DNA of 64,000 nucleotides from Acidovorax sp. A79 (lineage in GTDB: Bacteria > Pseudomonadota > Gammaproteobacteria > Burkholderiales > Burkholderiaceae_C). A program made the translations under genes and the position numbers. Below the pieces are notes generated by a model that ran no database searches, was not told where the DNA came from, and saw nothing but the letters and a program-made list of their open reading frames with translations. The DNA lies in the NCBI RefSeq assembly GCF_041154505.1, contig NZ_AP028672.1:1501001-1565000 (forward strand), written 5' to 3'. Below are positions 1 through 64,000 of the stretch, in pieces. Numbering within the stretch: the stretch's first letter is position 1; each line of letters begins with the position of its first letter.

Positions 1-59
1 GCAGCAAAGGAAGTTTCTGCAGGCGCGAATTCGCCCTGCACCAAAGAGGTGTCGGTCAT
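1..59 (-). CDS. N-terminus of a leftward gene, possibly a DEAD-box RNA helicase (partial)
   Basis: Only the first 19 codons are in the window. The ATG at 59-57 follows GAGAG, a weak ribosome binding site, and the peptide begins MTDTSLVQ and ends ETSFAA. Ser-Phe-Ala-Ala after a short variable tail resembles the conserved Phe and start of the Q-motif region of DEAD-box RNA helicases. That match is suggestive only. The 5' leader carries a strong hairpin. The start and reading frame look real; the function is a guess. Confidence 0.45.
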   Translation of the reverse strand, partial: MTDTSLVQGEFAPAETSFA

Positions 60-71
60 GATTTTTCTCTC

Positions 72-110
72 ACGAAGACGATCGCAGGCGCAGCCTGCGA
101 GTGGCTTCGT
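72..110 (-). promoter_or_regulatory. Two-tier hairpin in the 5' leader of the leftward gene
   Basis: TCGCAGGC (82-89) and GCCTGCGA (93-100) form a perfect 8-bp stem around a 3-base loop. ACGAAG (72-77) pairs with CTTCGT (105-110) below an internal loop. It sits about 13 bases before the ATG at 59, inside the likely mRNA leader. It has no U-run, so it is not a normal terminator. A translational control element is possible. Confidence 0.5.
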
Positions 111-413
111 CAATGGTTAAAAAACATCAACCATCAAACGAAACCTGCATTGCTCTGGGCGGATGCTGGTGGGCGTTGTTCGCTAGTCCTGCACTGCACG
201 AAGCAGTCGGCTGGCAAGCCCGGTGTGTGAGGGGAGATGCACAATCTGCGAGGAACCGTTTCCTGCGCAGCCGCTGATTATGGCATGAATAGGGGTTTCC
301 CCGCAAGCCCCTTCACCTTGCAGCACGTTTCATGCCTCAGCGCGCCCACGGTCTCGAAGGGATCGCAAGCCGGTCTCGCACAGGTGCAGCCCGGCCCGGC
401 CGCGCGCAACGGA
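111..413. other. Intergenic stretch without a recognisable gene
   Basis: This lies between the leader hairpin and the stop of orn. It should hold the promoter of the leftward gene and the 3' end of the orn transcript. The short open frames here are GC-driven and resemble nothing known. An AT-rich patch at about 117-145 could hold the promoter, but no convincing -35/-10 pair was found. Confidence 0.5.
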
Positions 414-992
414 TCACACCGACAGCAGATGCCTGCGGTAGTGCGCCAACTCGTCGATGGACTCATGCACGTCGGCCAGGGCCGTGTGCTTCTGGGCCTT
501 CTTGAAGCTCGTGTAGGCCTCGGGTTTCCAGCGCTTGGCCAGCTCCTTGAGGGTGCTCACGTCCACATTGCGGTAGTGAAAGAACCGCTCCAGCTTGGGC
601 ATGTAGCGCACCAGAAAGCGCCGGTCCTGCCCGATGCTGTTGCCGCACATGGGTGCCGTGCCCTTGGGAACATACTGGCTCAGAAAGGCAATGATCTGCT
701 GCTCGGCCTGCGCTTCGGTCACGGTGGAGGCCTTGACCTTGTCGATCAGGCCGCTGCGGCCATGGGTGCCCTTGTTCCAGGCATCCATCTTGTTGAGGAG
801 TTCGTCAGGCTGGTGGATCGCAAACACCGGGCCTTCGATGCGCGGCTCCAGGCTGGGGCCGGTCACGATGACGGCGATTTCGAGCAGACGGTCGGTATCG
901 GGCTCCAGGCCGGTCATTTCGCAGTCGAGCCAGACGAGGTTCTGGTCGGACTTGGCAAGCGCCTGGGGGGTGGGATGGTGGGCTTCTGGCAT
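414..992 (-). CDS. orn: Oligoribonuclease
   Basis: A 192-residue 3'-5' exoribonuclease that degrades 2-5 nt RNAs and pGpG to mononucleotides in the cytoplasm; it is essential in many proteobacteria. The DEDDh fold is clear: the first Asp and Glu lie in WLDCEMTGL near residues 22-25, [10 protein letters not shown] supplies the next Asp, and [10 protein letters not shown] the catalytic His and Asp. The ATG at 992 gives the usual family length; the open frame runs further upstream only as GC-rich noise. As the pGpG-clearing enzyme it links to the c-di-GMP protein near 55 kb. The next gene starts 77 bp away on the other strand. Confidence 0.96.
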
Positions 993-1069
993 GGCGCGCA
1001 TTGTCGCCGATGGCCCGCAGCCCTTGCACCACAGTCCCAGGGGCTTCCCCATTAAACTCCCCCACCACC

Positions 1070-2380
1070 ATGCCCACCTCCTCCGACGCCCTCTCCCCTT
1101 CCTCGGTGCTGACGTTCGCCTTCGCGGCGGCACTCCTGCTGGGCCTGGCCCTCAAGCTCTGGCTGGCCACGCGCCAGATGCGGCACGTGGCCCGCCACCG
1201 TGGCGCGGTGCCGGCGCCGTTTGCCGAGCGCATTGCGCTGGCAGCCCACCAGAAGGCCGCAGACTACACCATCGCCAAGGGGCGCCTGGGCCTGCTGGAG
1301 ATGGCGCTGGGCGCTGCCGTGCTGCTGGGATGGACGCTGCTGGGCGGCCTGGACGCCCTGAATCAGCTCCTGCTGGACGCACTCGGAGGCGGCATGTGGC
1401 AGCAGTTGGCGCTGCTGGCGGCGTTTGCGGCGATCAGCGGGCTGATCGACCTGCCCCTGTCGCTGTATCAGACCTTCGTGGTGGAGGAGCGCTTCGGTTT
1501 CAACAAGATGACCTGGCGCCTGTGGCTTGCGGATGCCGCCAAGGGCTTGCTGGTCGGTGCGGCCATCGGCCTTCCGATCGCCGCGCTGATCCTGTGGATC
1601 ATGGGCGCTGCCGGCCCGCTGTGGTGGCTGTGGGCCTGGTGCTTCTGGATGGGGTTCAACCTGCTGCTGATGGTGGTCTACCCCACCTTCATCGCACCGC
1701 TGTTCAACAAATTCCAGCCGCTCGAGGACGAATCCCTCAAGACCCGCGTGACGGCCCTCATGCAGCGCTGCGGCTTCTCGGCCAAGGGGCTGTTCGTGAT
1801 GGACGGCAGCCGCCGCAGCGCCCATGCCAACGCCTACTTCACGGGCTTTGGCGCCGCCAAGCGCGTGGTGTTCTACGACACGCTGCTGCGCCAGCTGTCG
1901 CCGGGCGAGGTGGAGGCGGTGCTGGCCCATGAGCTCGGGCACTTCCGGCATCGCCACATCATCCAGCGCATCGTGACCATGTTCGCGCTGAGCCTGGCCG
2001 GATTCGCGTTGCTCGGCTGGCTCTCCACCCAGGTATGGTTCTACACAGGCCTGGGAGTGCGCCCCAACATCTCCTTCGACCCGGCAATGGCCGCCGCGCC
2101 GAACGACGCGCTGGCGTTGCTGCTGTTCATGCTGGCGGTGCCGGTGTTCACGTTCTTCATCTCGCCCGTGTTCTCCCGGCAATCGCGCCGCCACGAGTTC
2201 CAGGCCGATGCCTATGCCGTTGCCCAGGCCAGTGGCGCCGACCTCTCTTCGGCCCTGCTCAAGCTCTACGAAGACAATGCCTCCACGCTCACCCCCGACC
2301 CGGTGTACGTGAAGTTCTACTACTCGCACCCACCCGCCACCGAGCGGCTGGCGCGCATGCACACCCCCGCCCACCCATGA
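1070..2380 (+). CDS. M48 family (STE24-like) membrane metallopeptidase
   Basis: A 436-residue integral membrane zinc protease of the CAAX-protease-1/HtpX superfamily. Hydrophobic helices lie near residues 14-30, 75-125, 155-205 and 315-365. The zinc site is HELGH at 287-291, with the third ligand in HEFQADAYA (Glu near 376). The length and multi-helix layout fit the STE24/CAAX branch rather than short HtpX. Bacteria lack classical prenylated CAAX proteins, so its substrate is probably misfolded membrane protein; that is inference. I chose the ATG at 1070, which begins MPTSSDAL, because the upstream extension overlaps the orn promoter region. Its stop overlaps the phhB start by 4 bases. Confidence 0.9.
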
Positions 2381-2712
2381 CGACTATGCTGAAGAAAAAA
2401 GACTGGTCCACGCAGACCCGCCGTGCGCTGAAAGCTACTGAAGTTGTAGCAAACCTGGCCAAACTCGAAGGCTGGAGCCTGACCGGAGATGGCGCCGACG
2501 TGGCCATCGAGAAGACCTACCGGTTCGCGAACTACTACGAAACCATCTCGTTCGTGAATGCACTGGCCTTCATCGCCAACGCGCAGGACCACCACCCCGA
2601 CCTGTCGGTGCACTACAACCGCTGCGTGGTGCGGCTGAACACGCACGACGTGCACGGCATCTCGTCCACCGATTTCGAATGCGCGACCCAGTTCGATGCC
2701 CTGGTGGCGTGA
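2377..2712 (+). CDS. phhB: 4a-hydroxytetrahydrobiopterin dehydratase (pterin-4a-carbinolamine dehydratase)
   Basis: A 111-residue enzyme that dehydrates 4a-hydroxytetrahydrobiopterin so that the pterin cofactor of aromatic amino acid hydroxylases is recycled. The family signature DHHPDLSVHYN is present near residues 70-80, with the paired His residues of the active site. The ATG overlaps the protease stop (ATGA), so the two are translationally coupled. Residues around 20-25 (ATEVVA) are encoded by a copy of the dispersed GCTAY palindrome, in a helical stretch that evidently tolerates it. No phenylalanine hydroxylase gene is nearby, so the physiological partner is unknown. Confidence 0.93.
   Translation: MTTMLKKKDWSTQTRRALKATEVVANLAKLEGWSLTGDGADVAIEKTYRFANYYETISFVNALAFIANAQDHHPDLSVHYNRCVVRLNTHDVHGISSTDFECATQFDALVA
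2434..2450. repeat. GCTAY palindrome, copy A (inside phhB)
   Basis: GCTACTGAAGTTGTAGC, a 17-base imperfect palindrome in an otherwise GC-rich gene. It is read in frame as Ala-Thr-Glu-Val-Val-Ala. The arms GCTAC/GTAGC match the other copies in this window. Confidence 0.75.
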
Positions 2713-2750
2713 CCCCATGACGCCGCGCACCACCACCAACACAACATCCC

Positions 2751-3695
2751 ATGGCTGAACGCAGCGCGCTCATGGAAGGCACCGTGGTGGCCAGCCATGG
2801 GCGCCACTGCATGGTGGAGACGCCCGACGGCGAACGCCGCATCTGCCATCCACGCGGCAAGAAGAGCCAGGCCGTGGTGGGTGACCATGTGCTGTGGCAG
2901 GCACCCCCGCCTGGCCAGGGCGAAGAGGGCACCATCGAAAAGGTCCAGGAGCGGCGCAACCTCTTTTACCGCCAGGACGAGATCCGCACCAAATCGTTTG
3001 CGGCCAACCTCGACCAGGTGCTGATCGTCATCGCGGCGGAACCCGTGTTCTCGGAAAGCCAGCTCTCCCGCGCGCTGATCGCCGCCGAGGCCGAAGGCAT
3101 CACGCCCCTCATCGCGCTCAACAAGAGCGACCTGGTGGAACCCTTCGCCCGGGCCTGGGAGCGCCTGCTCCCCTACCGCCACATGGGCTCTGGCAAGCAC
3201 TACGGCGTGCTGCCGCTGTCCCTGGCGCTATCGAGCGATGTGGACCGCGCGCTGCTGATGGAGCACCTGCAGGGCAAGACCACGCTGGTGCTGGGGCCCT
3301 CGGGCTCGGGCAAGAGCACCCTCATCAACCTGCTGGTGCCGGGCGCCTCGGTGCTGACCGGCGAAATTTCGCAGGCCCTCAACTCAGGCAAGCACACCAC
3401 CACCAGCACCCACTGGTACTGGATGGACAAGGCCCGCACCACGGCCCTCATCGATTCGCCGGGTTTCCAGGAATTCGGGCTGCACCACATCGCCCCGATG
3501 CAGCTGGCCGCCTGCATGCCCGACATCGCCCAACACGCGACCCACTGCAAGTTCTACAACTGCACCCACCTGCATGAGCCGGGCTGCGGCGTGCTGGACG
3601 CAGTGAAACTGGGCCCTTCCGCAGGCGGGATCAGCCCTACACGCTACAAAATATATAGCGACTTATTCGAAGAGCTGAGCCATACGCGGTATTGA
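2751..3695 (+). CDS. rsgA: Ribosome small subunit-dependent GTPase RsgA
   Basis: A 314-residue circularly permuted GTPase that helps late 30S maturation in the cytoplasm. An N-terminal OB fold (about 5-75) is followed by G motifs in permuted order: NKSD (124-127), then the P-loop GPSGSGKST (182-190), then DSPG (235-238). The C-terminal zinc knuckle has the C-x4-C-x-H-x5-C pattern at Cys266, Cys271, His273 and Cys279. The start at 2751 gives a normal length. The gene lies 38 bp after phhB, probably in one transcript. Near the C-terminus the codons for RYKIYS are a copy of the dispersed palindrome, so the last 17 or so residues may have been reshaped by it. Confidence 0.97.
   Translation: MAERSALMEGTVVASHGRHCMVETPDGERRICHPRGKKSQAVVGDHVLWQAPPPGQGEEGTIEKVQERRNLFYRQDEIRTKSFAANLDQVLIVIAAEPVFSESQLSRALIAAEAEGITPLIALNKSDLVEPFARAWERLLPYRHMGSGKHYGVLPLSLALSSDVDRALLMEHLQGKTTLVLGPSGSGKSTLINLLVPGASVLTGEISQALNSGKHTTTSTHWYWMDKARTTALIDSPGFQEFGLHHIAPMQLAACMPDIAQHATHCKFYNCTHLHEPGCGVLDAVKLGPSAGGISPTRYKIYSDLFEELSHTRY
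3643..3659. repeat. GCTAY palindrome, copy B (3' end of rsgA)
   Basis: GCTACAAAATATATAGC lies in frame, encoding the Tyr-Lys-Ile-Tyr-Ser stretch of RsgA. It is almost purely A/T between the arms, against a very GC-rich gene. Confidence 0.75.
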
Positions 3696-3700
3696 CCGGT

Positions 3701-3760
3701 GTTGATCAGTGCTGATCAGTGCTGATCAGTGCTGATCAGTGCTGATCAGTGCTGATCAGT
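3701..3760. repeat. Six tandem 10-bp repeats (GCTGATCAGT)
   Basis: Six head-to-tail copies of GCTGATCAGT start 5 bp after the rsgA stop. The first has T for C at its second base; the other five are identical. Each unit holds CTGATCAG, an 8-bp palindrome with a TGATCA core and one GATC. The 10-bp period places every copy on nearly the same face of the helix. No ORF crosses it convincingly. Confidence 0.97.
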
Positions 3761-3937
3761 ATCGATGCATGCGCAGCGCCGACGGCCGGGTCGGAGCCGG
3801 AGATACGAGGGCATCGACGCGAACCGCCCTCCGCATGGCATGCACCACGCCAGCGCACCCGTGGAACTGGCTTTGCATGGCCACCGGGTGCGCCCCCTCC
3901 GGGGGAAGGCGCCGAAGGCTACTAGGGGGATTTCCAG

Positions 3938-4924
3938 CTACCCCAGCAAACGCGCCAGCGTGAGCAGCGCCAGCAGCAGCATCCACACCACCACCGAGCG
4001 CCACACCAGCCCCACCACGCTGCGCAGGTGGCCCACCTCGGGCTCCCGGCCCGGCGTGGAATCGCTGTCGCCCATGTCGGCGTCGATCTCCAGGCCCTGC
4101 GGCGCATGCAGCTCGGTGCGCGCCTTCAGCGCCTCGCCCCCCAGGCGCACATTGATCGCGCCCGCGGTCGCCGCCAGCACCACGCCGTCGTTGTCATTGG
4201 GAAAACGCTGCGCATGGAATCGCCAGCCCTCGATGGCTTCCTCAAAGCTGCCCACCACGGCAAAGCTCAGCGCGGTGAGCCGGGCCGGAAGCCAGTCGAT
4301 GGCCGTCCACGCCTGGGCAGAAGCCTGCTGCAGCGAGGCACTGGCGGGCTGGGCGCCCGTGCGCTGCTTGTAGTGCCAGTAGCGCGATACGAATTCGGCC
4401 AGCCGGTACAGCACGGCACCCGTGGGCCCCAGGCCCAGCGCGGCCAGCACCGAGAACCAGGCCAGCACCCCGAACACATGCCGGTGGGCCGCCAGCACCG
4501 AGTACTCGATCACGTGGCGCACGATCTCGCTGCGTGGAAGCGCACCCACGTCCACCTGCTGCCAGTGGGCCAGGCGCTCCCGGGCGCCATCTTCATCGCC
4601 CTCTTCCAGCGCATCGCGGATGCCAGTGAAATGGTGGCTGAACTGCCGAAAGCCCAGGGTGATGTAGAGCACCGCCACGCTCCAGAGCACCGCGAAGGGC
4701 CAGCCCAGGCCCCACAGCAACAGCCAGTGGATGGCCAGCGTGAGGAGCGCGGGCACGACGACTGCGAGGCCCCAGGCCACCCAGCCATGGTGCGGCTTGC
4801 CCGCATCGAAATTGCGGCTGACGGACAAGGCCCACGCACGCAGACCTGCATGGATGGGATTGCTGCGTGCCAGCGGGCGGGCCTGCTCGATCAGCAGAGC
4901 GAACAGGATGGCGAAGAAACTCAT
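3938..4924 (-). CDS. CobD/CbiB-family membrane protein
   Basis: A 328-residue membrane protein resembling the CobD/CbiB (adenosylcobinamide-phosphate synthase) and AmpE superfamily. Hydrophobic helices are visible near residues 1-15, 50-95, 155-185 and 305-328. The stretch VVGSFEEAIEGWR near residue 230 is a hallmark of the betaproteobacterial group, as I recall it. No other cobalamin genes are nearby, so a role in B12 synthesis is not supported by context. The ATG at 4924 begins MSFFAIL; the open frame upstream is noise. It is the last gene of the leftward block that begins with rpsP, though a 181-bp gap separates it from the CoA pyrophosphatase gene. Confidence 0.8.
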   Translation of the reverse strand: MSFFAILFALLIEQARPLARSNPIHAGLRAWALSVSRNFDAGKPHHGWVAWGLAVVVPALLTLAIHWLLLWGLGWPFAVLWSVAVLYITLGFRQFSHHFTGIRDALEEGDEDGARERLAHWQQVDVGALPRSEIVRHVIEYSVLAAHRHVFGVLAWFSVLAALGLGPTGAVLYRLAEFVSRYWHYKQRTGAQPASASLQQASAQAWTAIDWLPARLTALSFAVVGSFEEAIEGWRFHAQRFPNDNDGVVLAATAGAINVRLGGEALKARTELHAPQGLEIDADMGDSDSTPGREPEVGHLRSVVGLVWRSVVVWMLLLALLTLARLLG

Positions 4925-5105
4925 GGGGGGCAATGATACTGGCGCCAAGCCGCAGGAGCGCGTGTTTGCGCCGAACCTCAGCGATACATCCACCATGAAC
5001 AGCGCGACACACCCGCAGCCCGCGGAACTGGCGCGGCCCAGGCCTGCCCTCCCGCGCAAGGTCCGCCCCGCCGCGCCGGGGACAGCCCCCCCGGCCGGGG
5101 AGGCC

Positions 5106-5828
5106 TCACTCGGCCATCATGAAGCGGTAGAAGTTGCGCAGCATGCCCGCCGTGGCACCCCAGATGTAGTGGTTCTTGCCACCATCCTGGTAGGGCATCG
5201 AGAACCACTCGCGGTGCACGCCATCGCGGTCGAACACATGGCGCCGGTGGTTGGCGGGGTTCAGCAGGAAATCCAGCGGCACCTCGAAGAGGTCCGCCAC
5301 CTCGTAGGGATTGGGCTGCAGGACACAGTCGGGCCGCACCAGCGCCACCACGGGGGTGATGATGAAGGACGACCCCGTGACATAGGTCGGCAGGGTTCCA
5401 AGCACTTCCACGAACTCGCGGCCGAGCCCCACCTCTTCCTGCGCTTCGCGCAAGGCCGTGTCGGCGGGGGAAGCATCGCCAGCGTCTGCCCGCCCTCCTG
5501 GAAAGGCCACCTGCCCCGAATGTGTGGACAGATGGGCCGTGCGCTCGGTCAGCAGCACCATGGGCTCTTCGCGCAGCACGATGGCGAGCAGGACCGACGC
5601 GTGGGCCGGCTCGCGGTTCATGAACTTCTTCTCCAGCAGCACCTCGGGCTCCCAGCGGGGCGGGTGCGCGAAGCGCGCGCGCAGCGCCTGCGGCGTCTGC
5701 GCGGCCGCCGGCACCGCGGGCAGGTGCGCATCCACCCCCACCACCGGCACGAGGCGGGGGTCGAAGTCGGGCAGGCTCGACAGCGGCGCAATGACCGACG
5801 AAACGGCAGGGATGGAAGATGGGTTCAC
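5106..5828 (-). CDS. Nudix CoA pyrophosphatase
   Basis: A 240-residue Nudix hydrolase expected to cleave coenzyme A or acyl-CoA to 3',5'-ADP and phosphopantetheine. The Nudix box runs from GGRADAGD at about 111 to REAQEEVGL at 135. Just before it lie LLTER and GQVAFPGG, matching the NuCoA motif that sets CoA-specific members apart, except that the usual Arg between them is replaced. The gene is 81 bp downstream of rplS, beyond a strong terminator, so it probably has some expression of its own. The first 50 residues are low in conservation and the true start could be slightly later. Confidence 0.88.
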   Translation of the reverse strand: MNPSSIPAVSSVIAPLSSLPDFDPRLVPVVGVDAHLPAVPAAAQTPQALRARFAHPPRWEPEVLLEKKFMNREPAHASVLLAIVLREEPMVLLTERTAHLSTHSGQVAFPGGRADAGDASPADTALREAQEEVGLGREFVEVLGTLPTYVTGSSFIITPVVALVRPDCVLQPNPYEVADLFEVPLDFLLNPANHRRHVFDRDGVHREWFSMPYQDGGKNHYIWGATAGMLRNFYRFMMAE

Positions 5829-5853
5829 GAAAGGGGGTTCAACGGACCAGAAA

Positions 5854-5887
5854 ACAAAAAGCCGCTACAGGCAGATGCTGTAGCGGC
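5854..5887 (-). terminator. Intrinsic terminator of the rpsP-rimM-trmD-rplS operon
   Basis: On the minus strand GCCGCTACAG and CTGTAGCGGC form a perfect 10-bp stem around a 7-base loop (5861-5887), followed by a run of five T. It lies just beyond the rplS stop and upstream of the Nudix gene. Confidence 0.9.
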
Positions 5888-5909
5888 CTTGTCAGGACGA
5901 GCCCGCGCC

Positions 5910-6293
5910 TTATGCGGCGGTGGCAGCAACCTTGACGCGCGAAGGCAGCTTTTCCTTGATACGTGCCGACTTGCCGCTGCGGTCACGCAGGTAGTACAGC
6001 TTGGCACGGCGCACGTCGCCACGGCGCTTGACTTCGATGCTGGCGATCAGCGGGCTGTAGGTCTGGAACGTACGTTCCACGCCTTCGCCGCTGGAGATCT
6101 TGCGCACTGTGAAGCCGCTGTTCAGGCCGCGATTGCGCTTGGCGATCACCACGCCTTCGTAGGCCTGCACGCGCTTGCGGGTACCTTCCACCACGTTCAC
6201 GCTCACGATGACGGTGTCACCAGGGGCGAATTCGGGGATGGTCTTGTTCAAGCGGGCGATTTCTTCCGCTTCCAGGGTCTGGATCAGGTTCAT
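5910..6293 (-). CDS. rplS: 50S ribosomal protein L19
   Basis: A 127-residue ribosomal protein at the 30S-50S interface. The family core is plain: [10 protein letters not shown] near 19-28, [13 protein letters not shown] near 44-56, and [16 protein letters not shown] near 88-103. A poly-Ala tail closes the protein. It is the last gene of the rpsP-rimM-trmD-rplS operon and is followed by a strong terminator. The 128-bp gap to trmD is longer than the other gaps in the operon and could carry an internal signal, though none was identified. Confidence 0.98.
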
Positions 6294-6421
6294 GTGAGTT
6301 TCCTAGCGATCTTGTCCGCGCCAAAAATGGCTGCGTCGGGATTGACGTCTCAGTGTTTCGCGGGAGAACTCCCTGTCAAAACGGCCGGCCAGAGGATCGA
6401 AAAGCCTTTGATTATAGCAAT

Positions 6422-7180
6422 TCAGGCGAGCTTGGCCAATACCGCCTCGTCAGCGGGCGCCAGCCGCCCCGCCTTTCGCGCGGCGTCGATGAGGTCGGGC
6501 CGGTGCCGGGCCGTGATGGCCAGGCGCTGGTCGCGCCGCCAGCGCTCGATGTGGGCGTGGTGGCCGGACATCAGCGCGGCCGGCACCTGCTGCCCTGCCC
6601 ATTCCTCGGGGCGCGTGTAGTGGGGGCAGTCCAGCAGGCCATCGAGCGCCGGATTGAAGCTGTCGAGCTGGTGGCTACCCTCGTCATTGAGCACGCCGGG
6701 CTGCAGGCGCGCCACGGCGTCCAGCAAGGCCATGGCTGCGATTTCGCCTCCTGACAGCACGAAGTCGCCCAGGCTCATCTGCACATCGACATGGGCGTCG
6801 ATGAATCGCTGGTCGATGCCCTCATAGCGCCCGCACAGCAGGATGGCCCCCGCGCTGGCCGACCAGCGCTCCACGGCCGCATGGTTGAGCGACTCGCCAA
6901 TGGGCGAAAAAAGGACCAGCGGCGCCTGGCTGCCCTGGAGCTCGCCGCGCTCGGCCCGGATGGCCGAGAGGCACCGCGCGAGGGGCTCCGCCATCATCAC
7001 CATGCCCGGGCCGCCGCCAAAGGGGCGGTCGTCCACACGGCGGTAGTTGCCGTCGGCATGGTCCCGCGGGTTCCACAGGCGCACATCGACCTGGCCGCTG
7101 GCGTAGGCGCGCCGGGTCACGCCGCTGGCCAGGAAGGGCGCGAACAGCTCGGGAAACAGGGTGATGAGATCAAAGCGCAT
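6422..7180 (-). CDS. trmD: tRNA (guanine-N1)-methyltransferase TrmD
   Basis: A 252-residue SPOUT enzyme that methylates G37 N1 next to the anticodon, using S-adenosylmethionine, which prevents frameshifting. The start MRFDLITLFPELF is typical. RPFGGGPGMVMM (about 52-63), the knot motif LLCGRYEGIDQRF (about 113-125) and MSLGDFVLSGGE (about 134-145) are all present. It starts 28 bp after rimM. Its stop lies at the edge of an AT-rich stretch with ATTATAGCAATTC, which faintly recalls half of the dispersed palindrome. Confidence 0.98.
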   Translation of the reverse strand: MRFDLITLFPELFAPFLASGVTRRAYASGQVDVRLWNPRDHADGNYRRVDDRPFGGGPGMVMMAEPLARCLSAIRAERGELQGSQAPLVLFSPIGESLNHAAVERWSASAGAILLCGRYEGIDQRFIDAHVDVQMSLGDFVLSGGEIAAMALLDAVARLQPGVLNDEGSHQLDSFNPALDGLLDCPHYTRPEEWAGQQVPAALMSGHHAHIERWRRDQRLAITARHRPDLIDAARKAGRLAPADEAVLAKLA

Positions 7181-7208
7181 GGTGCGCGGCGCGGTCCGTC
7201 AATGCCGA

Positions 7209-7778
7209 TCAGTAGTCAGGCTGCCAGTCCACCGTGATGCGCTTTTCCGGCAGGTCCACCTTGTCGACGAAGGCCGAGACAAAGGGAATCATGCGCTCCA
7301 GCGCCTTGCCGTCCTGCTCGTAGGCCAGCACCAGCACCGTCTGCGGACCGGTGGACATGAGCTCCCGCACCTCGCCGAGCGCCACGCCTTCGCGGTTTAG
7401 GACCGCAAGGCCGATCAGGTCGACCCAGTAGTACTCGTCGTCCGTGGTGGACGGAAAGCTCGATCGCGGCACGAAGATGCGCGCGCCGCGCAAGGCCTCC
7501 GCGGCATTGCGGTCGTCAATGCCCTGCGCCCAGGCCACCACGGTGTCGGAATGGTCCTTGGCCTGCCGGATGGGCAGCAGCACGGTCCCGGTGAACGTCC
7601 TGGCCCCGCGCTCGGACGGCTGCAGGTACCAGCGCTTGGAGGAAAACAGTGCCTCGGGGCTGCTGCTGTGGGGCAGCACCTTGAACCAGCCCTTGACCCC
7701 CCAGGCGTCGGCGATGCGGCCCACTTCGATGGCATCGGGGGGCAGCTCGGCGGGTTCGAGGGTCAGGGTGGCGGCCAT
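7209..7778 (-). CDS. rimM: Ribosome maturation factor RimM
   Basis: A 189-residue factor that binds S19 and assists maturation of the 30S head. The N-terminal beta-barrel begins with the typical EVGRIADAWGVKGWFKV at about 17-33. The C-terminal PRC-barrel holds DEYYWVDLIGL near 113-123. The gene is second in the operon, 74 bp from rpsP. A 14-bp hairpin occupies that gap and may lower rimM and trmD expression relative to the ribosomal proteins, as is known for this operon in other bacteria. Confidence 0.96.
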   Translation of the reverse strand: MAATLTLEPAELPPDAIEVGRIADAWGVKGWFKVLPHSSSPEALFSSKRWYLQPSERGARTFTGTVLLPIRQAKDHSDTVVAWAQGIDDRNAAEALRGARIFVPRSSFPSTTDDEYYWVDLIGLAVLNREGVALGEVRELMSTGPQTVLVLAYEQDGKALERMIPFVSAFVDKVDLPEKRITVDWQPDY

Positions 7779-7794
7779 GGTGGTGATTCCAGAA

Positions 7795-7841
7795 TAGGAA
7801 AAGGGCGGGTTCCGCGCGGCAAGCCGACGGAACCCGCCCTT
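7795..7841 (-). terminator. Terminator-like hairpin between rpsP and rimM (possible attenuator)
   Basis: AAGGGCGGGTTCCG (7801-7814) and CGGAACCCGCCCTT (7828-7841) form a perfect 14-bp stem with a 13-base loop. On the minus strand it ends in CCCTTTTCC, a short T-run. It lies inside an operon, so partial termination is more likely than a full stop. Confidence 0.75.
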
Positions 7842-7852
7842 TTCAGGGAGCT

Positions 7853-8104
7853 TTAAGCAGCCTTCTTGGCGGCTTGCTTGATCAGGCGGTCCACGGTAGG
7901 CGAGGACTGGGCGCCCACGCTCTTCCAGTACGTCAGACGGTCTTGCACGATGCGCAGGCCTTCTTCGGATTCCTTGGCGGTGGGGTTGTAGAAGCCGATG
8001 CGCTCGATGAAGCGGCCGTCACGGCGCACGCGCTTGTCAGCAACGACGATATTGAAGAAAGGACGGCCCTTGGAGCCGCCGCGGGAGAGTCGAATGACGA
8101 CCAT
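7853..8104 (-). CDS. rpsP: 30S ribosomal protein S16
   Basis: An 83-residue primary 16S rRNA-binding protein of the small subunit. [17 protein letters not shown] and the later motif [10 protein letters not shown] are diagnostic. The ribosome binding site AAGGA lies 8 bases before the ATG. It is the first gene of the four-gene operon; a candidate promoter with a perfect TATAAT lies about 125 bp upstream, within the gap it shares with the divergent acetyltransferase gene. Confidence 0.98.
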
Positions 8105-8229
8105 GATTTATCCTTCGGGTGGTGAACTCCGGCAACATTTGCCTTGAGCCACAGTGTTCGCAACCATATTCGCAACGCTTGAGACACGCGACATGGCCAC
8201 CCGGCCAGCGACACGCTGCAAAGCCCACG

Positions 8230-8235
8230 ATTATA
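8230..8235 (-). promoter_or_regulatory. Candidate -10 box of the rpsP operon promoter
   Basis: On the minus strand the hexamer is TATAAT, a perfect sigma-70 -10 box, in a GC-rich setting. Transcription would start near 8222 and give an rpsP leader of about 115 bases. The -35 region 17 bases upstream is poor, so the assignment rests mainly on the -10 and its position. Confidence 0.5.
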
Positions 8236-8250
8236 TCCACTTCCCCGCAA

Positions 8251-8772
8251 ATGCCTACCATCCGCCCCAGCCGCGACGAAGATATCGCGGCCATCACCGC
8301 CATTTATGCCCACCACGTCCTGACCGGAACAGGCACTTTCGAGATCGATCCGCCCACCGAAACCGACATGGCGGGCCGCCGGGCCGACGTGCTGGCGCGC
8401 AATCTGCCGTACATCGTGGCCGAAAAGGACGGGCGGGTGACGGGCTTTGCCTACGCCAACTGGTTCAAGCCACGCCCGGCCTACCGCTTTTCGGCCGAGG
8501 ACTCAATCTACGTGGCCGACGACGCCCGCGGCATGGGCGTGGGCCGCAAGCTGCTCGCCGAGCTGGCCGTCCAGGCCGAGGCGGCCGGGGTGCGCAAGTT
8601 GCTGGCGGTGATTGGCGATTCGGCCAACCTGGGCTCGATCGGCGTGCACCGGTCGCTGGGGTTCACCGACGTGGGCGTCATGCGCTCGGTGGGCTGGAAA
8701 TTCGGCGCCTGGCGCGACATCGTGCTCATGGAAAAGACCCTGGGCGCGGGCGATACCAGTTCGCCTGAATAA
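8251..8772 (+). CDS. GNAT N-acetyltransferase (PAT/MnaT type)
   Basis: A 173-residue acetyl-CoA-dependent acetyltransferase. It starts MPTIRPSRDEDIAAITAIY and has FEIDPPTE near 29-36, typical of the phosphinothricin or methionine sulfoximine acetyltransferase group. The acetyl-CoA-binding loop is DDARGMGVGRKLL near 90-102, followed by GDSANLGSIGVHRSLGF. Known members acetylate amino acid analogues or L-amino acids; the natural substrate here is not evident. It is divergent from rpsP; the ATG at 8251 leaves room for both promoters, and the in-frame extension upstream is not conserved-looking. Confidence 0.87.
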   Translation: MPTIRPSRDEDIAAITAIYAHHVLTGTGTFEIDPPTETDMAGRRADVLARNLPYIVAEKDGRVTGFAYANWFKPRPAYRFSAEDSIYVADDARGMGVGRKLLAELAVQAEAAGVRKLLAVIGDSANLGSIGVHRSLGFTDVGVMRSVGWKFGAWRDIVLMEKTLGAGDTSSPE

Positions 8773-8862
8773 TCGGGGCATGGAACATACCCCCCACGCT
8801 CTCCCGCTTCGTGTGACCACGGCCCCCGAGGCAGCCGCATTTTTTCCCGGGACGGCCCGGCG

Positions 8863-9309
8863 ATGAAGAACAAGACCCTGGCCGCCTGGCTGGCCTTCCT
8901 CGGCGGCCCTCTGGGCCTGCACCGCTTTTATCTTCACGGCCTGGGCGACCTGCTCGGCTGGCTGCTGCCGATTCCCACGGCGCTGGGCATCTACGGCATC
9001 CAGCGCGTGCAGCAGCTCGGCCAGGACGACCACTACAGCTGGATGCTGATTCCCCTGCTGGGCTTCACGATCGCCGGCTGCGCATTGCAGGCCATCCTGT
9101 TCGCGCTGAAAACACCCGAGGCGTGGAACGCGCGCTACAACCCAGCCGCCGCACCCGACGCCCCGGCCGGCAGGACGCAATGGATCACCATCGGCGCCAT
9201 CGTGGTCTCGCTGATGGTCGGCACCGCCGTGCTGATGGCCAGCCTCGCGTTCAGCTTTCAACGGTATTTCGAGTACCAGATCGAGGAAGCCCGCAAGATC
9301 TCGCAGTGA
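8863..9309 (+). CDS. TM2-domain-like membrane protein
   Basis: A 148-residue inner membrane protein of unknown role. The N-terminus has the TM2 signature, a Gly-rich hydrophobic hairpin with GGPLGLHRFYLHGLGD near 14-29. Further hydrophobic segments lie near 62-82 and 105-130, and a short charged tail ends the protein. It lies 90 bp after the acetyltransferase and runs into a hairpin shared with the convergent pit gene. No function can be inferred beyond membrane location. Confidence 0.82.
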   Translation: MKNKTLAAWLAFLGGPLGLHRFYLHGLGDLLGWLLPIPTALGIYGIQRVQQLGQDDHYSWMLIPLLGFTIAGCALQAILFALKTPEAWNARYNPAAAPDAPAGRTQWITIGAIVVSLMVGTAVLMASLAFSFQRYFEYQIEEARKISQ

Positions 9310-9328
9310 CCCCGCTGGCACCAGGACA

Positions 9329-9363
9329 AACGCCCCATTGAATTTACATTCAATTGGGGCGTT
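9329..9363. terminator. Hairpin between the convergent TM2 gene and pit
   Basis: AACGCCCC-ATTGAAT (9329-9343) pairs with ATTCAATTGGGGCGTT (9348-9363) with one bulged base and a 4-base loop. T-runs are short on both sides, so it may be a weak bidirectional terminator. Confidence 0.6.
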
Positions 9364-9388
9364 AGCGCTTATCTGAATTGCCTTGTTA

Positions 9389-9405
9389 ACTACATATCTA
9401 ATAGC
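9389..9405. repeat. GCTAY palindrome, copy C (downstream of pit)
   Basis: ACTACATATCTAATAGC, with one arm base changed. On the minus strand it is preceded by CTTGATTTGCTAT, as is copy D at 11669, and followed by a TAAGCGCTAACG block that recalls the AGCGCTTG flank of other copies. Confidence 0.65.
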
Positions 9406-9423
9406 AAATCAAGGATTCCAGGC

Positions 9424-10434
9424 TCAGAACATCTGCAGGCTGATCCAGTACGCCACGGCCGCGACGAACGCGCTGGCCGGGATGGTCAGTATCCAGGCCC
9501 AGACGATGTTGCCCGCCACACCCCAGCGCACAGCGCTGGCGCGCTGGGTGGAGCCCACGCCGACAATCGCACCCGTGATGGTGTGCGTGGTCGAGACCGG
9601 GATGCCCAGTGTGGTCGCAAGAAACAGCGTCATCGCCCCACCCGTCTCCGCGCAGAAGCCGCCCACGGGCTTGAGCTTGGTGATCTTCTGGCCCATGGTC
9701 TTGACGATGCGCCAGCCGCCGAACATGGTGCCCAGGCCAATGGCCACATAGCAGCTCACGATGGCCCAGGTCGGTGGTGATGCGTCGGACGCCGAAGAAT
9801 ACCCCGTCGCAATCAGCAGCAGCCAGATGATGCCGATGGTCTTTTGCGCATCGTTGCCGCCATGGCCCAGGCTGTAAGCGCCCGCAGACACCAGCTGCAG
9901 CCGGCGGAACCATTTGTCCACCTTGCTCGGCCGCGTTCGCCGGAAGATCCAGGCCACCGCCACCATCATGATCGAGCCCAGGGTGAAGCCCAGCAGCGGC
10001 GAGACGAAGATGAACGCCACGGTCTTGAGGATGCCGGCGGAGATCAGCGCACTGGCGCCCGCCTTGGCGATCACCGCGCCCACGATGCCGCCGATGAGCG
10101 CATGCGAGGAACTGCTGGGAATACCGTAGTACCAGGTGATCACGTTCCAGGTGATGGCGCCCACCAGGGCGCCAAACACCACGTGCGTATCCACCACGCC
10201 GGGCTGCACGATGCCCTTGCCCACCGTGGCGGCCACGCTCAGGTGAAAGACGAAGATCGCCACGAAATTGAAGAATGCCGCGAACAGCACCGCCTGCGCG
10301 GGCTTGAGCACGCCGGTGGAGACCACCGTGGCAATGGAGTTGGCGGCGTCGTGGAACCCGTTCATGAAGTCGAACAGGATCGCCAGCGCCACGAGCAGGA
10401 CCACAACCCAGAGGGCCGTTTGTACGGTTTCCAT
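9424..10434 (-). CDS. pit: PiT-family inorganic phosphate transporter
   Basis: A 336-residue low-affinity phosphate:proton (metal-phosphate) symporter in the inner membrane. The PiT signatures are clear: FDFMNGFHDAANSIATVV at about 22-39 and YGIPSSSSHALIGG near 103-116, with a second inverted copy including GIPVSTTHTITGAIVG near 280-295. About ten hydrophobic helices span the protein. It lies 19 bp after the DUF47 gene, so the two form an operon. A second, unrelated phosphate importer is at 49.3 kb. Confidence 0.95.
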   Translation of the reverse strand: METVQTALWVVVLLVALAILFDFMNGFHDAANSIATVVSTGVLKPAQAVLFAAFFNFVAIFVFHLSVAATVGKGIVQPGVVDTHVVFGALVGAITWNVITWYYGIPSSSSHALIGGIVGAVIAKAGASALISAGILKTVAFIFVSPLLGFTLGSIMMVAVAWIFRRTRPSKVDKWFRRLQLVSAGAYSLGHGGNDAQKTIGIIWLLLIATGYSSASDASPPTWAIVSCYVAIGLGTMFGGWRIVKTMGQKITKLKPVGGFCAETGGAMTLFLATTLGIPVSTTHTITGAIVGVGSTQRASAVRWGVAGNIVWAWILTIPASAFVAAVAYWISLQMF

Positions 10435-10453
10435 GCTGGTCAGCCCGCGGGGA

Positions 10454-11101
10454 TCAGGAGTTCTCGAGGACGATGCCCTCGATGCAGTTGGCCACGTCCT
10501 CGCACTTGTCGGTGATCGTCTCGAGCAGCTCGTAGATCGCCTTGAGCTTGATCACCTCGCGCACATCGGGCTCCTCGCGAAAGAGCTTGCTCATGGCGCT
10601 GCGCATCACGCGGTCGGCGTCGGACTCGAGCTTGTCGATCTCCTCGCAGGTCTTGAGCGCGGCCTCGGCCACGGCCGGGTCGGCGATCTTGTCGAGCAGC
10701 TTGACGGCGTCGCGCAGGCGTTCGCAGCACTTGAGGCTCAGGTCCGTGAGGCGCGTGATCTCCTCGGTCATGTGGCGCACGTCGTAGAGCGCCATCGTTT
10801 CGGCGGAATCCTGGATCAGGTCGGCCACATCGTCCATGGTGTTGATGAGCGTGTGGATCTGCTCACGGTCGATGGGGGTGATGAAGGTCTTGTGGATGGC
10901 CTTGTTCACCTCGTGCGTCACGCGGTCGGCGGCACGCTCGGCGTTGTCCACGTCCTGGTTGTACTTGTCGCGCAGGTGCGGGTCGTTGTAATTGGCCACC
11001 AGTTGCGAAAAAGCGCGGGCCGCTTCCACGATGCGGTCCGCATGCTGGTTGAACATTTCAAAAAAATTGCCTTCGCGTGGCAACAGCTTGGCAAACAGCA
11101 T
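10454..11101 (-). CDS. DUF47 (PhoU-like) phosphate transport accessory protein
   Basis: A 215-residue all-helical soluble protein of the DUF47 family, PhoU-like in fold. It starts MLFAKLLPREGNFFEMF and carries MDDVADLIQDSAETMALYD near 89-107 and the partner helix with EEIDKLESDADRVMR near 157-171, the acidic metal-binding repeats of the family. Its position directly before pit with 19 bp between them is the usual arrangement. It probably controls or stabilises Pit at the membrane. Confidence 0.93.
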   Translation of the reverse strand: MLFAKLLPREGNFFEMFNQHADRIVEAARAFSQLVANYNDPHLRDKYNQDVDNAERAADRVTHEVNKAIHKTFITPIDREQIHTLINTMDDVADLIQDSAETMALYDVRHMTEEITRLTDLSLKCCERLRDAVKLLDKIADPAVAEAALKTCEEIDKLESDADRVMRSAMSKLFREEPDVREVIKLKAIYELLETITDKCEDVANCIEGIVLENS

Positions 11102-11217
11102 GGGGGCTCCTGGAGGGGGATCGGATTTCTGAAAAGAGGGACGGCGTCATGACAGAAACATGACTGTTCCGTGACCCGGGGAGTTTAACCGTCCGCCCCG
11201 CCGGGGCGCGGGCGGGC

Positions 11218-11580
11218 TCAGGCGCTTCGGAAGATGAAGTACACCGCACCCACCAGGCACAGGCCCGCCCACAGGTAGTCCCACTTCAGCGGCTGGCCCA
11301 TGTAGAACACCGCGAACGGCACGAACACGGCCAGCGTGATCACCTCCTGCATGATCTTGAGCTGGCCCACGTTGAACTGCGTGAAGCCGATGCGGTTGGC
11401 CGGCACCTGCAGCAGGTACTCGAACAGGGCGATGCCCCAGCTCACCAGCGCGGCGGTGTACCAGGGCGACGTGGCCAGGTTCTTGAGGTGCCCGTACCAG
11501 GCAAAGGTCATAAAGACATTGCTGGCGACCAGGAGCAGGACGGTCTGGAGCGAGATCGGCAGGGATTGCAGGGCGTTCAT
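11218..11580 (-). CDS. DUF486 small multidrug-resistance-like membrane protein
   Basis: A 120-residue protein with four hydrophobic helices (about 8-28, 40-58, 76-92, 98-117), fitting the DUF486/DMT-like small membrane proteins. FNVGQLKIMQEVITL near 66-80 is typical of the family. The function is unknown; related small exporters move cations or metabolites. I used the ATG at 11580 (MNALQSL), because the longer frame adds only a Cys/Pro-rich tail. Confidence 0.8.
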   Translation of the reverse strand: MNALQSLPISLQTVLLLVASNVFMTFAWYGHLKNLATSPWYTAALVSWGIALFEYLLQVPANRIGFTQFNVGQLKIMQEVITLAVFVPFAVFYMGQPLKWDYLWAGLCLVGAVYFIFRSA

Positions 11581-11668
11581 GGCGGTGCAGCGTGGACGGC
11601 AGAAAGACGGCAAGGGGCCAGATTATGGACAAAACAAGCCCATGGCGCCTGACGCACCATCCTTTTTT

Positions 11669-11685
11669 GCTACGAAATAGATAGC
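11669..11685. repeat. GCTAY palindrome, copy D (intergenic)
   Basis: GCTACGAAATAGATAGC lies between the livF terminator and the DUF486 gene. On the minus strand it shares the flank CTTGATTTGCTAT with copy C. Confidence 0.78.
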
Positions 11686-11733
11686 AAATCAAGCACAGAC
11701 GCCTTCCTGCCGGCGGCGGTTCGTGCCGCCATG

Positions 11734-11767
11734 AAAAAAGGCACTGCGGCTGGGCAGTGCCTTTTTT
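11734..11767 (-). terminator. Terminator of the liv operon (works in both directions)
   Basis: GGCACTGC (11740-11747) and GCAGTGCC (11754-11761) form a perfect stem around a 6-base loop, with six A on one side and six T on the other. It lies 38 bp beyond the livF stop. Reading from the left it would also stop rightward transcription. Confidence 0.92.
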
Positions 11768-11805
11768 CCGGTGGCGCCCACGGCGCCCAATGCGCGGCAG
11801 CCGGG

Positions 11806-12534
<729 letters not shown>

Positions 12535-12536
12535 TC

Positions 12537-13319
12537 TCAATGTCCTCCGGTGCCCAGATAGGCCTCAATCACTTTTTCGTTCTTCTGCACTTCGGCGGGG
12601 TTGCCTTCGGCGATCTGCTTGCCGTAGTCAAGCACCGTCACGCGGTCGCACAGGCCCATCACCAGCTTCACGTCGTGCTCGATGAGCAGGATGGTGCGGT
12701 TGTCGTTGCGGATGCGGTCGATCAGCTCGCGCAGCAGCACCTTCTCGGTGGCGTTCATGCCGGCGGCGGGCTCGTCCAGGGCGATCAGCTGCGGGTCGGT
12801 GGCCAGGGCGCGGGCGATTTCCAGGCGGCGCTGGTCACCGTAGCTCAGGGTGCGCGCCTTGTAGTCGGCGAACTTGCCGATGCCCACGTAGTCAAGCAGC
12901 TCCTGCGCGCGCTTGGCGATGGCGGCTTCTTCTTCCTTGAAGCCCTTGGTGCGCAGCACGGCGCCGAGCAACCCGGACTTGGTCCGGATGTGGCGGCCGA
13001 CCATCACGTTCTCCAGCGCCGTCATCTCGGCGAACAGGCGAATGTTCTGGAAGGTGCGGGCGATGCCTGCCTTGGCCACTTCGTGCACGGCGGTGGGCTC
13101 GTAGGCCTTGCCGGCCAGCTCGAACGTGCCGCTGTCGGGGGTGTACAGGCCCGTGATCACATTGAAGAACGTGGTCTTGCCCGCTCCGTTGGGGCCGATC
13201 AGGCCATAGACCTGGCCGCGCTGGATGGTGATCCCGACGTCGGACAGGGCCTGCAGGCCGCCAAAGCGCTTGGAAATGCCGGCGACCTTCAGCACCACTT
13301 CATTGGATTTCTCTGTCAT
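12537..13319 (-). CDS. livG: Branched-chain amino acid ABC transporter ATP-binding protein LivG
   Basis: A 260-residue ATPase, partner of LivF. Walker A is GPNGAGKTT near 42-50, the signature LSYGDQRRLEIARAL near 157-171, and Walker B ALDEPAAGMNATE, which has the long LivG-type insert before the D-loop. C-terminal IEAYLGTGGH is typical of LivG. It starts 25 bp after livM and is the third gene of the operon. Confidence 0.95.
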   Translation of the reverse strand: MTEKSNEVVLKVAGISKRFGGLQALSDVGITIQRGQVYGLIGPNGAGKTTFFNVITGLYTPDSGTFELAGKAYEPTAVHEVAKAGIARTFQNIRLFAEMTALENVMVGRHIRTKSGLLGAVLRTKGFKEEEAAIAKRAQELLDYVGIGKFADYKARTLSYGDQRRLEIARALATDPQLIALDEPAAGMNATEKVLLRELIDRIRNDNRTILLIEHDVKLVMGLCDRVTVLDYGKQIAEGNPAEVQKNEKVIEAYLGTGGH

Positions 13320-13344
13320 TGCTAACTTTCGGTGGTGTTCTGCT

Positions 13345-14421
13345 TCAGGTCTTCTGCGTCAGGCTCTTGCCGTGCTCAGGCGAGGGCCACAGGCCGCGGG
13401 GGCGAATCAGCATGATGACGATCATGGCCAGCGCGATCAGCAGCTGGCGCAGGATGGCGGAGTCCAGGCGGCCGTCCGTCATGGCCTGCAGCGGACCGGC
13501 GACGTAGCGCAGCACCTCGGGCAGGGCCGACAGCAGCACGGCCCCCAGGATCACGCCAGGGATGTGGCCGATGCCGCCCAGCACCACCATGGCGACGATC
13601 ATGACCGACTCCATCAGGCTGAACGACTCGGGCGACACGAAGCCCTGGAACGCACCGAACATCGCACCCGACACGCCGCCGAACGAAGCGCCCATGCCGA
13701 AGGCCAGCAGCTTCATGTTGCGGGTGTTGATGCCCATGGCCTTGGCGGCGATCTCATCCTCGCGGATGGCCATCCAGGCGCGGCCGATGCGCGAATCCTG
13801 CAGGCGATAGCAGATCACGATGGAGATCACCACCAGGATCAGGAACAGGTAGTAGTACAGCGTGACCGAGTTGATGTCGAAGCCGAACAGCTCCAGCCGC
13901 TTGCCCAGGTCCAGGCCAAAGACCTTGACCGAGTCGATCTGGCCCAGGCCCTTGGGGCCGTTGGTCAGGTTGACGGGGTGGTCCAGGTTGTTCAGGAAGA
14001 TCCGGATGATTTCGCCGAAGCCCAGCGTGACGATGGCCAGGTAGTCGCCCCGCAGCTTGAGCGTGGGGGCTCCCAACAGCGCCCCGAAGAACGCCGCGAG
14101 CAATGCCGCCAACGGTATGACCAGCCACAGCGAGGTGTGCAGTCCGGTGGGGAACATGGCGGCAAAGGCCGCAAAGTTGTCCGCGAGGTGCGGCGAAGCC
14201 ATCAAGGCAAACAGGTAGGCGCCCACGGCGTAGAACGCCACGTAGCCCAGGTCCAGCAGGCCGGCGTAGCCCACCACGATGTTCAGGCCCAGGGCCAGCA
14301 ACACATACAGCAGGGCCAGGTCGGCGATGCGCACCCAGGCGTTGCCGAAGGATTGCAGGATCAGCGGCAGCACCAGCAGCGCGACGGCGCCGATGATCCA
14401 GTTGGTTTTGGTGTTCTTCAT
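13345..14421 (-). CDS. livM: Branched-chain amino acid ABC transporter permease LivM
   Basis: A 358-residue inner membrane permease with about nine helices. AGLLDLGYVAFYAVGAY near 54-70 is the conserved LivM entrance motif, and the coupling region is EDEIAAKAMGINTRNMKL near 226-243. The C-terminus is basic and short. The ATG at 14421 (MKNTKTNW) is preferred to an upstream start inside livH. It lies 13 bp after the livH stop. Confidence 0.94.
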   Translation of the reverse strand: MKNTKTNWIIGAVALLVLPLILQSFGNAWVRIADLALLYVLLALGLNIVVGYAGLLDLGYVAFYAVGAYLFALMASPHLADNFAAFAAMFPTGLHTSLWLVIPLAALLAAFFGALLGAPTLKLRGDYLAIVTLGFGEIIRIFLNNLDHPVNLTNGPKGLGQIDSVKVFGLDLGKRLELFGFDINSVTLYYYLFLILVVISIVICYRLQDSRIGRAWMAIREDEIAAKAMGINTRNMKLLAFGMGASFGGVSGAMFGAFQGFVSPESFSLMESVMIVAMVVLGGIGHIPGVILGAVLLSALPEVLRYVAGPLQAMTDGRLDSAILRQLLIALAMIVIMLIRPRGLWPSPEHGKSLTQKT

Positions 14422-14434
14422 GGTCCTAGGCTCC

Positions 14435-15364
14435 TCAGGCGCGATCCGCCACACGCTCACCCAGCAGGCCCGAGGGGCGCAGCGTCAGGATGATGATGAG
14501 CACGATGAACGCAAAGATGTCGGTGTAGTGGCTGCCCAGCAGGCCGCCCGTGAGCGTGCCGATGTAGCCCGAGCCGATGGCTTCGATGAGGCCCAGCAGG
14601 ATGCCGCCGACCACCGCGCCGGCCAGGTTGCCGATGCCGCCGAACACGGCTGCCGTGAAGGCCTTGAGCCCGGGCAGGAAGCCCATGGTGTGCTGCGCCG
14701 TGCCGTAGTTGGAGGCATACATGATGCCGGCCACGGCCGCCAGGATGGCGCCGATGATGAAGGTGGCGGAGATCACCATGTCGGGCTTGACGCCCATGAG
14801 CGAGGCCACGCGGGGGTTCTCGGCCGTGGCGCGCATGGCGCGGCCCAGGTTGGTGTGGTTCACCAGGTACACGAGGGAAGCGAGGGCCACGGCCGTCACG
14901 CCCAGGATCAGGATCTGCGTGGGGGTGATGAAGGCGCCGCCGACCTGGAACGGCGTGCTGGGCAGCATCGTGGGATAGGGCTTGTAGTTGGGCTTCCAGA
15001 TGATCATCGCCAGCGTCTGCAGCAGGATCGACATGCCGATGGCGGTGATCAGGGGTGCCAGGCGCGGACTGTTGCGCAGGGGCCGGTAGGCCACCTTCTC
15101 GATCACGAAATTGAGCGTCGCGGCGACCACGCAGGCAATGAGGGTCGCCAGCAGCAGGATCAGCCAGCCAGGCGCGCCCGGCATCGCGGCCTGCATCATT
15201 CCTATACAGCTCCAACTGGTCAGAGCCCCGATCATCAGCACCTCGCCGTGGGCGAAATTGATCAGCTGAATAATGCCGTACACCATGGTGTAGCCCAAGG
15301 CTATCAAGGCGTACATGCTGCCGAGTACCAGACCGTTGATGATCTGTTGCAGCAAAATGTCCAT
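14435..15364 (-). CDS. livH: Branched-chain amino acid ABC transporter permease LivH
   Basis: A 309-residue inner membrane permease with about eight helices. It starts MDILLQQIINGLVLGSMYAL and has INFAHGEVLMIGAL near 38-51, both diagnostic. It is the first gene of livHMGF. The periplasmic binding protein (LivJ/K) is not in the window and must be encoded elsewhere. A leader of at least 80 bases with a terminator-like hairpin precedes the ATG at 15364. Confidence 0.94.
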   Translation of the reverse strand: MDILLQQIINGLVLGSMYALIALGYTMVYGIIQLINFAHGEVLMIGALTSWSCIGMMQAAMPGAPGWLILLLATLIACVVAATLNFVIEKVAYRPLRNSPRLAPLITAIGMSILLQTLAMIIWKPNYKPYPTMLPSTPFQVGGAFITPTQILILGVTAVALASLVYLVNHTNLGRAMRATAENPRVASLMGVKPDMVISATFIIGAILAAVAGIMYASNYGTAQHTMGFLPGLKAFTAAVFGGIGNLAGAVVGGILLGLIEAIGSGYIGTLTGGLLGSHYTDIFAFIVLIIILTLRPSGLLGERVADRA

Positions 15365-15678
15365 AAGAGAAGTCCTTCGTTTGTAACGTACCCACCGCTT
15401 TGGCACCGGAATCGGTACAGCCTTGTGGGCCCGACTGCCATCTAGCAAAAAACCCGCCAGAAGTGCAGCTGTGCGGGTTTGTGGACGGGATTGTAGCGAG
15501 TAGTCACAAGCGGCCCCCGCCAAGCCGGGCGGGGTTTTCCCTCGGGTTGGGGCCACATCAGCGGGCAACGCAATTCATAAGCGCACATGATGCAAGCAGG
15601 AAAATTGATGTGCGAACTTATTACCCAATTCATGCCAAATCGGCATGAGGGGGCGCGCCCCCCGCCCCTGCCGGCCGA
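15365..15678 (-). promoter_or_regulatory. livH upstream region / rarA 3' region with two hairpins
   Basis: This 314-bp gap has no gene. On the minus strand it holds CCCCGCC/GGCGGGG (15516-15537) and then the terminator-like hairpin at 15446-15480, 81 bases before livH. A small palindrome CATGCC/GGCATG (15631-15647) lies next to the rarA stop. A 63-codon frame (15442-15633) crosses the region but has no run of Leu, Ile or Val codons. Confidence 0.5.
15444..15480 (-). terminator. Intrinsic terminator or attenuator upstream of livH
   Basis: AAACCCGC (15473-15480 as read on the minus strand) pairs with GCGGGTTT (15450-15457) around a 15-base loop, followed by a run of T. It either ends the rarA transcript, whose stop is 200 bp upstream, or acts in the livH leader. 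Confidence 0.7.
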
Positions 15679-17022
15679 TCAGGTGCCGCCGCCCTGCCCG
15701 TCTCCGGAATCGGCCGACGCATTGCGGTCCCGCAGTTCACGCAACTTCTGTGCGATCTTGATTTCGAGCCCGCGCTCCACCGGCGCGTAGAAACCGGGCT
15801 CCGGCATGCCTTCGGGCAGGTAGTTCTCGCCCGCCGCGAAGCCGCCCTCCTCGTCGTGCGCGTAGCGGTAGCCCTTGCCGTAGTCCAGCTGCTTCATGAG
15901 CTGGGTTGGTGCATTGCGCAGGTGCATGGGCACGGGGCGGGTCCCGTCCTTCTTCACCCAGGCGCGGGCCGCGTTGTAGGCCTTGTAGACCGCGTTCGAC
16001 TTGGGTGCGACGGCCAGGTACACCACGCATTCGGCCAGGGCCAGTTCGCCCTCGGGACTGCCCAGGCGCTCGTACACCTCGGTCGCATCCAGCGCCAGGC
16101 GCAGCGCGCGCGGGTCGGCCAGGCCGATGTCCTCGCTGGCCATGCGCACCAGGCGGCGGGCCATGTAGCGCGGATCGGCACCGCCGTCGAGCATGCGCAC
16201 CAGCCAGTACAGCGCGGCGTCGGGGTCGGAGCCCCGCACCGACTTGTGCAGCGCGCTGATGGTGTCGTAGAACTGCTCGCCGCCCTTGTCGTAGCGGCGC
16301 ATGCGCTCGCCCAGCACCTTGAGCAGCCAGGCATCGGTGATCTCGGGCAGCTTCTCCTGGGCCGCCGCCATCGCCAGGGTTTCGAGCGTGTTGAGCAGGC
16401 GGCGGGCATCGCCGTCGGCGTAGGCCACCAGGCGCTCGATTGCTACATCTTCAATAGCTGGAAGCGCTTGCTCCGCCTGGGCCAGGGCCACAATCTGCTT
16501 CAAATCCTGCTCGGACAGCGGCTGCAGCACATAGACGGCGGCGCGCGACAGCAGCGCGGAGTTCACCTCGAACGAGGGGTTTTCGGTGGTCGCGCCGATG
16601 AAGGTGAACAGCCCGCTCTCCACATGCGGCAGGAAGGCATCCTGCTGGCTCTTGTTGAAGCGGTGCACCTCGTCGACGAAGACGATGGTGCGCTGCTGCA
16701 TCAGCCCGTCGCGCGCGGCCTCGGCGCGTTCCACGGCCTCGCGGATGTCCTTGACCCCGCCCAGCACGGCGCTGATGCTGATGAACTGCGCATCGAACGC
16801 ATCGGCCATCAGGCGCGCGATGGTGGTCTTGCCCACGCCGGGCGGCCCCCAGAGGATGCAGCTGTGCGGGCGGCCCGACTCGAACGCGAGCCGCAGCGGC
16901 ATGCCCGGGCCCAGCACATGCTGCTGGCCGATCACCTCGCCCAGCGTGCGGGGCCGCAGGCGCTCGGCCAGGGGGCGGTGGAGCGCCTGCGAGGTTTCTG
17001 GGGGGGCGTTGCGGGCGGCCAT
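15679..17022 (-). CDS. rarA: Replication-associated recombination protein A (MgsA/RarA)
   Basis: A 447-residue AAA+ ATPase acting at stalled replication forks, related to clamp loaders and RuvB. Walker A is GPPGVGKTT near 55-63, Walker B VDEVHRFNKSQQDAFLPHVE near 114-133, sensor ATTENPSFEVNSALLSR near 145-161. The ATG at 17022 gives exactly the length of the E. coli protein and has a G-rich site upstream; the start at 17088 has none. Codons for AIEDVA near 190 are a copy of the dispersed palindrome. In relatives the gene often follows lolA directly; here a DUF1304 gene on the other strand lies between them. Confidence 0.95.
   Translation of the reverse strand: MAARNAPPETSQALHRPLAERLRPRTLGEVIGQQHVLGPGMPLRLAFESGRPHSCILWGPPGVGKTTIARLMADAFDAQFISISAVLGGVKDIREAVERAEAARDGLMQQRTIVFVDEVHRFNKSQQDAFLPHVESGLFTFIGATTENPSFEVNSALLSRAAVYVLQPLSEQDLKQIVALAQAEQALPAIEDVAIERLVAYADGDARRLLNTLETLAMAAAQEKLPEITDAWLLKVLGERMRRYDKGGEQFYDTISALHKSVRGSDPDAALYWLVRMLDGGADPRYMARRLVRMASEDIGLADPRALRLALDATEVYERLGSPEGELALAECVVYLAVAPKSNAVYKAYNAARAWVKKDGTRPVPMHLRNAPTQLMKQLDYGKGYRYAHDEEGGFAAGENYLPEGMPEPGFYAPVERGLEIKIAQKLRELRDRNASADSGDGQGGGT
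16442..16458. repeat. GCTAY palindrome, copy E (inside rarA)
   Basis: GCTACATCTTCAATAGC, read on the minus strand in frame as Ala-Ile-Glu-Asp-Val-Ala. It is followed five bases later by AGCGCTTG (16463-16470), a flank also seen beside copy K and the decayed copy in the Nudix gene. Confidence 0.78.
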
Positions 17023-17408
17023 CTCAGCCCCCCGCGGCGCGGGCGCCAGAACGGGCGGCCGGGGCGCGCGGCCCGGTGGCGAGGGCATGCAGAGAGGGCA
17101 GTTGGCGCGACAGGGCGCCAGGCACGCAAGGATCGGCTGGCTGCGCGGCCCGGGTGCGCAGGCGGAAAACGGTCTTCATGCCGCCATTCCAACACAACCG
17201 GCCGCCGCGCTCCGGCAAGGGCACCGTCGGGAACCAGGCCGCCGGCAGCACTCCTTCTTTCTTCGCCGCGCGCGCAAGGGGAGGCACGCCCACCACCTGG
17301 CGCGCCCAGGTGACTGTGCCGGGCAACACCCGCGGCCTGAAATGGATTACCGTGGTGCCCTCGCACCGCACCCGCGGCCCCTGCCTGCCACCACCCCATG
17401 GAGTTTTC
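17023..17408. other. 386-bp gap between rarA and the DUF1304 gene
   Basis: No gene is supported. It must hold the divergent promoters of rarA (leftward) and the DUF1304 gene (rightward). A minus-strand frame of 52 codons starts at 17179 but is Arg/Ala/Pro-rich and looks like GC noise. No clear promoter motif was found. Confidence 0.5.
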
Positions 17409-17765
17409 ATGTCCCTTGCCGCCAATATCGTCGTCGGTCTGATCGGCCTCCTGCACGTGTACATCCTGGTGCTGGAGATGTTCCTCTGGGAAAAGCCCGC
17501 CGGACGGCGCGCCTTTGGCCAATCCCGCGAGCAGGCCGCCGCGACCAAGGTGCTGGCGGCGAACCAGGGGCTCTACAACGGATTCCTGGCGGCGGGCCTG
17601 TTCTGGGGGCTGACGCTGGGAGATGCCGGCCTGGGCGTGAAGGTGTTCTTCCTGCTGTGCGTGCTGGTCGCCGGCCTGTATGGGGCGGCCACGGCCAGCC
17701 GCAAGATCCTGTTCATCCAGTCCGTGCCGGCCGCCATCGGCCTTGCCTTGCTGCTGCTGGGGTGA
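17409..17765 (+). CDS. DUF1304 membrane protein
   Basis: A 118-residue protein with four hydrophobic helices (about 3-24, 54-70, 76-95, 100-118). LLHVYILVLEMFLWEKP near 14-30 and LAANQGLYNGFLAAGL near 49-64 are typical of DUF1304. The function is unknown. It is the only rightward gene between rarA and lolA, so it splits what is often a contiguous ftsK-lolA-rarA run. Confidence 0.88.
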   Translation: MSLAANIVVGLIGLLHVYILVLEMFLWEKPAGRRAFGQSREQAAATKVLAANQGLYNGFLAAGLFWGLTLGDAGLGVKVFFLLCVLVAGLYGAATASRKILFIQSVPAAIGLALLLLG

Positions 17766-17838
17766 GCCGCGCCCGGGCAGCCAGCGCCACCCTTGCGGTC
17801 CCTTGTGGCCGCTAGCGCCCTGCCGGAAGGCGCCAATA

Positions 17839-17855
17839 GCTATCTATTCAATAGC
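17839..17855. repeat. GCTAY palindrome, copy F (between DUF1304 and lolA)
   Basis: GCTATCTATTCAATAGC, flanked by GC-rich sequence. It lies in the convergent gap 43 bp beyond the lolA stop, where it could fold as a small hairpin. Confidence 0.78.
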
Positions 17856-17897
17856 AGGCGGGCAACCCAGGCACCGGCAACCGGCCGCCGCAGAACG

Positions 17898-18533
17898 TTA
17901 CTGCTTGACCACGTCCGCCCCGGCCGGGGGCTTGAACTGGAACGTGCCGGCGGGCAGCGCGGCATTGGCCTGCATGCCGGTGAAACGGATCAGCGAGCGC
18001 TGGCCGAAACTGTCCAGGATGTCCAGCGCCGCGAGCTGCTCGCCGGCAAAGCCCACGCGCACGCTCCTGAGCTGGCCGTCCTTGGCCTTGGGGCTGGCGA
18101 GCACCCACTGCAGGCCATCCTGGTCCGGCGCGGACTCCAGCGTGAATTCGGCCTTCAGCGCCGACAGATCGGGCGCCGAGGCCAGCAGCGCCGCCGGGGT
18201 GGTGCCCAGGGCCTGCGCCTGCGCGCGCTGGGTGACCTGGTTCAGGTCCACGTCGTAGAGCCACAGGGTCTGGCCGTCGGCCACGATGGTCTGCTCGAAA
18301 GGTTTCTTGTAGACGAACTTGAAGCGCCCGGGGCGCTGGAACTCGAAGCTGCCGCTGGAAATCTTGGTGCGCGCGGTCTGCCCGTCCTTGGGCGGCGAGG
18401 TCACCGTCTGGCTGAAGTCCGCCCGGCCGGTCTGCGTGCCCTTCATGAAGGATTCAAGGCTTTTCAGGCCATCAGCGCTTGCCAGTGTTGCGCTGGCAGC
18501 TATCAAAATTGCAGTGGCGATCTTTTTCAACAA
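17898..18533 (-). CDS. lolA: Outer-membrane lipoprotein carrier protein LolA
   Basis: A 211-residue periplasmic chaperone that carries lipoproteins from the LolCDE complex to LolB. A signal peptide (MLKKIATAILIAASATLASA, cut near 20) is followed by FSQTVTSPPK and SSGSFEFQRPGRFKFVYKKP, the hallmark of LolA, with the conserved Arg and aromatic residues lining the lipid cavity. It starts 45 bp after ftsK, probably co-transcribed. Part of the signal peptide coding sequence is a decayed copy of the dispersed palindrome. Confidence 0.95.
   Translation of the reverse strand: MLKKIATAILIAASATLASADGLKSLESFMKGTQTGRADFSQTVTSPPKDGQTARTKISSGSFEFQRPGRFKFVYKKPFEQTIVADGQTLWLYDVDLNQVTQRAQAQALGTTPAALLASAPDLSALKAEFTLESAPDQDGLQWVLASPKAKDGQLRSVRVGFAGEQLAALDILDSFGQRSLIRFTGMQANAALPAGTFQFKPPAGADVVKQ
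18499..18515. repeat. Decayed GCTAY palindrome in the lolA signal-peptide codons
   Basis: GCTATCAAAATTGCAGT keeps one arm and the A/T core; the other arm has drifted. It encodes Thr-Ala-Ile-Leu-Ile-Ala of the LolA signal peptide. Confidence 0.45.
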
Positions 18534-18578
18534 AAACTCCTGTAAGGGGCATGGGCCGGGCTTGGCGCCCCGCCCGGG

Positions 18579-20912
18579 TCACTCGCTGCGCGCCGGCACC
18601 AAAACCTCGCGCTGGCCGCTGGTGGTCAGGCCACTGACGAGGCCCGCCTTTTCCATGTCTTCCAGCAAACGCGCAGAGCGGTTGTAGCCAATGCGCAGCT
18701 TGCGCTGCACGTACGAGATGCTCGCCTTGCGGTCCTTGAGCACCACTTCGACGGCCTGGTCGTACATGGGGTCCTTCTCACCCCCGTCGCCGCCGCCCTC
18801 CCCTGACAGATCCCCCTCGCCATCCACAGTTCCGCCTTCGAGCACGCCGTCTATGTAGTCCGGCTCCCCTTGTTCCTTGAGGTAGCTGACGACACGGTGT
18901 ACTTCCTCGTCCGACACGAAGGCGCCATGCACCCGGATCGGCAGGCCGGTGCCGCTGGCCATGTAGAGCATGTCGCCCATGCCCAGCAGGGCTTCGGCAC
19001 CCATCTGGTCCAGGATGGTGCGGCTGTCGATCTTGGAGCCCACCGAGAACGCGATGCGGGTCGGGATATTGGCCTTGATCAGGCCGGTGATCACATCCAC
19101 GCTGGGCCGCTGCGTGGCCAAAATCAGATGGATACCGGCCGCCCGCGCCTTCTGCGCCAGGCGGGCGATCAGCTCCTCGATCTTCTTGCCCACCACCATC
19201 ATCAGGTCGGCCAGCTCGTCGATGATGACCACGATGTGCGGCAGGCGCTGCAGCGGCTCGGGCTCCTCGGGCGTCAGGCTGAAGGGGTTGTAGATGAACT
19301 CCTCGCGCGCCTTGGCTTCGTCGATCTTGACGTTGTAGCCCGCCAGGTTGCGCACGCCCAGTTTGGACATGAGCTTGTAGCGCCGCTCCATCTCGGCCAC
19401 GCACCAGTTCAGGCCGTGGGCGGCCTGCTTCATGTCGGTGACCACGGGCGCCAGCAGGTGCGGAATGCCCTCGTAGACCGACATTTCCAGCATCTTGGGG
19501 TCGATCATCAACAGGCGCACATCGCGCGCCTCGGCCTTGTACAGCAGCGAGAGGATCATGGCGTTGATCCCCACCGACTTGCCCGAGCCCGTGGTACCAG
19601 CCACCAGCACGTGCGGCATCTTGGCGAGGTCTGCCACCACCGGATTGCCCACGATGTCCTTGCCCAGGCCCATGGTGAGCATGCTCTTGGCCTCGTGGTA
19701 GACCTGCGAGCCGAGGATCTCGGACAGGCGGATGGACTGGCGCTTGGCGTTGGGCAGCTCCAGCGCCATGTAGTTCTTGCCCGGGATGGTCTCCACCACG
19801 CGGATGGACACCAGGCTGAGCGAACGCGCCAGGTCCTTGGCCAGGCCCACGATCTGCGAGCCTTTCACGCCCGTGGCGGGCTCGATCTCGTAGCGCGTGA
19901 TCACGGGGCCGGGCATGGCGGCTACCACGCGCACTTCCACGCCGAAATCCTTGAGCTTCTTCTCGATGAGGCGGCTGGTCATCTCCAGCGTCTCGGGCGC
20001 CACGGTCTCCTGGCGCTGCAGCGGGCCGTCGAGCAGGTCCACCAGCGGCAGCTTGCTGTCGGGCATCTCGGTGAACAGGGGCTTCTGGCGCTCCTTGACC
20101 ACGCGGGTGCTCTGCGGGACGTCCACCAGGACCGGCTCGATGATCTGGATGGGCTCGGGGTGCTGCACCTCGCTCTCGATGCGCTCTTCCAGCACCACCA
20201 CCTCGCGCTCGCGGGCCGCCTTGCGGCCCACGGCCACGTCCTTGGCCACCTCGCGCTGGGCCAGGCGCGACTGCACCAGCGCGTCGATGCGGCCGCCCAC
20301 GAACTCCGCGACGTGGCCCCACGAGAAGCGGAACACCAGCGCCGCGCCCAGCACCGCCAGCACGATGGCCAGCAGGCCCGAGCCCGTGAAGCCCAGCCAC
20401 TTCACGCTGGCGGGGCCCATGATGTAGCCCAGCACGCCACCGGCATGCCCGGGCAGGAAGGATTCAAACCGGTACAGGCGCGACCATTCCAGCGCGGTGC
20501 TGGAGCACATCAGCACCACCAGGCCGGCCCAGAAAAGTGCCCGCCGCCGCATCGGGCCCGCGGCCCCCGCAACGGACTCTCCGCCGCGCATCCAGCGCGC
20601 CAGCGACGAAAGCCAGGCGCGCACGCCGGCCGCCACGCACCACCACACCGAAAACCCCAGCGCGAAGTAGCTGCCATCGGCCAGCCACGCGCCGAACCGG
20701 CCCGCCCAGTTGGCGACCATGCGTCCGCCCCGGACGCCCGAGGTGGACCAGGCGGCATCCTGCGCCGAATAGCTGAACAGGGCCAGAAGCCAGAAAACCA
20801 GGGCCAGCAGCCCCACCATGAGGCCGATTTCATGGCCAAAACGGGCAGCGCCCGTGCGGGGCGGCGACTTGGCCGCCGCCGATGCATTCAGGGTATTGAG
20901 GGAATAGGTCAT
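18579..20912 (-). CDS. ftsK: DNA translocase FtsK
   Basis: A 777-residue septal DNA pump that aligns chromosome termini for XerCD. The N-terminus has four hydrophobic helices (about 30-190). A short linker leads to the RecA-like motor with Walker A GTTGSGKS (Lys445) and Walker [14 protein letters not shown]. The C-terminal gamma winged helix (about 705-777, [19 protein letters not shown]) reads KOPS sites. The linker is far shorter than in E. coli, as usual in betaproteobacteria. I chose the ATG at 20912 (MTYSLNT) over a longer frame. lolA follows. Confidence 0.96.
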
Positions 20913-20984
20913 ATGCGTGCCGGGCGAGCTTACCCCAAGCACCGCAGGGGATGTGTGCCGAAAGGCAGCCACACCGCGGCGCCG

Positions 20985-21662
20985 TCAACCCAGGGCGTTC
21001 AGCCGGTCCTTGAGCAGGGTGGCGCCGCTGGGCAGGACCTCGACGAAGCCACGCTCTTCCAGGTCCTTCATCACGCGGCTGACCATCTCGCGCGAGGCGC
21101 CCACCATCTTGGCCAGGTCCTGGCGCGAGATCTTGTCCTTGATCACGAGCTGGCCCTGGGCATCCGGCAGCGCGAAGTCCAGCAGCGCATGGGCCACCCG
21201 GCCGTACACGTCCAGCAGAGCCAGCGACTCGATCTTGCGATCGGCATGGCGCAGGCGCTTGACCAGGCCGCGCATCACGACCAGCGACATCGAGGCGTTC
21301 TCGGTCAGGCAGCGGGCGAACTCGGCGCGGCCGAGCATGAGCACGTCGGTCTGCACCTCGGCACGCACCGTGGCCGAATGGGGTTCGTTGTCGATGATGC
21401 TCATCTCGCCCAGGTAGTCGCCCTGCGAGAGCGTGGCCAGGATCACCTCGCGCCCCCGGCTGTCGGAGGTCATCACCCGGGCGCGTCCCGTGAGCAGGAT
21501 GAACAGCGCATTGGACTTCTGCCCCTGCTCCACCAGCGCCTCGCCCCGCTTGAAGCGGCGCTTGATCACCGCGCCACTGATCACCTCGGCCTGCGTCACC
21601 GTCAGCAGCGAGAACAGCGGAACCCGGCGCAGCAGGTCCAGGTTGGACAACATCGTCGACAT
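20985..21662 (-). CDS. CRP/FNR-family transcriptional regulator
   Basis: A 225-residue regulator with an N-terminal cyclic-nucleotide-binding-type beta-barrel (about 12-130, GDYLGEMSIIDNEPHSATVRA near 83-103) and a C-terminal winged helix (SRQDLAKMVGASREMVSRVMKDLEE near 180-204). It has no N-terminal Cys cluster, so it is not an oxygen-sensing FNR. The GEMS-x-ID-x12-R pattern is close to the cAMP pocket of CRP. ATG at 21662. It is divergent from trxB across 185 bp and lies 72 bp before ftsK. Confidence 0.92.
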   Translation of the reverse strand: MSTMLSNLDLLRRVPLFSLLTVTQAEVISGAVIKRRFKRGEALVEQGQKSNALFILLTGRARVMTSDSRGREVILATLSQGDYLGEMSIIDNEPHSATVRAEVQTDVLMLGRAEFARCLTENASMSLVVMRGLVKRLRHADRKIESLALLDVYGRVAHALLDFALPDAQGQLVIKDKISRQDLAKMVGASREMVSRVMKDLEERGFVEVLPSGATLLKDRLNALG

Positions 21663-21742
21663 GAAAACTTCTCCTCTCAGGTGCGCGACCCAACCGGAGT
21701 CGCAACGGGTCATCAATGGGTTCTTACAATCGCCGTGATTGA

Positions 21743-22827
<1,085 letters not shown>

Positions 22828-22928
22828 CTGCGGCTTTGCTGAATTCGGCCCGTTTTTGCGGTCCTTTCGAAACAGGCAAATCGGGTTACCGCCACCCTTT
22901 ATTCTGGCGAGGTGAGGCCGCAAGCCAA

Positions 22929-22948
22929 CCTGGGGAAACAACCCCAGG
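22929..22948 (+). promoter_or_regulatory. Hairpin in the rpmB leader
   Basis: CCTGGGG and CCCCAGG form a perfect 7-bp stem around AAACAA in the long rpmB leader, 39 bases before the ATG. No U-run follows, so it is more likely to bind a protein or affect translation than to terminate. Confidence 0.45.
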
Positions 22949-22986
22949 GCCCAGCGAACGGCCGTTAAAAGTATCGGAGTGTCCTC

Positions 22987-23220
22987 ATGGCACGCGTCTG
23001 CGACGTAACGGGCAAGAAGCCCATGGTCGGAAACAATGTTTCCCACGCCAACAACAAAACCAAGCGCCGGTTCCTGCCGAACCTGCAATACCGCCGTTTC
23101 TGGGTCGAGACCGAAAACCGCTGGGTTCGCCTGCGTGTTTCGAGCGCTGCCCTGCGTTTGATCGACAAGAACGGTATCGACTCGGTGCTCGCAGACCTGC
23201 GCGCACGTGGTCAGGCTTAA
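22987..23220 (+). CDS. rpmB: 50S ribosomal protein L28
   Basis: A 77-residue ribosomal protein. [28 protein letters not shown] and [18 protein letters not shown] are plain family marks, here broken for length: start ARVCDVTGK (2-10), then KTKRRF (24-29), then RFWVE (37-41). It is followed by rpmG after 11 bp, the standard pair. A strong promoter overlaps the end of trxB. Confidence 0.98.
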
Positions 23221-23231
23221 GGAGAAGCACC

Positions 23232-23402
23232 ATGGCAAGCAAAGGCGGACGCGACAAGATCAAGCTGGAATCCACTGCGGGTACCGGCCACTTCTACACC
23301 ACGACCAAGAACAAGAAGACCATGCCCGAGAAAATGCTGATCATGAAATTTGATCCAAAAGCTCGCAAGCATGTGGAATACAAGGAAATGAAGCTGAAGT
23401 AA
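23232..23402 (+). CDS. rpmG: 50S ribosomal protein L33
   Basis: A 56-residue ribosomal protein of the Cys-less (zinc-independent) form: no CxxC pair is seen, as in E. coli L33. The core is [16 protein letters not shown] near 14-29 and the C-terminus [16 protein letters not shown]. The ribosome binding site AGGAG sits 8 bases before the ATG. A strong terminator follows the stop. Confidence 0.98.
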
Positions 23403-23429
23403 TCGTTCAGCCTCGTTTTCTCCCCAAAG

Positions 23430-23457
23430 AACCGCCCGGACCCCGGGCGGTTTTTTT
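23430..23457 (+). terminator. Terminator of rpmB-rpmG
   Basis: AACCGCCCG (23430-23438) and CGGGCGGTT (23444-23452) form a perfect stem around a 5-base loop, followed by a run of seven T. It lies 28 bp after the rpmG stop. Confidence 0.95.
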
Positions 23458-23515
23458 ATGCCTGTTTCCGCCTGCACCTGCCCAGAGCCGTGCGCAGGGC
23501 AGCGCTGGCGGCCCC

Positions 23516-25024
23516 CTAGGCAACCTTGCGCGAGGCGGGCGCCCGCACGGCCAGCTGGTCCGCCATCAAGGCACCCAGCGTGCGGTAGCCCTCCTCCACC
23601 TGCGCGGTGAAGGGCATGCCGCAGCTCAGGCGCAGGAAATGTTCATAGCGCCCCGTGTTGGTGAACATGGGCCCGGGGGCGATGCGGATGCCGTTTTGCA
23701 GCGCTTGGTCGTACAGCAGCGTGGACGAAATGCCGGCCGGCAGCTCCAGCCACAGGCTCAACCCTCCCGGAGGCAGGCTCAGCCGCGTGCCGGTCGGAAA
23801 GTAGCGGGCCACGGCCCGCGCGGACTGCTCCCGCTGCAGGCGCAGCTGCACACGCATGCGGCGCATGTGGCGTTCATAGGCCGGGGAATCCACGCTGCGC
23901 GCGGCCAGCAGCTGCGACCACGTCTGCATGTTGCGCGTGCGGGCGAACTTGAGCATCTGCACCCGGGCCTGCCAGCGCCCCGCGCTCATCCATCCCTGGC
24001 GCAGGCCGGGGGCGAAGCTCTTGCTGAGCGAGGCGCAATAGATCACCTGCCCCGCATCGCCCGGCCGGTCCCAGGCCTTGGCGGGGCGCAGCACATGCGG
24101 CGACTCCACGAATTCGCGGTAGATATCGTCCTCGATGAGGGCCAGGCCATGCTCCACGCACAGCGCCACCAGGCGCTCCTTGTGCGCGTCGGGCATCACG
24201 CTGCCCTGCGGCATCTGCAGATGAGGAACCACCACCACGCCCTTGAGCCGCGGCTCGTTGCGCGCGGCCAGTTCCAGCGCCTCCAGCGATATGCCGGTGT
24301 GGGGGCTGCAGGGAATCTCCAGCGCGCGCAGCCCGCGCACCTCGATGGCCTGCAGGATGCCGAAGAAGGTGGGGGATTCGACCGCAATCACGTCGCCCGG
24401 CCCGGCCACCGCATCCAGCGCCAGATTCACCGCCTCGGAGTTTCCGTGGGTGGCGCCGATGTCCGCCGGGGCCACGCACACGCCAAAGGTGAGCGCATGC
24501 CGCGCCATGGCCTGCTGGAACTCGGGATGCGTCGTGGGTGCCGAAGGGCCATACACCAGGATGTCCGGCTGCTCCCGCAGCAGGCCATGGGCAAGCCGGT
24601 TGAGCGCCTTCGCATCGAACAGGCTGGGCGCCGGCATCGCGCTGCCCAGGTCCAGCGGCAGGGGGCCTGCACGGCGGGCCTTGTCCAGAAAAACCGAAAT
24701 GCGCTCATTGATACCCGCAAAGGCTTGGGGGTCGCTGGCCAGCGGTTCATGCACCTCGGGTTCGCGCGCCTCCGGGAGCGCCACGCCGCCCAGTTCGCGC
24801 ACGAAGTAGCCCACGCGCTCGCGCGCCTCCACGCACCCCTGGGATTCGAGGTGGCGCAGCACCTGCAGCGCCGTGGTCAGGCTCACCTGATGGCGCTGGC
24901 ACAGTTCGCGCACGGACGGCATGCGCATGCCGGGCTTAAGGCTGCCCGCGGCGATCGCCTGCTCGTACAAGCCCGCCAGTTGGCGGTAGAGGGGAGGTTC
25001 CCGGGTGTCGGAGGAGCGTGGCAT
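23516..25024 (-). CDS. MocR-family regulator (GntR DNA-binding domain fused to an aminotransferase domain)
   Basis: A 502-residue regulator. The N-terminal GntR winged helix (about 10-75) contains PSVRELCQRHQVSLTTALQVLRHLE. The rest is a fold-type I aminotransferase domain that binds PLP: Lys335 in SLSKSFAPG is the expected Schiff-base lysine, and the Asp in EDDIYREF is the pyridine-nitrogen partner. Such proteins sense PLP or amino acid ligands and usually control a divergent gene; here that is a DUF2917 gene. ATG at 25024. An inverted repeat of 8+8 bases lies 55 bp upstream of the start. The controlled pathway is unknown. Confidence 0.92.
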   Translation of the reverse strand: MPRSSDTREPPLYRQLAGLYEQAIAAGSLKPGMRMPSVRELCQRHQVSLTTALQVLRHLESQGCVEARERVGYFVRELGGVALPEAREPEVHEPLASDPQAFAGINERISVFLDKARRAGPLPLDLGSAMPAPSLFDAKALNRLAHGLLREQPDILVYGPSAPTTHPEFQQAMARHALTFGVCVAPADIGATHGNSEAVNLALDAVAGPGDVIAVESPTFFGILQAIEVRGLRALEIPCSPHTGISLEALELAARNEPRLKGVVVVPHLQMPQGSVMPDAHKERLVALCVEHGLALIEDDIYREFVESPHVLRPAKAWDRPGDAGQVIYCASLSKSFAPGLRQGWMSAGRWQARVQMLKFARTRNMQTWSQLLAARSVDSPAYERHMRRMRVQLRLQREQSARAVARYFPTGTRLSLPPGGLSLWLELPAGISSTLLYDQALQNGIRIAPGPMFTNTGRYEHFLRLSCGMPFTAQVEEGYRTLGALMADQLAVRAPASRKVA

Positions 25025-25078
25025 GGCTGGAGAACGAAGGATGCCGCTGCGCCATGGGATGGGCGCCGCAGCCGGTCT

Positions 25079-25104
25079 GTGGATGGTGCCTGAACGCCAT
25101 CCAC
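25079..25104. promoter_or_regulatory. Inverted repeat upstream of the MocR gene
   Basis: GTGGATGG (25079-25086) and CCATCCAC (25097-25104) are a perfect pair spaced by 10 bases, so the half-site centres are about two helical turns apart. It lies in the divergent gap and is a good operator candidate, probably for the MocR protein itself. Confidence 0.55.
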
Positions 25105-25108
25105 GGGT

Positions 25109-25195
25109 ACAGATACAGGAAAGGGCAGAAGCAACCATAACAGCATGCCCGCTATCGCTGCTGTTCTACCTCCTCACGGGGGAGCGTGTATCTGT
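25109..25195. promoter_or_regulatory. Pair of TGTATCTGT sites in opposite orientation
   Basis: ACAGATACA (25109-25117) and TGTATCTGT (25187-25195) are the same 9-mer on opposite strands, centres 78 bp apart, one on each side of the divergent gap between the MocR and DUF2917 genes. They could be paired regulator sites serving the two promoters. Confidence 0.45.
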
Positions 25196-25263
25196 TGCGG
25201 CGGGGCGGCATTTCCTACGCTCAAGCCCTCGCTACAGCCTTTTGTCCCCGGAGGACCCGCACC

Positions 25264-25674
25264 ATGAAACCGCGCCCCCAGCTCACCGCCATCCCCACCC
25301 CTTTCCTCACCCTGCATATCGCGCCCGGCCAGAGCCTTTGGGCCTGCCTCGCACCCGGCAGCCGGGTGCACGCGACCCGGGGGGACGTGGCCATCCGCCT
25401 TGCGCCCCGCTCTCTCGGGCACGCGCTGCACTCGCCACCATTGGCGCGGTTGAAGGCGGGCGACCACCTGCCGTGGGTGGTGGAGCACCGCCAGGCCACC
25501 TGGGTGCAGCTTGGCAGCGCCACGCAGGGCCCGGCGGAAGTCAGGATCGTGGAAGGCACACCCGTGCCCGGACTGGGCCAGAAAGCCTGGAGACGCCTGC
25601 GCAGGGCTTTCTCGGCGGGCGGGAAGGCCCGCAAGGAGGGGACACTTGGCGGCGCCTTGCACGCCGCACGGTGA
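25264..25674 (+). CDS. DUF2917-like protein
   Basis: A 136-residue soluble protein without a signal peptide. The central part (about 15-75: APGQSLWACLAPG, then HATRGDVAIRL, then LKAGDHL) looks like the small beta-rich DUF2917 family. The C-terminal 40 residues are basic (KAWRRLRRAFSAGGKARK). It is divergent from the MocR gene and followed by a bidirectional terminator. DUF2917 genes next to MocR regulators are the usual setting as I recall. The function is unknown. Confidence 0.75.
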   Translation: MKPRPQLTAIPTPFLTLHIAPGQSLWACLAPGSRVHATRGDVAIRLAPRSLGHALHSPPLARLKAGDHLPWVVEHRQATWVQLGSATQGPAEVRIVEGTPVPGLGQKAWRRLRRAFSAGGKARKEGTLGGALHAAR

Positions 25675-25694
25675 AGCGGCAAGGCGGCAGAAAA

Positions 25695-25727
25695 GAAAAA
25701 GGCCTTGCCGGACGGCAAGGCCTTTTT
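25695..25727. terminator. Bidirectional terminator between DUF2917 and the desaturase gene
   Basis: AAGGCCTTGCCG (25699-25710) and CGGCAAGGCCTT (25713-25724) form a 12-bp stem around two bases, with A on one side and T on the other. It serves the two convergent genes. Confidence 0.93.
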
Positions 25728-25766
25728 CCTTCGTATCCGGGCGCCGCGGCAGGCGGCCGGCCGCCT

Positions 25767-26981
25767 CTAGGCCTGGGCCGCACGCAACCGCAGCGAGAAC
25801 TCGCGCAGCGCCGCAATGCCGCTTTCCTCGGCGCGGCGGCACCATGCCTGCAGATCGGCCGTCAACTGCTCGCGGGAGTGCGAGGTATTGAGCCACAGCT
25901 GGCGCAATTCTTCCCGCATGGTCACCATCTTGTCGAGGGCCGGGTGCGCGGCGCGCGCCTGGGCCAGTTGCGGCAGGGCCACGGCAGGCACCTTCTCCGC
26001 ATCGCGGTGAAGCCAGCGCTTGGCGGCCTTGAGCACCGACGCATCGGCCTGGCGCGCCTGCAATGCGGCAATCTCCTCCTTGCAGGCCTGGCGCACACCG
26101 CGCGCATAACCGGCCATCACCTCGTAGCGGTTGGCGATGAGGGCCTCCAGCGTCTTTTCGTCCGCCACGGGCTTCACATCGCCCAGCTGCAGCTTGGGTG
26201 GAACCTTCTTGACGGTGGCCCAGCCGATCTTCTTCATCAGACTGATGTAGACCCAGCCGATATCGAACTCATAGGGCTTGACCGAGAACTTGGCCGAGGT
26301 GGGGTAGGTATGGTGGTTGTTGTGCAGTTCCTCGCCGCCAATGATGATCCCCCAGGGCGACAGGTTGGTGCTGGCATCCTGCGCCTCGAAGTTGCGGTAG
26401 CCCCAGTAGTGGCCCACGCCATTGACCACGCCCGCCGCCCAGAAGGGAATCCAGAGCATCTGAACCGCCCACACGGCAGCGCCCAGGGCACCGAACAGGG
26501 CGAGGTTCAGGATCAGCATGAGGCCCACGCCCTGCCAGCCGTAGCGGGTATAGACGTTGCGCTCCATCCAGTCATCCGGCGTGCCGTGGCCGAACTTCTT
26601 CATGGTCTCCATGTTCTTTGACTCGGCGCGGTACAGCTCGGCACCACGCCACATCACGGTATCGAGGCCCCGTGTCTGGGGACTGTGCGGGTCGTCCACC
26701 GTTTCGCACTTGGCGTGGTGCTTGCGGTGGATCGCCACCCATTCCTTGGTGACCATGCCCGTGCCGATCCACAGCCAGAAGCGGAAGAAGTGCGAGGGGA
26801 TGGCATGCAAATCCAACGCGCGGTGCGCCTGGGCGCGGTGCAGGAAAATCGTGACCGCCGCGATGGTGATGTGGGTCGTCGCCAGGGTGTACAGGATGAT
26901 CTGCCACCAGGCCAGGTTCCACAAACCATGGCCGAGCCAGTCAATGGCGGCGTTCAGCACAGCCCAATCGGGTAACAGCAT
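25767..26981 (-). CDS. Acyl-CoA/acyl-lipid delta-9-type fatty acid desaturase with a C-terminal helical extension
   Basis: A 404-residue membrane di-iron desaturase that puts a double bond into saturated acyl chains. Three His boxes are intact: HRAQAHR (48-54), HRKHH (85-89) and HNNHH (220-224). Hydrophobic helices lie near 27-47, 64-78 and 147-195. The catalytic domain ends near 265; the remaining 140 residues are a soluble helical extension whose end (MREELRQLWL, then CRRAEESGIAALREFSLRLR) resembles the tail of ISL3-type transposases. I recall the same tail in other Burkholderiales desaturases, so it is probably ancestral rather than a recent fusion. The start at 26981 is reasonable. Confidence 0.9.
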   Translation of the reverse strand: MLLPDWAVLNAAIDWLGHGLWNLAWWQIILYTLATTHITIAAVTIFLHRAQAHRALDLHAIPSHFFRFWLWIGTGMVTKEWVAIHRKHHAKCETVDDPHSPQTRGLDTVMWRGAELYRAESKNMETMKKFGHGTPDDWMERNVYTRYGWQGVGLMLILNLALFGALGAAVWAVQMLWIPFWAAGVVNGVGHYWGYRNFEAQDASTNLSPWGIIIGGEELHNNHHTYPTSAKFSVKPYEFDIGWVYISLMKKIGWATVKKVPPKLQLGDVKPVADEKTLEALIANRYEVMAGYARGVRQACKEEIAALQARQADASVLKAAKRWLHRDAEKVPAVALPQLAQARAAHPALDKMVTMREELRQLWLNTSHSREQLTADLQAWCRRAEESGIAALREFSLRLRAAQA

Positions 26982-27112
26982 ATTCGGGAAGCCTTACTAC
27001 AGAGAACCCGCTCGCCAGCGGAGCAGGTACCTGATTTTAGAGGGAGTACCCCGTGCAGAGTTCAGGGGTATCCACAGTATTTACGCGTATTTAGAAACTT
27101 TAGAGCGGTAAC

Positions 27113-28387
27113 TCAGCTCTTTTTGGACCAGATGGCGGCGAAAAAGCCGTCCGTCTGGTGCCGGTGGGGCCACAGGCGCAGAAAACCACTGCCTGTCTCG
27201 CCGCCGCTGCACAGGCCCTTGGCGCCCTCGACCTTGAGCTGCTCCAGCAGTTCGCCGGCGTCTAGCAGTTCGAAATCAGGGTGCGTGGCGCTGAACGCGT
27301 CCGCGATGGCCTCGTTTTCCTGCGGCAGGATGCTGCAGGTGGCATACACGAGGCGGCCGCCGGGCTTGAGCAGGCGCGCCGCGCTGTCCAGGATGGCGGT
27401 CTGCTTGGCCACCAGCTCCTCGACGGCCTTGGGCGACTGGCGCCATTTGAGGTCGGGATTGCGGCGCAAGGTACCCAGGCCCGAGCAAGGCGCATCCACC
27501 AGCACGCGGTCGATCTTGCCCGCAAGCCGCTTGACCCGGTCATCGCGCTCATGGGCGATGGCGGCGGGGTGCACGTTCGACAGGCCGCTGCGTGCCAGGC
27601 GCGGCTTCAGCGCATCCAGGCGATGCGCCGACACGTCGAACGCATAGAGTCGCCCCGTGCTGCGCATGCCCGCGCCGATGGCCAGCGTCTTGCCGCCCGC
27701 CCCGGCACAGAAATCCACCACTATCTCGCCGCGCTTGGCGTCAAGCAGCAGGGCCAGCAGCTGCGAGCCCTCGTCCTGCACCTCGATGGCGCCGCGCGTG
27801 AACGCATCGAGCTTGGTCAGCGCGGGCTTGTCGTCAATGCGCAGGCCCCAGGGCGAATACGGCGTGGGGCTGGCCTTGATGCCGGCCTTGGCGAGCTCCT
27901 TTTGCACATCGGCGCGCTTGTCCTTGAGCGCGTTGACGCGCAAATCCAGCGGTGCGCTCTGGGCCAGGCTTTCCACCAGCGGCCAGAAGCCTTCGCCCAG
28001 CTGGTCCTTCAAGGGCTTGACGAGCCATTCGGGCAGGTTGTGGCGGTGGCGCTCCATCAGGTCATCGACCGTGACGGCGTCGCACTGGTCGAGCCAGTTC
28101 TTCTCCTGGTCGGTCAGTGCGCTCTTGAGGAAATCGCGCGGGCCGTAGAAGCCCAGGATGGCCAGGCGGCGTTCCTTGGGGCCCGAACCCGAGGGCGCCA
28201 TGTGGTCGAACAGCAGCTTCTTGCGCAGCACGGTGTAGACCGTTTCGGCCAGCGTGGCCCGCTCGCGGGGCCCCAGGCCCCGGTTGTCGCGGAAGAACCG
28301 TGACACCACCGCGTCGGCGGGGTGTTCAAACGTGAGGGTGAGCCTGACCAGTTCGGCGCAGGCGTCGAGAAGAACTTTGGGATGCAT
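27113..28387 (-). CDS. RsmB/NOP2-family RNA cytosine-C5 methyltransferase
   Basis: A 424-residue SAM-dependent RNA m5C methyltransferase. The N-terminal NusB-like helical domain (about 1-130) is followed by the Rossmann domain with VVDFCAGAGGKTL (223-235). The two catalytic Cys are in DAPCSGLG (Cys301) and ATCSILPQEN (Cys351). It resembles RsmB, which modifies 16S rRNA C967, but the gene is not next to fmt or htrB, where rsmB often sits, so another RNA target is possible. I used the ATG at 28387 (MHPKVLLDA); a GTG 15 bases upstream is possible. Confidence 0.92.
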   Translation of the reverse strand: MHPKVLLDACAELVRLTLTFEHPADAVVSRFFRDNRGLGPRERATLAETVYTVLRKKLLFDHMAPSGSGPKERRLAILGFYGPRDFLKSALTDQEKNWLDQCDAVTVDDLMERHRHNLPEWLVKPLKDQLGEGFWPLVESLAQSAPLDLRVNALKDKRADVQKELAKAGIKASPTPYSPWGLRIDDKPALTKLDAFTRGAIEVQDEGSQLLALLLDAKRGEIVVDFCAGAGGKTLAIGAGMRSTGRLYAFDVSAHRLDALKPRLARSGLSNVHPAAIAHERDDRVKRLAGKIDRVLVDAPCSGLGTLRRNPDLKWRQSPKAVEELVAKQTAILDSAARLLKPGGRLVYATCSILPQENEAIADAFSATHPDFELLDAGELLEQLKVEGAKGLCSGGETGSGFLRLWPHRHQTDGFFAAIWSKKS

Positions 28388-28492
28388 CCCCGTATTGTCC
28401 ACCCCCTGAGCTGCTTACCGTCACCCCCCGGAGGGGTACGCCGTGTGCAACTCACCGTGCAGACGAGAAAGGGACGAGCAAAAAGTTGGCCA

Positions 28493-30346
28493 TCAACGGG
28501 CATAGATCGGATCGAACGCATGGCGCTCGATTTCCTTGAGCGAAGGAGATTCGCCCGCCCACAGCGCCAGCGCGGGGCCCGGAAGGCTCAGATTGCGCTC
28601 CAGGGCGCGGCACAGGTGGTAGCGGCTTTCGTCGTCCATGCCTGGCAGCTCCAGGAACACCAGGTACGCACGACGCTGCGGATGCTCGCGCAGGTTCTTG
28701 CGCACCAGCCAGCAACGGGCGAGGGGCGCACAACGGGCCAGCTCCGATTGCAGCTCGGCCAGCTCGAAGGAGCTCAGGTCGTGCCGCACGATCTGGCTGA
28801 AGAACGAGGTGCCCGACAGCTCTTCCCAGGCCCGCTCCTCCGACTCCTGGGCGCGCTCCAGCCGTTTGCGCCACTGCTTGAAGGCGGCGGCATCGTGGTC
28901 CAGACCCAGGCGGGGTGTCTCCAGCTCGGCCAGGGCGGTGCGTGCCGCCCAGTAGCGGTCGCTGCTGCCCGCCTCCCACACCCGGTGCAGCAGCTGGAGC
29001 TTGCCCTCGCGGTCATCGTCGGGCAGGCAAGGCACCAGCCCGCGCAGGGCGGCGGGGTATTCGGGGCTGCGTTCCAGCGCCAGCTCGTAGAGGGCACGCA
29101 CATCGGCACGGGGGTCCAGATGGCGCTGGAGACGCGCCAGCTCCACCAGGTCGGCGGCGCTGCTCTGGGCGGTCGATGCACCCAGGGCCTCGGCACGTGC
29201 GCGCACGCGCCCCAGCCACGCATGGTGCTGCTTCCACTCCGTGGCGTTGTCGCGGCACCACTGCTTGTCGAAGTGGGCCACCCAGCGCCTGGCCTCCGTG
29301 CCCAGCAGGGCCAGCGCGTTGCCGCGCGACCAGTCCGGCAGCGTGGGCGTTGCGTCCAGCGCCTCGATGCGGTCGCGCAGGCCAGGGTGGGTGTCGTCCA
29401 CGCTGCTCAGGCGCTTGAGCGCCTGGCGCAGCGCGTCGTTGGCGAACGCCGGGTCGGGGGCTTTCGCCAGGCAGCGGCGCATGGCGCGATAGGGGCCCAC
29501 GGGAAGCGGGTTGCCCGCGGCCTCGCACCAGTGGTTTCCCCAGAATTCCGCCTGCAGCCACGCGCCACGAATCTCGATTTCAGCCAGCGCGGCGGCCGCC
29601 ACCTCTCGGCCCAGCAGCTTGCCCGCGATGCGATCGGCCTCGTACTCGTCCTGGCGCGCCAGCGCGAAGGTCTTGGCGGAAAAGCGCGGAAAGTACCACC
29701 GCATGAAGGCCTGCGTGGCGGCGGCCACCGGGCCTTCGTCGTCCGCCAGGCTGTGGTTCAGGCGCATCCAGGACAGCCGCGTGCGGTAGATCCACGCCGC
29801 AAACCGGCCATGGTCGCCGCGCAGATGCCCGTATTCATGCGCCAGCACGGCCAGGAAACGCGGCCGATCCAGTGCCATGAGCAGGGGCAGCCCGATGCTC
29901 AGATGGTTGACCGCGCCCCCCAGCAGGCCAAAGCGGGGCAGCTGCTGGATGCTCGCGTTGAACTCGTCGTTCAGCGTGACCTTGTGGATGGGCGGGCCCT
30001 TGATCTTGCGGCGGATGCGGTCGAGTGCCTCGAACAGTTCGGGCGCTTCCAGCACCGTGATCTCCACGCCCGCGGGTGCGTCAAAGCGCACCCACAGGGC
30101 CCGCAGGCTCACCCACAGCAGGCCGCCAGCCCCCAGCAGCAGCCACACCATGGCAAAACGAAAGCGACCGTGCAGGAGCTGCGGCACCACCCACGCCAGG
30201 ATGCCCACGGCCAGGGCCAGGCAGCCGAGCACCCACGCATAGCCCAGCGCCGCGAACGCGGCCACGCTGCGGCGGTACGCTCGGCTGTTGTCGGCACTGG
30301 CATGCTCGCTCATGCGCACCATGTGCACAAAATCTGCCTGATCCAC
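28493..30346 (-). CDS. Membrane-anchored M48 metallopeptidase with a long helical C-terminal region
   Basis: A 617-residue protein. Two hydrophobic helices (about 27-55 and 62-85) anchor it. The M48 domain follows (about 95-250): HEYGH at 170-174, third ligand in DEYEADRIAG near 233-242. The last 330 residues are soluble, helical and TPR-like in rhythm, with ARLQRHLDPRADVRALYELALERSPEYPAALRGL the clearest unit (broken here: ARLQRHLD, then ALYELALERSPEYPAAL). The substrate is unknown. It begins 46 bp from the divergent DUF1653 gene. This is one of three M48 proteases in the window. Confidence 0.87.
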   Translation of the reverse strand: MDQADFVHMVRMSEHASADNSRAYRRSVAAFAALGYAWVLGCLALAVGILAWVVPQLLHGRFRFAMVWLLLGAGGLLWVSLRALWVRFDAPAGVEITVLEAPELFEALDRIRRKIKGPPIHKVTLNDEFNASIQQLPRFGLLGGAVNHLSIGLPLLMALDRPRFLAVLAHEYGHLRGDHGRFAAWIYRTRLSWMRLNHSLADDEGPVAAATQAFMRWYFPRFSAKTFALARQDEYEADRIAGKLLGREVAAAALAEIEIRGAWLQAEFWGNHWCEAAGNPLPVGPYRAMRRCLAKAPDPAFANDALRQALKRLSSVDDTHPGLRDRIEALDATPTLPDWSRGNALALLGTEARRWVAHFDKQWCRDNATEWKQHHAWLGRVRARAEALGASTAQSSAADLVELARLQRHLDPRADVRALYELALERSPEYPAALRGLVPCLPDDDREGKLQLLHRVWEAGSSDRYWAARTALAELETPRLGLDHDAAAFKQWRKRLERAQESEERAWEELSGTSFFSQIVRHDLSSFELAELQSELARCAPLARCWLVRKNLREHPQRRAYLVFLELPGMDDESRYHLCRALERNLSLPGPALALWAGESPSLKEIERHAFDPIYAR

Positions 30347-30391
30347 TGGCGTCCCCCCACTCTTGGTTGATTTTCAGCCGCCATCCTAACC

Positions 30392-30646
30392 ATGAACGAC
30401 AACGACCTCCCCGCGCTCATCCGCACCCCGCCGGGCCTGTACCGCCACTACAAGGGCATGCTCTACGAGGTGATCGACACCGTGCGCCACAGCGAGACCC
30501 TGGAGCCCATGACGCTGTACCGCGCGCTCTATGGCCAGCGGGGGCTGTGGGTGCGCCCCGCCGCCATGTTCGAGGAGCAGGTGCTCATCGATGGCGTGGA
30601 GCGGCCCCGGTTCGAGAAATGCGGCGACGAGGCCGGTCCCGGCTGA
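30392..30646 (+). CDS. DUF1653 protein
   Basis: An 84-residue soluble protein. GLYRHYKGMLYEVIDTVRHSE, the start of the DUF1653 domain, runs from about 15 to 35 (GLYRHYKG then YEVI), and LYRALYGQRGLWVRP and MFEEQVLIDG follow. The function of the family is unknown; it is common next to unrelated genes. The ATG at 30392 is 46 bp from the M48 gene on the other strand. Confidence 0.88.
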   Translation: MNDNDLPALIRTPPGLYRHYKGMLYEVIDTVRHSETLEPMTLYRALYGQRGLWVRPAAMFEEQVLIDGVERPRFEKCGDEAGPG

Positions 30647-30937
30647 ACCCGGTCCGGCCACGCCACGGCACGGCACGCGCGAAGGCGGTATCGGCCAGCT
30701 GGAACGCGTTGCGCTGGCGCCACGGGTTTCTGGTCGCGCAGGGCGACATGCCCCCGAACGCAGGGCACCTACCCCGACGGCCCGCCGCGTCCTACAGCGC
30801 CCCGGCCAGATGCGGCCTACCGTGGGCTCTGGGCCCGCATGCCCTGGCACCCGGTGGGAGGCTGCCAGCTCCCTGCAGCATTCCTCCCACCCCCACCGCC
30901 GGGCACGGAGGGCCCGGCTTGATCCCAGGAGGTTCCC

Positions 30938-31492
30938 ATGGGCTATCTACTCCAAGGGCTGTTCGGAGAACGCTCACTCACCAAGGTCGCCGGCCTGTTT
31001 GCCCAGCAAAGCCAGGCCGAGACCTCCATGGCGCAGATGCTGCGCATCGGCGGCCTGCAGGCCGGACAGGTCCGGCTGCTGGGCCCGCAGGATGCGCGCG
31101 CATCGCGCCGCGACCTGTTCGCGCGCTCGCTCGAGCCGGAACCGCGCGGCATTGCCCGCACCTTCTTCCAGACCCACATCGTGGTGGGCGCCTCCGGGGC
31201 CGTGGCAGGCCTGGCGCTCTTTGCATGGTTCTATAACGCAGGCCACCCCATGATCGTGAGCAGCCCCCTGCTGGCCTTCATCGCCCTGGTGGGTTTTGGC
31301 ACCACGTTCGGCATGCTGGGCGGGGGGCTCCTGTCGATGCGGCCCGACCACGTCCTGCTCATCACCAAGGTGCGCTCGGCGTTGCGCCACAACCACTGGG
31401 CAGTGGTCGCCCACCCCACCAGCGCGGAGCAGGCGGCCAGGGTCAAGGAGGTGCTGCAGGGCCACTCGGCCGAGGTGGTCAGCACCCTCTAG
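30938..31492 (+). CDS. Uncharacterised two-helix membrane protein
   Basis: A 184-residue protein I do not recognise as a named family. Residues 1-65 are soluble and hold [18 protein letters not shown] and [14 protein letters not shown]. Two hydrophobic segments follow (about 74-97 and 101-128), the second rich in Gly. The C-terminal 55 residues ([16 protein letters not shown], then [13 protein letters not shown]) look like a second half of the same small alpha/beta fold. This resembles general-stress proteins of the YflT/DUF1269 kind split by a membrane hairpin. A ribosome binding site AGGAGG lies 6 bases before the ATG. Similar proteins are, to my memory, sometimes wrongly labelled RibA. Confidence 0.75.
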
Positions 31493-31532
31493 CCCGCTCA
31501 CCACGGCGCATCCCCGCGCAACGGCGGGTGCG

Positions 31533-32114
31533 CTACAGGGCCCGCACCAGCGCCCGCACGGCGCGGGGGTAGATCACGTGTTCCTGCGTGAGCACGCGGG
31601 CAGCCAGGGTGTCTGCCGTGTCGCCCGGCAGGACTGGCACCACCGCCTGGTCCAGGATGGGCCCGACGTCCAGCTCCGCCGTCACCTGGTGCACCGTCAC
31701 CCCCGCAAACCTGCAGCCCGCGTCGATGGCGCGCTGGTGCGTGTGCAGCCCCGTGAAAGCCGGCAGCAAAGAGGGGTGGATGTTGATCAGCCGCCCCGCA
31801 TAGTGCGCCACGAAGCCGGGCGTGAGGATGCGCATGAACCCGGCCAGCACCACCAGCGCCGGGGCGTGGCGGTCGATGGTGGCGGCCAGTGCGGTGTCAA
31901 ATGCCTCGCGGCTCGCGAACGCCCTGTGGTCCAGCGCCTCGGCGGCGATGCCCTGCTCGCGCGCGAAGGCCAGGCCGGCGGCCTCCGGCTTGTTGCTGAC
32001 CACGGCGGCCACACGGGCGCCATGGCGCTGCTCCCAGTTCTCCTGCTGCGCGGTCCGCACGATGGCGGCCATGTTGGAGCCGCTGCCGGAGATCAAAATC
32101 ACGATGTTCTTCAT
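31533..32114 (-). CDS. purN: Phosphoribosylglycinamide formyltransferase
   Basis: A 193-residue enzyme of purine synthesis that transfers the formyl group of 10-formyltetrahydrofolate to [12 protein letters not shown] near 10-18 binds the phosphate; the catalytic Asn and His lie in [10 protein letters not shown] near 110-119, and the Asp in [12 protein letters not shown] near 141-152. It is divergent from the YceH gene across 39 bp. The true ATG at 32114 begins [10 protein letters not shown]; the frame runs on upstream only as noise. Confidence 0.97.
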
Positions 32115-32153
32115 AAATTGCACTGCGACGCTCAACCCCGGATTATCCCTGCC

Positions 32154-32858
32154 ATGCCATTCGACCCCGCAACCCGCCCCCTGACCCCGAACGAGGCCCG
32201 CGTGCTGGCCACGCTGATGGAAAAAGCCCGCACCGTGCCCGACAGCTACCCCATGTCGCTCAACGGCCTGCTCACGGGCTGCAACCAGAAGACCAGCCGC
32301 GACCCGGTGATGCACCTGAGCGACGCCGACGCCCAGGAGGCCTTGGACTCGCTCAAGCTTCTCACGCTGGCCTTCGAGACCACCGGCAACCGCACCACGC
32401 GCTGGGAGCACAACTTCCAGCGCGGCGTGGGCGTGCCCGAGCAGTCGGCCGTGCTGCTGGGCCTGTTGATGCTGCGCGGGCCGCAGACGGCGGGCGAGCT
32501 GCGCATCAACGCCGAGCGCTGGTACCGGTTCGCCGACATCTCCTCGGTGGAGGCCTTCCTCGACGAGCTGCAGGAGCGCAGCGCCGAAAAAGGCGGCCCG
32601 CTGGTGGTGCTGCTGCCCCGCGCGCCCGGCGCGCGCGAGCAGCGCTGGGCGCACCTGCTGTGCGGGCCGGTCGATACCCACAGCGCCGCCGTTCCCGCCC
32701 CGGGCAGCGGCGGTGGCGGCACGCCGGCCGCACTGCAGGCGCGGGTGGAGGCGCTGGAAACCCAGGTGGCGGGCCTGCGCGCCACCGTGGAACGGCTGTG
32801 CGCCGAGCTGGGCATCGCCCCCGCGCCGGATGGAATGTCGCCACCCGGACAGGAATAA
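32154..32858 (+). CDS. YceH/DUF480 family protein
   Basis: A 234-residue protein of the DUF480 family, two winged-helix domains in tandem. [18 protein letters not shown] near 8-25 and [16 protein letters not shown] near 41-56 are diagnostic; the second domain has [20 protein letters not shown] linker of Gly and Ala (about 185-200) leads to a coiled coil ([20 protein letters not shown]). The molecular function is unknown. It lies 46 bp before the acyl-CoA dehydrogenase pair, on the same strand. Confidence 0.9.
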
Positions 32859-32904
32859 AACGAACGACCGTGCTACAAACAGGACTTCTCAGGAGACAAG
32901 CCGC

Positions 32905-34086
32905 ATGGATCTCGCATTCACCCCCGAAGAACAGGCCTTCCGCGAAGAAGTTCGCGCATGGGTCCACGCCAACCTACCCCAGGAAATTTCCCACAAGGTC
33001 CACAACGCCTTGCGCCTGACCCGTGCAGACATGCAGGGCTGGGCCAAGATTCTGGGCAAGAAGGGCTGGCTCGGCTTCGGCTGGCCCAAGGAATTCGGCG
33101 GCCCTGGCTGGACCGCCGTGCAAAAGCACCTGTTCGAAGAAGAGTGCGCGCTCGCCGGCGCGCCGCGCATCATCCCCTTCGGCCCCGTGATGGTGGCCCC
33201 GGTGATCATGGCCTTCGGCAATGCCGAACAGCAAAAGCGCTTCTTGCCCGGCATCGCCAGCGGCGAAGTCTGGTGGAGCCAGGGCTACAGCGAACCGGGC
33301 TCGGGCTCGGACCTGGCCTCGGTCAAGACCCGCGCCGAGCGCGTGGGCGACAAGTACATCGTCAACGGCCAGAAGACCTGGACCACGCTCGGCCAGCACG
33401 GCGACTGGATGTTCAACCTGGTGCGCACCAGCACCGAGGGCAAGCCCCAGACGGGCATCTCCTTCCTGCTGCTGGACATGAAGTCCAAGGGCGTGACCGT
33501 GCGCCCCATCAAGCTGCTGGACGGCGAGTGCGAGGTCAACGAGGTGTTCTTCGACAACGTCGAAGTGCCCGCCGAGAACCTGATCGGCGAAGAGAACAAG
33601 GGCTGGACCTACGCCAAGCACCTGCTGTCTCACGAGCGCACCAACATCGCCGACGTGAATCGCAGCAAGCGCGAGCTGGAGCGCCTGAAGCGCATCGCCA
33701 AGACCGAGGGCATGTGGGACGACCAGCGCTTCCGCGACCAGATCGCCTTGCTGGAAGTGGACGTCGTGGCCCTCGAAATGCTGGTGCTGCGCGTGCTCTC
33801 GGCGGAAAAATCGGGCAAGAACTCGCTCGACATCGCCGGCCTGCTCAAGATCAAGGGCAGCGAGATCCAGCAGCGCTACGCCGAACTGATGATGCTGGCC
33901 GCCGGCCCGTTCAGCCTGCCCTTCATCGAAGAAGCGATGGAAGCGGGCTGGCAAGGCGACTTCCCTGGCGGCGTCAGCGCCAACGCGCCCCTGGCGTCCA
34001 CCTACTTCAACCTGCGCAAGACCACCATCTACGGCGGCAGCAATGAAGTCCAACGCAACATCGTGGCTCAGACCGTCCTCGGCTGA
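32905..34086 (+). CDS. Acyl-CoA dehydrogenase family protein, large-subunit type (PimC-like)
   Basis: A 393-residue FAD-dependent acyl-CoA dehydrogenase. SQGYSEPGSGSDLASVKTRA near 128-147 and the flavin motif TWTTLGQHGDWMF are typical, and the C-terminus ends YGGSNEVQRNI. The E preceding GT in medium-chain enzymes is Gly here (IYGGSNE), so the catalytic base must lie elsewhere, as in enzymes that work as alpha2beta2 with a partner. That partner is the next gene, 24 bp on. The pair resembles PimC/PimD, pimeloyl-CoA dehydrogenase, and steroid-chain dehydrogenases. Ribosome binding site AGGAGA. Confidence 0.9.
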   Translation: MDLAFTPEEQAFREEVRAWVHANLPQEISHKVHNALRLTRADMQGWAKILGKKGWLGFGWPKEFGGPGWTAVQKHLFEEECALAGAPRIIPFGPVMVAPVIMAFGNAEQQKRFLPGIASGEVWWSQGYSEPGSGSDLASVKTRAERVGDKYIVNGQKTWTTLGQHGDWMFNLVRTSTEGKPQTGISFLLLDMKSKGVTVRPIKLLDGECEVNEVFFDNVEVPAENLIGEENKGWTYAKHLLSHERTNIADVNRSKRELERLKRIAKTEGMWDDQRFRDQIALLEVDVVALEMLVLRVLSAEKSGKNSLDIAGLLKIKGSEIQQRYAELMMLAAGPFSLPFIEEAMEAGWQGDFPGGVSANAPLASTYFNLRKTTIYGGSNEVQRNIVAQTVLG

Positions 34087-34110
34087 ACCCAAGTTCCAGG
34101 AGACAAGAAC

Positions 34111-35226
34111 ATGGATTTCGATTTTTCTGACGACCAGGAACAACTGCGCGACGCCGTGCGCAAGTGGGTGGACAAGGGCTACACCTTCGAGCGCCGCCGC
34201 GCCGCCGTGGCCGCTGGCGGTTTTGACAGCGCCGCCTGGGGCGAACTGGCCGAGCTGGGCCTGACGGCGCTGACCGTGCCCGAGGCGCACGACGGCATGG
34301 GCCAGGGCGCCATCGACGCCATGGTGGTGGCCGAGGAACTGGGCCGCGGCATGGTGCTCGAACCCATCGCGCAGGCCTTCATCGCCAGCAGCGTGCTGTC
34401 GCAATACGGCACTGCCGCCGTGCAAGCCGCCTGGCTGCCCCGCGTGGCCAGCGGCGAGGCGCTGGTGGTACTGGCCTACCAGGAGCGCAAGGCGCGCTAC
34501 CGCCTGGACGTTTGTGAAGCAAAAGCCACTCAAGCGCAATCAGGACATGCGGTAACAGCTACAAAAAGCATAGTAGCCGCTGGCGATCAGGCCGATGCCT
34601 TCATCGTGCCGGCGCAGCTGGACGGCAAGATCGCCCTCTTCCTTGTGGAACGTTCGGCCGCTGGCGTGACCACGCGGGGCTACGTCACGCAGGACGGCAG
34701 CCGCGCGGCGGAAGTGCAGCTGGCCAACGCCCCCGCCACGCTCATCACCACCGACGGCCTGGCCGCGCTGGAGCTGGCCGTGGACACCGGCATCGCCGCC
34801 ACCTGCGCCGAGGCCGTGGGCGTGATGGACAAGACGGTGTCGCTGACCGTCGAATACATGAACCAGCGCAAGCAGTTCGGTGTGTTCATCGCCAGCTTCC
34901 AGGCGCTGCGCCACCGCGTGGCCGACATGAAGATGCAGCTGGAGCTGGCCCGTTCGATGAGCTACTACGCCAGCCTCAAGCTGGGCGCCCCCGCCGCCGA
35001 ACGCCGCGCCGCCATGGCGCGCGCCAAGGTGCAGCTGGGCCAATCGATGCGCTTCGTGGGCCAGCAATCGGTGCAGCTGCACGGCGGCATCGGCGTGACC
35101 GACGAGTACATCGGCAGCCACTACTTCAAGAAGCTCACGCAGCTGGAAATGACCTTTGGCGACACGCTGCACCACCTGGGCGAGGTGTCGAGCCGCATGC
35201 AGGACACCGCAGGCGTGTTTGCCTGA
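34111..35226 (+). CDS. Acyl-CoA dehydrogenase family protein, small-subunit type (PimD-like)
   Basis: A 371-residue partner of the previous protein. It starts MDFDFSDDQEQLRDAVRKW and has MNQRKQFGVFIASFQALRHRVADMK (broken: QRKQFG near 252-257, FQALRHRVADM near 262-272) and LHGGIGVTDEY near 330-340, the usual small-subunit marks. The codons near residues 148-156 (VTATKSIVA) are a 20-base copy of the dispersed palindrome, in a surface-like, low-complexity loop. It shares the AGGAGACAAG ribosome binding site with the first gene. A terminator follows. Confidence 0.9.
   Translation: MDFDFSDDQEQLRDAVRKWVDKGYTFERRRAAVAAGGFDSAAWGELAELGLTALTVPEAHDGMGQGAIDAMVVAEELGRGMVLEPIAQAFIASSVLSQYGTAAVQAAWLPRVASGEALVVLAYQERKARYRLDVCEAKATQAQSGHAVTATKSIVAAGDQADAFIVPAQLDGKIALFLVERSAAGVTTRGYVTQDGSRAAEVQLANAPATLITTDGLAALELAVDTGIAATCAEAVGVMDKTVSLTVEYMNQRKQFGVFIASFQALRHRVADMKMQLELARSMSYYASLKLGAPAAERRAAMARAKVQLGQSMRFVGQQSVQLHGGIGVTDEYIGSHYFKKLTQLEMTFGDTLHHLGEVSSRMQDTAGVFA
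34558..34577. repeat. GCTAY palindrome, copy G (inside the small-subunit dehydrogenase gene)
   Basis: GCTACAAAAAGCATAGTAGC is 20 bases, three longer than the others, so the reading frame is kept. On the minus strand it is followed by a tract that matches the flank of copy K at many positions, including CTGATTG. Confidence 0.75.
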
Positions 35227-35249
35227 AGAGGACTGTCACGCAACCGTGC

Positions 35250-35285
35250 AATGCTCGTGGGCCCACCGGTCCACGGGCATTTTTT
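35250..35285 (+). terminator. Terminator of the acyl-CoA dehydrogenase pair
   Basis: AATGCTCGTGG (35250-35260) pairs with CCACGGGCATT (35271-35281), one G-U included, around a 10-base loop and is followed by six T. Confidence 0.9.
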
Positions 35286-35302
35286 CTTTCTGGAGCCCCC
35301 CC

Positions 35303-36697
35303 ATGAACAACACGCACTTGCTGCCACGCCGCTCCCTTCTGGTGGCCGCCGCTGCCGCCGCCAGCCTGGCCCTGGCGGGCTGCGCCACCCGCAGCCCCAG
35401 CCTGGCGGAGGCGCCGCCCATCGTCTTCGTGCATGGCAACGGCGACACCGCCGCGCTGTGGCAGACCACCGTGTGGCGGTTCGAGTCGAACGGCTGGCCG
35501 CGCGAACGCCTGCACGCCATCGACGTGCCCTACCCGCTCTCGCGCGACGAGGACGGCAAGCCCCAGCCCGGCCGCACCTCGGCGGCGGAGCACATGGCCT
35601 ACCTGAAGGCCGAGGTGGACAAGGTGCTCCAGGCCACCGGCGCCCGGCAGGTCGTGCTGGTGGGCAACTCGCGCGGCGGCAATGCCATCCGCAACTACGT
35701 CTACAACGGCGGCGGCGACCAGACCGTGAGCCACGCCATCCTCGGCGGTACGCCCAACCACGGCGTGTGGGCGGTTCCAGGCTTTCGGGAAGGCAACGAG
35801 TTCTCGGGCACCGGCCCGTTCCTCAAGGCCCTGAATGCCCCCAAGAACGCCGCAGGGGACGAGGTGAGCGGCCCGGTGAAATGGCTGACCATCCGCTCGG
35901 ACAACAACGACAAGTTCGCCCAGCCCGACGGCGTGTGGATCGGCGCCAAGGGCACGGCCACCAACGTCACGGCCGCGGGCCCCGAGCTCAAGGGCGCCAC
36001 CAACGTGGTCATCCCGCGCATCGACCACCGCGAGACATCCTATTCACCCGCCGCGTTCGAGGCCACCTACCGCTTCATCACCGGCAAGGCCCCGGCACGC
36101 ACCGAGATCGCCGCCGAGAAGGCCGTGGTGCTGAATGGCAAGGTCACCGGCCTGGGCGTGGATTCCACCGACCCCAGGACCGGCAATTTCAGCAACAACC
36201 TGCCCCTGCCGGGGGCGCAGCTGGAGGTGTACACGACCGACCCCGCCACCGGCGCCCGCACCGGCGGCGCCTTGCTGCGCAAGGCCGTGGGCGCGGATGG
36301 CCAGTGGGGCCCGCTCGCCGTCCCCACCGGCTCGCCCATCGAGTTCGTGATCACCGCGCCCGGCTATGCCACCACCCACATCTACCGCAGCGGCTTCCCG
36401 CGCGGCAGCGACCTGATCCACCTGCGCCCTGAACGCATGGCCGACGCGGACAAGGGCGCGGACAGCATCATCACCCTGGCCCGCCCCCGCGGCTACCTGG
36501 ACCCGGCGCGCGACAGGATGCTGCTGGACGGCGCCCCGCCCGCTGGCGTGCCCCCCGGAGCGGGCGTGGCATCCGCCAAGGTCAAGCCCGCTGGCGGCGT
36601 GCGCAGCATCGCGGCCGAATTCAACGGCGAACGGGTAACGGGCCAGACCTGGCCGGCGGCACAAGGGCATGTGGTGATGCTGGAAATCAGCCAGTAA
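35303..36697 (+). CDS. Lipoprotein alpha/beta-hydrolase (esterase/lipase)
   Basis: A 464-residue exported hydrolase. The signal has two Arg (PRRSLL near 8-13) and a lipobox LAGC with Cys28, so it is a lipoprotein, perhaps Tat-exported. FVHGNGD near 42-48 is the oxyanion hole; the nucleophile is in GNSRGG near 116-121; Asp in RSDNNDKF and His in IDHRE complete a triad. Residues from 265 on form a beta-rich tail with a Pro/Gly segment (PPAGVPPGAG). It resembles secreted esterases of the lipase class-2 type. The substrate is unknown. Terminators lie on both sides, so it is a single-gene unit. Confidence 0.85.
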   Translation: MNNTHLLPRRSLLVAAAAAASLALAGCATRSPSLAEAPPIVFVHGNGDTAALWQTTVWRFESNGWPRERLHAIDVPYPLSRDEDGKPQPGRTSAAEHMAYLKAEVDKVLQATGARQVVLVGNSRGGNAIRNYVYNGGGDQTVSHAILGGTPNHGVWAVPGFREGNEFSGTGPFLKALNAPKNAAGDEVSGPVKWLTIRSDNNDKFAQPDGVWIGAKGTATNVTAAGPELKGATNVVIPRIDHRETSYSPAAFEATYRFITGKAPARTEIAAEKAVVLNGKVTGLGVDSTDPRTGNFSNNLPLPGAQLEVYTTDPATGARTGGALLRKAVGADGQWGPLAVPTGSPIEFVITAPGYATTHIYRSGFPRGSDLIHLRPERMADADKGADSIITLARPRGYLDPARDRMLLDGAPPAGVPPGAGVASAKVKPAGGVRSIAAEFNGERVTGQTWPAAQGHVVMLEISQ

Positions 36698-36723
36698 GCA
36701 AGGCGCCGGCAGCGGCATGCATG

Positions 36724-36767
36724 AAAAAACCCCACGGGCGGCAAGCGCCCGTGGGGTTGTTTTTTTG
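36724..36767. terminator. Bidirectional terminator between the esterase and DUF3617 genes
   Basis: AACCCCACGGGCG (36728-36740) pairs with CGCCCGTGGGGTT (36746-36758) around 5 bases, with A-runs and T-runs on the two sides. Confidence 0.95.
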
Positions 36768-36794
36768 TCCTGGGAGGGAAAGCACGCACGGGCG

Positions 36795-37328
36795 TCAGTG
36801 CGAGTGCCCCCCATGGCCTTCGCGCTGCTTGAGGCTGTCGACGATGTTGACGGTCACGCCGTTGGGCAACACCATGTCCGAGGGCTTCATGCCCGGCCTG
36901 CAGTCTCCCAGGCGGCGCCCGCTGAACTGCGTCACGCCGGCGTTGCCGTGGGGAACGGGCTGGGAATAGGACACCTCGAACTGCCCTTGGTAGGACTCCT
37001 GGAAGTCGCCCGACAGCTGGATGCGCGCGGTGACCCGGTTGTCGTGCACGAAACACACCGTCTGGACGTCGAACCGGGTGCCGTTCTCTCCCTTCTTCAC
37101 GCGTGTTTCATGGCAATGCTCCTGCCCCGGAACCACGGCAAGCAGGGTCACCGCGTCCACCTGGGGCGTCGTGCACTGCAGCACCTTCTGCTGGCGCATC
37201 ACCGACTGGCTGGCAGCGGCGATGGAGACCTCCCACAGGCCCGGCTTGCGCGCCGGCAGGGTGTCGGCCTGGGCCAGCGGCAGGCCCAGCGAGAGGGACA
37301 AAGAGGCGGCTACAACGAGAGGTTTCAT
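36795..37328 (-). CDS. DUF3617 exported protein
   Basis: A 177-residue periplasmic protein. A signal peptide (cut near residue 22, LAQADT) is followed by RKPGLWEVSIAA and CTTPQVDAV, typical of DUF3617. Six Cys could form disulphides and the tail is His-rich (HGGHSH), which could bind metal. The function is unknown. It is 86 bp downstream of the IPTL-CTERM gene and in the same direction. Confidence 0.85.
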   Translation of the reverse strand: MKPLVVAASLSLSLGLPLAQADTLPARKPGLWEVSIAAASQSVMRQQKVLQCTTPQVDAVTLLAVVPGQEHCHETRVKKGENGTRFDVQTVCFVHDNRVTARIQLSGDFQESYQGQFEVSYSQPVPHGNAGVTQFSGRRLGDCRPGMKPSDMVLPNGVTVNIVDSLKQREGHGGHSH

Positions 37329-37414
37329 GGATTCAGGGGGGTAACGGTGGAGCGCCAGGCTCCGCGAGGGGCCTGGCGCATCCGGGTTGCCGTATCTGTC
37401 TATCTGTCAGCGCA

Positions 37415-40400
37415 TCAGCGGCCCAGCCGGCGGCGGTGCATCCACACCATGGCGGCGAGCAGGGCCGACAGGAGGACCATGCCCCACTCCGACAGCGTGG
37501 GAATGGCATTGGCGTCCACCGGGGCGGGTGCGAACCGGAACACGGCCGTGCAGTCCGCCGCCACGGACGGGATGGTGTAGGCGGTGAAGTTCGCGTTGAA
37601 GCTGCCGCCACCGCAGGTGCTGGAGGCATCCCATGCAGCGCGCATGCCCTTGGCAGGCGACAGCACGATCACCGCGTTCGTCCCCGGCATGACGGACTGC
37701 GTCGCAGGGCTAACGGTTCCGCCGCCGGAAAGGACGGAGGCCGCCACCACCGGGTTCGGCACGAAGGCAAATACCGCGGAGCAGTTGGCCGCCACGCCGG
37801 GGACGGTGTACACCGTGCTGTCGGCATTGAAGCTGCCGCCCGTGCAGGTGCTGGAGCCATGCAGCGTCGCATGCAAACCCGCGGCGGGAGACAGCGTGAC
37901 CACCGCGCTGGCGCCGGGTGGCACGGACTGCGCACCGGGACTGACGGTACCGCTGCCAGAAAGCACGGAGGCCGTCACCACCGGGTTCGGAACGAAGGCG
38001 AACGACACGGAACAGGCTGCCGCCACGCCCGGGACGGTGAACACCGTGCTGTCGGCATTGAAGCTGCCGCCCGTGCAGGTGCTGCCTGCCGCCAGGGTGG
38101 CGCGCTGGCCGGCGCCTGGCGTGAGCGTGACGACGGCCGTGCCCCCCACTGCCACCGATTGCGACGCAGGCGTGACGCTGCCGCTTCCGGATGCCACGGA
38201 AGCCGTCACCACCACGGGCGCCAGGAAACCGAAGTTCACCGTGCAGTCGGCAGGCACCGGGGCAATGGTGTAGGTGGTGCCGGACCAGGTGCCTGCGGGG
38301 CAGGAGCCCGTGGGCGGGGCGCTGGTGTAGCCGGTGGTCGGCGTCACCACGTAGGACACGGAGCCCCCGTTCAGCACCGTCTTCGGCGCATTCGGCGTGA
38401 TGGCGCCGCCGGTGCCCACCGACGGCGTGACCGTGGCCACGCCGGAGTTCACGAAGCTGAAGTTGACCACGCAGTTTTGGGCAATCGCGTTGGTCGTGTA
38501 GGTGCTGCCCACCAGCGCGCCGCCAGTCTGTGCGCCGCCGGCGGCGCAGTTGTCGGTGATGACCGGTGCGTAGCCCGCATTCGGCATGACCATGAACGAG
38601 GTGGTGCCGCCCGGTGCGACAGGCTGCGTCACGGCAGGGGTCACTGAGCCGTTGGCACCCACCACGGGCGTCACATCCAGGGGGATGGTGAAGCTCGCGG
38701 TCACGGTCTTGGAAGCATCCATGGGCACGGTGCAGCTGGTGGCCGCGCCCGAGCAGCCGCCGCCGCTCCAGCCCGTGAAGATGGAGCCGGCCGGCGCCGT
38801 GGCGTAGAGGATGACCTCGGCGCCGCCAGGCTGGTCGGAGGCGCAGCTGGCTCCGCAGGAGATGCCCAAGGGCACCGAAGTGACCGTGCCCGTGCCGATC
38901 GTGTGAACCTGCAGGTTGAACAGCCCCGCCCCCACGGGATCGGAGTCGGTGGCCGTGTTGTTGGAGCTTTCACGGTCCCGCACGCCAGCCGGTGCCGTCA
39001 CCGTGGCCGTGTGCCGGATCGTGCCTGCGCCGCTGGCGGACGGGTCGGCCTGGGCCGCGATGGTGTAGGTGAGCGTTCCACCCACCGGCACCGGGTCCGG
39101 CAGGGTCTGGCTCACGGGCCCCGTGCCCGAGGCCAGCGGGCACACGGCCCCGCCCGATGCCGCGCAGGTCCATGCGATGCCGGTCAGCGATGCCGGGGCC
39201 AGCTCCTGGACCATGGCGCCAGCCGGCACCGCGGTCGGGCCGAGGTTGGTCACCGTCATGGCGTAGGTGAGGGCCTGCCCCCAGATCACGGCGTTCTGTC
39301 CGTCGGACAGGGCCACGCTCAGGTCGACCAGGGGGTCCGTGGTGATCTGGCTCTGGACCAGCGGCCCGAGCAACGGCGATATCGCATCGCCCACGATGGA
39401 ATAGTTGCCGTGGTTGATGGGGCCGGTGGTGAGCGCCGGCGCCACGAACGACAGCTGGAGCGTGCCGCTGCTGCCCGGGTTCAGGGTTCCCAGGGGGCAG
39501 GAGATGCTATCGATCTCGTTGCCCGCGGTACCGGACACACTGGTCGTGCACGCGGCGGGCACGGAGCCCGGATCGATGCGCAGATTCCTGGGTGTTCCCG
39601 GCGTGTTGTCTTGCGGGGACACGATGGTCACCACGGTGCTCGTGAGGGGTACGTCACCCTGGTTCGAGTACGAGTAGGTGTAGTCCACGCTGCCGTTGGC
39701 AGCCGCGTACTCCGGCGCATCGGCCTTGATGCCGGGGCCCGGCAGGTTGGTCAGGCCGGCCCCCGAATCGACGTAGATGTGGCCCGAGTGCCCGCTCTGG
39801 CTGCAGCCCGCCGCGATCACGGTGACCTTGACCTGATCGCCCACATCCAGCACGCCCTCTCCGGGCGCGATATCGATGGTCTGCCAGTTGGTGTACTGGA
39901 AGCCCCCCACGGTCTGCCAGGGCACGCCGGACTGGCCCGAAAAGTTGAACGTGTAGAACAGCTGCTTGTTCTTGGTGACGTTGTACACCTCGACAAAGAA
40001 GTAGGGCTGCTCGTGCCCGGAGTGTCCGGGGTTCTGCAGCACCGGGGCGATGGCGAAACGCACGTGCGCCTTGCCGTCCGCCGGGTCCACGTCGGCCAGC
40101 GTCATCACGGCCGTCTGGTCGATGGCGGCGGCGCGGTTCTGGGCGCCCAGGTAGTTGACGCGCGCGCTCTTTGCCCCATAGAGCGGGAAACGCACTTGCC
40201 CACTGACGTTGATGTCGGAGTCATTGCCCACGGCATCGGTCGGCGCGGGCGTGGAGGTGGTGTTGGGCGTCAGCCCCAGATCACTCTCCGAGCCGGGCGG
40301 GAAGTTGGCCAGCGCAATGCCGGCACCGGGCACACGCAGGTGCCGGATGTTCCAGCTGTCCAGGTCGCTCTCGAAGCCGCCATTCACGAACGCCGCGTGC

Positions 40401-40513
40401 GCGGAGCCTGCGGCGGCGAGCAGGGCGAGCCCCCCCAGCCACAGCAGCGCCAGGCGGCGCAGGAAGCGGGACATGCTGCCGCGCAGCCCGCCCAGGAAAA
40501 TCTCAGTGGTCAA
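37415..40513 (-). CDS. Large repeat protein with DUF11-like domains and an IPTL-CTERM sorting tail
   Basis: A 1032-residue exported protein. The TTG start at 40513 is chosen because AGGAG lies 8 bases upstream; an ATG 13 codons later lacks such a site. Signal peptide to about residue 41 (GSAHAA). An N-terminal jelly-roll-like region holds NGGFES and the motif YVDSGAGLTNLPGPGI. Two DUF11-like domains follow (about 265-510), then InlB-type repeats (GISCGASCAS... TGWSGGGCSG) and three tandem 77-residue units. The tail is IPTLSEWGMVLLSALLA plus Arg cluster, the signal recognised by exosortase XrtH. It is cell-envelope or released matrix protein. The response regulator gene ends 166 bp upstream. 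Confidence 0.9.
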   Translation of the reverse strand: MTTEIFLGGLRGSMSRFLRRLALLWLGGLALLAAAGSAHAAFVNGGFESDLDSWNIRHLRVPGAGIALANFPPGSESDLGLTPNTTSTPAPTDAVGNDSDINVSGQVRFPLYGAKSARVNYLGAQNRAAAIDQTAVMTLADVDPADGKAHVRFAIAPVLQNPGHSGHEQPYFFVEVYNVTKNKQLFYTFNFSGQSGVPWQTVGGFQYTNWQTIDIAPGEGVLDVGDQVKVTVIAAGCSQSGHSGHIYVDSGAGLTNLPGPGIKADAPEYAAANGSVDYTYSYSNQGDVPLTSTVVTIVSPQDNTPGTPRNLRIDPGSVPAACTTSVSGTAGNEIDSISCPLGTLNPGSSGTLQLSFVAPALTTGPINHGNYSIVGDAISPLLGPLVQSQITTDPLVDLSVALSDGQNAVIWGQALTYAMTVTNLGPTAVPAGAMVQELAPASLTGIAWTCAASGGAVCPLASGTGPVSQTLPDPVPVGGTLTYTIAAQADPSASGAGTIRHTATVTAPAGVRDRESSNNTATDSDPVGAGLFNLQVHTIGTGTVTSVPLGISCGASCASDQPGGAEVILYATAPAGSIFTGWSGGGCSGAATSCTVPMDASKTVTASFTIPLDVTPVVGANGSVTPAVTQPVAPGGTTSFMVMPNAGYAPVITDNCAAGGAQTGGALVGSTYTTNAIAQNCVVNFSFVNSGVATVTPSVGTGGAITPNAPKTVLNGGSVSYVVTPTTGYTSAPPTGSCPAGTWSGTTYTIAPVPADCTVNFGFLAPVVVTASVASGSGSVTPASQSVAVGGTAVVTLTPGAGQRATLAAGSTCTGGSFNADSTVFTVPGVAAACSVSFAFVPNPVVTASVLSGSGTVSPGAQSVPPGASAVVTLSPAAGLHATLHGSSTCTGGSFNADSTVYTVPGVAANCSAVFAFVPNPVVAASVLSGGGTVSPATQSVMPGTNAVIVLSPAKGMRAAWDASSTCGGGSFNANFTAYTIPSVAADCTAVFRFAPAPVDANAIPTLSEWGMVLLSALLAAMVWMHRRRLGR
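37521..38213 (-). repeat. Three tandem 231-bp units in the IPTL-CTERM gene
   Basis: The three units code for 77 residues each (start VVTASV or VVAASV, middle TCTGGSFNADSTV or close, end FAFVPNP). Units one and two share 40 or more identical bases in a row, so recent recombination or conversion is likely. The third is more diverged. Confidence 0.88.
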
Positions 40514-40679
40514 TTTGCCGTCTCCTCTTGAATCAGATCTCTGTCGTCGAAACCTGCGGGCCGAGTTCGGCCCAGGCTGCGCCCTGCCGGGACGGCATGC
40601 GCAACCATGAAATGGGTGGGGTGGTGGTGGACCGAGGCTCGGGGCACCCGGTCAGCGGGCTTGCGCCAGGGGGGTCAGC

Positions 40680-41363
40680 TCATGGTGCGAACACGAGCCC
40701 TTTTCCAAAGACCGCCCTGACCGGCAGGGCCAGGCCGGTGTCGTCCAGCGTCTTGCGGCGCAGCCGGGTCAGTGCCGATTCGATGCGGTGAAAGTCATCG
40801 TCGAGATTGCGTCCGCCCACGGCCTGCGCGAGCGCCTGCTTGCTCACGACCACGCCGGGGTTCTCCAGCAGGCAGGACAGCAGCTCCAGCTCCCGTGTGG
40901 TCAGCGAGACGACCTGCTGGTTGGGGGCCCGCAGCGCGCCGCCCACGGTGTCCAGTTGCCACGGCACCGCCGCCAGCGCATCCCCGCCGCCCTGCAGCCG
41001 CTTGTTGCGCAGCTGCGAACGGATGCCGGCCACCAGCTCCTGCATGTCGACGGGCTTGACGAAATACTGCAGCGCGCCAGCCTCCAGCCCTTCGATCCGG
41101 CTGTCCAGGTCTGCGCGCGCCGTCATCAGCACGGTGGGCACCCCTTGCGCCGCCAGGCGGGTGAGCAGGCTCAGCCCATCCTCGCCAGGCAGGCCGATAT
41201 CCACGACCACGAGATCGGCGCGCGCGCGCAGCAGGCGCACGTAGAAATCCTCCGCCGACTCGGCCCCCCAGGACTGCAGGCCCGAGCGCGCCAGATAGCT
41301 GCATACATTGCTGCGGATGTCCTCGTCGTCTTCGACGACTGCGATGGTGGGTTCAGCGGACAT
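40680..41363 (-). CDS. OmpR-family response regulator
   Basis: A 227-residue regulator. The receiver has the acidic pocket EDDED near 11-15, phosphoacceptor Asp55 in VVVDIGLPG, and Lys in YFVKPVD. The C-terminal winged helix (about 130-227) has SLTTRELELLSCLLENPGVVVSK and ALTRLRRKTLDDTGLALPVRAVFGKGLVF. The ATG at 41363 is preferred to a TTG 12 bases upstream. It is divergent from the histidine kinase gene over 69 bp, so the two are partners. It points towards the IPTL-CTERM gene. Confidence 0.93.
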   Translation of the reverse strand: MSAEPTIAVVEDDEDIRSNVCSYLARSGLQSWGAESAEDFYVRLLRARADLVVVDIGLPGEDGLSLLTRLAAQGVPTVLMTARADLDSRIEGLEAGALQYFVKPVDMQELVAGIRSQLRNKRLQGGGDALAAVPWQLDTVGGALRAPNQQVVSLTTRELELLSCLLENPGVVVSKQALAQAVGGRNLDDDFHRIESALTRLRRKTLDDTGLALPVRAVFGKGLVFAP

Positions 41364-41432
41364 TGAGACGGTCAATTGGGGTGCGAAACAGTTTGATACG
41401 TACTATTGTGTCAGTGCCTTTTGCACCGAGCC

Positions 41433-43538
41433 ATGCACGAATACTCACGAATACTCACAAGCCCCAGGCGCCGCACGGCGGTGCCCTGGCACGCCAGGGC
41501 GCTTGCCGCGTGCCTTCTCCTGTTTTTCTCCTGCGTGCTGGCGCGCGCGGGCGAGCTGCCGCCGGATTTCCGCTTCCAGCTGGGATGGGACATCCCCATG
41601 GACCGGATCGACGATCCGCTCGGCCGGATGGGGCCGGGCGATGCGGCCGCGGCACCCGTCGGCGAAGGGTCGTCGCGGCTGCACCATTCGTTGAATGCGG
41701 GCTACCTCGGCCATCCGGTGTGGCTGCGTTTCCAGGTGCCGTCCCTGCCCCCGGATGCCGAACCCGGGGCACTGTGGCTGCTGGCGCAGCCCACCTATCT
41801 CGACACGGTCACGCTCTACCAGCGCAGCGCCACGGGGGACTGGTCGGCGCAGGAGAGCGGCGACCATGTGCCGGCCCCCCGGAAAGCCGGCGTCCGCCAG
41901 CACCTGTTTCGCCTGGCACCCGGTGCCATGGCGCTCATCCGCATCCAGACCAGCAGCGCCATGCAGTTCCAGGGCAGCGTGCTCGGCGCGCAGGCGCTGG
42001 GCGCCAGCCTGGCGGATGCGGAACGCGGCATGGGCCTGCACTTTGGCGCCGTGGCGGCCTTGCTGCTGGGCATCTGGGCCGCGGCGGCCATCTTTCGCAC
42101 CCGCGCGCTCTTTGCCCTCGCCGTTCTGGGCTCCGTCAGCGTGATCCACATCTTCAACGTGCGCGGCTACTCCAGCCTCTGGGTTCCTGCGCCGTGGACG
42201 CTGTGGGCCAGCCATTCGGTCGGGATCGGTGCATTTGCCCTGGCGGCCACGCTGGCCTGGCAGATCAGGGAGCAGCTGGCGAACACCGGCCGCCACCGCC
42301 GCACCGGCAGGTGGCTGATGGCGCTCGCCGCCCTGAACCTGGCGGGCATGGCCAGCGTTCCGCTGGGCTTCTACGGGTCCGTGGCATGGGTCAACCTGCT
42401 GTCCCTGCTGGCCAGCGACGTGATCGCCATCGTCCTGTGCGTGCTCGCCCTGCGCACGCGCGAGCGGCGGGCCCTGCACGCGCTGCTGCTCTCGGCCTAT
42501 GGCCTGCACGCGATGGCCGGAGTGCCCATCGCCATCATCATGACCGGCGCGCTGCACTGGAACATCGACGCGACGGCACTGTGGCAATGGGAGGTGATCC
42601 TCTTTACCGCGATGATCGCGTGCGCCGTCTTCGTGGGCATGGTCCTGCGCTACCGCGACATCCAGCGCACCAAGGACCTGGCCATCGAACGGCTGGCCCA
42701 GTCCGAGCAGTCGCTCGAAGAGCGCATCGGACAGCGCACGGCGGAGCTGTCGCAGGCGCAGGACGCCCTGGGCCAGGCCCTGGAAAACGAACGCGCCCTG
42801 CGGCTGGAGCAGCGGCAGTTCTTCCACATGATCAGCCACGAGTTCCGGACCCCGCTCGCGGTGGTGGACAGCGCTGCCGCAGAACAGCAGGCCTTCCCCT
42901 CCGCGGATATCAACGCGCAGAAGGACCGGGCAGCGCAGATACGGCGCGCCTGCCGGCGCCTCGCCTCGCTGGTGGACAGCTGCCTGATCAGCGAACGGAT
43001 GGACACGGCGGGTTTCTCTCTCCAGGCGTCGCCGGTCAACACGGCCGACCTTCTGGAGCATGCGGCGCAGCTGGTCCACTGGTCTCCGCGCCACCACCTT
43101 CGCCTCTTCACCGACCTCGCTCCGCCGGAGTGGGTCTGCGACGGGACACTGGTGCGCATCGCGCTATCCAACCTCGTGGACAACGCGGTGAAGTACGCAT
43201 CCGCAGGGGAAATCTTCATTGCGGCGCGCAAGGGCGAATCCGGGCTGCTGGAAATCTCCGTGGCGGACGAAGGCTCGGGCATGTCGCTGGAGGTCATGAA
43301 CCGCATCTTCCAGCGCTTCGAACGCGGAGACCGCACCGACCAAAGCAAGGGTTTCGGCCTGGGCCTGTGGGTGACCCGCCGCATCGCACGGCTGCACGGG
43401 GGCGACATCACCGTGGAATCGCGGCTGGGCGAGGGGACCTGCTTCACGCTGACCCTGGCCACACAGCCCATGGCCTCCGGCAGCGCACACCACCAGCGGC
43501 AGGTCCGGGCCCGGGGCGAATCATCCTGGGCAACCTGA
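41433..43538 (+). CDS. 7TMR-DISM histidine kinase
   Basis: A 701-residue sensor kinase. After a signal segment (about 20-45) comes a periplasmic 7TMR-DISM extracellular domain (about 50-190), then seven hydrophobic helices (about 195-405), a coiled coil (EQSLEERIGQRTAELSQAQDALGQALENE in part: LEERIGQ, then LGQALENE) and the kinase core: His469 in HMISHEFRTPL, N-box NLVDNAVKYA, G1 DEGSGMS and G2 GFGLGLWVTR. 7TMR-DISM sensors are thought to detect carbohydrates or similar ligands. The ATG at 41433 is followed at once by a 10-bp direct repeat. It is divergent from the response regulator gene. Confidence 0.92.
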   Translation: MHEYSRILTSPRRRTAVPWHARALAACLLLFFSCVLARAGELPPDFRFQLGWDIPMDRIDDPLGRMGPGDAAAAPVGEGSSRLHHSLNAGYLGHPVWLRFQVPSLPPDAEPGALWLLAQPTYLDTVTLYQRSATGDWSAQESGDHVPAPRKAGVRQHLFRLAPGAMALIRIQTSSAMQFQGSVLGAQALGASLADAERGMGLHFGAVAALLLGIWAAAAIFRTRALFALAVLGSVSVIHIFNVRGYSSLWVPAPWTLWASHSVGIGAFALAATLAWQIREQLANTGRHRRTGRWLMALAALNLAGMASVPLGFYGSVAWVNLLSLLASDVIAIVLCVLALRTRERRALHALLLSAYGLHAMAGVPIAIIMTGALHWNIDATALWQWEVILFTAMIACAVFVGMVLRYRDIQRTKDLAIERLAQSEQSLEERIGQRTAELSQAQDALGQALENERALRLEQRQFFHMISHEFRTPLAVVDSAAAEQQAFPSADINAQKDRAAQIRRACRRLASLVDSCLISERMDTAGFSLQASPVNTADLLEHAAQLVHWSPRHHLRLFTDLAPPEWVCDGTLVRIALSNLVDNAVKYASAGEIFIAARKGESGLLEISVADEGSGMSLEVMNRIFQRFERGDRTDQSKGFGLGLWVTRRIARLHGGDITVESRLGEGTCFTLTLATQPMASGSAHHQRQVRARGESSWAT
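41436..41455 (+). repeat. Direct repeat of CACGAATACT at the start of the kinase gene
   Basis: Two copies of the 10-mer CACGAATACT are adjacent, starting 3 bases after the ATG, and a third begins with CACAA. Ten is not a multiple of three, so gain or loss of a copy would shift the frame. Confidence 0.8.
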
Positions 43539-43592
43539 CCCCCGCAGGCGAGCCGCGCCCGGGTGGCCCCCGCAAAGACCTGGAGCTGGTTC

Positions 43593-44150
43593 TCAGGCCA
43601 GCAGGCGCGAGGACTTGGGCACGTGCGCCATCAGGAACTCCATCTGGTCGGCCAGGATCCGCCGGTTGCGCAGGATGAAGTCCTCCCACAGGCTGGGCAC
43701 GTAGGGCGCGTACAGCAGTGGCATATGCGCCTGTTCGGGGGTGCGCGGCCCCTTGCGGTGGTTGCAGGGACGGCAGGCCGTGACCACGTTCATCCAGTGA
43801 TCCTGCCCGTTGCGCGCGAAGGGCACGATGTGCTCGCGCGTGAGGTTGTCTTCGTGGAAACGCCCGCCGCAGTAGGCGCACACATTGCGGTCGCGGATGA
43901 AGAGCTTGCTGTTGGTCAGGCCGGGCTTGAGGTCGAACGGGTTGATCGTGGGCACGCCCTTGGTGCCGATGATGCTGTTGACGGCAATCACCGACTGTTC
44001 ACCCGTCACGGCGTTGTGCCCGCCGCGGAACCGGGCGATCTGGCCGCCGGATTCCCAGCGCACCTCACCGGCGGCGTAATGAATCACCGCCTGCTCGAGC
44101 GAAATCCACGATTGGGGCAGCCCTTGGGCCGACAGCTTCAAGACCTTCAA
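43593..44150 (-). CDS. HNH endonuclease
   Basis: A 185-residue HNH nuclease. A Cys pair CAYC (91-94) and another CRPC (126-129) bind a structural metal; the catalytic His is in REHIVPF (His107), with Asn121 and His131 in NVV and CNHRKG. It starts with TTG at 44150: AGGAGG lies 6 bases upstream at perfect spacing and no ATG or GTG lies nearby in frame. The N-terminal 80 residues are not part of the nuclease. No phage or restriction genes are nearby, and I recall the same protein beside ribF in other Comamonadaceae, so a housekeeping role is possible. Confidence 0.9.
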   Translation of the reverse strand: MKVLKLSAQGLPQSWISLEQAVIHYAAGEVRWESGGQIARFRGGHNAVTGEQSVIAVNSIIGTKGVPTINPFDLKPGLTNSKLFIRDRNVCAYCGGRFHEDNLTREHIVPFARNGQDHWMNVVTACRPCNHRKGPRTPEQAHMPLLYAPYVPSLWEDFILRNRRILADQMEFLMAHVPKSSRLLA

Positions 44151-44156
44151 AACACG

Positions 44157-44162
44157 CCTCCT
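44157..44162 (-). promoter_or_regulatory. Ribosome binding site AGGAGG that fixes a TTG start
   Basis: AGGAGG on the minus strand, six bases before TTG at 44150. It is a full match to the anti-Shine-Dalgarno and the reason for choosing the TTG. Confidence 0.85.
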
Positions 44163-44295
44163 GGAACGGTAAGTACACAAGGATTCGGAACGCTGATGTC
44201 TCGCGGGCAGCCCCGTACCGGGCCGTCCGTGGGTCACAATATACTCCGTTTTCATGACAAATTGGCGTCTTGCGCTTGATGCACCTGCGCATGCT

Positions 44296-44312
44296 GCTAT
44301 CAAAAAGATAAC
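44296..44312. repeat. GCTAY palindrome, copy H (just before ribF)
   Basis: GCTATCAAAAAGATAAC, with one arm base changed (AAC for AGC). It ends 6 bases before the ribF ATG, so it overlaps the place where the ribosome binding site should be; no other good site is seen. On the minus strand it is followed by a tract with GCGC and CATCAAGCGC, like the flank of other copies. Confidence 0.62.
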
Positions 44313-44318
44313 AAACCG

Positions 44319-45377
44319 ATGAAGATCTTTCGCGGATTCCACCATCCTGGCATCGCCCGCTCGTGCGCGCTGACCATCGGCAATTTCGATGGCGTGCACC
44401 GGGGCCACCAGGCCATGCTCGCCCTGCTCAACAGCGAGGCCGCCCACCGGCAAGTGGACAGCTGCGTGCTGACCTTCGAGCCCCATCCGCGCGACTATTT
44501 CGCCGGGGCGCTGCACAAGCCCGAGCTGGCGCCCGCGCGCGTCGGCACGCTGCGCGACAAGCTCACGGAGCTGGCGCGCTGCGGCGTGCAGCAGACGGTG
44601 GTGCTGCCCTTCGACGCGGCGCTGGCCGCGCAGTCGCCCGAGGCCTTCATCGACGAGGTGCTGGTGCAGGGGCTGGGCGCCCGCTACGTGCTGGTGGGCG
44701 ATGACTTCCGGTTCGGGCGCCAGCGCGCGGGCGACTACGCCATGCTGGACGCGGCCGGCCAGGCCCGGGGCTTTGACGTGGCGCGCATGAACAGCTACGA
44801 GGTGCACGGTTTGCGCGTCTCCAGCTCCGCCGTGCGGCAAGCGCTGGCCCAGGGTGACATGGACGCGGCCGCGCGCCTGCTGGGACGGCCCTACACCATC
44901 TCGGGCCATGTGGTGCATGGCCGCAAGCTCGGGCGCGAGCTGGGCGCCACGGCCGAGGGCGCGGGCGACGGCTTTCGCACGCTGAACCTGCGCTTTGCCC
45001 ACTGGAAGCCCGCCGCCAGCGGCATCTTCGCCGTGCTGGTGCACGGCCTGGGGCGCGAGGGCGATGCTCCGCTGCAGGGCGTGGCCAACCTGGGCGTGCG
45101 CCCGTCGCTCGACCCCGACGACGTCAACGGCGGGCGGGTGCTGCTGGAGACACATTGCCTGCAATGGCCCGCCGAGCTGGGGGCCGAAGGGGCGTACGGT
45201 AAAATCGTGCGCGTGGAACTGCTGCACAAACTGCACGACGAGCTCAAGTACGACGGTCTGGCTGCCCTGACGGCGGGCATCGCCAAGGACTGTGCGGATG
45301 CGCGCGCCTACTTCGCGTCGGCCCAGGCACCCAATCACACCGAGACCCGGCGCCAGACCACGCGCGACCGAATTTGA
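44319..45377 (+). CDS. ribF: Bifunctional riboflavin kinase / FAD synthetase
   Basis: A 352-residue enzyme that makes FMN and then FAD. The N-terminal FAD synthetase domain has TIGNFDGVHRGH near 19-30 (nucleotidyltransferase HxGH-like), FEPHP near 53-57 and SSSAVRQAL near 168-176. The C-terminal riboflavin kinase domain has GRPYTISGHVVHGRKLGRELGATA (start GRPYTISG near 190) and GVANLGVRP near 258. The C-terminal tail is Thr/Arg-rich and unstructured. A copy of the palindrome sits where its ribosome binding site should be. ileS follows after 109 bp. Confidence 0.95.
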   Translation: MKIFRGFHHPGIARSCALTIGNFDGVHRGHQAMLALLNSEAAHRQVDSCVLTFEPHPRDYFAGALHKPELAPARVGTLRDKLTELARCGVQQTVVLPFDAALAAQSPEAFIDEVLVQGLGARYVLVGDDFRFGRQRAGDYAMLDAAGQARGFDVARMNSYEVHGLRVSSSAVRQALAQGDMDAAARLLGRPYTISGHVVHGRKLGRELGATAEGAGDGFRTLNLRFAHWKPAASGIFAVLVHGLGREGDAPLQGVANLGVRPSLDPDDVNGGRVLLETHCLQWPAELGAEGAYGKIVRVELLHKLHDELKYDGLAALTAGIAKDCADARAYFASAQAPNHTETRRQTTRDRI

Positions 45378-45486
45378 GGGGGCTGCCTGCGCAGCGCCTG
45401 CCCGGCAGGCCCGACACCTCTTCACGCCTCCTCTTTTCCCGTTTTCTCCGGGCCTGCCCCGGAATGCCCCGTTTTAAGGCTCCCTC

Positions 45487-48360
45487 ATGTCCGACAACGC
45501 CAGTACCACCGAATCCACCGCCACGGACTACCGCAGCACCCTGAACCTGCCCGACACCCCCTTCCCCATGCGCGGCGACCTGCCCAAGCGCGAGCCGGGC
45601 TGGGTGAAGGAATGGGAAGACAAGGGCCTGTACAAGCGCCTGCGCGACGCACGCTGCGGCGCGCCCAAGTTCATCCTGCACGACGGCCCGCCCTACGCCA
45701 ACGGCCAGATCCACATGGGCCACGCGGTCAACAAGATTCTCAAGGACATGATCACCAAGGCGCGCCAGCTCGAGGGCTTCGACGCGCTGTACGTGCCCGG
45801 CTGGGACTGCCACGGCCTGCCGATCGAGAACGCCATCGAGAAGAAACACGGCCGCAACCTGAGCCGCGACGACATGCAGGCCAAGAGCCGTGCGTTTGCC
45901 ACCGAGCAGATCGCGCAGCAGATGGTGGACTTCAAGCGCCTGGGTGTGCTGGGCGAATGGGACAACCCCTACAAGACCATGAACCCCGCCAACGAGGCGG
46001 GCGAAATCCGCGCGTTCAAGCGTGTGATGGAGCGTGGTTTTGTCTACCGCGGCTTGAAGCCTGTGTACTGGTGTTTTGACTGCGGCTCTTCGCTGGCCGA
46101 GTTCGAGATCGAATACCAGGACAAGAAGAGCACCACGCTGGACGTGGCGTTCAAGGCGCACGAGCCTGCCAAGCTGGCGGCCGCGTTCGGCCTGCCCGCG
46201 TTGACCAAAGACGCATTCGTCGTCATCTGGACCACCACCGCCTGGACCATCCCCGCCAACCAGGCGCTCAACCTGAACCCAGAGATCGGCTACGCCCTGG
46301 TGGACACCGGCGAGCGCGTCCTGCTGGTGGCCGAGCCGCTGGTGGCCTCGTGCCTGGAGCGCTATGGCCTCACGGGCAGCGTGCTGGCCACCACCCTGGG
46401 CAAGAACCTGGGTGGGCTGGAGTTCGAGCACCCGCTGTACGATGTGAAAAGCGAGGACGGCAGCCAAGGCTACCAGCGCCTGTCCCCCGTGTACCTGGCC
46501 GACTACGCCACGGCCGACGATGGCACCGGTATCGTGCACTCCTCGCCCGCCTACGGGCTGGAGGATTTCAACTCCTGCGTGTCCCACGGCCTGGCGCTGG
46601 ACGACATCCTGAACCCCGTGCAGGGCAACGGTACCTATGCGCCGGACTTCCCGCTGTTCGGCGGCCAGCACATCTGGAAGGCCGTGCCCGTCATCATCGA
46701 AGCACTGCGCGATGCCGGCCGCCTGATGGCCACCAAGGAGATCACGCACAGCTACCCCCACTGCTGGCGCCACAAGACGCCGGTGATCTACCGCGCGGCC
46801 GCGCAATGGTTCATCCGCATGGACGAAGGCGAAGGCGTCTTCACCCAGCCCGGCATGAAGCCCGCCAAGACGCTGCGCCAGATCGCGCTGGACGCCATCG
46901 AGCACACCAGCTTCTACCCCGAGAACGGCAAGACCCGCCTGCACGACATGATCGCCGGGCGGCCCGACTGGTGCATCTCGCGCCAGCGCAGCTGGGGGGT
47001 GCCCATCCCGTTCTTCCTGCACAAGGATTCGGGCGAACTGCACCCGCGCACCATGGAAATCATGGACCAGGCGGCCGACATCGTGGAAAAGGGCGGCATC
47101 GAGGCCTGGAGCCGCGTGACGCCCGAGGAAATCCTGGGCGCCGAGGACGCGGCCTGCTACACCAAGAGCACCGACATCCTGGAGGTGTGGTTCGACTCGG
47201 GCTCCACGTTCAGCCATGTGCTGCGCGGCACGCACCCCGACGTGCACCACGACACGGGCCCCGAGGCCGACCTGTACCTGGAAGGCCACGACCAGCACCG
47301 CGGCTGGTTCCACAGCTCCCTGCTCTTGGCATCGGCGCTGGAAGGCCGCGCGCCCTACCGGGGCCTGCTGACCCACGGCTTCACCGTGGACAGCCAGGGC
47401 CGCAAGATGAGCAAGTCGCTGGGCAACGGCATCGATCCGCAGGAGATCAACAAGAAGCTGGGCGCCGAGATCATCCGCCTGTGGGTGGCCGCCAGCGACT
47501 ACTCCGGCGACATCGCGGGGGACGAAAATATCCTGGCCCGTGTGGTGGATGCCTACCGCCGCATCCGCAACACGCTGCGCTTCCTGCTGGCCAACGTGAG
47601 CGACTTCGACCCGGCCAAGGACGCCGTGCCGTTCGACCAGATGCTGGAGATCGACCGTTACGCCCTCACCCGCGCATCCGAGTTCCAGGCCGAGGTGCTG
47701 GCGCACTACAAGGTGTATGAGTTCCACCCCGTGGTCGCCAAGCTGCAGCTGTACTGCTCGGAAGACCTGGGCGGGTTCTACCTGGACGTGCTCAAGGACC
47801 GCCTGTACACCACCGCGCCCAAGAGCCTGGCGCGCCGCAGCGCGCAGACCGCGCTCTACCAGATCACGCATGCCATGCTGCGCTGGATGGCGCCGTTCCT
47901 GTCCTTCACGGCCGAAGAGGCCTGGAAGGTGTTCGGCCAGTCCGACTCCATCTTCGTGGAAACCTATGGCTCCATCGCCGGGGCCGACGAGGGCCTGCTG
48001 GCCAAGTGGGGGCGCCTGCGCGAGATCCGCGATGCGGTGAACAAGGAGATCGAGGCGCTGCGCGCCGCCGGCCAGGTGGGCTCTTCGCTGCAGGCCGTGG
48101 TCACCCTCACGGCCGCGCCCGAAGACCATGCGCTGCTGGCCAGCCTGGGCGACGACCTGAAGTTCATCTTCATCACCTCTGCTATTGAATTGGTAGCTGG
48201 TAGCGCACTGCAGATCAGCGTCAAGCCCAGTTCCGATGCCAAATGCGAGCGCTGCTGGCACTACCGCCCCGACGTGGGGCAGGATGCCGCGCACCCCACC
48301 ATCTGCGGCCGCTGCACCAGCAACCTCTACGGGGACGGCGAAAGCCGGGCGCACGCGTGA
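45487..48360 (+). CDS. ileS: Isoleucyl-tRNA synthetase
   Basis: A 957-residue class I synthetase that charges tRNA-Ile. [12 protein letters not shown] near 76-87 is the HIGH motif, [10 protein letters not shown] near 638-647 the KMSKS loop, and an editing domain lies between them (about 200-400). The C-terminal zinc knuckle is [12 protein letters not shown] near 920-931 plus CGRC near 940. The codons near residues 898-906 ([11 protein letters not shown]) include a copy of the palindrome, in the C-terminal region, a place that tolerates change. It overlaps lspA by one base. Confidence 0.97.
48181..48197. repeat. GCTAY palindrome, copy I (inside ileS)
   Basis: GCTATTGAATTGGTAGC, read in frame as Ala-Ile-Glu-Leu-Val-Ala. 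It is followed by TGGTAGCGCACTG, like the AGCGC flank of other copies. Confidence 0.78.
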
Positions 48361-48887
48361 TGGCGCGCGGCGCGGCACTGGCGGGGCGCTCCGGCGCGGG
48401 CATGTGGCCCTGGCTGGCCTGGGCCGTGGTGCTTCTGGTGGCCGACCAGATCACCAAGACCTGGATCCTCCAGAACTACCAGCTGGGCGATGCCACGTTC
48501 ATCACCAGCTTCTTCAACATCGTGCGGGCGCACAACACCGGCGCGGCGTTCTCCTTCCTGCGCGATGCGGGCGGATGGCAGCGCTGGCTGTTCACCGGCA
48601 TCGGCGTGGCCGCCACGATCTTCATCGTGTGGCAACTGCGCGCGCACCCGGGCCAGAAGCTGTTCAGCTTCGCGCTGTCCAGCATCCTGGGGGGCGCGGT
48701 GGGCAACGTGGTGGACCGGCTGATGCACGGCTACGTCGTGGACTTCCTGGATTTCCACTGGAATTTCCTCGCCCGGATCTTCCACGGCGGCCATTTCCCG
48801 GCCTTCAACCTGGCGGACACGGCCATCAGCGTGGGGGCCGCCTGCCTGATCCTGGACGAGCTGCTCAGAGCGCGGCGCGCGCGCTGA
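48360..48887 (+). CDS. lspA: Lipoprotein signal peptidase
   Basis: A 175-residue inner membrane aspartic protease that cuts prolipoproteins before the lipidated Cys. Four hydrophobic helices are seen. The catalytic Asp pair is in [10 protein letters not shown] near 120-129 and [11 protein letters not shown] near 147-157; NTGAAFS near 58-64 is another mark. The ATG overlaps the ileS stop (TGATG), so translation is coupled. The terminator lies 27 bp after the stop. The lipoprotein esterase at 35.3 kb is one expected substrate. Confidence 0.97.
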
Positions 48888-48913
48888 AGCAACACCCCCG
48901 CCCCCTGCATCCC

Positions 48914-48937
48914 AGGCCCGCCGCGCGCGGGCCTTTT
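48914..48937 (+). terminator. Terminator of ribF-ileS-lspA
   Basis: AGGCCCGC and GCGGGCCT form a perfect 8-bp stem with a 5-base loop, then TTTT. Confidence 0.75.
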
Positions 48938-49290
48938 GCCAGGCGAAAGGCGGGGAGCGGGTTCACCGGCAGGGGCCTGCCCCACCTGTGTAGTGCCCGT
49001 GCGGCAAGCGCCACACGCCGTGCCCCGCCCGGCAAAACCCGGACTGCTATCCATGCTATGGAATCGGGAGTATGCTTATATGTCAGTTTTGTGACAAATG
49101 ACGGAGGGGTGCCTTGCCCGCGCCCGCCCCGGAAGCCGCGCCGCCCGGCACCGCAGACCCGTCTGCCCTGGCCTCCGGGCACAAAAGTGAACACGCCACC
49201 CTGGCCAGGGGCGCATGATGTGCCCTGCGTCCGCCGTGGGCCAGGCGCCGCGTTTGCGCACGTCACAAGAAGAAGAAACAACGGTTTTCC
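48938..49290. other. 353-bp gap upstream of the Na/Pi cotransporter gene
   Basis: No gene is supported. An AT-rich patch at about 49055-49100 stands out and holds a Pho-box-like sequence. The rest is GC-rich, with palindromic Pro/Ala-type tracts. A 61-codon minus-strand frame here is noise. Confidence 0.5.
49079..49097 (-). promoter_or_regulatory. Pho-box-like sequence near the Na/Pi cotransporter gene
   Basis: On the minus strand it reads TTGTCACAAAACTGACATA. By my count it matches the E. coli 18-base Pho box consensus (CTGTCATAWAWCTGTCAY) at 15 positions. It lies 194 bp upstream of a phosphate transporter gene, but the better-matching orientation points away from that gene. The + strand has no -10 box just after it. 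Confidence 0.45.
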
Positions 49291-50946
49291 ATGAAGCATC
49301 TCTTGAATCTCCTGGCAGCGGTGTCGCTGCTGATCTGGGGCACCCACCTGGTGCGCACCGGCATCCTGCGCGTATTCGGCGCCAACCTGCGCCAGCTGAT
49401 CGCGCACAGCGTCAGCAACCGGTTCACGGCCGTGCTGTCGGGCATCGGGGTGACCGCCGTGGTGCAGTCGAGCACCGCCACGGCGCTGATCGTGTCGTCC
49501 TTCGTGGGCCAGGGCCTGGTGGGCCTGCCCGCCGCGCTGGCCGTGATGCTGGGCGCCGACGTGGGCACCAGCGTGATGGCCGTGGTGTTCTCCATGGACC
49601 TGTCCTGGCTCTCGCCGCTGTTCATCTTCGCGGGGGTGGTGCTGTTCATCTCGCGCAAGGACACGGCGGCCGGCCGCGTGGGCCGGGTGCTGATCGGCCT
49701 GGGCCTGATGCTGCTGGCGCTGCGCCTGATCACCGAGTCCACCACCGTGCTGACCCAGTCGCCCACCGTGCGCACGCTGCTCTCCGCGCTCACCAGCGAC
49801 CTGCTGCTCGAGATTTTCACGGGCTCGGTGCTCGCCATCGTGGCCTATTCCAGCCTGGCCACGGTGCTGCTCACCGCGGCCCTGGCGGGCTCGGGCGGCA
49901 TCCCGCCCGACGTGGCGCTGGGCCTGGTGCTGGGCGCCAACCTGGGCAGCGGCGTGCTGGCGGTGCTGACCACGCTCAAGGCCGACGTGCAGACGCGGCA
50001 GGTGCCGCTGGGCAACCTGATCTTCAAGATCATCGGCGTGGTCATCATGACGCCGCTCACGGGGCTGTGGCTGCAGCACGTGCGGCCCTACGTGCCGGAA
50101 ATCGCGACTCTGGTGGTGCTGTTCCATCTGGCGTTCAACATGGTGGTGGGCATCATCTGCATCGGCCTGACCGGCACGGTGGCCCGCGCGGTGCAGCGCC
50201 TGCTGCCGCAGGAGAAGACCCAGGCCGCGGCGGGCACGCGCCCCCAGCACCTGGACCCTTCCGCCCTGGCCACGCCCTCGCTGGCCATCTCCTGCGCCGC
50301 GCGCGAGGCCCTGCACCAGGCCGACGTGGTCGAGTCCATGCTGCTGGGCCTGCACAAGGTGATCCGCACGGACGACCTCAAGCTCGCACAGGACCTGCGC
50401 AAGCTCGACGACGAGGTGGACGGCCTGTACTCGGCCATCAAGTACTACATGACCAAGATCTCGCGCGAGGCGCTGGATGAGCGCGAGGGCCGCCGCTGGG
50501 CCGACATCATCAGCTTCACGATCAACATGGAGCAGATCGGCGACATCATCGAGCGCGTGCTGATCGACATCGAGGACAAGAAGATCAAGAAGGGCCGCCA
50601 GTTCTCGGAAGCCGGCATGGAAGAGATCAACGAGCTGCACGCGCGCCTGATCGACAACCTGCGCCTGGCGATGAGCGTGTTCCTCAACGGCAGCGTGCGC
50701 GATGCGCAGAAGCTGCTGGAGGAGAAGGCCCGCTTCCGCGACCTGGAGCACGCGTATTCGGCCACCCACCTGGCGCGCCTGTCCGACAACACGGTGCAAA
50801 GCATCGAGACCAGCTCGCTGCACATCGACCTGATCAGCGAGCTCAAGCGCATCAACTCGCTGCTGTGCTCGGTGGCCTACCCGATCCTGGAGTCGGCGGG
50901 CGCGCTGGCGCCCAGCCGCCTGAGGGCCATGGTGGACCAGGCCTGA
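49291..50946 (+). CDS. Na/Pi cotransporter with C-terminal PhoU-like domain
   Basis: A 551-residue protein of the PNaS (NptA/YjbB) family. The membrane part (about 1-310, eight or nine helices) has the paired signatures VVQSSTATALIVSSFVG near 57-73 and VAYSSLATVLLTAAL near 188-202. The cytoplasmic part (about 335-540) is helical and PhoU-like, with MEQIGDIIERVLIDIEDKK near 413-431. The function is sodium-driven phosphate transport, in or out depending on the member. A Pho-box-like sequence lies in the upstream gap. Confidence 0.92.
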   Translation: MKHLLNLLAAVSLLIWGTHLVRTGILRVFGANLRQLIAHSVSNRFTAVLSGIGVTAVVQSSTATALIVSSFVGQGLVGLPAALAVMLGADVGTSVMAVVFSMDLSWLSPLFIFAGVVLFISRKDTAAGRVGRVLIGLGLMLLALRLITESTTVLTQSPTVRTLLSALTSDLLLEIFTGSVLAIVAYSSLATVLLTAALAGSGGIPPDVALGLVLGANLGSGVLAVLTTLKADVQTRQVPLGNLIFKIIGVVIMTPLTGLWLQHVRPYVPEIATLVVLFHLAFNMVVGIICIGLTGTVARAVQRLLPQEKTQAAAGTRPQHLDPSALATPSLAISCAAREALHQADVVESMLLGLHKVIRTDDLKLAQDLRKLDDEVDGLYSAIKYYMTKISREALDEREGRRWADIISFTINMEQIGDIIERVLIDIEDKKIKKGRQFSEAGMEEINELHARLIDNLRLAMSVFLNGSVRDAQKLLEEKARFRDLEHAYSATHLARLSDNTVQSIETSSLHIDLISELKRINSLLCSVAYPILESAGALAPSRLRAMVDQA

Positions 50947-51015
50947 GGCGGCGGCTTGCGCCCACGGCGGCCCGCCGCCCTTGCGCAGGGGGCAGCGGCC
51001 GCAAGGGCCGCCGCG

Positions 51016-51849
51016 TCAGGCGCCCAGAAAGCCCGCGATCACCAGTCCGGCTTCCAGGGTGAACGCCCCTTGCGCCACCTGTTCGCGCAGGCTGTCGAGG
51101 GAAAGCAGATCGAACCGCTCGACTTCCCCGTCCTGGTTGCAGGGCTCCAGGCCGTCGGGCACCTGGGCGCGGAACCAGTCGATGCGCTCCACCATGAAGC
51201 CCACGCCCCCGCCCTCGCGGCTGGGCCGGCTGAACAGCACGTGGCCGCCGTGCGCCACGCCCGCCAGGGCTTCGATGCGCAGCCCGGCCTCCTCCCAGGT
51301 CTCGCGCGCCAGCGCCTGCGGCAGGGTGTCGGCGGCCGCCACCATGCCGCCCATCAGCGTATCCCACAGGCCCGGGTTGTTGGGCTTGGTCAACGCCCGC
51401 TTTTGCACCCACATGCGGCCGTCCGGGGCCAGCCCCACCAGGTGCACGGCCCGCGTGGCGATGCCCAGCACGCGCACGGCGCCGCGCTCCACGGTGGCCA
51501 CCACGTCGCCCTGCGGATTGCACACGGCCAGTTGCTCATTGCGCCAGGGGCCGCACCGGCCCGCGCCCCGCAGCACCGCCGCCAGGGCGTTGAGCGCCTC
51601 GGTGGCCCCTCCCGGGGGCGATTGCAGGTGCCAGGCGGGTGCCCCCTGATGCTCTGTTTTTGATAGCTCGTAGCGCTTGTCGATGGCGCGCGAGGCACCA
51701 ATCTGCTCCAAGAACCCTTCGGCCACCGAGCCCACCACCTGCCCGGCCGCCAGCAAGGCTTGGCGGGACTGGGCGGCGGGCTGCCGCGCGGCCTGCCGGG
51801 CGCCCGCCAGCCAGTGCCCGAACGGCGTGCTGCCGTGCGCCGCGCTCAC
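51016..51849 (-). CDS. Nudix hydrolase with N-terminal DUF4743-type domain
   Basis: A 277-residue Nudix protein. The C-terminal half has the Nudix box GGMVAAADTLPQALARETWEEAGL (ends: GGMVAAAD near 164, ARETWEEAGL near 178-187) and LTKPNNPGLWDTLMGG just before it. The N-terminal part has WRNEQLAVC and resembles the DUF4743 domain of thiamine-pyrophosphokinase-related Nudix proteins. The substrate is unknown. The start is a GTG at 51849 that overlaps the stop of the quinone oxidoreductase gene by 4 bases, so translation is coupled. A decayed palindrome lies in its 5' third. Confidence 0.85.
   Translation of the reverse strand: MSAAHGSTPFGHWLAGARQAARQPAAQSRQALLAAGQVVGSVAEGFLEQIGASRAIDKRYELSKTEHQGAPAWHLQSPPGGATEALNALAAVLRGAGRCGPWRNEQLAVCNPQGDVVATVERGAVRVLGIATRAVHLVGLAPDGRMWVQKRALTKPNNPGLWDTLMGGMVAAADTLPQALARETWEEAGLRIEALAGVAHGGHVLFSRPSREGGGVGFMVERIDWFRAQVPDGLEPCNQDGEVERFDLLSLDSLREQVAQGAFTLEAGLVIAGFLGA
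51657..51679. repeat. Decayed GCTAY palindrome with AGCGCTTG flank (in the Nudix gene)
   Basis: TTTTTGATAGCTCGTAGC (51657-51674) keeps the TTTTTGATAGC half, and AGCGCTTG (51672-51679) is the same flank seen at copies E and K. The first arm is lost. Confidence 0.5.
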
Positions 51850-52829
51850 AGCGTGAGGATGGTGGAGCCGGTGGTCTTGCGCGCCTCGAGGTCGCGGTGC
51901 GCCTGCTGCACCTGCGCGAGCGGGTAGCGCTGGTCGATGTGAATCACGACCTGCCCGCTGGCCACCACGCTGAACAGGTCGTCCGCCATGGCCTGCGTGC
52001 TCTCGCGCGTGGCGATGTGGGTGAACAGTGTCTGGCGCGTGACGTACAGCGAGCCCTTGGCGCCCAGCGCGCCCGGAGCGAACGGCGGCACGGGGCCCGA
52101 TGCATTCCCAAAGCTGGCCATGAGGCCAAAGGGGCGCAGGCAGTCGAGGGACTTGTCCCACGTGTCCTTGCCCACCGAGTCGTACACCACCTTCACGCCC
52201 TGGCCGGCGGTGATCTCTTTCACGCGGGCCGCGAAGTCCTCGGTGTTGTAGTTGATCGCGTGGGCCGCGCCATTGGCCAGCGCGAGCTGGCACTTGGCGT
52301 CCGAGCCCGCCGTGGCGATGAGGGAGAGCCCGAGCGCCCTGACCCACTGCGTGGCGATCAGCCCCACCCCGCCGGCGGCGGCGTGGAACAGCACGTGGTC
52401 GCCGGCCTGCAGGCCTTGCACGGGCAGCGTCTTCTTGAGCAGGTACTGCGCGGTCAGGCCCTTGAGCATCATGGCCGCGCCGGTTTCGAAGCTGATCGCA
52501 TCGGGCAGCCGGCACACGCATCTGGCGGGCATCACGCGCTGCTCGCAGTAGCTGCCGGGCGGCTGGCTCGCGTAGGCCGCGCGGTCGCCCACCTTCAGGT
52601 GCGTGACACCTTCGCCCACGGCCTCGACCACACCGGCGGCCTCCATGCCGATGCCCGCGGGCATGCCGAGCGGGTACAGGCCCGTGCGGTGGTACACGTC
52701 GATGAAATTCAGGCCGATGGCGTGGTGGCGGATGCGGATCTCGCCGGGGCCGGGCTCGCCCACGGCGACGTCAACGATGTGGAGTTCTTCGGGACCACCG
52801 TGCTGGCGGATCTGGACGGCAAGGCTCAT
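51846..52829 (-). CDS. NADPH:quinone oxidoreductase (zeta-crystallin type)
   Basis: A 327-residue medium-chain dehydrogenase without the zinc-binding Cys set, so it is of the quinone reductase type. LNFIDVYHRTGLYP near 40-53 is the hallmark; the NADPH motif AAAGGVGLIATQWVRALG lies near 147-164. It reduces quinones by one electron and may respond to oxidative stress. The ATG at 52829 follows AGGAG by 9 bases. It is translationally coupled to the Nudix gene. Confidence 0.93.
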   Translation of the reverse strand: MSLAVQIRQHGGPEELHIVDVAVGEPGPGEIRIRHHAIGLNFIDVYHRTGLYPLGMPAGIGMEAAGVVEAVGEGVTHLKVGDRAAYASQPPGSYCEQRVMPARCVCRLPDAISFETGAAMMLKGLTAQYLLKKTLPVQGLQAGDHVLFHAAAGGVGLIATQWVRALGLSLIATAGSDAKCQLALANGAAHAINYNTEDFAARVKEITAGQGVKVVYDSVGKDTWDKSLDCLRPFGLMASFGNASGPVPPFAPGALGAKGSLYVTRQTLFTHIATRESTQAMADDLFSVVASGQVVIHIDQRYPLAQVQQAHRDLEARKTTGSTILTL

Positions 52830-53043
52830 GGCTAACGCTCCTGTAACGGTGAGACAAACGGCGGCCATCCTGCCACGAATCCCGCGAGCCTGCCGCAGGC
52901 CGGGCTACTTGCCGGCGGGCACCGCCACGCCGCGAGGAGAAGGCCCTGGGCGATGGCGGGTGGGCGTGTGGACGGCCGCGCCGCCCTGGGGCCTTGTGGC
53001 CGCGCGCAGCGGGGCGGCACGCGCGCCGTTACAGTCCAGCCCC

Positions 53044-53943
53044 ATGACACAAAAACTCACGCCCGGCACGGCGGCGTTGCTGGTGGTACCGCCGATGCTC
53101 TGGGCCGGCAATGCCGTGGTGGGGCGGCTGGTGCACGACCTGATCCCGCCCCTCACCCTCAATTTCATCCGCTGGGTGCTGGCCTTCGGCATCCTGCTGC
53201 CCCTCGCGCACGGTGTGCTGCGCAAGGACAGCCCGCTGTGGCCGCACTGGCGCCGCTATGCGCTGCTGGGGCTGCTGGGCATCGGGCTGTACAACGCGTT
53301 CCAGTACATGGCCCTGCAGACCTCCACGCCCATCAACGTGACCCTGGTGGGCTCCAGCATGCCGGTGTGGATGCTGGGCGTGGGCGCGCTGTTCTTCGGC
53401 GCAGGCGTCACGCGGCGGCAGCTGCTGGGGGCGCTGCTGTCGATCTGCGGCGTGCTGCTGGTGCTCAGCCGTGGCGAATGGGCGCAGCTGATGGCCTTCC
53501 GGCTCGTGCCGGGCGACCTGTTCATGCTCCTTGCCACGATTTCATGGGCGTTCTACAGCTGGCTGCTGTCGCGCACCACCGAGCCCACCCGCATCCGCGG
53601 CGACTGGGCAGCGTTCCTGATGGCGCAGATGGTGTTCGGGCTCGCATGGTCGGGCAGTTTCGCCGGGGCGGAATGGGCCTCGGGCCGCTCGCACGTCGCA
53701 TGGGGCTGGCCGCTGGCGGCCGCGCTGGCATTCATCGCGGTGGGGCCCGCGGTGCTGGCCTACCGCTTCTGGGGCGTGGGCGTGCAGCGCGCGGGGCCCG
53801 CCGTGGCGGGCTTCTTCGTGAACCTGACGCCCCTGTTCGCCGGCATCCTGTCGGCCGCGTTCCTGGGGGAGACGCCCCAGCTCTTTCATGGCATCGCGTT
53901 CGCGCTGATCGTGGGCGGGATCGTGGTGTCCTCTCGCCGATAG
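53044..53943 (+). CDS. EamA/DMT-family transporter
   Basis: A 299-residue inner membrane protein with ten hydrophobic helices in two EamA halves (about 8-135 and 150-298). MLWAGNAVVGRLVHD near 19-33 and ALQTSTPINVTLVGSSMPVWM near 92-112 are typical (ends given). Members export amino acids or other metabolites. The substrate is unknown. The start MTQKLTPG at 53044 fits the family. The convergent exported-protein gene ends 17 bp away. Confidence 0.9.
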   Translation: MTQKLTPGTAALLVVPPMLWAGNAVVGRLVHDLIPPLTLNFIRWVLAFGILLPLAHGVLRKDSPLWPHWRRYALLGLLGIGLYNAFQYMALQTSTPINVTLVGSSMPVWMLGVGALFFGAGVTRRQLLGALLSICGVLLVLSRGEWAQLMAFRLVPGDLFMLLATISWAFYSWLLSRTTEPTRIRGDWAAFLMAQMVFGLAWSGSFAGAEWASGRSHVAWGWPLAAALAFIAVGPAVLAYRFWGVGVQRAGPAVAGFFVNLTPLFAGILSAAFLGETPQLFHGIAFALIVGGIVVSSRR

Positions 53944-53959
53944 CGCCGCTGCGGCGGCT

Positions 53960-54553
53960 CTACTCCTGCACCCGCAAGGTGCCGGCAGAGGACCCAAAAC
54001 CCGGTTCTTGCGCCGGGAAGTCCGCCACGGTGGCGTTGTAGTTCACGCCCACCATGTGGCCGTTCAGGTCCGTGAGGTACATGAGGTTGCGGACGTCGGT
54101 ATCGGCGGCCGGCGCGGTGCTGTCCATGCGCACCCAGGCACGCCCGCCAATGGTGACCAGCGAGGCGTCGCGCATCACCAGGCCCGGGGTGAGCCTGGGC
54201 AAGGTTGTTTCCATGGCGGACATGAACGCGGGCAAGGCATCGGGCGTGAGCGGTTTTTGCGCCATGCGCGACCAGGTCACGGCAACAGTGCTGCTGCGCC
54301 GGGCGTTGCCCCAGGCGGCCAGCGGCCTGCGCCCGTGCCGGCCGAACTTGGTCTGCAGCTCCTCGTCGGTGAGCGCGGTGTAGCCCGCCGGCGCCTGCAG
54401 CCGCAGCGTCCCGCTGGGGGTCTGGACGGCGACGGGCTCGGCGGCGGCCAGGGTGCAGGCAGCGGCTGCGGCACATGCCAGGGTGGCCCATGCAGCCAGG
54501 CGCCCGCGCGCCGTGGCGCTGGCGGCGGGGCAGGTGTGCGGAGAAGGGTGCAT
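53960..54553 (-). CDS. Uncharacterised exported protein
   Basis: A 197-residue protein I do not recognise. A signal peptide ends near residue 38 (LAAAEP). The mature part contains LQAPAGYTALTDEELQTKFG (start near 52) and a Trp-Ser-Arg segment (VAVTWSRMAQKPL near 92-104); the last third has YLTDLNGHMVGVNYNAT. It lies 70 bp downstream of the GGDEF-EAL gene and in the same direction, so it may be the third gene of that unit. A DcrB-like or lipoprotein-like fold is possible but not shown. Confidence 0.75.
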   Translation of the reverse strand: MHPSPHTCPAASATARGRLAAWATLACAAAAACTLAAAEPVAVQTPSGTLRLQAPAGYTALTDEELQTKFGRHGRRPLAAWGNARRSSTVAVTWSRMAQKPLTPDALPAFMSAMETTLPRLTPGLVMRDASLVTIGGRAWVRMDSTAPAADTDVRNLMYLTDLNGHMVGVNYNATVADFPAQEPGFGSSAGTLRVQE

Positions 54554-54623
54554 ATCGGACCTCGCCATCAGCACAATGGAAAGAGCGAACGGAAGGAACA
54601 CCATGCGGCCGGCGACTGGCGGC

Positions 54624-57335
54624 TCAGTCCGCCGCGCCGCCGGCGGCCGGGGGCGTGGTGGCGGCCTGGGCGGCCTGGGTGGCCTCGGCGGCGTTCTGCA
54701 GCAGGACTTCCAGGTCGGCCACGGGCCCGGGCATCCCGAGCAGGTAGCCCTGGAAGAGCTGGCAGCCATAGTCCGCCAGCAAGGTCTTCTGCGCCGGGGT
54801 TTCCACGCCTTCGGCGATCACATCGAGCTCCAGGTTGCGGGCCATGCCGATGATGGTCTGCACGATCACGTCGTCGGTGTGCCGCACGCCCAGGTTGTGC
54901 ACGAAGGACTGGTCGATCTTGAGCTGGTCCAGAGGCAGGCGCGTGAGGTAGGCGAGCGACGAGTAGCCCGTGCCGAAATCGTCCACGGAGAAGCGCACGC
55001 CCTTGGTCTTGAGCAGGCCCATCTTGGCGACGGTGTCGTCCACGTTGTCCAGCACCAGCGACTCGGTGAGTTCCAGCTTGAGCAGGTGGGGCCGCGCGCC
55101 GGTTTCCCGCAGCACCTCGACGACGCGGGCCACGAAATCGCGCTGGCGGAACTGGCGGGCGCTCACGTTGACCGACAGCTGCACATGCCGGTAGCGGGCA
55201 TCGTTCTGCCACGCCGCCAGCTGCTCGCAGGCGGTGCGCAGCACCCAGTGGCCCATCGGCACGATGAGTTCGCTTTCTTCCGCCACGCCAATGAAATCAC
55301 CCGGGGCGATCAGCCCGCGGTCGGGATGGATCCAGCGGATGAGCGCCTCGGCGCCCACGATGCGGCCGTCCAGGTGGAACTGGGGCTGGTAGTGCAGCAC
55401 GAACTGCCGTGCCGTCAGCGCCGCCTGCAGGTCCCCTTCCAGCTGGGCGCGCACGCTGATGGCGATCTGCATCTGCGGATCGAAGAAGCACAGCGCGTTG
55501 CGCCCCTGCGACTTGACCTGGTACATGGCGATGTCGGCCTGCTTGAGCAGATCGACCGAGGGCTGCAGCGCTCCTCCCATCAGCGTGGCGCCGATGCTGG
55601 GCGTGCTGTGGTGGGTGTGCCCCCCCAGCGAGTACGGCGCGTTGAGCGTGCGCAGGATTTTTTCGCCCACGCGCCGGGCATGGGCAGCCGCCTCCTCGCT
55701 GTGCTGCGACAGCTCGTGCAGCATGACGACGAACTCGTCCCCGCCCAGGCGCGCCACGGTGTCCTCCCGCCGCACACAGGTCTTGAGCCGCTCGGCGACC
55801 TGGCGCAGCAGCAGGTCGCCCACTTCGTGGCCCAGGGTGTCGTTCAGGGTCTTGAAGTGGTCGAGGTCCAGGAAGAGCAGCGCGCCGTACTGCCCGCTGC
55901 GCAGGCTGGCCGCGATGACCTGCTGCATGCGGTCCATGAGCAGCCGGCGGTTGGGCAGGTTGGTGAGCGGGTCGTAGAAGGCCAGGCTTTCGATCTCGGC
56001 ACTGGCCCGGCGCAGGGCGGTCACATCGTGGTACGTGATGACCAGCCCCCCTTCGGGCGTGGGCCGTTCGGTGATCTGGATCGTGCGGCCATTGGGCAGC
56101 ACCTGTTCATGGGGCTCCTGGTGCTGCTTTTGCTTGAGCAGGCGCAGCTCCACCCAGCGCATGCGCTCGTCCTCGCTGGCGCGCGGCAGGTGGTGGCGGG
56201 AGGTTTCCTCCATCACGCGCCGGAACGGCACCGTCGGCGCGATCACGCTGCGCAGCCACGGAAATATCTCCTCGAACCGGCTGTTCCACTGCACCACGCG
56301 GTACTCGCCGTCGAGCAGCAGGAAGCCGCTCACCATCGACTCCAGCGCCTGGTCCAGCGTGGCCTTGGACTGCGCGATCGCGATGCGCGCCTGGGAGATG
56401 CGGTCCAGGTAGCGCAGCGCCAGATTGCCGGCCGCTGCGATCATGGCCACGAACAGCAGCCCCGTGAGCGCGATGGCGTTGCGCTGCTCGCGCCAGCCCG
56501 CCAGCGCATCGCGCAGCGGGATGCTCGCGGAAATGCGCAGGTCCTGGTACAGGATGGGCCGGTAGACCACCAGCGCGGGCTCCCCGCTGAGGCGGGCCGG
56601 CGCTTTCCATTCCTGGCCCTTTTCCGCGAGTTCGTGGAGCGGCGGACTGAGCGTGGGCGTGATGGACTCCTCGCGGTTGGGCACGCTCAGCAGCAGCAGC
56701 CCTCCCGCGCGCTCCAGCGTGACCTGCAGGCCGCTGATGTCCACCCCCTGCACCAGCACCGAACTGAGCGCGCCGACGGGCACCTCCGCCACCGCGACCA
56801 CGCGGGCGCTGTCGGCCATGCGCAGGTGGCGAGCGAAGTACAGCACGCGCTCGGACGTGGCGAAGCTCACCACCGGCGGGCTGATCATGAGGGTGGAGAC
56901 GGGCTGCTCCAGCACCGTCGCCAGGAAACCGGGCGGCAACTGCACGGGCAGCGCGCTGCCGGCGGCGTCGGAGGACGCCATCGACTTGCCGTTGGCGTCC
57001 AGCAGGGCCACGTAGCGCACCATCAGGTTCTGCCGCGCCGAGCTGCGCAGGCGCTGGCTGGCCAGCTCGGGATCGATCCAGTCGCGCATGGCGCCGGACA
57101 GCCCGAGCAGTTCATCCATGCTGGCCAGCAGCACATCCACCGCCAGCAGGGACCGGTTGAGCGCCGCCTCGGCGCCCGCCACGAAGCGCGTGGCCTGGGC
57201 TTCGTTGTCGTCCAGCGCCACCTTGCGGGCGTTCCATGCCAGCGCGGCGGAGACCAGCACCACCGCCGCCATGAACACCGCCGCCCCGGCCCATACGAAG
57301 GCCTTGATCCGCAGCGGGGTGTTGGACTCACTCAT
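54624..57335 (-). CDS. GGDEF-EAL c-di-GMP signalling protein with periplasmic sensor and PAS domain
   Basis: A 903-residue membrane protein. Helix near 10-33, periplasmic sensor (about 35-285), second helix near 290-310, PAS (about 325-430), GGDEF (RLGGDEF, residues 531-535) and EAL (EAL at 663-665). All three catalytic signatures are intact (RLGGDEFVVM; EALIRW; DDFGTGYSSL), so both synthesis and hydrolysis of c-di-GMP are possible, and the net activity cannot be told from sequence. Its ATG overlaps the stop of the TRAP binding-protein gene (ATGA), so the two are made together. Confidence 0.93.
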   Translation of the reverse strand: MSESNTPLRIKAFVWAGAAVFMAAVVLVSAALAWNARKVALDDNEAQATRFVAGAEAALNRSLLAVDVLLASMDELLGLSGAMRDWIDPELASQRLRSSARQNLMVRYVALLDANGKSMASSDAAGSALPVQLPPGFLATVLEQPVSTLMISPPVVSFATSERVLYFARHLRMADSARVVAVAEVPVGALSSVLVQGVDISGLQVTLERAGGLLLLSVPNREESITPTLSPPLHELAEKGQEWKAPARLSGEPALVVYRPILYQDLRISASIPLRDALAGWREQRNAIALTGLLFVAMIAAAGNLALRYLDRISQARIAIAQSKATLDQALESMVSGFLLLDGEYRVVQWNSRFEEIFPWLRSVIAPTVPFRRVMEETSRHHLPRASEDERMRWVELRLLKQKQHQEPHEQVLPNGRTIQITERPTPEGGLVITYHDVTALRRASAEIESLAFYDPLTNLPNRRLLMDRMQQVIAASLRSGQYGALLFLDLDHFKTLNDTLGHEVGDLLLRQVAERLKTCVRREDTVARLGGDEFVVMLHELSQHSEEAAAHARRVGEKILRTLNAPYSLGGHTHHSTPSIGATLMGGALQPSVDLLKQADIAMYQVKSQGRNALCFFDPQMQIAISVRAQLEGDLQAALTARQFVLHYQPQFHLDGRIVGAEALIRWIHPDRGLIAPGDFIGVAEESELIVPMGHWVLRTACEQLAAWQNDARYRHVQLSVNVSARQFRQRDFVARVVEVLRETGARPHLLKLELTESLVLDNVDDTVAKMGLLKTKGVRFSVDDFGTGYSSLAYLTRLPLDQLKIDQSFVHNLGVRHTDDVIVQTIIGMARNLELDVIAEGVETPAQKTLLADYGCQLFQGYLLGMPGPVADLEVLLQNAAEATQAAQAATTPPAAGGAAD

Positions 57336-58447
57336 TTCGCGGGGGCCGCCGCCAGGCCGCGGACGGGGCCGATCGTCTGGTTCCACACCTGGGCGCAACG
57401 CACCCCGCAGCGCTGCACCCAGCGCGGCAGCACGGTGGAGGCGAGGATCTCGTGCCGGTTGCGCTCGTCCTGCGACGACACCGGCACCACCACCATGCTG
57501 CCCTTGCGGCCCCCCACGCAGGCAGGGGCCCCACGGTTGCAGGCCATGCCATCGGAGGTCTCGCGCTCGGACTCTTCCCAGATGGCGGCCTCCAGCCTGG
57601 GCAGCTCGCGCCGCAGCAGCGCACGCAGGTCGGGCGGCAGCGCCTCCCAGGCGGCCTGGTTGGCGCCGAAGATGGCCAGCCCCCAGGTCACGGGCAGCGC
57701 ATGCATGTGCGAGGTGATCGCGGGCAGGCCCAGGGTGTTGCCCGACATGGTGCCGGTGATCGCGCATTCCGTGTTGCCCGCGGTGAGGCTGGGCACGATC
57801 TGCGCGAAACCGGTGAGCACCGGCACGCCGCCCAGCGCCCCGACGAAATCGGCCTGCGTGGAGGAGGACACCCGGGTGCGGCGCCCCGCCAGGTCGGCCA
57901 GCGCGCGCAGCGGCTTCTTGCAGAACACCACCTGGGCGGGGTACACGTACACCGCCAGGGCCTCCACGCCATGCTGGTCGCGCAGGACCTTCTCCAGGTA
58001 GGGCCGGAATGCCGCCAGCGTGGACTTGAGCGTGGCGATGTCGGGATTGAGGCCGGCCAGGTCGGGCGCGGTGTACTCGGGGTACTGGGCCGTGAATGAG
58101 CTCATGAGCGTCGTGCCGAAAGGCACCACGCCCAGCTGCAGCAGGCGCAGCATCTCGGCGCCGGGCACGCCGGCCCGGTCAAAGGGCACGATCTCGGCGT
58201 CGAACCGTCCGCCGCTCATGCGCAGCAGCTCCTTCGACCAGAACGGCTCCTCCTGGCGGGTGTACTGGTTGATGCCCGCCAGGCCGCCCACGATGCGCAA
58301 CTTGTAGGGCGCTGCGGCGGCCGTCGCCGGGGGCGCGGCCGTCTGGCCCATGGCCTGGGGCAGGCCGCCCAGCGCCGCGCATGCCGCGCACAGCAGCACC
58401 GCGGCGCGGCGGCGAAGGCGAAACCTCAGAGCGGGCATGGGCTGCAT
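57332..58447 (-). CDS. TRAP-type (DctP-family) periplasmic solute-binding protein
   Basis: A 371-residue exported binding protein. The ATG at 58447 starts MQPMPALRFRLRRR, then a signal peptide (cut near 35). Mature part: INQYTRQEEPFWSKELLRMSGGRFDAEIVPFDRAG (start INQYTRQE near 58) and GLNPDIATLKSTLAAF near 132-147, as in DctP-type receptors; SSSTQADFVGALGG follows. No DctQ/M permease is in the window. The C-terminal region has a CNRGAPAC pair (near 300-307) that is not usual. Its stop overlaps the start of the GGDEF-EAL gene by 4 bases. It may be a sensor subunit rather than a transporter part. Confidence 0.85.
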   Translation of the reverse strand: MQPMPALRFRLRRRAAVLLCAACAALGGLPQAMGQTAAPPATAAAAPYKLRIVGGLAGINQYTRQEEPFWSKELLRMSGGRFDAEIVPFDRAGVPGAEMLRLLQLGVVPFGTTLMSSFTAQYPEYTAPDLAGLNPDIATLKSTLAAFRPYLEKVLRDQHGVEALAVYVYPAQVVFCKKPLRALADLAGRRTRVSSSTQADFVGALGGVPVLTGFAQIVPSLTAGNTECAITGTMSGNTLGLPAITSHMHALPVTWGLAIFGANQAAWEALPPDLRALLRRELPRLEAAIWEESERETSDGMACNRGAPACVGGRKGSMVVVPVSSQDERNRHEILASTVLPRWVQRCGVRCAQVWNQTIGPVRGLAAAPAK

Positions 58448-58844
58448 GGGGGGCTCTGGTACTGCAGCCCGCACGCGGAGCGAGGCCATGAACGGAGCGC
58501 CTTCGCGCCCTGGGCGCGGCGAAACCCACAGCGGTATCGGCGGATACCGCATGGATTCGCAACGCTGCCCGGGAGGGGAATGCGCAGTGTCATGTTCCGG
58601 TGCTTTCGGGTTGGAGGACTGGGGGCCCCATTCTTCACCAAGTTTTTCCACCCGGAGGAAAAGCTGTCGGCAAAATGCCACGAGGTACCACCGCAGAACC
58701 TGCCGCGCGCACAAGAACCCACCGCCCGCGGGTGGCCGGAAAGCACCCCGCGCCGCCCCCTCCAGCACGCAGCCCGGGCGCGCCAGCAGCGTTTTCGACG
58801 CGCAGGCTCAGGCAGGCGCCTGCGCCGCCGCCCGGATCAGAAGG
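58448..58844. other. 397-bp gap upstream of the TRAP binding-protein gene
   Basis: No gene is supported. It should hold the promoter of the TRAP/GGDEF-EAL unit. An AT-rich patch at about 58650-58680 (AAGTTTTTCCACCC and nearby) is the likeliest promoter site, but no clear -35/-10 or sigma-54 motif was found. Longer open frames extend across it only because of GC bias. Confidence 0.5.
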
Positions 58845-59675
58845 TCAGAAAGTGCCCGGGTAGGCGCCGCCGTCCGCCAGCACGTTCTGCCCCGTCATGT
58901 AGCCCGCCTGCTGGCTGCACAAGAACGCGCAGATGGCTCCGAACTCCTGGGCCGTGCCGTAGCGCCCGGCCGGAATCTGCGCCTGCTGGGCGCTGCGCAC
59001 GTCGTCCACGCTCTTGCCGGCCTTGCTGGCGGCCGCGTTCACGGTGGCGGCGAGCCGGTCGGTGTCGAACTTGCCGGGCAGCAGGTTGTTGATGGTCACG
59101 CCGCGCGCGGCGATCTTGCTGCGCGAGACGCCGGCCACGAAGCCGGTGAGCCCGCTGCGCGCGCCGTTGGACAGGCCCAGGATGTCGATGGGCGCCTTCA
59201 CGGCGCTGGAAGTGATGTTGACGACGCGGCCAAAGCCCCGTGCGGCCATGCCGTCCACCGTGGCCTTGATCAGTTCGATGGGCGTGAGCATGTTGGCGTC
59301 CACGGCCTTGATCCATGCGTCCCGGTCCCACTCGCGGAAGTCGCCCGTGGGGGGGCCGCCGGCATTGGTCACCACGATGTCGAAGTCACGCCCTGGCCCG
59401 CCGGCCACGGAGAACACGGCCTCCCGTCCGGCGGCGGTGGTGATGTCGGCGGCCACGGCCAGCACCCGTGGCTTTGGCTGATTCTGCCCGCCAGCGTTAG
59501 AATTTTGTGCGGCTTCAGCTATCAATTGAGTAGCAGCCTGATCGAGGGCGTCCGCATTGCGGGCGTTGATGACCACATTGACGCCCTCGCGCACCAGGGC
59601 CAGCGCACAGCCGTAGCCCAGGCCCTTGCTCGCGCCGCACACCAGCGCCCATTTGCCTGCGATACCCAAATCCAT
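58845..59675 (-). CDS. Short-chain dehydrogenase/reductase with an altered catalytic site
   Basis: A 276-residue SDR. The cofactor motif is GASKGLGYG near 13-21 and the NAG motif (VVTNAGGPP) lies near 101-109. Ser near 155 is present (NITSSAVKAP), but the usual Tyr-x3-Lys is Ser-x3-Arg in LGLSNGARSGL. The same substitution marks the BKR-like SDR group that lacks a perfect catalytic tetrad, as I recall. Annotation as a FabG-type ketoacyl reductase is therefore doubtful. Codons near 50-60 (ATQLIAEAA) are a copy of the palindrome, in an insert after a helix. ATG at 59675. Confidence 0.88.
   Translation of the reverse strand: MDLGIAGKWALVCGASKGLGYGCALALVREGVNVVINARNADALDQAATQLIAEAAQNSNAGGQNQPKPRVLAVAADITTAAGREAVFSVAGGPGRDFDIVVTNAGGPPTGDFREWDRDAWIKAVDANMLTPIELIKATVDGMAARGFGRVVNITSSAVKAPIDILGLSNGARSGLTGFVAGVSRSKIAARGVTINNLLPGKFDTDRLAATVNAAASKAGKSVDDVRSAQQAQIPAGRYGTAQEFGAICAFLCSQQAGYMTGQNVLADGGAYPGTF
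59518..59534. repeat. GCTAY palindrome, copy J (inside the SDR gene)
   Basis: GCTATCAATTGAGTAGC, in frame on the minus strand as Ala-Thr-Gln-Leu-Ile-Ala. Beyond it the reading continues EAAQNSNAGGQNQ, a low-complexity insert that may have come with the element. Confidence 0.78.
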
Positions 59676-59743
59676 AACAATCTCCGGTTCTGACGGCTGC
59701 ACCCTGCGGCCTTTGAAAACCATCATACGTGGAGAGTTGCAAG

Positions 59744-60355
59744 ATGAACTGGCTGCACCGCGGAGCCCTTGCCGCCTGGCTGGCATTGGCCGCATTGGCG
59801 CCCCTGGGCACGCAAGCGCAGGAGTCCGCCGTGGTCAAGCGCGCCACGCAACTGCGCGACACCCCCGCCGACACTGGCGCGAGCGTGGCGCCCCTGGAGG
59901 CCAACACCGTGGTCACCCGCAGCAACGAGCGCAAGGGCCCCTGGACCCGGGTGAGCACGCCGCAGGGCGCGACGGGCTGGGTGCACATGTTCGACCTGGG
60001 TCCGCAGTCGGGCTCGGCCGCACCTTCCAGCAACGCGGCCACGAGCGGCCTGCGGGGCCTGGGCGGTCTGTTCGGCGGCAACAGCGGCCCCACGACCACG
60101 GCCACATCCACCGTGGGCATCCGCGGCCTGGGCGCCGAAGACATCGCCAACGCGCAGCCCAACCCGGCCGCCGTCGGCCAGGCGGAGGGCCTGCGGGTGA
60201 ATGCGGACCAGGCACGCCAGTTCGCGACCACCGCCTCCCTGCAGCCACGCGCCGTGCCGCCACTGGCGGCGCCCCAGCGTCCGTCGTCCAGCGGCAGCCC
60301 GGGAGCCACGGGCTCCTCGGCCAATCCTTCCGACCCCAACTTCAGCCCCAACTGA
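59744..60355 (+). CDS. Exported SH3-domain protein
   Basis: A 203-residue periplasmic protein. A signal peptide ends near 27 (GTQAQE). An SH3b domain follows (about 30-85: RATQLRDTPADTGASV and WTRVSTPQGATGWVHM). The rest is Gly/Ser/Ala-rich with no clear domain. AGAG lies 10 bases before the ATG at 59744. It is 11 bp before the M48 gene on the same strand, and the two probably act together at the cell wall or in envelope quality control. Confidence 0.85.
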   Translation: MNWLHRGALAAWLALAALAPLGTQAQESAVVKRATQLRDTPADTGASVAPLEANTVVTRSNERKGPWTRVSTPQGATGWVHMFDLGPQSGSAAPSSNAATSGLRGLGGLFGGNSGPTTTATSTVGIRGLGAEDIANAQPNPAAVGQAEGLRVNADQARQFATTASLQPRAVPPLAAPQRPSSSGSPGATGSSANPSDPNFSPN

Positions 60356-60366
60356 GGAAAGCCGCC

Positions 60367-61410
60367 ATGCGACTGCCCTTTTCCCCTGCCTGCACGCGGC
60401 CGCTGGCCGCTGCGTGCGCCGCCCTGGCGCTCACCCTGGTGCCGGTCTGCGGCCATGCCCAGAACGTGATGAACCTGCTCAACTCGCTCGGTGGAGGCAC
60501 CAGCAGCAGCGGTGGCGGCCTGCTGGGCGCCGTCACCGGCGGCGGCAATGCCGCCCGGGGCGACGACCTCATCAGCCTGCTCACGCGCTCGGTGGAGAGC
60601 ATCGACGAGCCGAAAGAGATTGAAATCGGCCGCCAGCTCGCCGCCGTGCTGCTGGGCAGCAAACCGCTGCACCCGGACATGGCCCTGCAGCGCTATGTGA
60701 ACAACCTCGGGCGCTGGATCAGCCTGCAGTCCGAGCGCCCCCATCTTCCCTGGACCTTCGTCGTGCTGGACGATCCCGGGTACAACGCATTCGCCGCGCC
60801 GGGGGGCTACGTGTTCGTGACCAAGGGCCTGATCGACCGCTGCGCGGACGAGGCCGAACTGGCGGGCATCCTCGCCCACGAAATCACGCACGTCACCGCC
60901 AGGCACCACCTGCACGCCATGCGCAAGACCGCGCAGTCCGGCATGTTCACGCAGCTGGTGGCGTCGCAGATCAAGACCAACGCCGTGGGGAACCTGGTGG
61001 CCTCGCAGTTCCTCGCCCTGGGCCGCAACCTGTATGCGCGCGGCCTGGACCAGGCCGACGAGTACGACGCGGACCGCACCGGCGTGGCCCTGGCCACGCG
61101 CGCGGGCTTCGATCCGTATGGGCTGGTGGCGGTGCTGCAGCAGCTGCGCACGGCCGCGCCCGACAACCCCATGTTCACGCTGGCCCTGGCCACCCATCCG
61201 CCCGCCCAGGCACGGCTGGAGCAGCTGGAGCTGGCCATGGGCAAGAACCTGGATGGCTTCATGGGCGTGGCGCCCGTCACGGTGGCGCAGCGCCTCAACC
61301 CCCAGCCTTCGCCGGCCTCCGGCCCCGCCGCCGCGGCGCCAGGCGCGGTGAATCCGGCGGCGGCGCCCGCCCGCAAGCCCGCGCCGCCCGCGCGGAAAAA
61401 GACCTCGTAG
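60367..61410 (+). CDS. M48 metallopeptidase, BepA/LoiP-like, exported
   Basis: A 347-residue periplasmic protease. A signal peptide ends near 31 (GHAQNV). The zinc site is HEITH near 179-183, with the third ligand in DEYDADRTG near 233-241. FAAPGGYVFVTKGLID near 143-158 is a mark of the BepA/YfgC group, which checks outer membrane proteins and lipopolysaccharide assembly factors. The C-terminal tail is Pro/Ala/Lys-rich (ARKPAPPARKKTS). No TPR domain follows, unlike BepA. It is coupled with the SH3 gene upstream. Confidence 0.9.
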   Translation: MRLPFSPACTRPLAAACAALALTLVPVCGHAQNVMNLLNSLGGGTSSSGGGLLGAVTGGGNAARGDDLISLLTRSVESIDEPKEIEIGRQLAAVLLGSKPLHPDMALQRYVNNLGRWISLQSERPHLPWTFVVLDDPGYNAFAAPGGYVFVTKGLIDRCADEAELAGILAHEITHVTARHHLHAMRKTAQSGMFTQLVASQIKTNAVGNLVASQFLALGRNLYARGLDQADEYDADRTGVALATRAGFDPYGLVAVLQQLRTAAPDNPMFTLALATHPPAQARLEQLELAMGKNLDGFMGVAPVTVAQRLNPQPSPASGPAAAAPGAVNPAAAPARKPAPPARKKTS

Positions 61411-61464
61411 CGGAGCGGTGCCCGGGGCGCCCAAAAGGCGTGCCCACGCGGCGGGACAACAAGA

Positions 61465-61492
61465 AAAAAGGGCAGCGCGCGCTGCCCTTTTT
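61465..61492. terminator. Bidirectional terminator between the M48 and EamA genes
   Basis: GGGCAGC (61470-61476) and GCTGCCC (61481-61487) form a stem around GCGC, flanked by five A and five T. Confidence 0.93.
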
Positions 61493-61562
61493 CATGCCCG
61501 ACAGCGCCCCTCCCCCCGGGCCGTATCGCGTGGCATTCGGAGCACCACGGCAAGGACCTTCA

Positions 61563-62510
61563 TCAGGCCTGCTGGCGGCGCGCGAGCTGCGTGAACACGA
61601 AAATGCCGGCGATGACCAGCGCCGTGCCCGCGGCCACCCACACCGTGAAGGGTTCGCCCAGGATCCAGACACCCATGAGGATGGTGGACAGCGGCCCCAC
61701 CATGCCGGTCTGCGCGGTCATGCCGGCGCCCACGCGCTCGATCGCCATCATCACCATGAGCACGGGCGCGGCCGTGCACAGCGTGGCGTTGAGCACCGAC
61801 AGCCAGATCACCTCGGGCGCCACCACGGCCGCGCTGAAGGGCCGCAGCACCACGAACTGCAGCAGGCAGCACAGGCACGCCACCGTGGTGGCCAGCCCCA
61901 CCAGCCGCAAGGACCCCAGGCGCCGCACCAGCTCGCCGCTGTAGACCAGGTAGATGGCATAGCTCACCGCGCTCAGGAACACCAGCAGGGTGCCCCAGGC
62001 CGCATCGGCGCCCTGCAGGTTGGCCTCGTGGCCGAACACCAGCACCACGCCGCAGTAGCTGATCAGCATGCCCACGGCCTGGCCCCAGCGGATGCCGCGC
62101 CGGTACAGCACCCAGCCGAGCATCACCACCAGCGTGGGGTTCAGGTACAGGATGAGGCGCTCCAGGCTGGCGCTGATGTAGGCCAGCCCCGCGAAGTCCA
62201 GAAAGCTCGCCAGGTAGTAGCCCGTGAGCCCCAGGCCCAGCACGCCCAGCCAGTCCTTGCGCGACAGGGGCGGCTTGCCCCGGCTGGCCCACCAGGCCAT
62301 CACGGCGAAGATGGGCAGCGCAAACAACATGCGGTACATGATGAGCGTGACCGCGTCCACTCCGTAGCGGTACGCGAGCTTGACGATGATGGCCTTGCCG
62401 CTGAAGGCGATGGAGCCCAGCAGGGCGAGCAACAGGCCGGTTGCTACATTTTTTCTAGCTGCTAGCGCTTGTACTGATTGGGCTGGAGGCACTTTTTTCT
62501 CAAATCTCAT
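61563..62510 (-). CDS. EamA/DMT-family transporter
   Basis: A 315-residue inner membrane protein with ten hydrophobic helices in two EamA halves. ASLERLILYLNPTLVVML near 107-124 and IERVGAGMTAQTGMVGPLSTIL near 246-267 (ends given) are typical. The N-terminal codons (QALAARKNVAT near 14-24) are a copy of the palindrome plus its flank, so the protein's cytoplasmic start is partly element-derived. It starts at the ATG at 62510 and overlaps the stop of the gamma-glutamyltransferase gene by one base. Confidence 0.9.
   Translation of the reverse strand: MRFEKKVPPAQSVQALAARKNVATGLLLALLGSIAFSGKAIIVKLAYRYGVDAVTLIMYRMLFALPIFAVMAWWASRGKPPLSRKDWLGVLGLGLTGYYLASFLDFAGLAYISASLERLILYLNPTLVVMLGWVLYRRGIRWGQAVGMLISYCGVVLVFGHEANLQGADAAWGTLLVFLSAVSYAIYLVYSGELVRRLGSLRLVGLATTVACLCCLLQFVVLRPFSAAVVAPEVIWLSVLNATLCTAAPVLMVMMAIERVGAGMTAQTGMVGPLSTILMGVWILGEPFTVWVAAGTALVIAGIFVFTQLARRQQA
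62443..62459. repeat. GCTAY palindrome, copy K (start of the EamA gene)
   Basis: GCTACATTTTTTCTAGC with the longest flank: GCTAGCGCTTGTACTGATTG follows at once. The same kind of flank is seen, on the other strand, beside copy G. It encodes part of the N-terminal tail of the EamA protein. Confidence 0.78.
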
Positions 62511-64000
62511 CAATAGCCGGCCACCTGGCCATCGCGGCGCGGATCGCTGGCGGCCAGGTAGCCCTGCACCTTGGGGTCGCCCATGCGCCAGATGAACTGG
62601 CCGGCACCGAAGTCCTGGTAGGAGTCCTGCAGCACCTCCATCTGGTGCCCCAGGCCGAGCAGCCCCTGCACCGTGGCGGCGGGCATGGCGGCCTCGACGT
62701 TGATCGACAGCCCTTCGTTGAAGCGCCAGCGCGGCGCATCGCAGGCCGCCTGCGGGTTCTGGCCATAGTCCAGCATGCGCACCAGGGTCTGCAGGTGGCC
62801 CTGGGGCTGCATGTTGGCCCCCATCACGCCGTAGCTCATCACGGGCTGGCCGTTCTGCGTGAGGAAGGCGGGGATGATGGTATGAAACGGCCGCTTGCCC
62901 GGCGCCACCAGATTGGCGGAATTGGGGCCATCGGGGTCGGTGCTGAACGCCTGGCCCCGGTTCTGCAGACTGATGCCGAACGTGGGCTCCACGCAACCCG
63001 AGCCAAAGCCCATGTAGTTGCTCTGGATGAAGCTCACCATCATGCCGTTCTCGTCGGCCGCGGTCAGGTAGATCGTGCCGCCCTTGGCCGGATTGCCCGC
63101 CCCGAAATCCTGCGCCTGCTTCATGTCGATCAGTTTGGCACGGGATGCCAGGTACGCGTCATCGAGCATTTGGGCGGGTGTCACCTCCATGGACGATGGC
63201 TCGGCCACGTAGCGGTACACATCGGCGAACGCGAGTTTCATCGCCTCGATCTGCAGGTGCTGGGACGCAGTGCCATCCACGGGCAGGCCCGCCAGATCGA
63301 ACTGGTCGAGGATGCCCAGCGCGATGAGGGCGGCGATGCCTTGCCCGTTGGGCGGGATCTCGTGCAGCGTGTGGCCCCGGTAGTTGCGGGCCATGGGGGT
63401 GACCCATTCGGGCCGGTGCGCCGCCAGATCCGCCAGCGCCAGGCTGCCGCCCTGGGCCTGCGAGAAGGCCACCAGCGCCTGGGCGATTTCGCCCGTGTAG
63501 AACGCCTGCCCCCGCGTGGCGCCGATGGCGCGCAAGGCACGCGCAGCCGCCGCGAACTGGAACAGCTCACCCACCCGCGGCGCGCGCCCCCAGGGCATGA
63601 AGCTCCGCGCAAACCCTGGCTGCGACTGCAGCTCGGGCACGGCGGCGGCCCATTTCTGCTGCACCACCACCGGCACCAGGTAGCCGCGCTCGGCGATCTC
63701 GGCGGCGGGCTCCATCAGGTCGGCAAAAGGCAGCTTGCCAAAGCGCTCGGACAGGGCCACCCAGGCGCTGACGGCGCCCGGCACGGTGACGGCATCCATG
63801 CCGCGCCGGGGCGGCGTCGCCTGCTCCCTGCCGTAGCGGCTGTGAAAGTACCCGGGCGTCCAGGCGGCGGGCGCGCGGCCCGAGGCGTTGAGCCCCTGCA
63901 AGGCCTGCCCGTCCCAGAGGATGCAGAACGCATCGCTGCCCAGGCCATTGCTCACGGGCTCGCAGATCGTCATGGCAGCGGCCGCCGCCACGGCCGCATC
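62510..64000 (-). CDS. Gamma-glutamyltransferase family protein (5' end outside the window)
   Basis: The last 496 residues are seen. The reading enters at DAAVAAAAAMTICEPVSNGLGSDAF, the usual first conserved block (written in parts: DAAVAAAAAM, then EPVSNGLGSDAF). The catalytic Thr after auto-cleavage is in the GGTIYLTAADENG block near position 310 of the visible part, and SYGVMGANMQPQGH near 390 follows. It is of the large single-chain family that hydrolyses gamma-glutamyl bonds (glutathione and analogues). No signal peptide can be judged. Its stop overlaps the EamA start, so a substrate-product pair (cleave, then export or import) is possible. Confidence 0.92.
   Translation of the reverse strand, partial: DAAVAAAAAMTICEPVSNGLGSDAFCILWDGQALQGLNASGRAPAAWTPGYFHSRYGREQATPPRRGMDAVTVPGAVSAWVALSERFGKLPFADLMEPAAEIAERGYLVPVVVQQKWAAAVPELQSQPGFARSFMPWGRAPRVGELFQFAAAARALRAIGATRGQAFYTGEIAQALVAFSQAQGGSLALADLAAHRPEWVTPMARNYRGHTLHEIPPNGQGIAALIALGILDQFDLAGLPVDGTASQHLQIEAMKLAFADVYRYVAEPSSMEVTPAQMLDDAYLASRAKLIDMKQAQDFGAGNPAKGGTIYLTAADENGMMVSFIQSNYMGFGSGCVEPTFGISLQNRGQAFSTDPDGPNSANLVAPGKRPFHTIIPAFLTQNGQPVMSYGVMGANMQPQGHLQTLVRMLDYGQNPQAACDAPRWRFNEGLSINVEAAMPAATVQGLLGLGHQMEVLQDSYQDFGAGQFIWRMGDPKVQGYLAASDPRRDGQVAGY

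Follow-up and report, generated by a model that had tools for sequence, protein, structure and literature searches.

The short palindrome GCTAY-N7-RTAGC recurs inside and between genes in the 64,000-nucleotide stretch of Acidovorax sp. A79 DNA analyzed here (the window; GCF_041154505.1, NZ_AP028672.1, positions 1,501,001 to 1,565,000, forward strand), which raises the question of what kind of sequence it is. The palindrome itself is real: a search allowing one mismatch found 13 matches in the window, whereas 100 dinucleotide-shuffled versions gave 2.29 ± 1.64, always fewer than 13. Exact cores number 285 genome-wide, versus 77 for the pattern read backwards; in 464 kb, 23 were seen where half-site frequencies predict 0.47, and only the N7 spacing is enriched, with 0 to 2 half-site pairs at each of the other spacings from 3 to 15. 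The original prediction had listed 13 sites by eye. Twelve are among the matches with at most one mismatch (its 51657 is our 51651); the other, at 18499 and described as decayed, has two mismatches, but a profile found a unit there. No unit surrounds the extra one-mismatch core at 39506 among the profile matches; this core is probably a chance match.

The core belongs to a larger unit, about 50 to 70 bp long, that has two dyads and is one-sided. Of 53 cores, 42 have GCGC exactly 5 bases outside the core on one side, and never on both; in 32 of the 53 it lies at both +5 and +20. This is a profile-free count in which 30 of the 53 cores come from loci picked for having the core. The longer unit with recurring AGCGCTTG flanks that had been predicted is borne out by the profile matches, by the alignment, and by this count. 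The 464 kb hold 46 units, a density of about 1 per 10 kb, and the reversed control has none; the 63 raw profile matches include double counts on both strands, and non-overlapping units number 46 to 47. The consensus alignment comprises 47 of the 56 profile references, and its gapless form is partly the product of selection, because members were selected by profile score. Half-site letters vary independently in it, not as pairs, and the consensus shows a GC-rich stem followed a short way on by an A/T tract. According to a simple custom gene caller, which picked the wrong strand for rarA, 19 of the 47 copies lie within genes, and the other 28 are in convergent (10), co-directional (12), or divergent (6) intergenic settings. 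Spacing between units is not regular (CV 1.17, versus 0.97 for random placement). The 149 best chromosomal sites (the best 150 of 3895 candidates, minus one on a second contig) are evenly spread (KS p 0.33), and a search for replication polarity among them gave 79 plus and 70 minus, with local runs.

Several units in the window lie on the minus strand. One at 2411 to 2451 (core 2434 to 2450; profile E 0.0013) is inside phhB (Pterin_4a), where it encodes the peptide ATEVVA, and one at 3606 to 3659 (core 3643 to 3659; E 1.1e-5) is at the 3' end of rsgA (RsgA_GTPase), encoding RYKIYS. Those at 11633 to 11686 (core 11669 to 11685; E 0.0034) and 17806 to 17856 (core 17839 to 17855; E 1.3e-7) lie outside called genes and close to the 3' end of lolA, respectively. 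The 5' end of lolA (LolA) holds the unit at 18467 to 18515 (E 2.2e-5 for 18467 to 18509), whose decayed core at 18499 to 18515 is intact in Paracidovorax. Further minus-strand units are found inside an acyl-CoA dehydrogenase gene (34529 to 34574; core 34558 to 34574; E 0.0007), just 5' of a riboflavin kinase/FAD synthetase gene (44259 to 44312; core 44296 to 44312; E 6.5e-9 for 44259 to 44310), and inside an SDR gene (59485 to 59535; core 59518 to 59534; E 0.00059), the gene families again being those given by Pfam. On the plus strand, the unit at 16441 to 16490 (core 16442 to 16458; E 5.2e-7) is inside the minus-strand gene rarA/mgsA (MgsA_C; peptide AIEDVA), that at 48180 to 48223 (core 48181 to 48197; E 7.4e-6) is inside ileS, encoding AIELVA from residue 899, and two more fall in minus-strand frames identified by Pfam, namely, that of a NUDIX protein (51650 to 51702; decayed core 51651 to 51667; E 9.8e-6) and, before the domain, that of an EamA transporter (62442 to 62495; core 62443 to 62459; E 7.5e-7). 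At 9389 to 9405 (minus strand), an intergenic core with one mismatch is present as predicted, but the profile did not list a longer unit; in several motif-rich relatives, the same spacer does hold a unit. Pfam agrees with the host genes originally named (phhB, rsgA, rarA/mgsA, acyl-CoA dehydrogenase, ileS, SDR, and EamA) and adds lolA (18499) and the NUDIX protein (51651). None of the nine translated in-gene frames has an internal stop, in keeping with the prediction that copies are in frame, give tolerated peptides, and occupy permissive parts of genes.

Orthologues show how the coding copies differ. There is no core gap in any of 62 orthologue rows at seven coding sites, a comparison that takes in all nine in-gene sites except EamA and NUDIX, counts the window itself as 7 rows, and classes Extensimonas (70 versus 40) as motif-rich; at the SDR site, as at the EamA site, A. 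radicis is the sole aligned relative. Motif-poor relatives have equal length and GC-rich codons at these positions, and motif-rich genomes have AT-rich codons that spell the motif. The ileS core is likewise gapless in all 79 rows, with 2 of 80 loci left out as truncated. Its GC3 is 0.22 where the codons are AT-rich and spell the motif, versus 0.82 otherwise, the greatest difference anywhere along the gene; the motif-bearing rows number 20, two of which match only with two mismatches and could be fortuitous. Of 28 additional ileS loci, 25 keep the same distance to the zinc finger, and the three that differ (G189, G211, and G239) are without the core. Within genera, ileS motif codons follow the genome-wide count in g79, in g13, and mostly in g66. 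The rsgA site is weak evidence, since with two mismatches allowed, native-like codons occur in motif-rich D. nitroreducens and in three motif-poor genomes alike. We conclude that the compared coding copies differ by base changes at constant length, without insertion, as judged from these alignments. The small mobile element that had been proposed is not supported: at the coding sites compared, gapless, constant-length orthologues speak against insertion. The same prediction had held that gapless, slowly drifting orthologues would speak against it; they are gapless, but the drift is not plain, as the codons tend to switch with the motif richness of the genome. Around intergenic copies, where insertion may have played a part, spacer lengths vary among relatives.

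Abundance across the Comamonadaceae is bimodal: by a tally transcribed by hand, 68 of 299 genomes are rich and 207 poor, with few between, and rich and poor sister species occur within one genus. As the original prediction held, similar tracts occur in other Comamonadaceae. Castellaniella, the one Alcaligenaceae genome examined, has the core once. The right half-site of dyad 2 reads GGGC or GGGT in 12 of 13 Rhodoferax units, versus GGGC in 2 of 46 in the A79 genome; the left half has not changed with it, leaving dyad 2 asymmetric and its hairpin broken. Half-site letters are mixed in Polaromonas (12 units), and GGGC occurs in 6 of 27 units of Simplicispira and D. nitroreducens. These sequences suggest a lineage-specific variant that is clear for Rhodoferax and is not a clean dialect across genera. 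The two longest unit-free gaps in the 464 kb contain prophage genes and an integrase. Sampling of 18 proteins from the 70-kb gap, in two sets of 9 that share one protein, gave a Pfam family for 3 of 9 and a PHROG for 3 of 9, and in the 33-kb gap, 2 of 8 sampled proteins had a family match.

We suggest, at slightly less than even confidence, that this bipartite signal is a DNA uptake sequence, a self-label on free DNA. The proposed reader is a receptor of the type IV pilus, which would recognize the unit during import of free DNA; motif-bearing alleles would enter cells and recombine more frequently than others (molecular drive), and the motif would accumulate wherever protein and spacer constraints permit. 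Loss or alteration of the receptor in a lineage would let copies erode. The data fit either point mutation or homologous replacement as the individual step. The strict one-sidedness of the unit in the profile-free count speaks for this reading, as do the 46 units against 0 in the reversed control, the constant-length coding copies with motif codons only in motif-rich genomes, the division of genomes into rich and poor, the changed Rhodoferax half-site, and the prophage genes and integrase in unit-free gaps. The DUS of Neisseriaceae, read by ComP, and the USS of Pasteurellaceae are similar in being over-represented in core genes and spacers, at permissive places, missing from acquired DNA, lineage-variable, and absent from some family members; these features are taken from the portions of PMC2397512 and PMC3630211 drawn on here. 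On the same features, our motif is over-represented (cores in 464 kb and in the genome, units against the reversed control), its compared coding copies formed in situ while the gene kept its length, and it is missing from recently acquired DNA, as judged on the two longest gaps in 464 kb. Known uptake sequences are 9 to 12 bp, however, whereas this putative signal is far longer and has two dyads at a lower density; its length, a dyad symmetry needless for an uptake receptor, and its sparseness all count against the uptake reading. So does the distribution of competence genes. None of those tested tracks the motif: ComEC was found in 28 of 31 and in 32 of 33 genomes, irrespective of motif richness, and all 26 genomes examined for GspH-type pilins have them; both were dropped as correlates. 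The half-site mixture in Polaromonas and in Simplicispira and D. nitroreducens also weighs against it.

Genome-wide uptake signals are described as established in Neisseriaceae and Pasteurellaceae in the sections of PMC4212676 used here, which also report natural transformation of A. temperans and A. facilis and selective DNA uptake via type IV pili in V. eiseniae; this favors the uptake reading. According to the same sections, DNA from three other Acidovorax species failed to transform A. temperans, which is unexpected from a shared motif alone and counts against uptake. In favor, too, Frye et al. (PMC3630211, in part) report that the DUS has dialects and that some family members lack it. It is possible, at somewhat less than even odds, that the Comamonadaceae have an uptake watermark of their own, 50 to 70 bp with two dyads, variable by genus, acquired or lost as a whole set among sister species, dictating codons in housekeeping genes (ileS, rsgA, rarA, phhB, and acyl-CoA dehydrogenase), and forming the basis of selective uptake in Acidovorax and Verminephrobacter. 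If the uptake reading is true, this would be a third, independent uptake-signal system, in common environmental bacteria and with a long two-part signal; sister species differing in nearly all copies would make the origin and loss of uptake specificity testable, and likewise whether molecular drive or selection spreads a motif.

A binding site for a nucleoid or chromosome-organizing protein would give much of the same pattern, which counts against the uptake reading. This main rival, a site for a dimer or pair of dimers that is under selection and co-evolves with its protein, we consider possible but doubtful. The constant distance between the two dyads would be apt for dimers; the independent rather than paired half-site letters and the even spread of the 149 best sites also favor such a protein, and newly acquired DNA would also be site-free for some time. 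The asymmetric right half of dyad 2 in Rhodoferax, the random inter-unit spacing, and the rich and poor sister species, which imply frequent loss of an organizing system, speak against it, none of them decisively. Were it true, several hundred codon-imposing sites in housekeeping genes would point to a new DNA-binding protein with broad influence.

REP elements with RAYT transposases and the Rickettsia palindromic elements are dispersed palindromic repeats whose insertion lengthens the site, the Rickettsia ones in frame within genes. The present motif resembles them in dispersal and in its in-frame copies, and a REP- or MITE-like element inserting into genes and spacers, as originally proposed, would suit the several hundred scattered copies, the longer unit-bearing spacers of some relatives (for instance, the one following rsgA in Paracidovorax and in D. 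nitroreducens, as well as that at 9389), and the decayed core behind the genome's single Y1_Tnp gene. The compared coding copies are constant in length, however, with no empty sites in relatives, and Y1_Tnp (PF01797), which 26 of 30 genomes have, occurs in both the rich and the poor group, yet is absent from the motif-rich OH2545; its presence is unrelated to motif richness, and the RAYT link was rejected. We regard a mobile element as very unlikely. The stem and A/T tract of the consensus would suit a transcription terminator or some other structure acting in RNA, but compensatory pairing was not seen (82.1%, versus a shuffle mean of 81.7%; 156 of 500 shuffles were equally high), and the window has no Rfam family at gathering score; RNA structure was rejected on these results. 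With copies inside genes and in all three intergenic settings, and with the Rhodoferax hairpin broken, this explanation is highly improbable.

HIP1 of cyanobacteria, a single 8-bp palindrome very frequent within and between genes, is similar in not being spread by insertion, but is far denser and lacks a long one-sided unit. BRE, as described in PMC3110155, is some 90 bp long and occurs in Bordetella and Comamonadaceae, mostly between genes and in some genes, which is comparable; by that description it differs in being GC-rich (69% mean GC in Bordetella), tandem, and few (8 to 22 per Bordetella genome, maximum 29), whereas the present core is AT-rich and has a single occurrence in Castellaniella. 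The passages of PMC2755013 consulted concern CRISPR only.

The second contig was tried as a plasmid control and proved unsuitable, as it carries 20 units in 166 kb and in part matches chromosome-type genes. A BLAST search of one unit against plasmids gave no match, which says little because the copies are so diverged, and viral contigs searched with ileS gave none. The strict unit is present in 36 viral stretches, a raw count that may include host flanks.

The palindromic core GCTAY-N7-RTAGC, predicted to be dispersed through the window, matched there 13 times with at most one mismatch, against a mean of 2.29 in 100 shuffles that never reached 13. Across the whole genome (5.87 Mb, two contigs) there are 285 exact cores, versus 77 for the pattern read backwards. 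Over 464 kb of continuous chromosome, made up of the window and loci L032 to L051, the core half-sites were paired 23 times, versus 0.47 predicted from the half-sites, and only 0 to 2 times at each other spacing from 3 to 15; likewise, GCGCTT-N7-AAGCGC occurs 17 times at N7 versus 0 or 1 at other spacings from 3 to 13. The longer unit that the original prediction placed around the core was borne out by a profile-free count: GCGC lies exactly 5 bases past the core on one side in 42 of 53 exact cores, and on both sides in none. GCGC is present at both +5 and +20 in 32 of the 53, and at neither in six control cores. Forty-seven copies, chosen by profile, align without gaps over 73 columns, with the consensus TTGCTATTnAATTnATAGCTnCTnGCGCTTGTnCnnCAAGCGCnAGnGGCCnATTT followed by a weaker tail. 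At 16 bits or more, the profile finds 46 places in the 464 kb, which extrapolates to ∼580 copies in the genome; the reversed sequence yields none (top score, 11.3 bits). Pairing of the two arms was no better than in shuffled arms, so the conserved feature is the DNA half-sites, not pairing. The variable-place letters of the 53 exact cores (464 kb plus loci L001 to L030) were T-A in 26, C-A in 13, T-G in 13, and C-G in 1; C and G together are rare.

The 464 kb is 83% coding, and its 47 nonoverlapping copies comprise 19 in called genes, 13 across a gene end, and 15 intergenic. TAG is read in one of the core's three frames; the eight exact cores in called genes use the remaining two (five and three). 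The best 149 chromosomal sites are evenly distributed (KS p 0.33), and distances between units are random. The longest unit-free gap (70 kb, chromosome positions ∼1780150 to 1850345, L042 to L046) contains prophage genes (phage tape-measure, M15-peptidase, Rz-like spanin, and nucleotide-kinase); we estimate that random placement of 46 sites would give ∼0.05 gaps of that length. The second longest (33 kb, ∼1598691 to 1631495, L033 to L035), with 61.6% GC and a tyrosine integrase, is probably a genomic island. Past the genome's sole Y1_Tnp (RAYT-like) gene, which adjoins a glutamate synthase gene, a decayed core lies ∼35 bases beyond the stop codon (L031:2195-2212, near chromosome position 4328650).

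Spread by insertion, as originally proposed, did not hold at coding sites: the core coincides with a gap in 0 of 62 rows over seven such sites, and in 0 of 79 for the ileS core (48181). By sequence comparison, the coding copies compared are not insertions. Among relatives at the seven sites, 37 of 40 motif-rich rows (exact-core count high versus control) have at most 2 mismatches, and 12 of 15 motif-poor rows have more than 2. The ileS core shows 0 mismatches in 14 rows, 1 in 4, 2 in 2, 3 in 9, and at least 4 in 50. GC3 there is 0.22 in rows with at most 2 mismatches, which use AT-ending codons, versus 0.82 in rows with at least 4, the largest difference in the gene. Peptide identity is 0.32 among nonbearing rows and 0.67 among bearing rows; because the peptide is variable without the core and steadier with it, the stretch reads as permissive and held by the motif. 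The rsgA peptide RY-x-[IL]-Y, present in 22 of 23 rows, is spelled, for example, CGCTACCGCATCTAC in motif-poor genomes, CGCTAYAAAATNTATAGC in several motif-rich ones, and CGCTATCGTTTRTATAGC in Polaromonas.

Spacer lengths around intergenic copies vary among relatives, and a full unit behind rsgA in Paracidovorax and D. nitroreducens has no counterpart in others. In these two (L165 and L168; rsgA is at 2751 to 3695 in the window), the coding site is native-like and the unit, in the same orientation, lies directly behind the gene, as if one copy were kept and its place shifted. The copy GCTATCAAAAAGATA (window 44296 to 44312), which precedes the start of the riboflavin kinase/FAD synthetase gene, is near-intact even in motif-poor V. 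paradoxus and may serve that gene separately.

The predicted presence in other Comamonadaceae was confirmed; the 30 genomes reached via named loci fall largely into two classes of exact-core count (forward/control). Cores are abundant in A. radicis (292/90), Acidovorax HMWF029 (298/67), Simplicispira (213/64), D. nitroreducens (202/41), P. wautersii (262/73), three Polaromonas genomes (393-409/45-60), two Rhodoferax genomes (343/30 and 183/35), and OH2545 (127/33). Counts are low in D. aerolatus (11/91), Hydrogenophaga palleronii (0/61), Ideonella (0/52), two Limnohabitans genomes (3/40 and 3/43), Ramlibacter (12/43), and Curvibacter (11/48); Extensimonas (70/40), Comamonas kerstersii (25/38), and V. 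paradoxus (49/112) are intermediate. Among motif-poor stretches, the profile matched nowhere in D. aerolatus (60 kb) or Variovorax (111 kb) and once in others (160 kb). Across the family (299 genomes, 126 genera), the core count is twice the control count or more in 68 genomes, below half of it in 207, and in between in 24.

Four genera (coded g13, g65, g66, and g79) contain both rich and poor genomes. Within g65, counts are 368 and 454 (G094 and G263) versus 6 and 3 (G189 and G323); this contrast is a natural experiment through which the reader protein might be found. At 28 additional ileS loci, the core tracks the genome count within g79 and g13, and within g66 except in one rich species, which lacks it; both rich species of g65 have it in eroded form. 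Its distance to the zinc-finger motif is unchanged in 25 of the 28; in G189, G211, and G239 the distance differs and the core is absent, G211 being nonetheless motif-rich. On the IleS tree, the site requires 9 changes versus 18.1 with shuffled labels, 6 of them forced by well-supported branches; as judged from these sequences, it is clustered, yet repeatedly gained or lost.

In titles and passages of the open literature, a scope mostly outside subscription papers, we found no published description of the motif. The nearest named repeat, BRE, as described in passages of PMC3110155, is set apart by its base composition, its host range, and its tandem copies, a distinction drawn by description rather than alignment. 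The unit is a candidate DNA uptake signal. In the passages of PMC2397512 and PMC3630211, the DNA uptake sequences (DUS) of Neisseriaceae are, like the unit, over-represented, of constant length, lineage-bound, at permissive places in shared genes, and absent from acquired DNA. According to passages of Davidson et al. (PMC4212676), A. temperans, A. facilis, and V. eiseniae can be naturally transformed; in V. eiseniae, type IV pilus mutants lose this ability and DNA uptake is selective. The abstract, passages, section 21, and half of the discussion of that paper name no uptake signal. Taken together, the DUS-like pattern and these reports favor a putative uptake role, at slightly less than an even chance. 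Against it stand the unit's length, symmetry, and lower density, the finding that none of the competence genes tested tracks the motif, and the report, from Davidson et al., that DNA from other Acidovorax species failed to transform A. temperans; the main rival explanation is that a chromosome-binding protein binds the unit. Treangen et al. (PMC2397512, in part) argue that many DUS come from recombination, not point mutation; our sequence data are compatible with either for the unit and do not separate them.

One half-site tends to vary by lineage. The right half of the second, GCGC-type dyad is GCGC in 33 and GGGC in 2 of 46 own units; of 13 Rhodoferax units, 3 of which are the ileS site, 10 have GGGC there and 2 have GGGT. 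GCGC forms the left half in 36 of the 46 own units and 7 of the 13 Rhodoferax units. Since the right half is mixed in Polaromonas (4 GCGC and 2 GGGC among 12) and in Simplicispira with D. nitroreducens (12 and 6 among 27), the change is a lineage tendency rather than a clean dialect.
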